DNA of 34,226 nt from Oscillospiraceae bacterium. GTDB taxonomy: Bacteria; Bacillota; Clostridia; Oscillospirales; Oscillospiraceae. Under the pieces are notes generated by a model. It had not been told where the DNA came from and searched no databases. It worked only from the letters and a program-made list of their open reading frames with translations. How positions within the stretch are numbered: the stretch's first letter is position 1; the number at the start of each line of letters is the position of its first letter. Shown piece after piece: positions 1-34,226 of this stretch. Where the stretch lies: the NCBI GenBank assembly GCA_017416325.1, contig JAFQCV010000029.1, forward strand, positions 1-34,226, in the 5' to 3' direction. The translations under genes and the position numbers were made by a program.

Positions 1-45
1 AAGTATTAAAAGAAATACGATATACAAGCAAATAAGGAGTTACTT

Positions 46-183
46 ATGAACGAAAACAAAGTGATTCTGATTTCTGTGGACGGTATGCGTCCGGATGGCT
101 TTCTTGCCTGTGGCAATCCGTATATCGAAAAGATGATGGATGCGGCACCTGCTGAGGAATGGGAAGGGGTGTCCATAATCTAA
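46..183 (+). pseudogene. N-terminal remnant of a type I phosphodiesterase/alkaline-phosphatase-like gene
   Basis: A 45-codon reading frame with a good ribosome site (AAGGAG, 6 nt before ATG). It begins MNENKVILISVDGMRPDGF and continues with CGNPYIEKMM, which matches the start of type I phosphodiesterase/nucleotide pyrophosphatase proteins: a hydrophobic strand followed by the metal-binding Asp of SVDGMRPD. The family is normally several hundred residues long, so only the first ~35 codons are left; the last ten codons (AEEWEGVSII) could be the original C-terminus after an internal deletion, which is inference. The stop lies one base before the next ATG, so the remnant may now act as a translated leader for the transporter gene. 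Confidence 0.6.
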
Positions 184-184
184 A

Positions 185-1129
185 ATGACCGTTTTTACTG
201 CAACCTTGAACCAAACCGCGTTTTTGTTTCTTTTTATTGCGGCCGGCTACACACTTTCCCGGTGGAATTTTGTTCCCCAGAATGCGCAGACTGTGCTCTC
301 CAAGTTGGAAAACACATTCTTCATTCCGGCCCTGGTGCTGGGGACATTTATAGACAATTTTACCGCGCAGACCATCACGACTGCCTGGAAATTGCTTTTG
401 GGCAGTTTGGCTTTGGCGATCATTGCCATTGGCCTGTCGCTGCTATGTGTCCGTTTTTGCAGCAAGGATAAATACGAAAGAAACATCTACACCTACGGTC
501 TGTGTTTTTCCAATTTCGGATTTATGGGAAACGCGGTAGTGAGCGCCTTGTTCCCCCATATCTTTTTGGAGTATCTGATCTTTACCCTGCCCCTTTGGAC
601 ACTGATTTATCTTTGGGGAGTACCGGTCCTTTTGATGGGCGGCAGTGCAGAAAAGCAGACCTTGGCACAACGCGCCAAAAGTTTTGTGAATCCTATGTTT
701 GCCGGCATGCTTTTGGGCGTGCTGATTGGCCTGACGAATATACCAGTCCCCCAATTCATACGCTCAGCGGTTACTGCAGCAGGCAGCTGCATGTCACCTG
801 TGGCTATGCTGCTGACTGGTATGACAATTGCGCAGTTTAACCTGAGGGAAGTCCTTAATATCAAAGGTGTTTATCTGGTGACCGCCCTGCGGCTGATAGT
901 TTTTCCGCTGCTCTTTCTGGGTATGATGATTTTGATTCCAATGCCAGAAGTTTTTGCCACCTGTGGGATTTGCTCTCTTTCTATGCCCTTGGGACTAAAC
1001 ACCATCATCATTCCCAGTGCCTTGGGGAAAGACACAAAGGTAGCATCCGGTATGGCGCTGGTTTCCCATATCCTTTCCTGCCTGACGATCCCCGCTATTT
1101 TGATGCTCTTTCAATATGTGCTAATGTGA
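185..1129 (+). CDS. AEC (auxin efflux carrier) family transporter
   Basis: A 314-aa integral membrane protein with about ten hydrophobic segments in two halves, the usual size for the AEC family of bacterial secondary carriers for malate, malonate or other organic anions. Family features are the N-terminal FLFIAAGYTLSR helix with LENTFFIPALVLGTF, the GLCFSNFGFMGNAVV segment of the first half, and the SLSMPLGLNTIIIP segment of the second half. No close SD sits before the ATG; a GGGGTG lies about 13 nt upstream inside the preceding remnant, so translational coupling to that 45-codon frame is likely. Substrate cannot be read from sequence. The family call is firm. Confidence 0.85.
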   Translation: MTVFTATLNQTAFLFLFIAAGYTLSRWNFVPQNAQTVLSKLENTFFIPALVLGTFIDNFTAQTITTAWKLLLGSLALAIIAIGLSLLCVRFCSKDKYERNIYTYGLCFSNFGFMGNAVVSALFPHIFLEYLIFTLPLWTLIYLWGVPVLLMGGSAEKQTLAQRAKSFVNPMFAGMLLGVLIGLTNIPVPQFIRSAVTAAGSCMSPVAMLLTGMTIAQFNLREVLNIKGVYLVTALRLIVFPLLFLGMMILIPMPEVFATCGICSLSMPLGLNTIIIPSALGKDTKVASGMALVSHILSCLTIPAILMLFQYVLM

Positions 1130-1138
1130 TTGGACTGT

Positions 1139-1165
1139 AACGCCTCCGGAAGTTCCGGAGGCGTT
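1139..1165 (+). terminator. Hairpin after the AEC gene
   Basis: Perfect 12-bp inverted repeat (AACGCCTCCGGA / TCCGGAGGCGTT) with a 3-nt loop, 10 nt after the transporter stop. It lacks a T-run, so it may be an inefficient terminator or an RNA-stabilising hairpin. Confidence 0.45.
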
Positions 1166-1217
1166 GCGCATATTGAAATAGATTGGTGCAGAATTTTGTC
1201 CTATCCTTGACACACCC

Positions 1218-1340
1218 ATGTCCGGCAGCCCCATCCTCCAGGACGGCAAACTGGTGGGCGCCGTTACCCATGTCCTTGTGAATGATCCTACCACCGGATA
1301 TGGCATCTTTATCGAAAATATGCTGGATGCAGCGGCATAA
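1218..1340 (+). pseudogene. 3' fragment of spoIVB (S55 peptidase), copy 1
   Basis: An open stretch of 40 codons ending in TAA reads [20 protein letters not shown], then [20 protein letters not shown]. This is the C-terminal end of SpoIVB, the sporulation signalling serine peptidase; MSGSPI includes the catalytic serine. Upstream in the same frame the SpoIVB similarity stops, so the first ~90% of the gene is missing. A second, more degraded copy of the same tail lies at 2576-2656. The fragment cannot make an active peptidase. Confidence 0.7.
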
Positions 1341-1530
1341 GGTGCGCAAAGCGCACCTTGTCGATATAGATCCCTTGCGGGATCTGCGATATACACTTGT
1401 GCTCGATATGTGCTTCGCACTCGATATGCCCTGTGGGGCGAGAGGGATCTATATCATATCGAGTTGCAAAGCAACATATCGAATTTGTCCAAAGGCAAAT
1501 ATATCGATTTTGCGAAGCAAAAATATCGAC
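1339..1530 (+). repeat. Array of short hairpins separated by ATATCGA-type spacers
   Basis: Eight consecutive small inverted repeats with 2-8 nt loops: AAGGTGCGC/GCGCACCTT (1339-1359), GATCCC/GGGATC (1369-1384), CAC/GTG (1394-1401), GTGC/GCAC (1410-1420), CCC/GGG (near 1430), GTTGC/GCAAC (1463-1475), TTTG/CAAA (1484-1499) and TTTTGC/GCAAAA (1508-1522). Most are separated by TCGATAT or ATATCGA, giving a period of about 20-25 nt. Stem sequences differ but pairing is kept. The array begins on the stop codon of the spoIVB fragment and ends just before the SD of the 61-aa gene. Confidence 0.7.
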
Positions 1531-1546
1531 AAAAAGGAGAATATTT

Positions 1547-1732
1547 ATGGATTTCTACAACATCCCAATTGGCTTCGGCCTTGCTCTTTCTGCCAACACC
1601 GCCGCCATGAACTATTACGCCCACCTGCCGGAAGAACGACAGCAGGAAATTCTCGGCAAAGCCCACTCTGTCCGCAGCGAAAAAGAAATGTACTCCCTGG
1701 TCGCCGACCTTGCCAACGGCACAATCCAATAA
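1547..1732 (+). CDS. Conserved-looking small protein, 61 aa, unknown function
   Basis: A 61-aa frame with a strong SD (AAAAAGGAG, 7 nt before ATG) and its own terminator. The N-terminus MDFYNIPIGFGLALSANTAA is moderately hydrophobic and MNYYAHLPEERQQEILGKAH continues into a charged helix, ending in ADLANGTIQ. No named family recognised; the hydrophobic head with Gly-rich turns and a helical tail could be a small peripheral membrane protein or a regulator. It sits directly behind the hairpin array, so the array probably forms its 5' leader. Good gene signals, function unknown. Confidence 0.7.
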   Translation: MDFYNIPIGFGLALSANTAAMNYYAHLPEERQQEILGKAHSVRSEKEMYSLVADLANGTIQ

Positions 1733-1736
1733 CGTT

Positions 1737-1757
1737 CGGGCGGTCACTGACCGCCCG
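1737..1757 (+). terminator. Rho-independent-like terminator of the 61-aa gene
   Basis: Perfect inverted repeat CGGGCGGTCA / TGACCGCCCG with a 1-nt centre (4-nt effective loop), followed by TTTGTCGCAATTTTTT, 4 nt after the stop codon. Confidence 0.75.
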
Positions 1758-1826
1758 TTTGTCGCAATTTTTTGCTATGTGGGCATAAACGCAACCGCCA
1801 GTTGCGGAACTTCAAGCCAAAACGGA

Positions 1827-1855
1827 TGGTCATTTCTTGAGAACAATGGTATATT
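1827..1855 (+). promoter_or_regulatory. Possible promoter of the XRE gene
   Basis: TATATT at 1850-1855 is a good -10 box 34 nt before the start codon; 17 nt upstream is TGGTCA, a poor -35 (4 of 6). A TTGAGA at 1837 is too close to be the -35. Weak call. Confidence 0.3.
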
Positions 1856-1889
1856 AGAGCCATAGAAACCAAGAAAGGAGCTTACTACT

Positions 1890-2531
1890 ATGGATTTAAA
1901 AGATCGGATTTTTCAGGCGCGGAAGGCTAAAGGTTTGTCGCAGGAAGACTTGGCAGAAGTCGTAGGCGTCTCCCGGCAAGCCGTATCCAAATGGGAGACT
2001 GGCGAGGCTACGCCTGATATGGAAAAAATCATAGCACTCTGCCATGCGCTGGAGCTGGATATGGAATATCTGGCTTTGGGCAAGGAGCCATCGCCTCCTG
2101 CTCCAAAAGCAAAGACATACCGCAGATGGATATCGGTTCTGCTGGCAGCGGTATGTTTTGTGGCAGGTATCTTGCTCGGACACTATTGGCCATCCAAAAG
2201 CCAGACAGAACCAAGCCCTTTGGAGTCGATCACGATTTCTGATGTCACCGTCACCCCGGTGAAGGGGGTAAATGCATTCGAAATAACGATTCGCCCCAGC
2301 GAGCTGCCGGAAGGACTGGCTATGGCGATAATGTGGGGGCGTGTTGGGCAGGATCCCGGGATGTCAGTTTGTATCCGGGACGAAGATTGCTACCGGGTCA
2401 CCGTGGAGTATCACGGTGTCTTCCAGTATAGGATCGCCGCTCTGCTCACCTTGGATGGCCAGGAAAAGCAGATCCGAATTCTCGATGTTTATGGGGATGA
2501 AACAGAATTTTCGTATGATTACATATCCTGA
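1890..2531 (+). CDS. XRE-family DNA-binding protein with a C-terminal membrane anchor
   Basis: 213 aa. Residues 1-60 form a Cro/C1-type helix-turn-helix: IFQARKAKGLSQEDLAEVVG and VSRQAVSKWETGEATPDMEK hold the classic SQ..LA...VSRQAVSKWE recognition helix. A Pro-rich linker (PSPPAPKAK) leads to one transmembrane helix (about 82-98, ISVLLAAVCFVAGILLG), and residues 100-213 form an extracytoplasmic beta-rich domain that I do not recognise. This layout suggests a membrane-tethered repressor that could couple an outside signal to transcription. The start follows AAGGAG at 8-9 nt. It stands alone between two spoIVB fragments; target unknown. Confidence 0.85.
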   Translation: MDLKDRIFQARKAKGLSQEDLAEVVGVSRQAVSKWETGEATPDMEKIIALCHALELDMEYLALGKEPSPPAPKAKTYRRWISVLLAAVCFVAGILLGHYWPSKSQTEPSPLESITISDVTVTPVKGVNAFEITIRPSELPEGLAMAIMWGRVGQDPGMSVCIRDEDCYRVTVEYHGVFQYRIAALLTLDGQEKQIRILDVYGDETEFSYDYIS

Positions 2532-2575
2532 TCATATCCCGGCTGGTTAATCGTACAGGATTGCCCACTCATCGC

Positions 2576-2656
2576 GCCATCGCCCATGTTTTGGTAAATG
2601 ACCCCACTACCGGTTACGGTATTTTCATGGAAAACACGCTGGATGCCGCGGCCTGA
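2576..2656 (+). pseudogene. 3' fragment of spoIVB, copy 2
   Basis: In one frame this reads [20 protein letters not shown] then TLDAAA and a TGA stop, the same tail as in the copy at 1218-1340 but with many synonymous differences, so the two are old diverged copies and not a recent duplication. No start codon or upstream SpoIVB sequence remains. Confidence 0.65.
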
Positions 2657-2719
2657 CGGACGGCCAATGGCCGCCCCTACAACGCCTTACGGAACGCCTC
2701 AGCAAACGGGAATTGGCAC
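2657..2719 (+). repeat. REP-like palindrome plus right-hand bracket repeat
   Basis: Right after the spoIVB fragment stop is GGACGGCCAATGGCCGCC followed by CCTAC, which resembles the REP ends elsewhere in the window but with a CCAATGG centre. Then CAAACGGGAATTGGCA at 2704-2719 matches the right end of the outer bracket repeat found around many other elements. No matching left bracket is visible. Confidence 0.5.
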
Positions 2720-2729
2720 TTAATATCAC

Positions 2730-2764
2730 AAAAAACCAAGGCAGAAGCTTCTGCCTTGGTTTTT
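2730..2764 (-). terminator. Terminator of the ABC exporter operon
   Basis: A perfect 34-bp palindrome (2731-2764; arm ACCAAGGCAGAAG) immediately after the stop of the downstream ABC gene, with T-runs on both strands. It serves the minus-strand operon and could also stop transcription entering from the plus-strand accessory region. Confidence 0.85.
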
Positions 2765-2767
2765 GTT

Positions 2768-4672
2768 TTATTCTCCCTTGCCCAGCTGTTCCTTTTGGAA
2801 CTGCAGGGTATACAGGTCATAATACCGGCCCCGGGCATGCAGCAGCTCCTGATGGCTGCCCTGCTCCAGGATCTTGCCGTGGGACAGCACGATGATGTTG
2901 TCCGCGTGCTGAATGGTGCTCAGGCGGTGGGCAACGATCAGCATGGTGCCGATATTTTTCATTTTCTCCAGAGAATCCTGGATCAGGATCTCCGTTTCCG
3001 TATCGATGTTGGCGGTGGCCTCGTCCAGGATCATGACGGATGGCTTATGCAAAATCGTCCGGGCAAAGCTCAGCAGCTGCCGCTGACCGGCAGAGAAGTT
3101 GTTGCCCCGTTCCCGCACCACTTCATCCAGGCCGTTTTCCAGCTTGTTGATGAAGGTGTCGGCATTGACATAACGGCACGCCTGCATCACCTCTTCGTCG
3201 GTCACATCGTCCTTGTGCAGAACGATGTTGCTGCGGATGTCGCCGGAGAACAGGAACACATCCTGAAGCATTTGACCGAAATGACGGCGCAAAGAGGAAA
3301 TTTTGATCCTCTTAATATCGATGCCGTCGATCAGGATCTGACCCTTTTGAATGTCATAGTTGCGGCAGATAAGGCTGAGAATGGTGGTCTTGCCCGAGCC
3401 GGTAGAGCCAACAAAGGCCACCGTCTGCTTGGGCTGCACATGGAAAGACACACCCTGCAGCACCCACTCATCGGGCTTATACTGGAACCAAACATCCTTA
3501 AACTCGATCTCGCCCCGAATTCCCTCCAATTCCATAGCATCCGGCTCATCCACCACTCCGGGCACGATATCCAGAATACCAAAGATCTTTTCCGCGCCGG
3601 CAAAGGACTGCTGCAGCATATCAAACTGCTCCGCCAGGGTCTGGATGGGGTTAAAGAACCGGGAGATATACATATAGAAGGCTACCACGATGGCGCTGTC
3701 GATCACCTGGCCCAAAAACTCTGTCTGCTGAATATAGCCCTTGGCGCCGAAGTAGAACAGGCACATCTGGCTGGACACGAACAGCATATACACCATGGGC
3801 CGGAACACACCGAACACATACATCCGGTTATGCTTGGCCTTGCGAAGCTTGGCGCTGCGCCGGGTAAAATCGGAAAGCTTGCTGTCTTCCCGGTTGAAGA
3901 TCTGGGTGATCTTCATGCCGCTTAGATTTTCCGAGAGATAGGTGTTGATGTCTGTGGTGGCGTTGGTCACCTGCCGGTGGACCCGGCGGGAGAACTTCCG
4001 GAAGATCATGGTAAACAGCACCACAAAAGGCACGAAGCACAGCACCATCAAGGTCAGGGCGTAGTTCATCACCAGCATCGCCGCCAGCACACCTACCACC
4101 ACCATGGCGTTCTTCACCAGGGTCACCAAAATATTGGTAAACAGGAAAGAGATCCGGTTGGGATCATTGGTAACTCTTGTCACCAGCTTGCCCACAGGGA
4201 TGTTGTTCAGCTGCTCGTGGCTGAGGCTTTCAATATGGGTAAACACATCCAGCCGGATCTGGGACAGGATCTTCTGTCCGGTCTTCTGCAAAACCATGGC
4301 CTGCAGGTAGGTGCAGATCAGCGATACCACCAGGATCACGGCGTAAGTAACCACCCGAATATACAGATCCTTCAGCTGGAACGGCTCTTTGATCAGCTTT
4401 TGGATATCGCCGATCAGCGCCGGGGAAACCAGCTCGAACACAATGGAAAAGAGCATGATGAAAAACACGCCCACGAAATCCTTCCAGTAGGGCCGCGCAT
4501 AGCGCAGCAGCCGGGTGACGATCTCCTTGTCAGAAAACATTCGCTCCTGGTCGTCGGACGCTTCCTTGTGCCTGCGCAGGGCGGCGTAGGCCAGCAGGAA
4601 CGCAACGGTAAAGGCGCCGATAATGGCAGCCACAATGATGATCGGCAAATATTCCAGAATGAAATCAACCAT
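2768..4672 (-). CDS. ABC exporter half-transporter, YheH/BmrD-like (catalytic-site subunit)
   Basis: 634 aa. An extra N-terminal helix (about 7-29) precedes a type I exporter membrane domain (about 55-345) and an ATPase domain. Walker A is GSTGSGKTT (422-430), the signature is the variant NFSAGQRQLL (525-534) and Walker B is SVMILDEATA with catalytic Glu551. The FSAGQ signature and paired Asp-Walker-B partner are the pattern of YheH/BmrD in heterodimeric multidrug exporters. The start overlaps the upstream gene by 8 nt with GGAGGGG before it, so both are co-translated. It likely exports drugs, lipids or peptides; the substrate is unknown. The perfect 34-bp terminator follows at once. Confidence 0.85.
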   Translation of the reverse strand: MVDFILEYLPIIIVAAIIGAFTVAFLLAYAALRRHKEASDDQERMFSDKEIVTRLLRYARPYWKDFVGVFFIMLFSIVFELVSPALIGDIQKLIKEPFQLKDLYIRVVTYAVILVVSLICTYLQAMVLQKTGQKILSQIRLDVFTHIESLSHEQLNNIPVGKLVTRVTNDPNRISFLFTNILVTLVKNAMVVVGVLAAMLVMNYALTLMVLCFVPFVVLFTMIFRKFSRRVHRQVTNATTDINTYLSENLSGMKITQIFNREDSKLSDFTRRSAKLRKAKHNRMYVFGVFRPMVYMLFVSSQMCLFYFGAKGYIQQTEFLGQVIDSAIVVAFYMYISRFFNPIQTLAEQFDMLQQSFAGAEKIFGILDIVPGVVDEPDAMELEGIRGEIEFKDVWFQYKPDEWVLQGVSFHVQPKQTVAFVGSTGSGKTTILSLICRNYDIQKGQILIDGIDIKRIKISSLRRHFGQMLQDVFLFSGDIRSNIVLHKDDVTDEEVMQACRYVNADTFINKLENGLDEVVRERGNNFSAGQRQLLSFARTILHKPSVMILDEATANIDTETEILIQDSLEKMKNIGTMLIVAHRLSTIQHADNIIVLSHGKILEQGSHQELLHARGRYYDLYTLQFQKEQLGKGE

Positions 4673-6446
4673 TGTGCGCCCCTCCTTCCTCTTCCAGCTG
4701 CTGCAGATCTACCATTTTCCGATAAGCCGGGCAGGTTTCATACAGCTCCTGGTGCTTACCGGCGGCAGCAAGGCTGCCATCCTCGATGAACAGGATCTTG
4801 TCCATCCGCTCAATGGTGGAGATCCGGTGGGCAATGAGGATGGTGGTTTTGCCTTCCCGGGTGTCATGGAGATTCTCCAGAATATTCTTTTCTGTCTTGG
4901 TATCCACCGCGCTGACGCTGTCGTCCAGGATCAGGACCGGAGCGTCCTTCATCAGTGCCCGGGCAATGGAGATGCGCTGCTTCTGTCCGCCGGATACGGT
5001 CACACCCCGCTCACCCAGCATGGTGCCGTAGCCCTTGCTGAATTCCCGGATATTGCTGTGGATGTCTGCCAGCCGGGCAGCCCGCTCCACCGCGGCTTGC
5101 TGGTGGGTGTCCACGCCGAAGGCGATGTTGTTTTCAATGGTGTCCGAGAACAGGAAATTGTCCTGGGGTACATAAGCGCAGGCTGCCCGGACAGACTGGA
5201 TGGAAAGCCCGTTCACATCCCGGCCATCCAGGAAGAGCGTACCGTCAGGCACATTGTAGATCCGAAGGATCAGATCCACCAATGTGGTCTTTCCGGAGCC
5301 GGTCTTACCCACAAGACCCACACTTTCTCCCGGCTCAATGGTAAAGGAGATATTCTTCAGCACCGGGAATTCTCCGTCGGGATACCGGAAGGTCAGATCC
5401 TTGAATTCGATCTTGCCCCGGGCATCCAGCAGGTCCTCCACCCCCGCCCGATCCTTCACGGTTACCGGTGCGTCCAGCAGCTCGCTGATCCGGATAAGGG
5501 AGGCCTTGCCCCGGCTGGACATATCGATCAGCTCCGAGACCGCCATAATGGGCCAAACCACCGCATTGAAGTAGCCAATGAACTCCAGCAGCTCGCCGGC
5601 ATTGAATTTGTCTTGATAAACCAGGTAGCCGCCGTAGCCCAGAATAATGCAGATAACACTTTCTACAAACGCGGTGACCAGCACCCGGAACATCACCGAA
5701 GCCTTGGTGTGCTCCATGTTGGCCTTTTCATTTTCCACATTCAGCTTCTTGAAAGCCCACAGCTCCTTGCCCTCCTTGACGAAGGCCTTGATCACCGCGA
5801 TGCCGGAGAAGCTCTCCTGGGAAAAGTCAGACAGCTTAGAGTAGGCCTCCTGGCGGATATCCCATTTTTTTGTCAAGTGCCTCCCCACCACCGTGGCGGA
5901 AGCCAGCAAAAAAGCCATAGGGATCATGGACAGCACCGTCAGCAGCGGGTCCATGTCCCACATGTTGCCGATGGCGAGAATACCCAGCAGCAGCGCGTCA
6001 AACAGCATCATGACGCCCCAGCCAAAGCACTCCTGCACCGTATCTAAGTCGTTGGTGAACAGGCTCATAAGATCGCCCACTTTGTTCACCTGATAGTATT
6101 CCCGGCTCAGCTCCTTGCAGTGGCTGAACATCCGGTTACGCAGATCTTCCTCCAGCTTCACGGCGCTGCCGAAGAAGCAGATGCGCCACAGGAAGCGGCC
6201 AAACACCATGGCAAGAATGATCTTCACCATGGGCATACAGATGGTATCCAGCAGAAAATCCACATCAAAGGTGTACTGCACCCCATCCAGCTCCACATAA
6301 CCCTCATTCATGCCGTTGATGACCATGCCGTACAGCTTGGGGATCTCCAGCTGCAGATAGTCCACCATGACCAGGGCAAGCAGACCCAGGATCAGCCAGC
6401 CGGCATACCGCAGGTAGTACCGGTTGATATGCTTTCCGAGTATCAT
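4665..6446 (-). CDS. ABC exporter half-transporter, YheI/BmrC-like (degenerate-site subunit)
   Basis: 593 aa with membrane domain (about 15-310) and ATPase domain. Walker A is GKTGSGKTT (380-388), signature VSGGQKQ (484-490) and Walker B VLILDDS, where the catalytic Glu is replaced by Asp509. This is the known asymmetry of BmrC/YheI and TM287-type subunits: the site using this Walker B hydrolyses poorly while the site with the partner's Glu551 turns over. The frame is open further upstream, but the chosen ATG follows AAGGAAGG at 8 nt and lies downstream of a consensus promoter; the longer version would begin upstream of that promoter. Confidence 0.87.
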   Translation of the reverse strand: MILGKHINRYYLRYAGWLILGLLALVMVDYLQLEIPKLYGMVINGMNEGYVELDGVQYTFDVDFLLDTICMPMVKIILAMVFGRFLWRICFFGSAVKLEEDLRNRMFSHCKELSREYYQVNKVGDLMSLFTNDLDTVQECFGWGVMMLFDALLLGILAIGNMWDMDPLLTVLSMIPMAFLLASATVVGRHLTKKWDIRQEAYSKLSDFSQESFSGIAVIKAFVKEGKELWAFKKLNVENEKANMEHTKASVMFRVLVTAFVESVICIILGYGGYLVYQDKFNAGELLEFIGYFNAVVWPIMAVSELIDMSSRGKASLIRISELLDAPVTVKDRAGVEDLLDARGKIEFKDLTFRYPDGEFPVLKNISFTIEPGESVGLVGKTGSGKTTLVDLILRIYNVPDGTLFLDGRDVNGLSIQSVRAACAYVPQDNFLFSDTIENNIAFGVDTHQQAAVERAARLADIHSNIREFSKGYGTMLGERGVTVSGGQKQRISIARALMKDAPVLILDDSVSAVDTKTEKNILENLHDTREGKTTILIAHRISTIERMDKILFIEDGSLAAAGKHQELYETCPAYRKMVDLQQLEEEGGAHNG

Positions 6447-6480
6447 ACGCGTTTCCTTCCTTGTTCGTATAGTTATGCGC

Positions 6481-6509
6481 ATTATAGCACATTCTTTCGA
6501 ATTTGACAA
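6481..6509 (-). promoter_or_regulatory. Sigma-A promoter of the ABC exporter operon
   Basis: On the minus strand TTGTCA, 17 nt, TATAAT (perfect -10), about 35 nt before the ATG. The two hexamers occupy 6504-6509 and 6481-6486. It directly supports the start choice for the exporter operon. Confidence 0.8.
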
Positions 6510-6549
6510 TCCCGCCCCCGCCCATTCCCGGAATTTTTTTCCTGCCCAA

Positions 6550-6804
6550 TAAATTGCCATTTATCGGGCAGTTGCAAAGGCTTCCCCTTGAGGGGAAGCT
6601 GTCACCAAAGGCGGCTCTTCGCAACCGCTTTTGGTGACTGATGAGGTGTAGGCTGCGTAGCAGCCGTTACAAAACCTAACTTTCTGCTTCACAGACCGCC
6701 TCATCCGTCAAAAATCAGAGATTTTTGCCACCTTCCCCTCAAGGGGAAGGCTTTGCGGCTGCGCTGCCGAGTTCGAACCAACTCCCCGACAAACGGGAAT
6801 TGGC
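6550..6804. repeat. Bracketed composite element 1 (bracket + CTTCCCC family)
   Basis: The left bracket TTGCCATTTATCGGGCAG (6553-6571) and right bracket CGACAAACGGGAATTGGCA (6787-6804) are inverted copies of one another and enclose the CTTCCCC-family element. Together with the half-element at 6821-6867 this fills the gap between upp and the exporter promoter; no gene is seen in it. Confidence 0.65.
6574..6756. repeat. CTTCCCC-family palindromic element, copy 1
   Basis: Terminal inverted repeats GCAAAGGCTTCCCCTTGAGG and, at the other end, CCTCAAGGGGAAGGCTTTGC. Inside are hairpins GTCACCAAA.GCGG / CCGCTTTTGGTGAC (6601-6638), GGCTGCGTAGCAGCC, and CAAAAATC/GATTTTTG. A related copy in the other orientation is at 26348-26589. 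No coding capacity; MITE-like. Confidence 0.75.
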
Positions 6805-6820
6805 ACGACGGCTGAGGGGA

Positions 6821-6867
6821 ATTTAAAATGTCGCCTTTGGCGACACCTTCATTATCCATTATCCATT
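6821..6867. repeat. ATTATCCATT-family element, half copy
   Basis: Contains ATTTAAAATGTCGCC with the hairpin GTCGCCTTTGGCGAC and one terminal set ATTATCCATTATCCATT; the ATTTCC/GGAAAT half is missing. It abuts the upp terminator. Confidence 0.6.
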
Positions 6868-6868
6868 A

Positions 6869-6900
6869 AAAAAGTGGCACGGAAATCCGTGCCACTTTTT
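6869..6900 (-). terminator. Terminator of the tsaE-tsaB-upp operon
   Basis: Perfect 15-bp stem (AAAAAGTGGCACGGA / TCCGTGCCACTTTTT) with a 2-nt centre, 4 nt after the upp stop and followed by a T-run on the minus strand. Confidence 0.85.
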
Positions 6901-6904
6901 ACCC

Positions 6905-7534
6905 TTATTTTGTACCGAAGATCCGGTCGCCGGCATCGCCGAGGCCCGGAATGATGTAGGCATGCTCGTTGAGCTTCTCGTCGCAGGCCGCCATGTAGAT
7001 ATCCACATCCGGATGCGCCTCCTGCACCGCCTTTATACCTTCGGGGCAGCCGATAATGTTCATCATGATGATGTGCCTGCAGCCCCGGGCCTTGAGAAAA
7101 TCAATGGCAGCAACGGCGCTGCCGCCGGTAGCCAGCATAGGGTCTACCACGAACACCTGCCGGTTCTCAATATCCTCCGGCAGCTTGCAGTAGTATTCCA
7201 CAGGCTTGTGGGTCTCGGGGTCCCGGTAAAGACCGATATGACCGATCTTGGCAGAGGGGATCAGATCCACCATGGCATCCACCATACCCAGACCTGCCCG
7301 GAGAATGGGGACGATAGCCAGCTTCTTGCCTGCCAGTACCCGGCATTTTGCCATTGCCACAGGCGTCTGTACCTCCACCTCACGGGTGGGCAGATTCCGG
7401 GTAGCTTCGTAGCACATCAGACCGGAAATTTCACTGACAAGTTCCCGAAATTCCTTAACAGAGGTCTTCTTGTTGCGCAGGATCGCCAGCTTGTGCTGGA
7501 TCAGGGGATGATTGATCACCTTAACAATGGCCAT
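6905..7534 (-). CDS. upp: Uracil phosphoribosyltransferase
   Basis: 209 aa, the normal length. Salvages uracil with PRPP to make UMP in the cytosol. The PRPP-binding loop [14 protein letters not shown] lies at about 130-143 and the C-terminal [15 protein letters not shown] carries the uracil-contacting segment. The start has AAAGGAG about 8 nt upstream. It lies 35 nt after tsaB and probably is the last gene of a tsaE-tsaB-upp operon, followed by a strong terminator. All expected motifs are intact. Confidence 0.95.
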
Positions 7535-7569
7535 GTTTCTCTTTCTCCTTTATCTGTTTGTTGATTTTC

Positions 7570-8280
7570 TTATTGCGAAGAAGCGGCCTGCCGCTCCATG
7601 CGCTCCCGCTCCGCCTGGGAAAGACGCAGGTAATTGGGTGTCAGGCTGCCGCCGTCACCGGCATCGCCCACGGCGATCCTGTTGAGCGCCGCCAAGCCTA
7701 CGCCCACCGCCCGCTGATGCAGCCGGTGCTCCGGTGGCATCACCAGACCGGGAACACTTTCTGATAATACATTATAGCACAAATTACTGCCATCGCCAAC
7801 TAAAAAAATAGGTTTTGATAATTTTTTTAACTCAATTTTTAAGTCTTCCAGGGAAATGGCCCGGTCTTCCGTCTGCCGCGTCACGCCTCCTTGGTTTACA
7901 TAAAACAGCGCATTGTATACTTGGCTCCGCCGGGCATCCATCACCGGGCAAACCACACCGTCCCAAACGCCCAGGCCCAGCGACATGGCCTCCAGGGTGG
8001 ACACCCCGTAAATGGGAAGCTCCCCGCCCCAGGCAAAGCCCTTGGCTGCCGCCACGCCGATCCGGACTCCGGTAAAGGAGCCGGGACCATTTGCGACCGC
8101 CACCGCCTCCACTTGGGCAGGTGTTTTTCCGCATTGGGACAAAAGGTTTTCCGCCATCACCAGCAGGGTCTGGCTGTGGGTCAGGCCGGTATTCTGATAC
8201 TGTTCTCCCAGCAGAGTGTTTCCGTCAAACAAGGCCACGGACGCAGCCTTAGCGCTGGTCTCAAAGGCAAGCAGCAGCAA
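7570..8280 (-). CDS. tsaB: tRNA t6A biosynthesis protein TsaB
   Basis: 236 aa ASKHA-fold protein that pairs with TsaD in making threonylcarbamoyladenosine-37 of ANN-decoding tRNAs. The N-terminus LLLAFETSAKAASVALFDG and GPGSFTGVRIGVAAAKGFA are family hallmarks. It overlaps tsaE by 20 nt, so the two are translationally coupled. Oddity: codons covering about 7760-7850 (EDLKIELKKLSKPIFLVGDG and the following NLCYNVLSE) are strikingly AT-rich in an otherwise GC-rich gene, and a TTATGTAAAC motif lies at 7894-7903. That patch may reflect recombination or weak constraint. TsaD is not in the window. Confidence 0.93.
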   Translation of the reverse strand: MLLLAFETSAKAASVALFDGNTLLGEQYQNTGLTHSQTLLVMAENLLSQCGKTPAQVEAVAVANGPGSFTGVRIGVAAAKGFAWGGELPIYGVSTLEAMSLGLGVWDGVVCPVMDARRSQVYNALFYVNQGGVTRQTEDRAISLEDLKIELKKLSKPIFLVGDGSNLCYNVLSESVPGLVMPPEHRLHQRAVGVGLAALNRIAVGDAGDGGSLTPNYLRLSQAERERMERQAASSQ

Positions 8281-8698
8281 ATTCCTCGCCCCCCTCTACG
8301 GTAATTCTCCGGGACTGCTCCCCGGTTTTTTCTATGGTCACAAAAATAGCGTTTTCCATGGCGTCTTCTACATTTTCGCTCCATTCCACGGCGCAGACAC
8401 CGCCCCGGTCCAGATAATCCTCCCAACCGATGTCCCAAAGGTCATCGCTGGAAGAAAGCCGGTACATGTCAAAATGGAACAGGGGCAGCCGCCCGCCCAG
8501 ATACTCCTGCACGATGGTGTAGGTAGGGCTGGTCACCAAGCCGGTGTAGCCCAGCCCCCGGGCAAGCCCCCGGGTAAAGGCAGTCTTCCCCGCGCCCAGA
8601 TCTCCCCGGTAAGCGATCACCGCGCCGCTATTCAGTTGCCGGGCCAACGCCGCGCCCACGGCTTCCGTTTCTTCCGGCGATCGGGTAATAAATTCCAT
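8261..8698 (-). CDS. tsaE: tRNA t6A biosynthesis ATPase TsaE
   Basis: 145 aa P-loop ATPase that drives the TsaBD complex in t6A synthesis. Walker A RGDLGAGKTAFTRGLARGLG at about 31-50; SPTYTIVQEY and GGRLPLFHFDMYRL follow, both typical of the family. The start has GAGGAAG upstream. It is the first gene of tsaE-tsaB-upp; directly upstream lies a REP palindrome. Confidence 0.93.
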   Translation of the reverse strand: MEFITRSPEETEAVGAALARQLNSGAVIAYRGDLGAGKTAFTRGLARGLGYTGLVTSPTYTIVQEYLGGRLPLFHFDMYRLSSSDDLWDIGWEDYLDRGGVCAVEWSENVEDAMENAIFVTIEKTGEQSRRITVEGGEEFAAACL

Positions 8699-8715
8699 AA
8701 AACTTCCTCACTTTT

Positions 8716-8744
8716 CGTAGGGCGGGGTCATGACCCCGCCGACC
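8716..8744. repeat. REP palindrome R1, beside the RAYT gene
   Basis: CGTAG followed by the perfect 20-bp palindrome GGCGGGGTCATGACCCCGCC (8721-8740) and GACC. A single REP sits between tsaE and the 3' end of the transposase gene and marks one edge of the RAYT locus. Confidence 0.8.
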
Positions 8745-8755
8745 AATTCGCCACA

Positions 8756-9232
8756 TTATAGCTTTTGGGGTGTATAAAAACAGTCCTCCGTCCACCTTGC
8801 CACATTGGTATCAATATACTGCCAAATTCTTTCGTAATCGGCTTGATTTCGTATTACATGATCGTGAAAAGAGGTTTGCCATACTTTTAAATCCGGTTGG
8901 TTTCCGTGAATCCTTTTCGTAACCGCAGACTTATATAGCCCTACAACTGTCGACAGTTCTACATTTCCCGACAGTATGATGATTCCATGAACATGATTGG
9001 GCATAACTGTCCACTTATCTGCTTTTGTATTTGGAAAGTGCTTTTCTATCTCCAAAAAACATTCCCGCGCTATTTTTCCATAAGCCGAAAGTTTACCCGG
9101 TGTCCCAAAAATCCACTCCTTTTCATGGGTGCAAACCGTGATAAAGTAGTAATAGGGAGCTGCATAATCAAAGTTTTGCATCCGGGGATTCTTTCGCACC
9201 GGAAACCGCTCTATCTCTACATGATTTTGCAT
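8756..9232 (-). CDS. REP-associated tyrosine transposase (RAYT, Y1/IS200-like HUH)
   Basis: 158 aa. The YYYFITVCTHEKEWIFG stretch, the HUH pair in VMPNHVHGIII and a catalytic tyrosine candidate in RNQADYERIWQYI are the TnpA_REP/Y1 transposase layout; SFHDHVIRNQ is also typical of RAYTs. Such enzymes nick and join single-stranded REP hairpins. The frame extends 66 codons upstream, but those codons run through the REP pair at 9309-9443 and their composition is repeat-derived, so I chose the internal Met preceded by GGTGA at 6 nt. REP palindromes lie on both sides within 80 nt. The gene looks intact and may be active or recently so. Confidence 0.88.
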   Translation of the reverse strand: MQNHVEIERFPVRKNPRMQNFDYAAPYYYFITVCTHEKEWIFGTPGKLSAYGKIARECFLEIEKHFPNTKADKWTVMPNHVHGIIILSGNVELSTVVGLYKSAVTKRIHGNQPDLKVWQTSFHDHVIRNQADYERIWQYIDTNVARWTEDCFYTPQKL

Positions 9233-9308
9233 CTGTATCACCGTTCCTAAATCGCAACTCTGTCGGAGACCACATAACAAAGCATTACATACAGATTCCT
9301 TTTCTCTT

Positions 9309-9443
9309 CGTAGGGCGGGGTCATGACCCCGCCGACCATGTTTCCTATATTGAATTTTCTGTTTTTCTATAAACCTACTAAAACAAAGCGTGAACCTGCT
9401 CAAAATAACGCAGCCCATCGGCGGACTCATGAGTCCGCCCTAC
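9309..9443. repeat. BIME-like REP pair A
   Basis: Two REPs in inverted orientation, CGTAG-GGCGGGGTCATGACCCCGCC (9309-9333) and GGCGGACTCATGAGTCCGCC-CTAC (9420-9443), separated by an AT-rich spacer that includes AACCTACTAAAACAAA and TGCTCAAAATAACGCA. Different palindrome arms keep perfect pairing about TCATGA. It lies just upstream of the RAYT start. Confidence 0.8.
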
Positions 9444-9464
9444 ACACCCTTTCACTTACCGCTT

Positions 9465-9586
9465 CGTAGGGCGGGGTCATGACCCCGCCGACCACTTTTG
9501 CTACTCTCCTCTGTTTCGACCGTTTTCAATAGACTATTTTCACATAAGTTGGAAGCTTGTCGGCGGACTCATGAGTCCGCCCTACG
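9465..9586. repeat. BIME-like REP pair B
   Basis: Inverted REPs GGCGGGGTCATGACCCCGCC (9470-9489) and GGCGGACTCATGAGTCCGCC (9562-9581) with flanking CGTAG/CTACG and an unrelated AT-rich spacer. With pair A it fills the 375-nt gap between RAYT and prfA; no other gene is seen there. Confidence 0.8.
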
Positions 9587-9607
9587 AAAAAGAAGTCCTT
9601 TGGGGTC

Positions 9608-10666
9608 TTACTGAGAATTTTTAAGCTTCTCCGCCTGGTCGGCAGTAGCCAGGGCATCGATGATCTCCTCGATATCTCCGTCCATAATGGCGTCGATCTT
9701 ATACAGGGTCAGCCCGATCCGGTGATCGGTGACACGGCCCTGGGGAAAATTATAGGTGCGTATCCGTTCATTGCGCATGCCGCTGCCCACCTGGCTGCGG
9801 CGCATACCCGTGACCTCAGAAGAAAGCTTCTCCTGCTCGATCTCGTAAAGCTTACTGGCAAGCAGGCGCATACATTTTTCCCGGTTTTGCAGCTGACTTC
9901 TCTCCTCCTGACAGGCCACCACGATCCCCGAGGGCTTGTGGATCAGCCGTACCGCGGAAGATGTCTTGTTGACATGCTGACCGCCGGCGCCGGAGGCCCG
10001 GTATACCTGCATCTCAATATCCTTGGGGTCTAACTGCACATCCACCTCTTCCATTTCCGGCAGCACTGCCACCGTGGCGGTGGAGGTGTGGACACGGCCG
10101 CCGGACTCTGTTTCCGGCACCCGCTGTACCCGGTGGACACCGGATTCATACTTCATCCGGGAATATGCCCCCCGACCGTTGATGACAAAATCCGCTTCCT
10201 TGACGCCGCCCAGCTCCGTTTCGTTGTAGTTCATCAGCTCCACGGTCCAGCCGCGTTTGGCGGCATACATGGTATACATCCGAAACAGACTGTGGGCAAA
10301 CAGGGCGCTTTCTTCTCCGCCGACGCCGCCCCGGATCTCCACAATGACGCTTTTCTCGTCGTTGGGGTCTTTGGGCAGCAGCAGGATCTGCAGCTTGTCA
10401 AAGAGCTCTTCCCGGGCAGCCTTGGCTGCCTGGTATTCCTCTTGGGCCATATCCTTCATTTCCGGGTCATGCATCAGTTCCTGGGCATCCAGCATATCCT
10501 GCTGGGCCCGGTTATAGTCATGATACGCCGAAACAATCGGCTCCAAGTCATTTTTCTCCCGCAGCAGCTTGGCTGCCTTTTGGGGGTCTGCGTAAAAATC
10601 CGGCTGTTCCGATTTGAAGCAAAGCTCTTCAAACCGATCCGCCACAGCCCGCAGCTTATCGAGCAT
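9608..10666 (-). CDS. prfA: Peptide chain release factor 1
   Basis: 352 aa class I release factor reading UAA and UAG. The hydrolysis motif GGQ is at 228-230 in SGAGGQHVNKTSSAVR and the codon-recognition PxT motif is PET in VQRVPETESGGR (about 184). The chosen ATG (MLDKLRAVADRF) has GGAGAGG 5 nt upstream and matches family starts; 12 further upstream codons are open but run into the bracket repeat. It stands alone between two REP clusters, and no terminator is obvious. Confidence 0.95.
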   Translation of the reverse strand: MLDKLRAVADRFEELCFKSEQPDFYADPQKAAKLLREKNDLEPIVSAYHDYNRAQQDMLDAQELMHDPEMKDMAQEEYQAAKAAREELFDKLQILLLPKDPNDEKSVIVEIRGGVGGEESALFAHSLFRMYTMYAAKRGWTVELMNYNETELGGVKEADFVINGRGAYSRMKYESGVHRVQRVPETESGGRVHTSTATVAVLPEMEEVDVQLDPKDIEMQVYRASGAGGQHVNKTSSAVRLIHKPSGIVVACQEERSQLQNREKCMRLLASKLYEIEQEKLSSEVTGMRRSQVGSGMRNERIRTYNFPQGRVTDHRIGLTLYKIDAIMDGDIEEIIDALATADQAEKLKNSQ

Positions 10667-10696
10667 ACTTACCTCTCCTGTGATGTTCAAATATCC

Positions 10697-10914
10697 AACC
10701 AATTCCCGTTTATCGGGCAGCTGCGATAGAATTCGTAGGGCGGAGTCATGACTCCGCCGACCACTTTTCGAATAGCGAAAAGTTTATATTTTTCTAAAAC
10801 CTACCAAAATAAATGGACGAAACTGCGCAAAATCATGCAACCTGGTCGGCGGGCTCATGAGCCCGCCCGACGCACGCATGCTTTACAACACGCCAAAAAA
10901 TGGCAATTCCCTGA
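10697..10914. repeat. Bracketed composite element 2 (bracket + BIME pair C)
   Basis: Left bracket CCAATTCCCGTTTATCGGGC (10698) and right bracket AAAAATGGCAATTCCC (10896-10911) enclose a REP pair. This fills the gap between prfA and the PBP2 stop codon; no gene seen. Confidence 0.65.
10734..10872. repeat. BIME-like REP pair C
   Basis: Inverted REPs GGCGGAGTCATGACTCCGCC (10739-10758) and GGCGGGCTCATGAGCCCGCC (10848-10867). The spacer shares AAACCTACCAAAATAAA and TCATGCAACCTGGTCGG with pairs A and D, so the whole pair, spacer included, is a mobile unit. Confidence 0.8.
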
Positions 10915-10919
10915 CTTTC

Positions 10920-13022
10920 TCAGCTGACCTGGTTCTCGCCGCTGCTGATATCGCCGGCATCCACAGAGGTGTACCAGACATTCAGGATCTCCCGGGCCAC
11001 GCTGCCCACCAGGGAGCCGCCGCCGCACTTCTCGCCAAAGATCACGATGGCGATCTGGGGATCGTCATAGGGCGCAAAGCAGGCGAAAGAGCCGTTATCG
11101 GAACCGCCGGAACCGTGTTCGGCAGTACCTGTCTTAGCACCCACCGCCCGGGGGTATTGCCCAAACACACCGTGGGCCGTACCCATAGGGTTGGTAACCG
11201 CCGCGCGCATACCTTCCTTACAGGCCTGCAGCGCAGCATCGGAAATCTCCATAGTGCTCATGATCTCCGGGGAATTCTGGACGATGGTATTGCGGTAATC
11301 GGAAGACACCACCCGGTTTAAGAAGGTGGCTCTATAGCGAACGCCTTGATTTAAAAGCGTAGAAATATATACGCACATCTGCATAGGCGTAAACTGGTTG
11401 TCCGACTGTCCGATGGCCGCCATGATCTGGTCAGCCTGGTACCAGTGGGCATCCTGGCCGGTATGGAGGATGGCTTTGGTCTCGGGATTTGCCCGATATC
11501 CCTTCTGCTCCGGCAGCTCCACGCCGGTGAGCTCACCCAGCCCGAAGCCTTTGACGGTGGAATCCATCACACTCAGACCCATATGGTCGCCCAGATCGTA
11601 GAAGAAATAGTTGCAAGAGAACATCAGCGATTCTGCCGCGCAGATAGCGCCGTGGGTGTAGGTTCCTCCCGAAAGGGTGTAGGACAGGCATTTGGGGGCA
11701 AAGCCCTGATGCACATACTTAGTATACACACCGTGGTCCATCACCCGGGTGGTGGGCGTGATCTGACCGCTATCGATACCGGCAACTACCATGGCCGGCT
11801 TATAAATCGATCCGGGGGCATAGGTCAGCTGCAAAGGCCTATTGTTCAGCGGACCGTAATCTGCCTCCAGAATACTTTGATAATCTTCAAAAAAGGTGGA
11901 AAGGTCGTAGGTGGGATAGCTGGCGCAAACCAAAACCTTGCCGGTTTTGATGTCGATGGCTACTGCCGCGCCGCCTTCGGCGTCCTGTCCGGTGGCACCC
12001 TCTTCCTGGGCTTTCAAACCGGCAAACACCCGTGCCAAGGCTTCCTCTGCCGTCTGCTGCAGCGCCAGGTCAATGGTCAGTTCCACATTCTGGCCGGGAA
12101 CAGGACGCATTTCCTGGCCGGTTTCCGGGTCTTTCCGATAGTATTGCTCCAGGATCGTGCCGTCTACAGCCGTCACATCCACCCGGTAGCCGTCCACGCC
12201 ATGCAGATATTCTTCAAAGGCCTGCTCCAAGCCGGACTGACCCACCAGGGCATCCATTTCGTAGCCGTCCTGCTCCTTGTACTGCGCCCACTGATCCTTC
12301 GTCATGGGTCCCACATAGCCCAGAATGTGCGCCGCGCAGTCGGTGGCATATTCCCGGACGGTGGAGGCCTCTGTGCGAAGACCCGGAATGTTCAGCTCCA
12401 AAATGGCTGACAGCTCTTCCGTAGAAGCGTCCTCCAGGAAGACATAGTTGGACAGATTGGTCAGCTCCTGCCGCAGCGCCAGCTCATAGCGGATGCCGAT
12501 CACCGCCCGGGCATCGGTGTCTGACCAATCCGCGGGAATTTTATAGAAGCTGCGCAGCTGGGACAGCAGCAAGGTCGCGGATACATCCGTATCCAGCTTC
12601 GCCCGCTCTGCCAGGAATTTCTGAAAATACCCCTGCCAGGCATCGTTGTACTCATTTAACGTATAGGTAAAAGGCACCTGGGTCGTCATAGGAAAGTGAT
12701 CCACATAGTCGATCTCCATTTCCCGGCACAGCGCCGTCAGATTCTTCAGCGCCTGATTCGGGCCCTCAGAGCTAAGGAGCACAAAGTGGTTAAATACCAG
12801 ATCGTAGCTGGCCCGGTTGGTGACCATCTTGTTTCCGTTGCCGTCCAGTATTTCACCCCGGGGCGCCTTGACCCGGGTGATGGTGGTAAAGGTCTTGACG
12901 TTGTCTCCGGTGCCGTCAGACTCGATGATCTGCAGATCATACAGCCGGGCAGCAAACACGCCAACGATCAGAATAAACAGAGCCAGCAGTAAGCCTGCTC
13001 TGGCGCGGGTCAGTCTTTCCAT
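10920..13022 (-). CDS. mrdA: Penicillin-binding protein 2 (elongation transpeptidase)
   Basis: 700 aa class B PBP that cross-links lateral-wall peptidoglycan. One N-terminal membrane anchor (about 8-28), a dimerisation/pedestal region beginning VKAPRGEILDGNGNK (51-65), then the transpeptidase with active-site SIYK (405-408), SCN (469-471) and KTG (630-632). The start overlaps mreD by 13 nt with GGAGGAG upstream. mreC-mreD-PBP2 order is typical of the rod complex; mreB and rodA are not in this window. All catalytic motifs are intact. Confidence 0.92.
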   Translation of the reverse strand: MERLTRARAGLLLALFILIVGVFAARLYDLQIIESDGTGDNVKTFTTITRVKAPRGEILDGNGNKMVTNRASYDLVFNHFVLLSSEGPNQALKNLTALCREMEIDYVDHFPMTTQVPFTYTLNEYNDAWQGYFQKFLAERAKLDTDVSATLLLSQLRSFYKIPADWSDTDARAVIGIRYELALRQELTNLSNYVFLEDASTEELSAILELNIPGLRTEASTVREYATDCAAHILGYVGPMTKDQWAQYKEQDGYEMDALVGQSGLEQAFEEYLHGVDGYRVDVTAVDGTILEQYYRKDPETGQEMRPVPGQNVELTIDLALQQTAEEALARVFAGLKAQEEGATGQDAEGGAAVAIDIKTGKVLVCASYPTYDLSTFFEDYQSILEADYGPLNNRPLQLTYAPGSIYKPAMVVAGIDSGQITPTTRVMDHGVYTKYVHQGFAPKCLSYTLSGGTYTHGAICAAESLMFSCNYFFYDLGDHMGLSVMDSTVKGFGLGELTGVELPEQKGYRANPETKAILHTGQDAHWYQADQIMAAIGQSDNQFTPMQMCVYISTLLNQGVRYRATFLNRVVSSDYRNTIVQNSPEIMSTMEISDAALQACKEGMRAAVTNPMGTAHGVFGQYPRAVGAKTGTAEHGSGGSDNGSFACFAPYDDPQIAIVIFGEKCGGGSLVGSVAREILNVWYTSVDAGDISSGENQVS

Positions 13023-13588
13023 TCTTCTCCTCCAATTTTGCCGATGAAAAACGCCAAAGGATATATTACCGGCACGACCGCAATACTCAGTACGCTCGTG
13101 ATCAAAAATACAGACATTCTGCCAAAATAGGTATTTCCCAGGAACACGCCAAAGGCAAACACCGCCAGCTCATATACCGTCAGTCCCAGGATCATGCACA
13201 GGAAGACGGAACGAAAGCGCCTGCTCAGCAGGGTGTGGCGCAAAATATTCAGCAGCACCCCCAAAAAGGTCAGCAGTACGATACAGTAGTAGCCTTGGGC
13301 AGAGCCGGAGAATACATACAGCGCCGAACCGATCAGCGCAAAGATCCCGCCGGATTCCGGAGACTGGAGCAGGCAAATGAGCAAAATGCCGCAGGCTACC
13401 AGATCGGTAGTGCCGCCCCGGAACTGGAAGCGGCTCATGACCACATCCTGCACCAGAGACAGCGCCAGCAGCAGCGCTCCATATAACGACCATTTCAGCA
13501 GACTGAACCGCTGTTTTTTTGTCAGATACAGCCGGCTTTTCCAGGAAGCCCCCATGGGATCGGGTCTAAAATCATAACGTTTTCTCAT
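13010..13588 (-). CDS. mreD: Rod-shape-determining protein MreD
   Basis: 192 aa with a basic cytoplasmic N-terminus and about five to six membrane helices starting at SLYGALLLALSLVQDVVMSR, followed by RGGTTDLVACGILLICLLQS. Part of the elongasome that links MreB to PBP2. Sequence is weakly conserved in this family; the assignment rests on size, topology and position 4 nt after mreC and overlapping PBP2. Confidence 0.85.
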   Translation of the reverse strand: MRKRYDFRPDPMGASWKSRLYLTKKQRFSLLKWSLYGALLLALSLVQDVVMSRFQFRGGTTDLVACGILLICLLQSPESGGIFALIGSALYVFSGSAQGYYCIVLLTFLGVLLNILRHTLLSRRFRSVFLCMILGLTVYELAVFAFGVFLGNTYFGRMSVFLITSVLSIAVVPVIYPLAFFIGKIGGEEWKD

Positions 13589-13592
13589 ACCG

Positions 13593-14423
13593 TCACCCGA
13601 CCTGGAAGCCAGTCACTACAAACACCTGCTCCAGAGCTCTGATATCCGCTGCCGGAGTCAGAATGGCATACTTGGCAACGCCAGTTTCTGTATAAGAGGC
13701 GTCTACCACCTTGCCCAGAACCAAGTTTCTGGGATACACGGTAGAACCGGAAGTCACCACCTGGTCACCGTTTTTCAAAATGGCGGAAGAGGGCAGATAT
13801 TCCATCCGCAGCATCTGCTCCTGGCCGCTTTGATAGCCGCCCAGCACCATGCCGCTGTAGCCGGAGGAAGCGATGGTGGCGCTGATCTGCAAAGAGCTGT
13901 CCATAACGGTCTTGATGACCGCATAGTTGCTTCCTACCTTGCTTACCAGACCCACCACCTCGCCGTTGGCAGTGATGGCGCACATGCCCACCTCGATCCC
14001 GTGGTCGCTGCCCCGGTTTATGGTGATATTGCTGACCCAGTCCACAGAATCCCGGGAGATGATGTAGCCGTCTACCAGATCATAGTCAGGGTTGTCCTCT
14101 TTCAGCTGCAGAAGCTGCCGCAGCCGCGCCAGCTCCCGGGCCATGGCATCCGCTTCCCGGGCCACGTCCTCCATTTCCGCCAGCTGCTGCTGAAGCTTTT
14201 CGTTCTCCGCAGAAAGGGTCTCATACCGGAAGATATAGCTATACATCTGCTCAGCCTGGTTCGTAAGCTTGCTGGCAGCGGTACGCAGCGGTGTCAGCAC
14301 ATACTGGACGGTCATTTCCCCTAAGGACAGTCCCGTCAGATTGTTCACCACCGCCAAAGAAGCGGCAAGCAACAGGGCCACCACCAGAACCACCCGTACC
14401 TTTGTTGAAAATAAATGCTTCAT
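13593..14423 (-). CDS. mreC: Rod-shape-determining protein MreC
   Basis: 276 aa. One N-terminal membrane helix (VVLVVALLLAASLAVVNNLT), a coiled coil (SAENEKLQQQLAEMEDVARE and following, about 73-115) and the extracytoplasmic double beta-barrel with GVEVG-like IEVGMCAITANGEVVGLVSK. Scaffolds the cell-wall elongation machine. The SD AGGAGG is preceded by the perfect hairpin GCGGGCACTGCCCGC, which is also found before eutE. Upstream maf and downstream mreD match the maf-mre gene order of Bacillus-type genomes. Confidence 0.92.
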   Translation of the reverse strand: MKHLFSTKVRVVLVVALLLAASLAVVNNLTGLSLGEMTVQYVLTPLRTAASKLTNQAEQMYSYIFRYETLSAENEKLQQQLAEMEDVAREADAMARELARLRQLLQLKEDNPDYDLVDGYIISRDSVDWVSNITINRGSDHGIEVGMCAITANGEVVGLVSKVGSNYAVIKTVMDSSLQISATIASSGYSGMVLGGYQSGQEQMLRMEYLPSSAILKNGDQVVTSGSTVYPRNLVLGKVVDASYTETGVAKYAILTPAADIRALEQVFVVTGFQVG

Positions 14424-14435
14424 ATATCCTCCTTG

Positions 14436-14450
14436 GCGGGCAGTGCCCGC
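14436..14450 (-). promoter_or_regulatory. Leader hairpin abutting the mreC SD
   Basis: GCGGGCACTGCCCGC (minus strand) folds as a 6-bp stem with a 3-nt loop and is followed within 1 nt by CAAGGAGG, the mreC ribosome site. The same 15-mer stands in the same place before eutE (28068-28082). It may restrict or insulate initiation, or be a bracket-repeat remnant. Confidence 0.5.
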
Positions 14451-14451
14451 T

Positions 14452-14556
14452 AATTGACAATGGAAAATGGATAATGGACAATGTTGGAGTCGCCTTTGGC
14501 GACGATTTTAAATACATTTCCGAAGGAAATACCGCAATTATCCATTATACATTATC
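14452..14556. repeat. ATTATCCATT-family element, copy M1
   Basis: Ends are runs of ATTGACAATGG / ATTATCCATT-type units in inverted orientation; the core has hairpins GTCGCCTTTGGCGAC and CATTTCCGAAGGAAAT. Lies between maf and mreC. Confidence 0.8.
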
Positions 14557-14593
14557 AAATATCCTTTCGTGTGTTAGCCCTAGGAACGGTATT

Positions 14594-15163
14594 TTACCTC
14601 TCCAGCAGCTCCGGAGCGATCTCCCCCAATAGCTGCCGCAGCCGGCACACCGGCAGACCCACGACATTGTAATAATCCCCCACTAATCTTTCCGCAAACA
14701 GCGCCGCGCCGCCCTGGATGCCGTAGCCGCCGGCTTTGTCCATGGGCTCTTTGGTGGCGATATACTTCCAAATCTCTTTCTCAGACAGCTCCCGGAAATG
14801 GATATCCGTCACTTCCGTCACCGTCCGGCACTGCTCCCCATGAAGGACCGTCATGCCGGTCATTACCTGATGATCCCGTCCGGAGAGCAGCCGCAGCATC
14901 TCATAAGCCCGTTCCTCGGTTTCCGGCTTTCCCAGGATCTGCCGGTCGCATACCACAACGGTATCCGCGGCAACCACCACATCCTCTTTTTCCCGGGGGA
15001 CGGCAAAGGCTTTTCGGCGGCTCACCAAAGCCACCTGGTCATAGGGGTCTTTCCCCGGCTCCATGGTCTCATCCACATCCGCCACCCGGACGGTAAAAGG
15101 AATCCCGAAAAGTCCCATCAGCTCCCGCCTCCGGGGCGACTGGGATGCTAATATCAAAGCCAT
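14594..15163 (-). CDS. maf: Maf-family nucleotide pyrophosphatase
   Basis: 189 aa. Hydrolyses non-canonical or dTTP/UTP-type nucleotides to monophosphates. The N-terminal LASQSPRRRELMGLFGIPF is the Maf signature; DETMEPGKDPYDQVALVSRR, AADTVVVCDRQILGKPET and KAGGYGIQGGAALF follow in family order, including the catalytic Asp of AADTVV. SD AAGGAG lies 5 nt before ATG. It sits upstream of mreCD as in many Firmicutes. Confidence 0.93.
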   Translation of the reverse strand: MALILASQSPRRRELMGLFGIPFTVRVADVDETMEPGKDPYDQVALVSRRKAFAVPREKEDVVVAADTVVVCDRQILGKPETEERAYEMLRLLSGRDHQVMTGMTVLHGEQCRTVTEVTDIHFRELSEKEIWKYIATKEPMDKAGGYGIQGGAALFAERLVGDYYNVVGLPVCRLRQLLGEIAPELLER

Positions 15164-15180
15164 ACTTGCTCCTTAAAAAT

Positions 15181-15331
15181 TAAATTCCCGTTTATCGGGC
15201 AGGTTTTACCTGCCATTGGATAATGGATAATGTATAATGGATAATGAAGGAGTCGCCTTCGGCGACATATTTGAAATCATTTCCGAAGGAAATACCGAAA
15301 TTTTCAATTATCCATTATCAATTATCCATTT
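15181..15331. repeat. ATTATCCATT-family element, copy M2, with left bracket
   Basis: Left bracket AATTCCCGTTTATCGGGCAG (15183) and a short hairpin CAGG-TTTTA-CCTG precede the element at 15216-15331, whose core hairpins are GTCGCCTTCGGCGAC and CATTTCCGAAGGAAAT. There is no right bracket: the element ends against the U32 gene stop. Confidence 0.75.
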
Positions 15332-15334
15332 TCT

Positions 15335-17416
15335 TTACTCCAGCCCTCTTAAGTACAGCCCTCTGGTGCAGGCACCGGGGTCAAAGGAAGTGGGGCGCTC
15401 CCAGCAGGACAGCACCTGGTCTACCTCCCGGGGATTTTCCGTGGTGAAATACAGCCGCAGCGCCCACAGGCCCAGGCGGCTCAGATCCCCCCGGCGGTCC
15501 AGCCAGTTCAGCTTCTTGCCGTTGAGGATCACACTGCGGCACTTGTCCCCATCCCGAATCACCGGAAAATCCGCGCCGGTGCGGTCTGTCAGCTTGGTGC
15601 TCCCTAAGTTGCAGGTGCAGCTTCCGGTGCGTCCCCGGATCACGCAGTTTTCCGTAATCATCAGAGGCAGCCGCCCGTAGGCAAAGATCTCACAGGGTAC
15701 CGCCTTGCTCACATCCCGGATCTGGGGCAGGGTCATTTCAAAGCTCAAGGTGGCAGAGCGCAGCTCCAGCTCCCGCATAGCCCCCACAGACCGGGAATTG
15801 TAAATATTCAATCCAAAATCCCCCCGGACCTGCATCCCAGCCTCCCGGGCAGGGAGGATCAGTCCCAAATTGCCCACCAGCACCTGGCGGACACCGGCCC
15901 GGCGAATGACGGCCAGATCCTGCTTCAGCCGGGGCATTTCCCGGTCCTGAACGATTCTGGGAAGTACCGCCGCCACCGTGACACGGCTGGCAAGTACCCG
16001 GCAAAAGTCCGGGTCAAGGGCAAGGATATACAGCGGTACATACAGCACCTGCAGCGGCATTTGCAAAAGGGCGGGGGTGATCTGCTCCCGGGTGGTTACC
16101 TGTACGGTCATTCCCGGGGCTTCCCGCATACCGCTGAAACGGATGATCTTCTCGGGTCTTCCCAACCGGGGTTGTTCCCGCCGGGCCCGCAGCGCCGTCA
16201 GCTGGCTGAGGGCATCCCGGCGCATGGTGTTGATCGCCGACGCGCTAAGGGTCACTCCCGGCTCAATGAGACAGTCCGCGCCCAAAAAGATGTAGGGCGT
16301 ACCGCCGGTCTTTGCCAGCCGGGAAATCAGTACATCCTCCGTCAAAGGCAGATTCCGGGCCTGCTCCGGGATAGGGCCTGCCACCGTGCAGCTGCGGCCT
16401 TCCGGGTCCGTCACCGTAAGGGTACTGCCCATCTGAGAAAGCTCACACTGAAATCTCACCCCAACCAGGCCGTTTTCCGTAGTCTCGTAGGTCTGGCGGA
16501 TCTGCTGCAGCCATTTGGCATCATCATATTTATCTTCCCGGACGCCAAACATATGGCTTCCGGTGTTTCCGGCATAATAGCCGTCGGTAAAGCCCTGGCG
16601 GTTAAAGGCGGCAGACAGGGTCTGGAGCATCTGGTTGGTAACCGTGCCGGTATCCAAAGCCTGGCGGTATACCCCGGTGACAGCCGCCACATACTCCGGC
16701 CGCTTCATCCGCCCTTCCAGCTTCAAAGACGCCACGCCCATGCTTTCCAGTTCCTTCAGATACCACACCAGGCAGTTGTCCTTCAGGCTCAGGGGATACT
16801 TGTTTTCCCACCGTCCGTAGCCGTAGCTTTGGCGGCAGGGCTGGGCGCAGCGACCCCGGTTGCCGCTGCGGCCGCCGATGGCGCTGGAAAGGTAACATTG
16901 ACCGCTGTAACACATACACAGGGCGCCGTGGGCAAAAATCTCGATCTCCACCGGAGAGTTTTTCACAATGTAGGCAATGTCTTCCTTGCTCAGCTCCCGG
17001 CTAAGCACCACCCGGCTCATACCCCAGGCGGCGCACATGAGCACCCCGGACAGGGAATGGACCGTCAGCTGGGTTGAGCCGTGGATGCTGACCTGGGGCG
17101 CAATGGTACGGCAAAGCTGCACCACCGCCAGATCCTGCACGATAAAGGCATCCACGCCACTGACGGCGGCATGACGGATCAGGGCGGTAAGCTCCGGCAT
17201 TTCCCGGTCAGATACCAGGGTATTCAAGGTCAAATGCACCTGAACGCCCCGGACATGGCAGTACTTCACCGCCTCTGTCAGGGTCTGGGGTGTGAAATTT
17301 TTCGCGCCCTGACGGGCATTAAAGCTTCCGCAGCCCAGATACACCGCATTGGCGCCGTTCTGCACCGCCGCCCGCAGAGCCTCCATAGACCCGGCAGGAG
17401 CCAAAAGTTCCAGCAT
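15335..17416 (-). CDS. U32-family peptidase, RlhA/YdcP-like
   Basis: 693 aa. Starts MLELLAPAGSMEALRAAVQN as U32 proteins do; the U32 signature with its cysteines is in MCYSGQCYLSSAIGGRSGNR and CAQPC (about 165-190). A DUF3656-type middle part and a C-terminal U32-like half with two further cysteine clusters follow. Members either act as collagenase-like proteases or, as E. coli RlhA, take part in 23S rRNA C2501 hydroxylation; sequence alone does not decide. The frame is open for 83 codons upstream, through a repeat, but GGAGAG 7 nt before this ATG and an extended -10 promoter upstream fix the start. Confidence 0.85.
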   Translation of the reverse strand: MLELLAPAGSMEALRAAVQNGANAVYLGCGSFNARQGAKNFTPQTLTEAVKYCHVRGVQVHLTLNTLVSDREMPELTALIRHAAVSGVDAFIVQDLAVVQLCRTIAPQVSIHGSTQLTVHSLSGVLMCAAWGMSRVVLSRELSKEDIAYIVKNSPVEIEIFAHGALCMCYSGQCYLSSAIGGRSGNRGRCAQPCRQSYGYGRWENKYPLSLKDNCLVWYLKELESMGVASLKLEGRMKRPEYVAAVTGVYRQALDTGTVTNQMLQTLSAAFNRQGFTDGYYAGNTGSHMFGVREDKYDDAKWLQQIRQTYETTENGLVGVRFQCELSQMGSTLTVTDPEGRSCTVAGPIPEQARNLPLTEDVLISRLAKTGGTPYIFLGADCLIEPGVTLSASAINTMRRDALSQLTALRARREQPRLGRPEKIIRFSGMREAPGMTVQVTTREQITPALLQMPLQVLYVPLYILALDPDFCRVLASRVTVAAVLPRIVQDREMPRLKQDLAVIRRAGVRQVLVGNLGLILPAREAGMQVRGDFGLNIYNSRSVGAMRELELRSATLSFEMTLPQIRDVSKAVPCEIFAYGRLPLMITENCVIRGRTGSCTCNLGSTKLTDRTGADFPVIRDGDKCRSVILNGKKLNWLDRRGDLSRLGLWALRLYFTTENPREVDQVLSCWERPTSFDPGACTRGLYLRGLE

Positions 17417-17449
17417 AGCATTTCTCTCCATTATGGTATACTTATGAGC

Positions 17450-17458
17450 ATTATAACA
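17450..17458 (-). promoter_or_regulatory. Extended -10 promoter of the U32 gene
   Basis: TGTTATAAT on the minus strand, a TGnTATAAT extended -10, 34 nt before the ATG. The -35 region (TGGAAC at 17 nt) is poor, as is usual for extended -10 promoters. Confidence 0.6.
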
Positions 17459-17531
17459 CAACTTCCCTGTAAGTTCCAGTCTGTCACGGTATTTTTTCAA
17501 AAAATTCAAAACTTTCTCCTGTGACACACCA

Positions 17532-17716
17532 ACAAATTGCCATTTATCGAGCAGGCTGCGCCTGCCAATGGATAATGGAAAATGTATAATGGATAATGAT
17601 TGTGTCGCCAAAGGCGACGATTTTAAATCATTTCCGAAGGAAATACCACAATTATCCATTATCAATTATCCATTATCCATTCGGGCATCATCCCGACAAA
17701 CGGGAATTGGCAAATG
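17532..17716. repeat. Bracketed composite element 3 (bracket + M3)
   Basis: Left bracket AAATTGCCATTTATCGAGCA (17534) with hairpin GCAGGCTGCGCCTGC, and right bracket CGACAAACGGGAATTGGCAA (17694-17713), enclose an ATTATCCATT element. The gap between U32 and the dehydratase gene holds only this, the U32 promoter and a terminator. Confidence 0.7.
17567..17681. repeat. ATTATCCATT-family element, copy M3
   Basis: Core hairpins GTCGCCAAAGGCGAC (loop inverted relative to M1) and CATTTCCGAAGGAAAT; ends are repeated AATGGATAATGG / ATTATCCATT units. Confidence 0.8.
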
Positions 17717-17728
17717 TCCACGCGCAGC

Positions 17729-17760
17729 AAAAACCGCCCCGAACCAGTCGGGGCGGTTTT
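17729..17760 (-). terminator. Terminator of the nucleotide-sugar dehydratase gene
   Basis: Stem AAAACCGCCCCGA / TCGGGGCGGTTTT with a 5-nt loop, followed by T5 on the minus strand, 4 nt after the stop codon. Confidence 0.85.
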
Positions 17761-17764
17761 GACA

Positions 17765-19657
17765 TTATACAGAAACAGAATCCTTTTGCGGATGATAGGT
17801 AGGCACGATCTCGGCAACCAGAGCCTTCATGTTGGGATCTTCCACCCGGTAGGCCGCATCCAGCCGCTCCAGCTGCTGCTTGAACAACACATCATCCATC
17901 TCAATGGGTTTTCCCACATGGATCAGCTTGTTGGCTGTGCTTTGCAGACCTTCTTCTTTCATCAGCAGCTCCTCAAAGAGCTTTTCGCCGGGACGAAGAC
18001 CGGTATACTCCACCTTGATGTCCACATCCGGTTCAAAACCGGAAAGACGGATCAGATTCCGTGCCATGGTGTCGATCTTCACCGGCTCACCCATGTCCAG
18101 CACGAAAATTTCGCCGCCCTTGGCGTAGTAGCCGGCCTGGAGAACCAGACTCACCGCCTCGGGGATGGTCATAAAGTAGCGGATGATCTCGGGATGAGTC
18201 ACCGTCACCGGGCCGCCCTCCTCGATCTGCTTCTGGAACAGCGGGATGACCGAGCCGTTGGAGCCCAGCACATTACCGAAACGCACCGCCACAAATTCCG
18301 TATCCGACTGCCGGTTCATCATCTGTACCACCATTTCACACAGCCGTTTGGAAGCGCCCATGATGTTGGTGGGATTGACTGCCTTGTCGGTGGAGATCAG
18401 CACAAACCGCTTGACGCCGTATTTGGCAGCAGCCTGGGCCATTTTGTAGGTGCCGAACACATTGTTCTTAATGGCTTCGTTGGGACTGTCCTCCATGAGA
18501 GGCACATGCTTGTGGGCCGCCGCGTGGAACACCAGCTCCGGGCGGTAGGTGCCCAAAACATCGTCAAGTCTGGCGGTGTTTCGCACCGAGCCGATCAAAA
18601 CCTTCAGATTCAGCTTCGGATACTGCCGCTCCAGCTCCATCTGGATATCATAGGCATTGTTTTCATAAATATCAAAAACGATCAGCTGCTTGGGATTTGC
18701 CCGGGCGATCTGCCGGCACAGCTCGCTGCCGATGCTGCCGCCGCCACCGGTGACCATAACCACTTTTCCGGAAATATAGGCAAGGATCTCATCTACATTT
18801 ACCTGAATGGGGTCGCGCCCCAGCAGATCCAGAGGATCGACCTTCCGCAGATGGCTGACAGAAATGCTTTCATTGACCATCTGATAAATACCCGGAAGCA
18901 CCTGGACCTGGCAGCCGGTGCCGCTGCAGATGTCCAAAATATCCTTCCGATCCGCTGCCGAGATGGTGGGGATCGCCACAATGATCTTACCCACCTGATA
19001 CCGCTCCGCCATCTGAGGGATATCATAACGGTTGCCCACAATGGGCGCGCCGCAGATCCGGCGGCCTTGCTTGTTGGGGTTGTCGTCGATAACACAGACG
19101 ACCCTGCCGGAGATGTGCTGAGAGCTGTTAAACTCCGTGATCAGCGCGCGTCCTGCTTCGCCGGCGCCGATGATCATTACATTCTTGCCGTCGCTGTGCT
19201 CGGACAGCGCCGTCAGATGCTTCCGCAAGCCCCGGAACAGCCGGTAGGCAAACCGGAGAAACGCCGTGCAGACAAAGCTCAGCAGCACACCCAAAATATA
19301 GAAGGAATAGGGCATCCGCTCGCCCCTGTGCAGCAACAGCAGGTACAGGGTCAGACCCAGTCCCAATAATAAATACGCGCCAATGACCCGCAGCAGCTCA
19401 TCCTCGCTGGCAAACCGCCAGATACTCCGGTACAAACCGACGACCAGAAAGACCGCCAGACAGATCACGCCCCAGACCGCCATAAATCGCAGATAGCCTG
19501 CCATATAGTTGTCCATGATCTCCTCGAACTGAAAATCAAAACGCAGCCACAGACCCACAAAAAAAGCGACCCAGATGCTCAAATAATCCAGAATACCCAG
19601 CAAAATCACTCTGCGGATATAGGATTCCTTGGAACCCGCATACATTTGCTCTGTCAT
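17765..19657 (-). CDS. Membrane-bound nucleotide-sugar 4,6-dehydratase (CapD/PglF/WbpM-type)
   Basis: 630 aa. Four N-terminal membrane helices (about 17-135), a first Rossmann-like domain (GAGEAG, 164-169) and an extended SDR domain with TGGGGSIG (303-310). The catalytic segment STDKAVNPTNIMGASK (422-437) keeps the Lys while Met replaces the usual SDR Tyr, as in PglF/WbpM-type UDP-GlcNAc 4,6-dehydratases. It starts the route to UDP-bacillosamine- or QuiNAc-like sugars for surface glycans or protein glycosylation. It is a single-gene unit with its own promoter and terminator; partner transferases are not in the window. Confidence 0.9.
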   Translation of the reverse strand: MTEQMYAGSKESYIRRVILLGILDYLSIWVAFFVGLWLRFDFQFEEIMDNYMAGYLRFMAVWGVICLAVFLVVGLYRSIWRFASEDELLRVIGAYLLLGLGLTLYLLLLHRGERMPYSFYILGVLLSFVCTAFLRFAYRLFRGLRKHLTALSEHSDGKNVMIIGAGEAGRALITEFNSSQHISGRVVCVIDDNPNKQGRRICGAPIVGNRYDIPQMAERYQVGKIIVAIPTISAADRKDILDICSGTGCQVQVLPGIYQMVNESISVSHLRKVDPLDLLGRDPIQVNVDEILAYISGKVVMVTGGGGSIGSELCRQIARANPKQLIVFDIYENNAYDIQMELERQYPKLNLKVLIGSVRNTARLDDVLGTYRPELVFHAAAHKHVPLMEDSPNEAIKNNVFGTYKMAQAAAKYGVKRFVLISTDKAVNPTNIMGASKRLCEMVVQMMNRQSDTEFVAVRFGNVLGSNGSVIPLFQKQIEEGGPVTVTHPEIIRYFMTIPEAVSLVLQAGYYAKGGEIFVLDMGEPVKIDTMARNLIRLSGFEPDVDIKVEYTGLRPGEKLFEELLMKEEGLQSTANKLIHVGKPIEMDDVLFKQQLERLDAAYRVEDPNMKALVAEIVPTYHPQKDSVSV

Positions 19658-19724
19658 TTCTTCACTCCCTAAAGGTATATTGCCACAACGGCTGAAAAAC
19701 CGTCAAAATCCGCTATTTTCGGCT

Positions 19725-19753
19725 ATCATAACACAAACCGTTCCGGATAGCAA
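19725..19753 (-). promoter_or_regulatory. Promoter of the dehydratase gene
   Basis: TTGCTA, 17 nt, TATGAT on the minus strand, about 68 nt before the ATG. Confidence 0.55.
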
Positions 19754-19791
19754 GTAAAAAAGCAAATCGATCCCCCGGCACGCCCCGGCAC

Positions 19792-19970
19792 ATTGCCATT
19801 TATCGTGCTGACGCTCGAATGGATAATTGATAATGGATAATGGATAATTGTGGTATTTCCTGCGGAAATGATTTAAAAATCATCGCCAAGGGCGATACAA
19901 TCATTATCCATTATACATTTTCCATTATCCATTGGCAGGTGCAACCTGCCACACAAACGGGAATTGGCAA
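19792..19970. repeat. Bracketed composite element 4 (bracket + M4)
   Basis: Left bracket ATTGCCATTTATCGTGCTGA (19792) and right bracket ACAAACGGGAATTGGCAA (19953-19970) enclose an ATTATCCATT element in reverse orientation. A GCAGGTGCAACCTGC hairpin lies next to the right bracket. The rest of the gap holds the promoter at 19725 and the metG terminator. Confidence 0.7.
19818..19933. repeat. ATTATCCATT-family element, copy M4 (reverse)
   Basis: Reverse orientation; core hairpins ATTTCC-TGC-GGAAAT and ATCGCC-AAG-GGCGAT, both with changed loops and one changed pair that stays complementary. Confidence 0.8.
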
Positions 19971-19976
19971 TACACA

Positions 19977-20012
19977 AAAAGACCTGTCCTTCCAGGGAAA
20001 GACAGGTCTTTT
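19977..20012 (-). terminator. Terminator of metG
   Basis: Stem AAAAGACCTGTC / GACAGGTCTTTT, 4 nt after the metG stop, with A-run on the plus strand giving a T-run on the minus strand. Confidence 0.8.
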
Positions 20013-20016
20013 CTTG

Positions 20017-21972
20017 TTAACAAAGCTTCGCGCCGGCAGGGATGGCATCGTCGATCATAATGAGATTCAGCTTCTCCTCGCCCTTTTCGGTGTGAACCGC
20101 GCTGAGGAGCATGCCGCAACTTTCTCTTCCCATCATCTTCCGGGGAGGCAGATTGGTGATGGCAACCAAGGTCTTGCCAATGAGGTCTTCCGGCTTATAC
20201 CACTTGGCGATGCCGGAGAGGATCTGCCGGTCTGTGCCGGTGCCGTCATCCAAAGTAAACTGCAGCAGCTTGTCAGATTTCTTCACAGGCACACAATCCT
20301 TGACCTTGACCGCCCGGAAATCAGACTTGCAGAAGGTGTCAAAGTCCACATTTTCTTCCGCATACGGCTCGATCTCAATGGGGGGCAGCTTTTCCTTGGC
20401 CTTTGCCTCGTTAAAAGCATCGATTTCTGCCAGCTTCTGAGCAGGGTCCAGACGGGCAAACAGGATCTCGCCGGGGCCAACCTGTGCGCCGGGCTCCAGA
20501 ACACCAAAGGAAGTCAGGCTCTCCAGACCGCCATCCACACCGCGGATCTGGGCCAAGATCTTATCCGCAGTCTCCGGCAGGAAGGGCTTCAGAGAGATGG
20601 CCGCGAAGCGGATGGCCTCCAGCAGGTTATACAGAACCGTGCCCAGCCGAGACTTGCTTTCCTCGTTCTTAGCCAGGGCCCAGGGAGCCGTCTCATCAAT
20701 ATACTTGTTGGCGCGGCGCAGAAGCTGGAAGATCTCGTCGATGGCATCTGCCACCTTCAGCTCGTTCATCTTCGCCTCTACCTTGCCGGGCATAGCCAGG
20801 GCAACCGCTTTCAGCTCTTCATCCAAAGCATCGGGGGTGTTGGGAGCCTGAATGATACCACCAAAGTACTTATTGCTCATGGCAACGGTACGGTTCACCA
20901 GGTTACCCAGAATGTTGGCAAGCTCACTGTTGACCCGCTCGATGATCAGCTCATAGGTCATAATGCCGTCAGCGGCGAAGGGGATCTCGTGGAGCACGAA
21001 ATACCGCACAGCGTCCACGCCGAACAGCTCTACCAAATCGTCGGCATAGATCACATTGCCCAGAGACTTACTCATCTTGTCGCCCTTGACCAGCAGCCAG
21101 GGATGACCGAAGACCTGCTTGGGCAGCTCCTCGCCCATGCTCATGAGGAAGATGGGCCAGTAGATGGTGTGGAAGCGAACAATATCCTTGCCGATCAGAT
21201 GCAGATCCGCCGGCCAGAACTTCTTGTACCGCTCATCATGGTTGCCGTCGGGGTCATAGCCGCAGAAGGTGATGTAGTTAGAAAGGGCGTCCAGCCACAC
21301 ATAGGTCACATGACCGGGATCAAATTCCACCGGGATGCCCCAGGTAAAGCTGGTGCGGGAAACGCACAGATCCTGCAGGCCGGGCTTTAAGAAGTTGTTG
21401 ATCATCTCGTTTTTCCGGCTCTCGGGCTGGATGAAATCGGGATGGGTCTGGATGTGCTCCATCAGCTTGTCGGCATACTTGCTCATCTTGAAGAAATATG
21501 CCTCTTCCTCGGCGTCCACACACTCCCGGCCGCAGTCGGGGCACTTGCCCTCCACCAGCTGGCTCTCGGTCCAGAAGGATTCGCAGGGGGTGCAGTATTT
21601 GCCCACATATTTCCCTTTATAAATATCGCCCTTTTCATACATCCGGGCAAAGATCTTCTGCACCTTGGACTTATGCTCCGGGTCGGTGGTTCGGACAAAG
21701 CGGTCATAGGTGGTGTTCATCAGATCCCAGATGCCCTTGATCTGGCCTGCCACATTGTCCACATACTCCTGGGGGGTGATGCCGGCGGCTTCCGCCTTCT
21801 GCTGGATCTTCTGACCGTGCTCGTCGGTGCCGGTCTGGAAATACACATCAAAACCGGCCTGGCGCTTATACCGGGCAATGGCGTCCGCCAGCACGATCTC
21901 GTAGGTATTGCCGATGTGGGGCTTGGCGGAGGTGTAGGCGATGGCGGTGGTGATATAATAGGGTTTTTTCAT
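20017..21972 (-). CDS. metG: Methionyl-tRNA synthetase
   Basis: 651 aa class I enzyme charging tRNA-Met. HIGN (the HIGH motif) at 19-22; zinc-knuckle cysteines C127, C130, C144 and C147 in CTPCESFWTESQLVEGKCPD; KMSKS in GDKMSKSLGNV near 300; and a C-terminal Trbp111-like tRNA-binding domain (about 540-651, with CGMLLSAV near the end). The frame is open upstream into the T-box leader, but MKKPYYITTAIAY preceded by GGAG at 7 nt is the standard start. Expression is controlled by the T-box in front of it. Confidence 0.96.
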   Translation of the reverse strand: MKKPYYITTAIAYTSAKPHIGNTYEIVLADAIARYKRQAGFDVYFQTGTDEHGQKIQQKAEAAGITPQEYVDNVAGQIKGIWDLMNTTYDRFVRTTDPEHKSKVQKIFARMYEKGDIYKGKYVGKYCTPCESFWTESQLVEGKCPDCGRECVDAEEEAYFFKMSKYADKLMEHIQTHPDFIQPESRKNEMINNFLKPGLQDLCVSRTSFTWGIPVEFDPGHVTYVWLDALSNYITFCGYDPDGNHDERYKKFWPADLHLIGKDIVRFHTIYWPIFLMSMGEELPKQVFGHPWLLVKGDKMSKSLGNVIYADDLVELFGVDAVRYFVLHEIPFAADGIMTYELIIERVNSELANILGNLVNRTVAMSNKYFGGIIQAPNTPDALDEELKAVALAMPGKVEAKMNELKVADAIDEIFQLLRRANKYIDETAPWALAKNEESKSRLGTVLYNLLEAIRFAAISLKPFLPETADKILAQIRGVDGGLESLTSFGVLEPGAQVGPGEILFARLDPAQKLAEIDAFNEAKAKEKLPPIEIEPYAEENVDFDTFCKSDFRAVKVKDCVPVKKSDKLLQFTLDDGTGTDRQILSGIAKWYKPEDLIGKTLVAITNLPPRKMMGRESCGMLLSAVHTEKGEEKLNLIMIDDAIPAGAKLC

Positions 21973-21989
21973 ATCCAGTCTCCTTTCGA

Positions 21990-22297
21990 AAATAAAAAAA
22001 GAACGTCGCCCTTGGCTGTAACCAAGGGCGACGGGATCGACGCGGTACCACCTTGTTTCGCACCGAAACAGGTTTGGTGCCTCTTTTGTACGCTGTGACG
22101 GGCGTACCCGGAGCCGCTTACACGGCACGAAGCACCGATAAAACCAGGCAGCCTTCGGCTTTATCCGTGTTTCCTGCTTTCAGAGACCCAGCTCCGAGAC
22201 CATGTTCCATTGCCGCTTACGCACCCCTTCTCACCAACCGGAGCTCTCTGAGCGAACCATGCAATGTACTCTTCTCATCATCGCTGTTCATATTTCC
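21990..22297 (-). promoter_or_regulatory. T-box riboswitch controlling metG
   Basis: On the minus strand: Stem I with GAUGAUGAGAAGAGUA (AGUA motif), GGUUGGUG, and a specifier AUG at 22203-22201 within GAACAUGGUCUCGGAGC; then the T-box AAGGTGGTACCGCG (22054-22041) and a terminator with stem CGTCGCCCTTGG / CCAAGGGCGACG (22004-22033) followed by a T-rich run. Uncharged tRNA-Met pairing with specifier and T-box should stabilise the antiterminator. The AUG specifier agrees with the gene controlled. Confidence 0.95.
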
Positions 22298-22303
22298 TTG
22301 GGT

Positions 22304-22332
22304 ATTATACTCAAATGGTTACAGTTTGTCAA
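22304..22332 (-). promoter_or_regulatory. Consensus promoter of the metG T-box leader
   Basis: Perfect TTGACA, 17 nt, perfect TATAAT on the minus strand, placing transcription start near 22297. Confidence 0.9.
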
Positions 22333-22391
22333 CACTTTTTTCCCAGAAAATTTTCCTTTTTCCCGGTTTTTTCCCCAATTTTCCCAATATT

Positions 22392-22405
22392 CGAACAGGT
22401 GTTCG
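22392..22405. promoter_or_regulatory. LexA (SOS) box without an obvious SOS gene
   Basis: CGAACAGGTGTTCG matches the Gram-positive LexA/DinR operator CGAAC-N4-GTTCG, with a perfect 5-bp dyad on each side. It lies 60 nt upstream of the metG promoter and no SOS-type gene starts nearby on either strand. The surrounding 22333-22470 is AT-rich with no convincing gene. Confidence 0.55.
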
Positions 22406-22475
22406 ATGTGGCTCGTTATTTTTCAACAACTTTTTCAACAAACCCCCTGTTTCCGCCAGCGCAAACTTGTCACCA

Positions 22476-22621
22476 AATTGCCATTTCTCGAGCAGGCTGC
22501 GCCTGCTAATGGATAATGGAAAATGGATAATGGACAATGAAGGAGTCGCCTGCGGCGACATATTTCAAATCATTTCCGAAGGAAATACCGCAATTATTCA
22601 TTATCAATTATCCTTTGTCAA
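22476..22621. repeat. ATTATCCATT-family element, copy M5, with left bracket
   Basis: Left bracket AAATTGCCATTTCTCGAGCA and hairpin GCAGGCTGCGCCTGC, then the element (22508-22621) with core hairpins GTCGCCTGCGGCGAC and CATTTCCGAAGGAAAT. The right end runs into eutH, supplying its last codons and stop. Confidence 0.75.
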
Positions 22622-23690
22622 TTTTTCTTGTCAGCAGCAGCGCCACCGCCGCTGCGGTGATGCCCCCTGCCAGCTTGCCAACGATCACCGCCGGGAGCAT
22701 TTCCGGAGCAAATCCGGCGGTAAAGCCCAAATGATCTCCAAATACAAAGGCGGCGCTGACGGCAAAGGCCACATTCACCACCTTGCCCCGGTGATCCATG
22801 TCTTTGACCATGCCAAAGGTGGCGATGGAGTTAGCCAAACTGGCAATCAAACCTGCCGCCGCCGTGTCATTGATCCTGAGCAGCCGCCCAAACTTCTGAA
22901 GCGGCTTTTTCAGCAGCTTGGTGATCAAAAACACCAGAGGAAACGCCCCAGCCAGGACGATGGCGATAGCGCCCACCGTCAAAAAACCGTCCTCAATGGG
23001 CGCCATGCCGGGAATGACCGTAAACCCTGTGAGACCTTCCACAATGGCAGCCGCCAAGCCTGCGGTGATCACCGCCACAATAAGTTTGCCAAAGATCCCG
23101 AAGCCTTTGATCATGGCCGTTTCCGCTTTCCACAGGCCAAATGCGATGAGCGCGCCGATGATCACAATGGGGACGAGATTTCGAAGCACCATCATCACCG
23201 GAAATCCCGCCACCAAGCCGCCTGCCAGCACACCTATGGGAATGGTGACGATGCCGCAAAGGATCCCCTTTGCCGCCGCAGGCTTGTCTTCCTCCCGCAA
23301 GATCCCCATAGCCACCGGGATGGTAAATACGATGGTTGCGCCCAGCATAGACCCGGTAATGACGCCGCCCAAAGCCGCCGCCTGGGGATCGCCCGTCAGC
23401 TCCTGCGCCAGAGGACCGCCGCCCATGTCGCAGGCAAGGAGCGTCCCGGCGAACATGGCCGGGTCTGCCCCTAAAAATTCATATACCGGCACCACAACCG
23501 GCCGTAAAAGCCCCGCCAACACCGGTGCTAAGGTGATGATCCCCACCATGGCCATGGCAAGAGCGCCCATGGCCTGGATACCGTTTTCAAATTCCGCGCC
23601 CAGGCCAAACCGGTTTCCCAAGATCCGGTCCAGCGCGCCCAATACCGCGAATACCGCCATCACGGCAATCACAATTTCATGGGCAGACAT
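22608..23690 (-). CDS. eutH: Ethanolamine permease EutH
   Basis: 360 aa, about ten membrane helices, Gly/Ala-rich. Sequence such as DMGGGPLAQELTGDPQAAAL and FVFGDHLGFTAGFAPEMLPA is characteristic of EutH, which admits ethanolamine when external concentration or pH is low. GGGGAG precedes the ATG. It is the last eut gene in the transcript. The final codons (KIDKG-stop) are encoded by the end of repeat M5, so the natural C-terminus has probably been replaced. Confidence 0.92.
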   Translation of the reverse strand: MSAHEIVIAVMAVFAVLGALDRILGNRFGLGAEFENGIQAMGALAMAMVGIITLAPVLAGLLRPVVVPVYEFLGADPAMFAGTLLACDMGGGPLAQELTGDPQAAALGGVITGSMLGATIVFTIPVAMGILREEDKPAAAKGILCGIVTIPIGVLAGGLVAGFPVMMVLRNLVPIVIIGALIAFGLWKAETAMIKGFGIFGKLIVAVITAGLAAAIVEGLTGFTVIPGMAPIEDGFLTVGAIAIVLAGAFPLVFLITKLLKKPLQKFGRLLRINDTAAAGLIASLANSIATFGMVKDMDHRGKVVNVAFAVSAAFVFGDHLGFTAGFAPEMLPAVIVGKLAGGITAAAVALLLTRKIDKG

Positions 23691-23709
23691 ACAACCACTC
23701 CCCTTTTTT

Positions 23710-23826
23710 AATGGATAATTGATAATGGATAATGGATAATTGTAGTATTTTCTTCAAAATGATTTAAATCATGTCGCCGGAGGCGACTCCTTCATTTTCC
23801 ATTATCCATTTTCCATTGTCCATTAT
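23710..23826. repeat. ATTATCCATT-family element, copy M6 (reverse), eutN-eutH gap
   Basis: Reverse orientation; hairpins ATTTT-CTTC-AAAAT (a compensated change from ATTTCC/GGAAAT) and GTCGCC-GGA-GGCGAC. Its end overlaps the eutN stop codon. Confidence 0.8.
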
Positions 23827-24053
23827 TTCGCGTCCAAAATCGCCACCACGGCGGCATCCACCGGGGCATCCATACAGTACCGGGACGCCACCGTTCCCGT
23901 GGCCAGCAGTACCCGGTCGCCTACCCCGGCGCCTACATGATCCGCCGCCACAATGGACTCATTGTTCACATCTACCACCAAAAAGGTCTGACCGGAAAGG
24001 CAGGCAGCCTTCCGGGTGGCCCATACCGAGCCGGTCACTTTTCCGATCTTCAT
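23823..24053 (-). CDS. eutN: Microcompartment pentameric vertex protein EutN
   Basis: 76 aa; starts MKIGKVTGSVWATRKAACLS and continues LVVDVNN, GAGVGDRVLLATGTVASRY, the EutN/CcmL fold. Five copies close the vertices of the microcompartment shell. The longer upstream frame is rejected because the ATG overlaps the previous gene's stop by 4 nt (ATGA), as expected in this tightly packed operon. The stop codon TAA is read from the end of repeat M6. Confidence 0.93.
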   Translation of the reverse strand: MKIGKVTGSVWATRKAACLSGQTFLVVDVNNESIVAADHVGAGVGDRVLLATGTVASRYCMDAPVDAAVVAILDAK

Positions 24054-24448
24054 GGATTCCCCTCCAAAATCTCCCGGGCTAAGGGCGTCATGACTGCGCC
24101 AGGCCCGGGTTTTTGCCCGCTGCTGCGTAATGCCCGGGCTTCCTCGGCGGTGATCAGACGTTTCCGGCCGCCGTCGGTAAAGATCACGCCCCAATTCTTC
24201 AACTCCCGCTGACTTGCCGCCAGAGATGCTCCCAAAGCCCGGTTTTTGCCACCGTCCGGCAGTCCCGGGGTATACAGATATACCGGCTTCCCCTCTGCCA
24301 GGGCAGCCAGAACTGCCGGCTCCCGAAACCGCAGCAGCTGGCCCAGCTCCAAAGAGCCGATGACCACCGCGTCATAAGGCTCTGCCGCCACATAGCCGCA
24401 CCCCAGCTCCGCAGGCGGCTCTTTGCCGATGAGCAGCGCCCGGGTCAT
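24050..24448 (-). CDS. Conserved eut-locus protein of unknown function (132 aa)
   Basis: Lies between pduL and eutN, overlapping both by 4 nt. Residues 1-80 look like an alpha/beta flavodoxin- or Rossmann-like half (YDAVVIGSLELGQLL, GKPVYLYTPGLPDG). Residues about 95-128 read LITAEEARAL then GPGAVMTPLAREIL, a module also seen at the start of EutT here (DTLTPGARDYL) and in EutQ-type proteins. A protein of this kind occupies the same slot in other Firmicutes eut operons, as I recall. Its role is unknown; scaffold, cofactor handling or cargo assembly are possibilities. Confidence 0.75.
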   Translation of the reverse strand: MTRALLIGKEPPAELGCGYVAAEPYDAVVIGSLELGQLLRFREPAVLAALAEGKPVYLYTPGLPDGGKNRALGASLAASQRELKNWGVIFTDGGRKRLITAEEARALRSSGQKPGPGAVMTPLAREILEGNP

Positions 24449-25053
24449 GACAGGATCCTCCCCAGGTCACCCTTTTGGAAGCCGCAGGCGTTGGCTTCAT
24501 CATAATCCAGGTGGACAAAGGTGGCGTAATCCTTGTGTACCCGCACCAATACATCTTCAAAAATCAGCGGCCGGGCGGTGTATACCTGAAGCTTTACGAT
24601 CTGCTTGTCCTTCACGCCCATCCGGGCCGCATCCTCCGGGGTCATATGAATGTGCCGCTGGGCGGCAATGACCCCCTGCTGAAGGGAAACCGACCCCAAG
24701 GGGCCCACCACCTGCACCCCCGGAGAACCGGCTGTCGACCCGGAGGCACGCACCGGCGGATTCAGGCCCAGCTGCCGGGCATCGGTCAAAGATACCTCCA
24801 CCTGGGCCTCTTTTCGCTCCGGGCCCAGCACCGCCACATTGTCAAACCGTCCCTTGGGCCCGATCACCGAGACCCGTTCCCGGGAAAGAAACTGTCCCGG
24901 CTGGGATAAGGGTCTGTCCGGGGTCAGGCTGTGTCCAAACAGTGCCTGCGCCTGTGCCTCGGTAACATGGACATGGCGGCCGGAGGCCTCCAGTTGGATA
25001 AAGATCCGCTTGAGCACCTTTTCCGCCACCGCCTGTAATTCCTGATCGCTCAC
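24445..25053 (-). CDS. pduL: Phosphate acyltransferase PduL (EutD-type role)
   Basis: 202 aa. Converts acetyl-CoA and phosphate to acetyl phosphate inside the microcompartment, recycling CoA. Zinc-binding motifs GRHVHVT (about 25-31) and AQRHIHMTPEDA are intact, as is FVHLDYDEANACGF near the end. The first 22 residues (SDQELQAVAEKVLKRIFIQL) form an amphipathic helix typical of an encapsulation peptide. Start codon is GTG. It overlaps the next gene by 4 nt. Confidence 0.93.
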   Translation of the reverse strand: MSDQELQAVAEKVLKRIFIQLEASGRHVHVTEAQAQALFGHSLTPDRPLSQPGQFLSRERVSVIGPKGRFDNVAVLGPERKEAQVEVSLTDARQLGLNPPVRASGSTAGSPGVQVVGPLGSVSLQQGVIAAQRHIHMTPEDAARMGVKDKQIVKLQVYTARPLIFEDVLVRVHKDYATFVHLDYDEANACGFQKGDLGRILS

Positions 25054-25080
25054 GCTTTCACATCCTGTACTTCATTTTTA

Positions 25081-25291
25081 CCAATTCCCGTTTTTCGGGC
25101 AGCCTCGTACGGCTTCGTAGGGCGGGGTCATGACCCCGCCGCTCACTTTCCGGATTCTGAAAAGCTTAAAATATCAAAAAACATACCGAAATAATAGACG
25201 AAACTACTCAAAATAATGCAACCTGGTCGGCGGACTCATGAGTCCGCCCTACGCACGCATAATTTGCGACTGCCCGGTAAATAGCAATTTA
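25081..25291. repeat. Bracketed composite element 5 (bracket + BIME pair D), eutT-pduL gap
   Basis: Left bracket CCAATTCCCGTTTTTCGGGC and right bracket TGCCCGGTAAATAGCAATTT (25270-25289) enclose a REP pair. The right end overlaps the eutT stop codon. No gene inside. Confidence 0.7.
25116..25258. repeat. BIME-like REP pair D
   Basis: REPs GGCGGGGTCATGACCCCGCC (25121-25140) and GGCGGACTCATGAGTCCGCC (25229-25248); the spacer matches pair C over most of its length, including AGACGAAACTACTCAAAAT and ATGCAACCTGGTCGG. Confidence 0.85.
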
Positions 25292-25972
25292 CCCTTCTTT
25301 TTTCGCCCGGATCATGAGAATGTAGAGCATACTGCTCATCCGGTTCATGGCCTTTAAAATATCCTCCCGGAAAGGCTGCCCCTCCCGGTCCATAAAGGCG
25401 CGGACTGCCGCCAGCTCTGCTGCCCGGGCAGCGCACCGAGCGCGGTTGAGCCATAACACTGCCGGCCCGTCGGTGTATTCCGGCATAAAATGGGGCTGAC
25501 CGTAATGCTCCTGGGGAAAATGGCTGTGGCTGCGGATCTCTGCTTGCGTCAAGCCGCAAAGCTTCTCCTCCGGCACAGGCTCATTTAATACATCGCAGGA
25601 GATCAGCCGCCGGGCCAAGGCCAAAATTTCTCCCAACTCCCGTTGAAACGCGCCGCAATTTAGTTGACATAACATTATTTCCGCTTCCAAAGCATCGATC
25701 GCGCCCCGGAAGGCGATCCGGGGATGGGTCTTGCTTACCAATACATCCCCATGAAGATGGGTCATATGCTCCGGCTTTTGGGAGATCGTCCCGCCGCCCA
25801 GCAGCTTGTAGGTTTCGATTTTCGCCGCCTCACCCGGGAGAATGGGGATCCGCTCCCGGCTTAGATAATCCCTGGCCCCGGGAGTCAGGGTGTCCCCTTT
25901 CCCCAGAAAGAACACCCGTTTTCCCTCCCGGTTGCGGATATTGTCCTTTACATTTTTCTCTGTATACAGCAT
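25289..25972 (-). CDS. eutT: Corrinoid adenosyltransferase EutT
   Basis: 227 aa; makes adenosylcobalamin from ATP and cob(I)alamin for EutBC. EutT hallmarks: DTLTPGARDYLSRERIPI near the N-terminus, HMTHLHGDVLVSKTHPRIAF and RGAIDALEAEIMLCQL, and the C-terminal DILKAMNRMSSMLYILMI. Unlike enterobacterial EutT it shows no HX11CCX2C metal motif in the region before THLHGD, so it may be metal-independent. The ATG shares one base with the eutM stop (TAATG). The stop codon lies in the end of composite element 5, and a TTATGTCAAC motif sits at 25663-25672. Confidence 0.92.
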   Translation of the reverse strand: MLYTEKNVKDNIRNREGKRVFFLGKGDTLTPGARDYLSRERIPILPGEAAKIETYKLLGGGTISQKPEHMTHLHGDVLVSKTHPRIAFRGAIDALEAEIMLCQLNCGAFQRELGEILALARRLISCDVLNEPVPEEKLCGLTQAEIRSHSHFPQEHYGQPHFMPEYTDGPAVLWLNRARCAARAAELAAVRAFMDREGQPFREDILKAMNRMSSMLYILMIRAKKEG

Positions 25973-26274
25973 TAAGCCTTAGGCGCGGGGCCGGGTCTAT
26001 GGGACTTGGGGAGAATGGCATCCACTTCCGTGTGGGGACGGGCGATGACATGCACAGAGATCAGCTCGCCTACCTTCTCCGCAGCTGCAGCGCCGGCATC
26101 GGTTGCCGCCTTCACAGCGCCCACATCCCCCCGGACCATAACGGTGACCAAGCCGCCGCCTACCTGCTCCTTGCCCACCAGCTGCACATTGGCGGACTTG
26201 ACCATAGCATCTGCCGCCTCAATGGCGCCAATGAGACCCTTTGTTTCGATCATACCCAAAGAATTTGTATCCAT
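25972..26274 (-). CDS. eutM: Microcompartment hexameric shell protein EutM
   Basis: About 100 aa single BMC domain: [20 protein letters not shown], then [20 protein letters not shown] forming the pore-side loop, and [19 protein letters not shown]. Hexamers tile the shell facets. I chose the ATG 8 nt after AAAGGAG rather than the one only 2 nt after it, which would add two residues (26280). A proline-rich tail GPAPKA follows the domain. Confidence 0.93.
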
Positions 26275-26347
26275 ATTCATAACTCCTTTAAGAAATTTTT
26301 ATTTCCGTTTATTGGAAAGTCGGTTAAAACTCGACGGCGTAGCCGCC

Positions 26348-26589
26348 AAGCCTTCCCCTTGAGGGTGGTGCGACCCGCAGCGAATCAAAATTGACATATC
26401 TGCCGGTGGCAGATATACCTTGATTCCTAGGTGGCAAAAATCTTTGATTTTTGACGGATGAGGTGGTCTGCGAAGCAGAAAATCCCGTATTTTAACGGCT
26501 ACTACGTAGCCTACACCTCATCAGTCACCAAAAGCGGTTGCGAAGAGCCGCCTTTGGTGACAGCTTCCCCTCAAGGGGAAGCCTTTTTG
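26348..26589. repeat. CTTCCCC-family element, copy 2 with a nested insertion, eutE-eutM gap
   Basis: Reverse orientation relative to copy 1, ends CCTTCCCCTTGAGG and CCCTCAAGGGGAAGCC-like, same internal hairpins (CACCAAAAGCGGTTGCG with its partner, TACTACGTAGCCTACACC). Between the left end and GGTGGCAAAAATC an extra block at about 26371-26430 forms its own stem (AATCAA / TTGATT with TATCTGCCGGTGGCAGATA), suggesting insertion of a further small palindrome. A degenerate bracket TTTCCGTTTATTGGAAAG lies at 26302. The 340-nt gap shows no gene. Confidence 0.7.
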
Positions 26590-26620
26590 CACTAACGCAA
26601 CAAATCGATAAACTCCTGAT

Positions 26621-28054
26621 TTACTTTAGTCTCTCCAAAATCTTCGCGGCGATTCGCTCCACCAAATCCTCGTCCACCTGTACCCGAACTTCCGGCGTCT
26701 TTCGGGATTCCTGACCCCAGGCCACCCGGCGGATGTTGATCAGATCCAGGGGAGAAATGTTGTTGGACGAGCTGCTGCCGCCCACCGCGCCGCAGCCTAA
26801 GGTCAGCGCCGGGAACAGCCCCGTTGTCGCCCCAATGCCACCCAACGCCGCCGGGGTGTTCACCAAAAACCGGGACACAGGGATCTGAAGGGCAAATCTG
26901 CGGATCACCGCCTCATCCTGCGCATGCATGGCGAAGGTATGGCCGCTGCCCTCGTGCTTCAGCACCTCGATGGCCTTGGCTAGCACCGCATCCTCGCTGT
27001 CCATGACGAAAAACGCCAGCACCGGGCAAAGCTTCTCCATGGAATAAGGACGGGTAGGTCCTGCCTCCTGCTCCCGGGCAACCAAAACCTTCGTCTCCCG
27101 GGGTACGGAGAAGCCCGCCATTTCCGCCAAAGCCGTTGCGGGTCTTCCCACGATGGCAGGGTTCAATGTCCCGTTGGGCTTAAACAGCAGCTTTGCCAGA
27201 GAACCCGCCTCGTTGGTTGACATAAAATAGAACCCTTGGCGTTTTCCTTCCTCCCGTACCGCATTTTCCATGCTCTTTTCCACGATGATGCTCTGCTCCG
27301 AAGCGCAGACCGTGCCGTAGTCAAAGCTTTTGGACTTACAGATGCACGATAGCGCCTGGGCTACATCCGCGCTGTGGTGAATATAAGCCGGGCCGTTGCC
27401 CGCTCCCACGCCGATGGCGGGTTTTCCCGAGGAATAGGCTGCCCTTACCATACCGGGTCCCCCGGTGGCGAGGATCAGCCGCACCTGCTCCGCCCCCATC
27501 AGCTCCTGACAACCGGCCATGGACGCCATGCTCAGACAGCTTATACTGCCGGGCGGCGCTCCCGCCCCCTCTGCCGCCGCCGCCACGATCCGCGCCGCCC
27601 TGAGAGTACATTCCAGTGCCTTGGGATGGGGTGAAAACACAATGGTGTTGCCGCTTTTCAGGGCAATGATGGCCTTATAGCATACCGTAGACGTGGGATT
27701 CGTGCTGGGTACGATGGCTGCGATGACACCCACCGGGACGCCCACCTCCCATAGCTTTTCCTTTTCCCGTACATTTAATACGCCCACCGTCTTCATGTCC
27801 CGGACAGCCGCCGCCACGGTTTCGGAAGCAAACCGGTTTTTGACCACCTTGTCATCGGGATTGCCAAAACCGGTCTCCCGGACGGCCAGCTCTGCCAGCT
27901 CCACCGCCGCGGCGGAAAACTTTTGGGCAATGGCCTGCACAATGGCATCCAGCTGCTGCTGGGACATTTGGGACAGGGTCGCTTGGGCTTTTTCTGCCTG
28001 CTGGCACAGAAGCCTTGCTTCCTGCCGCGCCGCTAAATCCTTATCCAGTTCCAT
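26621..28054 (-). CDS. eutE: CoA-acylating acetaldehyde dehydrogenase EutE
   Basis: 477 aa. Oxidises acetaldehyde to acetyl-CoA with NAD+. Aldehyde dehydrogenase fold with VPSTNPTSTVCYKAIIALKS, the nucleotide loop TGGPGMVRAA and catalytic Cys250 in DYGTVCASEQSII. The C-terminal tail after a linker, DEDLVERIAAKILERLK, is an amphipathic helix like encapsulation peptides of this family; usual position for PduP-type is N-terminal, so a C-terminal tag is notable. SD AAGGAG directly follows the hairpin GCGGGCACTGCCCGC. A TTATGTCAAC motif is at 27216-27225. Confidence 0.93.
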   Translation of the reverse strand: MELDKDLAARQEARLLCQQAEKAQATLSQMSQQQLDAIVQAIAQKFSAAAVELAELAVRETGFGNPDDKVVKNRFASETVAAAVRDMKTVGVLNVREKEKLWEVGVPVGVIAAIVPSTNPTSTVCYKAIIALKSGNTIVFSPHPKALECTLRAARIVAAAAEGAGAPPGSISCLSMASMAGCQELMGAEQVRLILATGGPGMVRAAYSSGKPAIGVGAGNGPAYIHHSADVAQALSCICKSKSFDYGTVCASEQSIIVEKSMENAVREEGKRQGFYFMSTNEAGSLAKLLFKPNGTLNPAIVGRPATALAEMAGFSVPRETKVLVAREQEAGPTRPYSMEKLCPVLAFFVMDSEDAVLAKAIEVLKHEGSGHTFAMHAQDEAVIRRFALQIPVSRFLVNTPAALGGIGATTGLFPALTLGCGAVGGSSSSNNISPLDLINIRRVAWGQESRKTPEVRVQVDEDLVERIAAKILERLK

Positions 28055-28067
28055 ACTTTCACTCCTT

Positions 28068-28082
28068 GCGGGCAGTGCCCGC
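28068..28082 (-). promoter_or_regulatory. Leader hairpin abutting the eutE SD
   Basis: GCGGGCACTGCCCGC on the minus strand, directly followed by AAGGAG of eutE, identical to the hairpin before mreC. Upstream is a further imperfect 16-bp inverted repeat (28090-28105 with 28128-28143). Confidence 0.5.
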
Positions 28083-28149
28083 TGACATTTCGAGTCTGGC
28101 AGGCCGGCAGCGGTCGTTACCCCTTTGGGCCTGCCCGATTCGATACAAA

Positions 28150-28345
28150 TACCCGTTTACCGGGCAGTTTCGTTAGGATTCGTAGGGCGGACTCATGAGT
28201 CCGCCGATCACTTTCCGGATTCTAAAAAGTTTGTATTTGCAAGCTTTTTCAAAAAAGCATTGTCCCAGCCGTACAAAATGTTTAACCGGGTCGGCGGGCT
28301 CATGAGCCCGCCCTACGAATAAACTCCCCGAGAAATGGCAAATTA
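28150..28345. repeat. Bracketed composite element 6 (bracket + BIME pair E), eutL-eutE gap
   Basis: Left bracket TACCCGTTTACCGGGCAG and right bracket CGAGAAATGGCAAATTA (28331-28345) enclose a REP pair; the right end contains the eutL stop codon. Confidence 0.65.
28181..28317. repeat. BIME-like REP pair E
   Basis: REPs GGCGGACTCATGAGTCCGCC (28186-28205) and GGCGGGCTCATGAGCCCGCC (28293-28312). The first ~40 nt of spacer resemble pair D (TCACTTTCCGGATTCT) but the second half has diverged. Confidence 0.85.
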
Positions 28346-28972
28346 TTTATCTTTCGGTCTTGCCGCTACTTCTGCCACCGCGGCGGCAAATGCGCTGCAG
28401 GCCGCCTCACAGGCAGACTGGGTGCCGCTGAGCAGCCCGCCGCCGAAATTCGTCTCGCTGGGTGGGGGGTATAGTTTACATAACTTTACATCTGCCGCTT
28501 TCAGTGCCGCGTCCAGAGCATACATGCTTTCCAAGGGCGGCGCAATGAGATAGGCCACCGCCGACCCTTTGGGTACGCCGGCCTCCCGGGCAAGAAAGCT
28601 GCCTACGCTGGCAACCGTATGGGCAAGGTAGGGCACTTCCCCTGCCTCATCAAACCCCAGCCGCTCCAAGGCGGAAAGGGCAGCCTCCATGCCGCTGCGT
28701 ACCGCACCGGGGGTAGGGCCCGCCAAAATGCCGATGACCTCCCCGGCGTTGGGGGTGGAGGCATTGGCTGCCCCGGCGTAGAAGCTGTGACCGTAGCACA
28801 CCTGCACATCCGCGGCTTTGGTGGCAGCGTCCAGGGCGATATAGGTGGCATCGTCACAGTCCGTGGTGAGCATCCCCAGACAGGGATACCCATCCGTTGC
28901 GCCCAAAGCCTTGGAAAGGGCCGGTACAGCCCCGGGCAGATACCGCACCGCCAGCACCTTCACCGGGATCAT
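28343..28972 (-). CDS. eutL: Microcompartment trimeric shell protein EutL
   Basis: 209 aa tandem-BMC protein. MIPVKVLAVRYLPGAVPALS at the start, then DDATYIALDAATKAADV and the second domain with PLESMYALDAALKAADVKL; GGGLLSGTQSACEAACSAF near the end. Trimers form a large gated pore proposed to pass cofactors or substrates. The ATG overlaps the eutC stop (ATGA), which fixes the start against a longer frame. The stop lies at the edge of composite element 6, and TTATGTAAAC occurs at 28474-28483 in the codons for KLCKLY. Confidence 0.94.
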   Translation of the reverse strand: MIPVKVLAVRYLPGAVPALSKALGATDGYPCLGMLTTDCDDATYIALDAATKAADVQVCYGHSFYAGAANASTPNAGEVIGILAGPTPGAVRSGMEAALSALERLGFDEAGEVPYLAHTVASVGSFLAREAGVPKGSAVAYLIAPPLESMYALDAALKAADVKLCKLYPPPSETNFGGGLLSGTQSACEAACSAFAAAVAEVAARPKDK

Positions 28973-29880
28973 TTCGCGCCCTCCAGATGCAGTTCTACGC
29001 CGGAAACCTTCTTTCGCAAAATGGTCTCGATCAGCTCCGCAATATGCGCCCCGGCTTCCACCGCCGGTGTGCCTTGGGCGTGGATGTTGGAAACCACCGT
29101 CCGGGCCGACTCCGAGACCCCGGTGTGGGGCTTGTAGGTGATATAGGCAGACATGCTCTTGTCCGTCACCAGACCGGGACGCTCCCCTACCAGTACGCAA
29201 ACCAGCTCGCAGCCGGTGACATCCCCCACCGCATCGCCCGCGCCCACCCGGCAGTAGCGGATAAACACCGCCTTGCCGGTGTCGATGCCCCGGACTTTCA
29301 AACCGTCCTTGATGGCTGCCATACAGTCCATGGCGTTAGCCCCAATCGCCGCGGAGGATAGTCCGTCTCCCACCACGATCTGCACCCGGGGCGCAGAGGA
29401 AACGGCACTTTTGAGCTTTTTCTCACTGTCTTCATCCAAGACTCTCCCCAGGTCGGGGCGGGTCAGATATTCCTCTTTGTCCTTGCACCGGGTCTTCAGC
29501 GGGATCAAACCGTTCTTTTCCGCGAAATCCTCCGCCACCTGGGAGAACACCGCATCCTGGGCAGCGGCATGATCCGCCCGAAACCGCAGCATAGTCAGGG
29601 TCTTATACCGGGGACCTGCCCTGCCGCTGCCCAGTCTTGCCGGGGTCTTCATTTTCAGCCGGGCAAAGCCCTCTTTGTCCGCGGCATTTTCCTGAAGATA
29701 GAGCTTTCTTAAATCCAGCGCCGTCACATCCGGCACAAAATCCCCCTCCCGGAAGCCATTGTCTTTTGGCTCCGGGCCCGGGTTCGACGGCTTGTAGTCG
29801 CTTCCCTTTACCATAGGTTCGGGAAGACCCATTTGTCCCAAGATCTCCGCCACCATGGCGGTCAGTTCCTGTTTATTCAT
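28969..29880 (-). CDS. eutC: Ethanolamine ammonia-lyase small subunit EutC
   Basis: 303 aa. With EutB it forms the AdoCbl-dependent lyase that splits ethanolamine into acetaldehyde and ammonia. Typical segments: TPARLGSGRAGPRYKTLTML, QIVVGDGLSSAAIGANA, RVGAGDAVGDVTGCELVCVL and GERPGL. The first 18 residues (MNKQELTAMVAEILGQMG) are an amphipathic helix followed by a Pro/Gly-rich linker, the expected encapsulation tag. SD GAGGTGA upstream. Confidence 0.95.
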   Translation of the reverse strand: MNKQELTAMVAEILGQMGLPEPMVKGSDYKPSNPGPEPKDNGFREGDFVPDVTALDLRKLYLQENAADKEGFARLKMKTPARLGSGRAGPRYKTLTMLRFRADHAAAQDAVFSQVAEDFAEKNGLIPLKTRCKDKEEYLTRPDLGRVLDEDSEKKLKSAVSSAPRVQIVVGDGLSSAAIGANAMDCMAAIKDGLKVRGIDTGKAVFIRYCRVGAGDAVGDVTGCELVCVLVGERPGLVTDKSMSAYITYKPHTGVSESARTVVSNIHAQGTPAVEAGAHIAELIETILRKKVSGVELHLEGAK

Positions 29881-29889
29881 ACGTCACCT

Positions 29890-30071
29890 CATTCAGTTTT
29901 CCGTTTATCGGGCGGCCGATGGCTGCAAATTGACAATTGAAAATTGACAATGGACAATTTAGGTATCGCCAAAGGCGACATTTTAAAAATCATTTCCGAA
30001 GGAAATACCGAAATTTTCAATTATCCATTATCAATTGTCCATTCGTGCGTCAGCCCGACAAATGGCAATTT
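29890..30071. repeat. Bracketed composite element 7 (bracket + M7), eutB-eutC gap
   Basis: Left bracket TTTTCCGTTTATCGGGCGGC, right bracket CCCGACAAATGGCAATTT (30054-30071); the right end touches the eutB stop codon. Confidence 0.65.
29928..30043. repeat. ATTATCCATT-family element, copy M7
   Basis: Ends with AATTGACAATTG / CAATTATCCATT-type units; core hairpins TCGCCAAAGGCGA and CATTTCCGAAGGAAAT. Confidence 0.8.
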
Positions 30072-31436
30072 CTAAAACAGTAAGCTGGAGCCGTCGCCGG
30101 CCTTTGCCGTCAGCTTTCCGTTCTCGATAAAGCCCATTTTCTCCAGCCACCGCTGAAACTCCGGGATCGCTGTCTTTCCGGTGATCTGCCGCAGAGCGGC
30201 GGTCTCCCGGAAGCCGGTGGTCTGATAGTTCAGCATGATGTCGTCTCCATGGGGGATGCCCATAAAATAGTTGCACCCGGCCATGGTCAGCAGCGCCGCC
30301 AGATTCTCAATATCGTTCTGATCTGCCTTCATGTGGTTGGTGTAGCAGCAGTCGCAGCCCATGGAGATGCCGGTAAGCTTGCCCATAAAATGATCCTCAA
30401 GACCGGCTCTGGTCACCTGCCGGGCGTCGTACAGATACTCCGGGCCAATGAATCCTACCACCGTATTCACCAAAAAGGGCTGGAACCGCTTGGCAAAGCC
30501 GTAGCACCGGGCCTCCATGGTCACCTGGTCTGTGCCGTGATGGGCGTTGGAACTTAGCTCGCTGCCCTGTCCCGTCTCAAAATACATCACATTGGGCCCC
30601 TCTGCCGTACCCTGATGCAGCAGAAGCTGCCGGGCTTCCTCCAAGGTGGACGCATCAAAACCAAAGGCGGCATTGCCCGCCTGAGAACCGGCAATGGACT
30701 GGAAGATCAGGTCGCAGGGCGCGCCGGCCCGCACCGCCTTCATCTGGGCAGTCACATGGGCAAGCACACAGATCTGGGTCGGAATCTCCCAATGCTCCTT
30801 GATTTCTTGGAACCGCCTCAGCACCTTGCCCACCTGCTCCGGGCTGTCTGTTACCGGATTCAGGCCGATCACCGCGTCTCCCGCGCCGAAGCTCAGGCCC
30901 TCCAATACCGAGGCGGTGATGCCATCGGGATCGTCGGTGGTGTGGTTGGGCTGCAATCGGCAGCTAAGCGTTCCCGGCAGACCGATGGTGGTGTTGCAGT
31001 GAGCGGTGACGGTGATCTTATTGGCGGCGTAGATCAGATCCAGATTGGACATCAGCTTGCACACCGCCGCCACCATCTCCGAGGTCAGTCCACGGCTAAG
31101 CCTGCGGATATCCGCCCCGGTGGTGTTCTCCGACAAGATCCACTCCCGCAGATCGCTTACCGTCCAGTTCCGGATAGACTCATACACCGGGATGTTCAGA
31201 TCGTCCTGAATGATCCGGGTAACTTCATCTTCTTCATAAGGGACGGCGGGATTCTCTCTTAGATCTCCCAAGGTCACCGCAGACAGCACCACCTTCGCTG
31301 CCACCCGTTCCTGGGAAGATCCGGCTGCCAAGCCCGCCAGCTTATCGCCGGTTTTTTCTTCGTTTGCCTTGGCAAGAACCTCTTTCAAGTCCCGAAAGGC
31401 ATATGTTTTCCCGGATAATACCGTTTTCAGTACCAT
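30072..31436 (-). CDS. eutB: Ethanolamine ammonia-lyase large subunit EutB
   Basis: 454 aa, the usual size. TIM-barrel catalytic subunit; NTTIGLPGTLSCRLQPNHTT holds active-site Asn and Arg, followed by LSFGAGDAVIGLNPVTDSPE and the FETGQGSELSSNAHHGTDQV segment with the substrate-binding Glu, then LTMAGCNYFMGIPHGDDIML. The chosen ATG has GGAGG 6 nt upstream; 13 extra upstream codons come from repeat M8 and are not counted. Confidence 0.97.
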   Translation of the reverse strand: MVLKTVLSGKTYAFRDLKEVLAKANEEKTGDKLAGLAAGSSQERVAAKVVLSAVTLGDLRENPAVPYEEDEVTRIIQDDLNIPVYESIRNWTVSDLREWILSENTTGADIRRLSRGLTSEMVAAVCKLMSNLDLIYAANKITVTAHCNTTIGLPGTLSCRLQPNHTTDDPDGITASVLEGLSFGAGDAVIGLNPVTDSPEQVGKVLRRFQEIKEHWEIPTQICVLAHVTAQMKAVRAGAPCDLIFQSIAGSQAGNAAFGFDASTLEEARQLLLHQGTAEGPNVMYFETGQGSELSSNAHHGTDQVTMEARCYGFAKRFQPFLVNTVVGFIGPEYLYDARQVTRAGLEDHFMGKLTGISMGCDCCYTNHMKADQNDIENLAALLTMAGCNYFMGIPHGDDIMLNYQTTGFRETAALRQITGKTAIPEFQRWLEKMGFIENGKLTAKAGDGSSLLF

Positions 31437-31451
31437 AATTACCTCCAGTTT

Positions 31452-31561
31452 TAATTGACAATTGAAAATTGACAATGGACAATTAAGGTGTCGCCTTTGG
31501 CGACATTTTTTAAATCATTTCCGAAGGAAATACCACAATTGTCAATTATCCATTATCCATT
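31452..31561. repeat. ATTATCCATT-family element, copy M8, eutA-eutB gap
   Basis: Nearly identical to M7 at its left end; core hairpins GTCGCCTTTGGCGAC and CATTTCCGAAGGAAAT; the right end supplies the eutA stop codon. No bracket seen. Confidence 0.8.
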
Positions 31562-32938
31562 TGCGCTTAGCACCAAAGTCTTGATGACCACCGGCAGCGC
31601 CGGACCCACCGGCTCGCCGATGTCCAGATAGCTTCCTTGCTGGAGTTTTAACGAATCCATGCACACAAAGCTGGTATCCTTAGGCAGCCGCAGAGCCATT
31701 GCCTGCCCCAGGGCCTTTGCCATGTCCTGCTCCAGGGCAACATATACCGGTCTTCCCCCAAAGCCCCGGGAAAGCCCCTCCGCCAGGGCAACTACCCGGT
31801 CATACTCCGGAGACGAAAACCCCGGCAGCGCCAAAACACTGTCCGTATCCTGCTGAGACAGCCTTTTTTCCACCAGCTGTGCCAGTTCCTCCGGCGCCAG
31901 CTCCTGCTCCCGGGAAGTCACCTGCGCCACCGGCAGATTCTTAAGGGGCAAGGAAGCGTTGCGGCAAAACACCGTGCTTCCCGACAGCCGGACACTGTGG
32001 CACCCCGCGCCAATGACCGTTGCCCGGATGGTGTGGTCTCCCAATCGGTATTCCCCCCGGCACAAACGGCTTTTCCCAATCTCTTCGCCCAAGATAGGGC
32101 CTAAGTCTCCAAATTCCCGCCAGTCCCGGACTGTTTCGATGCAGTCGGCCACGCCCCCGGAAAAGGAGACCACCACCGCGCTTTCCGGCGGCTCAGGCGC
32201 GTCTCCCGCCTCCCGGGTGCTCAGCTGCTCCAACAGGGGCGTGACTTCCCGGAGACCCGCCGCCATTTCCAAAGCCTCCACCAGAACTTTCGCCACCGGG
32301 CGCAGAACATCCGGGGACGCGGTCTCTCCCACATTTAGTTTACATAACTCTTTTAATACCGGGGATACGTAGGTGATTTGATCCTGCTCGTCAAATTTCA
32401 CCAGCCGTCCTCCCACATTGAGGCAGGCAGTTGACATAACATTCCCGTTTTCCACCAACGCCAGATTGCTTGTGCCGCCGCCGATGTCCATGTGCAGCAC
32501 CTTTTTCCCGGTTTTTTCCGAAAAATCCGTTGCCCCAGCGCCTTTTGCCGCCAATACACTTTCCAAGTGCGGGCCGGCTGTTGCCACCACAAACTCTCCG
32601 GCAAACGCAGAAAGCGCATCCAGCACCTGCCGGGCGTTTTCCCGCCGCGAGGTCTCCCCGGTGATGATCACCGCTCCGGTGTCCACATCCGCCGGGGATA
32701 TCCCTGCCCGGTGATACTCTTTCTCTACAATTTCCCGAATACCAGTCCCATCCACCAGCCCTGTTCCGATGAGGGGCGTAAGATACACCTCACTCTGATG
32801 CCGCAGCTGCCGCCCGGTAATTTGCAGCTGTGGCACAGCAAAGCTTGACGCCTGATTCTCCACCGTAAGCTCCGACACCACCAGCTGGGTGGAAGTTGTC
32901 CCCACATCCAGACCCACGCTGCAAAGCCGCTCAGCCAC
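31553..32938 (-). CDS. eutA: Ethanolamine ammonia-lyase reactivating factor EutA
   Basis: 461 aa ASKHA-type chaperone that uses ATP to release damaged cobalamin from EutBC. Phosphate-binding segments SVGLDVGTTSTQLVVSEL at the start and LHMDIGGGTSNLALVENG near 170. Starts with GTG, overlapping eutG by 8 nt, with GAGGTGA upstream. Two TTATGTMAAC motifs (32338-32347 and 32430-32439) fall in different codon phases. The last two codons (NG) and TAA stop lie in repeat M8. Confidence 0.94.
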   Translation of the reverse strand: MAERLCSVGLDVGTTSTQLVVSELTVENQASSFAVPQLQITGRQLRHQSEVYLTPLIGTGLVDGTGIREIVEKEYHRAGISPADVDTGAVIITGETSRRENARQVLDALSAFAGEFVVATAGPHLESVLAAKGAGATDFSEKTGKKVLHMDIGGGTSNLALVENGNVMSTACLNVGGRLVKFDEQDQITYVSPVLKELCKLNVGETASPDVLRPVAKVLVEALEMAAGLREVTPLLEQLSTREAGDAPEPPESAVVVSFSGGVADCIETVRDWREFGDLGPILGEEIGKSRLCRGEYRLGDHTIRATVIGAGCHSVRLSGSTVFCRNASLPLKNLPVAQVTSREQELAPEELAQLVEKRLSQQDTDSVLALPGFSSPEYDRVVALAEGLSRGFGGRPVYVALEQDMAKALGQAMALRLPKDTSFVCMDSLKLQQGSYLDIGEPVGPALPVVIKTLVLSANG

Positions 32939-34013
32939 GGCCGGTCACCTCTTCCAGGATCTTGCGGATCATAAAATCCTCCACCTTCACGGGGTTTGTC
33001 TCACAGCAGGGGTCTGCCAAGGCGGCTTTCACCACATTGTCCATCTCCCGCCATATCTGCCGCGGCTGAATTCCCGCTTCTGCCAAAGTTGCCGGCAGCT
33101 TCATTTCCCGGCGCAGACGGATCAGTCCGTTTTTCAGATTGTGCACCGCCACCGTGTCGGCGCTGCCCCCCAAGCCTGCCGCCCGGGAAAGCCGGGCATA
33201 TTTCCCCGCCGCTGCCATGGCATTGCAGCCGATCACCGACGGAAGCAGGATGGCATTGAGCCGTCCGTGAGGTACATGGAACGCGCCGCCTAAGCTGTGG
33301 GCCAGGGCGTGACACAGACCCAGGCCCGCCTGGGTAAAGGCCATACCTGCCAAGGTGGACGCGTTGTGGATCTGCAGCCGCACCTCCTGCCGCCCGGCAA
33401 AGGAGGCCGGCAGATTGGCAAAGGCCGTACAAAAGGCATCCCGGGCCAAAGCGTCGGTAGCCGGGGAAGCGTTTTTCGCCACATAAGCTTCCAGGGCATG
33501 GCTCAGTACATCGAATCCCCCGTCTGCCACCAGACTTGGTGGCAGCTGCCCCAGGAAGCTGTCATCCAAAACCGCCAGCTCCGGGCGAAGCCGGGGGTCT
33601 ACCAGGGGGTACTTGACCCGGTTGTGGGTCAATACCGCGAAATCCGTCACCTCTGAGCCGGAGCCGGAAGTGGTAGGGACTGCCGCCAGCCGAATTTCCC
33701 TGCCGCTGAAATAAGCCATGGCTTTGGCGCAGTCCATGGCGCTGCCGCCCCCCAAAGCCACGATAACATCCGGCTGGAACGCCTTGACCTGAACCGTTCC
33801 CTCTGCCGCCAGCGCCACACTGGGGTCAGGCTCTACCCGGTCAAAGATCTCCACCTCCGGGGCCTCGGCAGCTTTCGCCACCCGGTCTGCCGTACCGTTC
33901 CGGGTAAAAAAGGGGTCGGTCACCAAAAACAGCCGCCGCGCCCCCAGATCCTTCAGCGCCGCAATCGCCCCGGTACCGGATACGATCTTGGTGCTGCAAT
34001 AAAATTCCTTCAA
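32931..34013 (-). CDS. eutG: Iron-dependent alcohol dehydrogenase EutG
   Basis: 360 aa group III alcohol dehydrogenase; reduces acetaldehyde to ethanol and regenerates NAD+ for EutE. NAD-binding VALGGGSAMDCAKA, then VPTTSGSGSEVT, and metal ligands in GGFDVLSHALEAY, CHALAHSLGG and HVPHG. The start codon appears to be TTG (no in-frame ATG or GTG before a TGA stop just upstream), with GGTGGGA as a weak SD, so initiation may be poor. It lacks an obvious encapsulation tag. The promoter of the operon is not visible and may lie beyond the window. Confidence 0.9.
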   Translation of the reverse strand: MKEFYCSTKIVSGTGAIAALKDLGARRLFLVTDPFFTRNGTADRVAKAAEAPEVEIFDRVEPDPSVALAAEGTVQVKAFQPDVIVALGGGSAMDCAKAMAYFSGREIRLAAVPTTSGSGSEVTDFAVLTHNRVKYPLVDPRLRPELAVLDDSFLGQLPPSLVADGGFDVLSHALEAYVAKNASPATDALARDAFCTAFANLPASFAGRQEVRLQIHNASTLAGMAFTQAGLGLCHALAHSLGGAFHVPHGRLNAILLPSVIGCNAMAAAGKYARLSRAAGLGGSADTVAVHNLKNGLIRLRREMKLPATLAEAGIQPRQIWREMDNVVKAALADPCCETNPVKVEDFMIRKILEEVTGRG

Positions 34014-34078
34014 ATTCCCACCGCCTTTTCACAGCCAGTATTCCCCATCGAAGAAAAATCATGTATTCCCAAAAATAA

Positions 34079-34226
34079 AATTGCCAATTCCCGTTTGTCG
34101 GGCAGTTAAGCCTCCCCTTGAGGGGAGGTGCCCCGTAGGGGCGGAAGGGTGAAAAACGCCAATTGCTTACGCTCTAAGGGTATTTCTCACCCCTCAGTCA
34201 GCCTGTTAGGCTGACAGCTCCCCTCA
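34079..34226. repeat. Bracketed composite element 8 (bracket + CTTCCCC family), runs off the window
   Basis: Left bracket TTGCCAATTCCCGTTTGTCG continuing GGCAG, then CCTCCCCTTGAGGGGAGG and hairpins GCCCCGTAGGGGC and GTCAGCCTGTTAGGCTGAC, ending CTCCCCTCA at the window edge. The 34014-34078 stretch before it holds only the weak eutG SD region. Confidence 0.6.

Follow-up and report, generated by a model that had tools for sequence, protein, structure and literature searches.

Several palindromic repeat families share one asymmetric pair of ends at fixed intergenic sites in an Oscillospiraceae bacterium

Short non-coding, hairpin-forming elements, numbering well above a hundred in the genome of a gut Oscillospiraceae bacterium, enclose repeats of several palindromic families within a single pair of different ends, here called S and L, and at the sites that hold such elements in related species as well, the identity of the occupant often differs by species. 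The window on which this work is based is the 34,226-nucleotide contig JAFQCV010000029.1, and we compared it with the rest of its own genome and with two relatives, G404 (goat) and G357 (yak). Together these data make it an even call whether the elements occupy fixed intergenic docking sites at which the palindromic occupant is overwritten, with the S/L units acting as non-autonomous, hairpin-forming mobile elements.

The S end reads AATT-GCCA-TTTNTCGGGCAG and the L end AATT-CCCG-TTTRTCGGGCAG; their arms hardly vary (AAATTGCCATTT for S, AATTCCCGTTT for L). The two ends converge and have TTTNTCGGGCAG in common, and a pair mostly spans 80-330 nt, enclosing 40-290 nt of other repeats. Of 191 units, 128 carry an exact AATT at each end. 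The ends are not chance occurrences, since the own genome (2.0 Mb) holds 292 matches with at most 3 mismatches versus 3 for the reversed pattern; its first 420 kb gave 149 ends versus 5 in reversed sequence. In that same stretch 104 of the 149 ends are paired, so that ends are not mostly single in this genome, in keeping with the earlier note's treatment of the bracket as a unit, and neighboring ends no more than 600 nt apart are convergent in 52 cases, divergent in 17, and tandem in 1. Every fully classified pair there (42 of 42, with 10 more having an unclear end) joins one S to one L, as do 152 of the 154 pairs whose two ends could both be classified in the three-species samples (43 further pairs have an unclear end), which rules out a plain terminal inverted repeat whose ends are equal. 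These samples cover a quarter to a third of each genome and sum to 1.74 Mb. The three-species pair count used a looser end detection, for which reversed-sequence controls gave 44, 28, and 10 ends, and by which 168 of 277 ends are paired in the own genome, 180 of 314 in G404, and 46 of 121 in the short contigs of G357. Among 121 genomes, the top four have 335, 292, 207, and 184 end matches, and 88 have 0-5. Two units were folded: the one at 19790 forms a single long hairpin with both ends paired together (z -6.8 vs shuffles), and in the other (z -11.1) the core makes up the long hairpin, whereas S and L fold separately.

Of eight same-ended units described earlier in the window, seven are complete (Table 1); the eighth is truncated where the contig stops, the window being the whole contig (C90). 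What had been described as a shorter form of the right end is a second end type, and all seven units have one S and one L. The half-brackets previously placed at 2704, 15181, and 22476 are real. An Rfam scan of the window returned a T-box as its sole match.

Table 1. S/L elements, partial elements, and associated features of the window, with the content of orthologous sites where located and three gap comparisons
Feature	Position	Strand	Structure	Orthologous site
S/L element, core C (CTTCCCC-type)	6551..6806	+	S left, L right; found as end pair	G404: another C-type element, interior identity 0.56, orientation identical
S/L element, core B (REP/BIME)	10697..10914	-	L left, worn S right; S worn on inner side, paired only under looser rule	G404: ATTATCC core and one bracket end; G357: no element
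S/L element, core A (ATTATCC)	17534..17713	+	S left, L right; end pair	G404: GTAGGGG-type core (D), orientation identical
S/L element, core A (ATTATCC)	19790..19970	+	S left, L right; end pair	
S/L element, core B (REP/BIME)	25078..25290	-	L left, S right; end pair	
S/L element, core B (REP/BIME)	28147..28344	-	L left, S right; end pair	G404: ATTATCC copy without brackets
S/L element, core A (ATTATCC)	29895..30071	-	L left (AGTT, not AATT), S right; end pair	G404: REP core behind identical CAGTTTTCCG L-end start; G357: no element
L end and CTCCCC-type core	34082..34226	.	Incomplete at contig end	
Solitary L end	2695..2718	-		
L end and ATTATCC core, without S end	15183..15330	+		
S end and ATTATCC core, without L end	22476..22623	+		
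ATTATCC copies without brackets	23710-23824, 31453-31568, 14452-14567			
REP copies without brackets	8714, 9307, 9463			
RAYT-type Y1 transposase gene	8756..9430	-	ORF; PF01797 at 8807-9070; REP arms both sides	
Gap comparisons with one AATT left	L045:16104, L047:4805			Compared with G404
Gap comparison with one AATT left	window 10697			G357: no element, one AATT left, further bases lost

The interiors are more varied than the three core families first proposed: short motif rules, rather than clustering, distinguish at least six inside S/L ends, and ATTATCC and REP repeats also occur unbracketed in the window. With query cores taken from bracketed units and copies counted away from contig ends, the numbers with both, one, and no brackets are 29/4/5 (A), 12/3/4 (B), 21/5/8 (C), and 6/0/0 (D) in the own genome, 36/4/4 (A), 9/2/2 (B), 28/11/12 (C), and 1/0/1 (D) in G404, and 7/5/2 (A), 5/1/0 (H), and 6/0/7 (C) in G357. 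Most cores have a bracket at either side, core C of G357 being an exception, and in the own genome none of the four families is as common without brackets as within them. Cores B and D contain GTAG. Coding versions of the C-type repeats hold a DUF559 protein, and one coding version of the ATTATCC repeats holds a 23S-IVP protein.

Palindromes of this kind nest in each other, since a ATTAGGAAT core sits within S/L in G404 and an S/L element sits within a ATTAGGAAT-type repeat on a phage contig. This nesting, the existence of cores without brackets, and an empty bracket of 40 nt in G404 (L165:17546-17585) whose ortholog is filled could all be explained if an S-L hairpin arose first and each core was independently inserted into its center. 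We consider such an order of events improbable, as empty brackets are very rare (the 40-nt unit is the one clear case among the matches listed, a permissive pattern having been discarded for returning mostly filled units) and as the inner bases of the two ends, judged by eye, vary with core type and travel with the copy, which indicates that core and ends move together.

Comparison with the relatives located 36 pairs of orthologous loci bracketed in both species, and orientation is identical in 34; the two opposite-orientation pairs have large offsets and are among the 17 left out of a strict set in which both edges lie within 8 nt. In the strict set all 19 pairs agree in orientation, and interior identity is below 0.6 in 15, against a background of 150 different-class pairs with a mean of 0.42 and a maximum of 0.61. 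The 15 dissimilar pairs comprise nine with two different core classes, three with one unclassified core, and three in which both are C-type. Only four strict pairs are similar, two of them (0.61, 0.66) near the background maximum, and similarity is no proof of descent because A cores at unrelated places are also alike. The earlier note's suggestion of looking for orthologous gaps with different interiors has thus given a positive answer, and the contents of sites in two related species appear to have been replaced over time.

Could mixed assembly of repeat interiors have produced this pattern? All three genomes are metagenome-assembled (the own one judged so by its fragmentation), and a large number of contigs stop 100-180 nt into an element, as would be expected if short-read assembly had confused repeat copies. 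Nevertheless, both flanks of each compared locus had to be syntenic with a second species, k-mers do not confuse unrelated cores, and the pattern recurs in three assemblies. The arms in common are about 20 nt, below the usual assembly k-mer length, and we judge an artifact to be very improbable.

What persists at these loci is the site. At the 15 dissimilar loci the flanks outside AATT agree between species (0.65-0.80 vs 0.28-0.48, the observed value being reached in none of 300 shuffles), and the S/L ends agree across species no better than shuffled pairs, positions 5-11 being too constant for this comparison. As the ends carry no detectable inheritance signal in these 15 best loci, the data agree equally with whole units having been re-inserted at the same AATT. 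Same-genome copies at 97% identity or more (31 pairs, 37 units, pairs not being independent) tell a matching story: agreement starts at AATT and runs inward, reaching 0.90, 0.87, and 0.97 at inner positions 11, 15, and 18 (vs 0.33, 0.34, and 0.48 at random), and most flank positions are near the random level, with position -5 common to recent copies beyond it (0.58 vs 0.41). One such pair with identical flanks, L175/L221 of G357, probably represents a single locus present on two contigs. Copies comprise AATT-S-core-L-AATT, and the flank motif CCRAYA..KGMA stays with the site. Because the ends agree no better than shuffled pairs and copies carry their ends with them, what differs between species at a fixed AATT site is usually the whole S-core-L unit. 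Of 84 own elements, 40 have a copy of at least 90% identity elsewhere in the sample, and 19 of the 30 elements at the 15 dissimilar loci have none within the samples. The proposal of a bracket with exchanged cargo stands in that cores differ at orthologous sites, but the constant part is the site flanks rather than S/L; the competing proposal, a favored landing pad of empty brackets, is weak, with one clear empty bracket among the matches listed.

Three damaged L starts, each with no other occurrence in 1.74 Mb, recur at orthologous loci: GCAACGGGAATT in G404 (core C) and G357 (core A), AACTTTCCGTTTGTCG in the own genome (REP, S end lost) and G357 (core A), and AGTTTTCCG[TC]TT in the own genome (core A) and G404 (REP). 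The change lies inside the L end only for GCAACGGGAATT, at whose locus a damaged L end was kept while the core changed; the AACTTTCCGTTTGTCG and AGTTTTCCG changes fall in AATT, and these mutations may belong to the site and not to the end.

The docking flanks read CCRAYA-AATT...AATT-KGMA. A motif score of at least 9, from a matrix whose two training species have sites in common with the tested species, was reached by 28 occupied and 3 unoccupied sites, the latter drawn from 4414 unoccupied AATT sites, and by 0 of 2376 control sites. The motif was rejected as a common genomic word, as the whole own genome has one exact unoccupied match; in other species many motif matches read CRAYAAATTGGAA, apparently variant ends belonging to those species. 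The S end and its flank can form CCGAYAAAT-TGCC-ATTTRTCGG, and no covariation that would indicate pairing of S flank and S arm as a target guide was seen in nine position pairs. Because AATT is constant, a unit-specific target-site duplication cannot be shown, and outside AATT nothing stood out in 189 units for k = 3 to 9. Located own sites are without a bracket pair in 8 of 12 cases in G357 versus 10 of 34 in G404, although G404 and G357 are mutually closest (0.873 vs 0.839 and 0.850), an occupancy as compatible with parallel gains or many losses as with inheritance. Fifteen element-free gaps were compared; one AATT is left at the place in three and a leftover half-bracket in two, and the remainder are too diverged or lack AATT.

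The REPs flanking the RAYT gene of the window also make up core B. The RAYT genes inspected in the window and in G404, covering 4 of the 8 Y1 matches, have core B repeats and not S/L in the surrounding 260 nt, and no Y1 gene was seen adjoining S/L. Among the matches listed for the 1.74 Mb from three genomes is one convergent S..L pair 450-3500 nt apart (G404 L150:1985-3497, with a 384-aa ORF), probably a gene between two elements because its S end is that of another element, one whose L end is damaged. No coding parent of S/L was identified in these 1.74 Mb, and the enzyme that first mobilized S/L was not found in this analysis. In viral contigs the S pattern has three matches and the L end pattern none. 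S/L elements lie between phage genes and therefore reach foreign DNA. Phage relatives were considered as clean empty sites and rejected, the two contigs (77% protein identity) having the gap occupied by other repeats; further phage-relative queries returned the same phages alone, and named phages gave no match.

Several of these observations would also follow from hot-spot insertion, in which an S/L-specific transposase prefers the asymmetric target CCRAYA-AATT-KGMA and each lineage independently fills sites that already existed, or sites are emptied by precise excision and refilled; resident elements would not have to be copied from one another. The limits of near-identical copies, the seemingly unrelated ends at orthologous sites with different cores, the single AATT in three of 15 gaps, the nearly complete filling of strong-motif sites, occupancy that does not track relatedness, and the presence of elements among phage genes all agree with it. 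Strong sites nonetheless exceed the random supply, unless captured sites accumulate; the GCAACGGGAATT end kept with different cores requires an old end to persist; and sites older than the species split should hold one and the same element, which so few similar strict pairs do not suggest. Hot-spot insertion is thus a possible explanation, one to which we give distinctly less credence than to overwriting at docking sites.

Bacterial MITEs are short, with imperfect terminal inverted repeats, and are intergenic and copied within a genome. S/L elements are likewise short, non-coding, and intergenic, with terminal inverted repeats and AATT on both sides, but their ends are fixedly asymmetric and enclose several unrelated-looking interiors, and the occupant varies at fixed sites. 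Integron attC sites are structured, their fixed asymmetry sets orientation, and cassettes change at fixed sites; S/L sites are alike by description in both the orienting asymmetry and the changing cassettes, but the cassettes seen are non-coding and the sites scattered singly. As far as the description in PMC3049150 goes, Streptococcus BOX repeats have boxA/boxC or boxE/boxF ends around boxB/boxD modules, form hairpins, and have been reported inserted into one another. S/L elements have the same combination of different fixed ends and modular interior, but BOX interiors belong to the same system, whereas S/L interiors are whole palindromic families also found alone, and S/L occupants vary at orthologous sites. 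With REPINs or REP dimers, as outlined in portions of PMC3116915 and PMC3733652, they have in common inverted palindromic ends forming a hairpin doublet, a variable spacer, an extragenic location, many copies, and non-autonomy. They differ in that the S and L consensus has no GTAG or CGTC tag at the palindrome end, that S is consistently distinct from L, and that the RAYT genes viewed are flanked by core B and not by S/L. A literature search with partial texts (including PMC7283042, PMC3733652, PMC3116915, and PMC3049150) and few subscription journals found no description of S/L elements.

Under overwriting at docking sites, elements would sit between two AATT at fixed intergenic sites flanked by CCRAYA and KGMA, and a new occupant would be copied from another element elsewhere in the genome. 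The S and L arms would serve as the exchange points, possibly through template switching or gene conversion at a palindrome-stalled fork, and orientation would be kept because S pairs only with S and L only with L. At 11-20 nt, the arms offer little length for RecA-dependent exchange, which counts against this route. The cores belong to other palindromic families, namely RAYT-associated REPs, DUF559-linked C-type repeats, and IVP-linked ATTATCC repeats. A broader and more tentative reading is that oriented docking sites (CCRAYA-AATT-KGMA) are inherited chromosome-wide while their contents revolve by overwriting copies, that unrelated core families share one interface, and that the four bases in AATT-NNNN-TTTRTCGGGCAG are species-specific, as if co-evolving with a recognition enzyme.

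It is customary to see small palindromic repeats as distinct families, each gained and lost through transposition. In the present case, one asymmetric end pair is shared by several such families, and sites keep an occupant whose identity differs by species. A search for the enzyme could start directly from the strict asymmetry of S and L and from the four bases that vary. Should resident copies really exchange, the repeats present at a site would be no record of descent, and intergenic regulatory space would be rewritable without new insertion.

Within the source assembly (2.0 Mb, 90 contigs including C90, the 34226-base window itself; 86% complete), the end pattern AATTSCCRTTTRTCGGGCAG occurs 292 times at up to three mismatches, versus 3 for the reversed pattern. 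A 420-kb sample of this genome held 149 ends, compared with 5 when the sequence was reversed, and 104 of the 149 were in convergent pairs within 600 nt; looser detection found 168 of 277 ends paired in the sample of the source genome, 180 of 314 in G404 (goat) and 46 of 121 in G357 (yak), the related species compared here. All eight bracketed units described in the window by the earlier note are borne out, seven complete and one cut. Alignment separated the ends into two types, S (AAATT-GCCA-TTTNTCGGGCAG) and L (AATT-CCCG-TTTRTCGGGCAG), and each of the 42 fully classified pairs in the 420-kb sample comprised one S and one L. Larger samples (708 kb of the source genome, 657 kb of G404 and 378 kb of G357) yielded 64, 68 and 20 S+L pairs, respectively; S+S and L+L pairs were each seen once in G404 and never in the other two, and 43 more pairs had one or two ends cleanly matching neither type.

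The cores enclosed by these ends, classed by motif rules, are listed in the table below together with the features discussed here. S/L units are mostly intergenic, with 24 of 84 unit midpoints inside ORFs of at least 150 aa versus 707 of 820 random points, and both units folded (n = 2) formed hairpins far better than shuffles. In layout, the elements resemble BOX elements, which according to PMC3049150 have different fixed ends and a modular interior and are reported to insert into one another, as well as REPINs, described in PMC3116915 as inverted doublets with variable spacers, and the REP dimers with structured spacers of PMC3733652. Tests for REPs, namely the GTAG/CGTC tag and a RAYT flanked by the same repeats, were negative for S/L elements, and the literature searched yielded no description of them.

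Core families, sites with different occupants and associated features (own, source genome; L numbers, sampled stretches; core counts are bracket on both/one/neither side, away from contig ends, with query cores taken from bracketed units)
Feature	Genome and position or count	Detail
Core A	own 29/4/5; G404 36/4/4; G357 7/5/2	ATTATCC
Core B	own 12/3/4; G404 9/2/2	REP/BIME, GTAGGGCGG..TCATGA
Core C	own 21/5/8; G404 28/11/12; G357 6/0/7	CTYCCCC
Core D	own 6/0/0; G404 1/0/1	GTAGGGG
Core E	G404	ATTAGGAAT
Core F		GTAACGAAT
Core H	G357 5/1/0	TCATCCCGAG
Site with ATTATCC (A)	own 17534-17713	G404: D core, same place and orientation
Site with REP	own L042:3456	G404: ATTATCC, same place and orientation
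Site with C core	own L038:18381	G404: E core, same place and orientation
Site with F core	own L049:15080	G357: C core, same place and orientation
Y1 (RAYT-type) transposase	window 8756-9430 (-); G404 L148:10243-10716; G303 L255:4707-4937	
DUF559 (PF04480) proteins	own L049:5936-6343; G404 L230:14308-14607; G303 L255:461-769	
23S-rRNA-intervening-sequence proteins (PF05635)	G404 L158:6432-6773, L164:2880-3185, L245:11024-11323; own L201:4252-4563, L038:11902-12195	
T-box leader	window 22021-22290 (-)	sole Rfam match at gathering score in window

Eight genomes were searched for the Y1 transposase, and six of them gave 8 matches in total (G328 and G389 had none); the gene is flanked by core B REPs in the source genome and G404, and its neighboring gene appears alike in these two and G303. 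Of the 14 DUF559 matches in 8 genomes, the three that were viewed all lay between two C-type (CTYCCCC) repeat arms, as if these loci were a coding version of the C-type repeat. Two of the five PF05635 genes viewed are enclosed by short-repeat arms (ATTATCC arms in L158, ATATCGA arrays in L164); for the other three, repeats within 260 nt were confined to the 5' side.

End copy number differs sharply within the genus: among 121 genomes, counted at up to three mismatches and thus including variant ends, G404 has 335 matches, the source genome 292, G357 207 and G375 184, followed by 72, 64 and 63, with 6-33 in 26 genomes and 0-5 in 88. The Oscillospiraceae MAGs RGIG1849, from goat caecum, and RGIG9441, from yak caecum, account for 42 of the 59 named stretches in which the L pattern is exact, and in a family survey of 300 genomes at up to two mismatches, none apart from the source genome exceeded 8 matches. 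The four-base segment that separates AATT from TTTRTCGG shows species-specific variants (G375, G389, G328 and G303; stretches L251-L266). By a loose pattern in the same frame, these bases differ from one end to the other in 4 of 6 pairs in G375 (CCGA and CCGG) and 6 of 9 in G389 (ACAG and GGAR), while the single G328 pair has GGTG at both. Own-type S/L ends also occur on single contigs of G305 (C38) and G413 (C13), where other listed ends are mostly variants; these perhaps reflect binning contamination.

Three IMG/VR contigs match the S pattern, with stretches L125 and L126 representing one phage region, and none matches the L pattern. From ORFs read by eye, we take these contigs to carry genes for terminase, portal and tail proteins, between which lie four S/L units with ATTATCC cores, one just 86 nt long. 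In one contig the S/L element is enclosed by a ATTAGGAAT-type repeat, an order of nesting opposite to that in G404; at L125 12080-12380 and L277 2200-2480 the phage S/L element is nested inside a AATTAGGAATACCG inverted repeat.

Synteny with G404 C20 and with G357 C73, C56 and C83 extends over much of window 5000-24999, and occupants were compared as gaps between syntenic flanks. Brackets were present in both species at 36 orthologous locus pairs, equally oriented in 34. At the 19 strict loci, with neither edge more than 8 nt from where it was predicted, orientation always agreed, and interior identity was 0.61-0.98 at four and below 0.6 at 15, nine of which held two different assigned core families. 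Located sites lacked a bracket pair in 10 of 34 cases from the source genome to G404 and 10 of 37 in the opposite direction, 8 of 12 into G357 from either genome, and, from G357, 3 of 7 in G404 and 2 of 6 in the source genome.

Recent same-genome copies (at least 97% identity; 31 pairs, 37 units) agree from AATT inward, variable positions included, whereas the flanking motifs, CCRAYA next to S and KGMA next to L, agree at about random levels at most positions, position -5 being somewhat higher (0.58 vs 0.41). Sequence comparison thus indicates that AATT-S-core-L-AATT is the moving unit and that the flanking motif is a property of the site. Strong-motif sites are nearly all occupied: scores of at least 9 were found at 28 occupied sites, 3 of 4414 unoccupied and 0 of 2376 control sites, and the exact joined motif is present at 18 of 81 occupied sites in the source genome and only once unoccupied in that whole genome.

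Different occupants at one site could arise by copying between resident elements or by hot-spot insertion. At one locus, G404 (C core) carries the same shortened L end, GCAACGGGAATT, as G357 (A core), and this form had no other occurrence in 1.74 Mb; the change sits inside the end, so the old end remained in place as the core changed. Two further locus-specific changes, AACTTTCCGTTTGTCG, which G357 (A) shares with the source genome (REP, S end lost), and AGTTTTCCG[TC]TT, which G404 (REP) shares with the source genome (A, window 29895), support exchange less, since they lie in AATT. No inherited ends were detectable in the 15 dissimilar loci, which disfavors exchange: sequence outside AATT was kept between orthologs (0.65-0.80 vs 0.28-0.48 in shuffles), but from position 5 inward the S and L ends resembled each other no more than shuffled pairs did, with positions 5-11 nearly constant and hence of little information. 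Also against exchange, G404 and G357, the closest pair (identity 0.873 vs 0.839 and 0.850; 79449 positions), have fewer occupied sites in common than the source genome and G404. On balance, we give copying between resident elements an even chance and regard hot-spot insertion as less likely; both processes may be at work.
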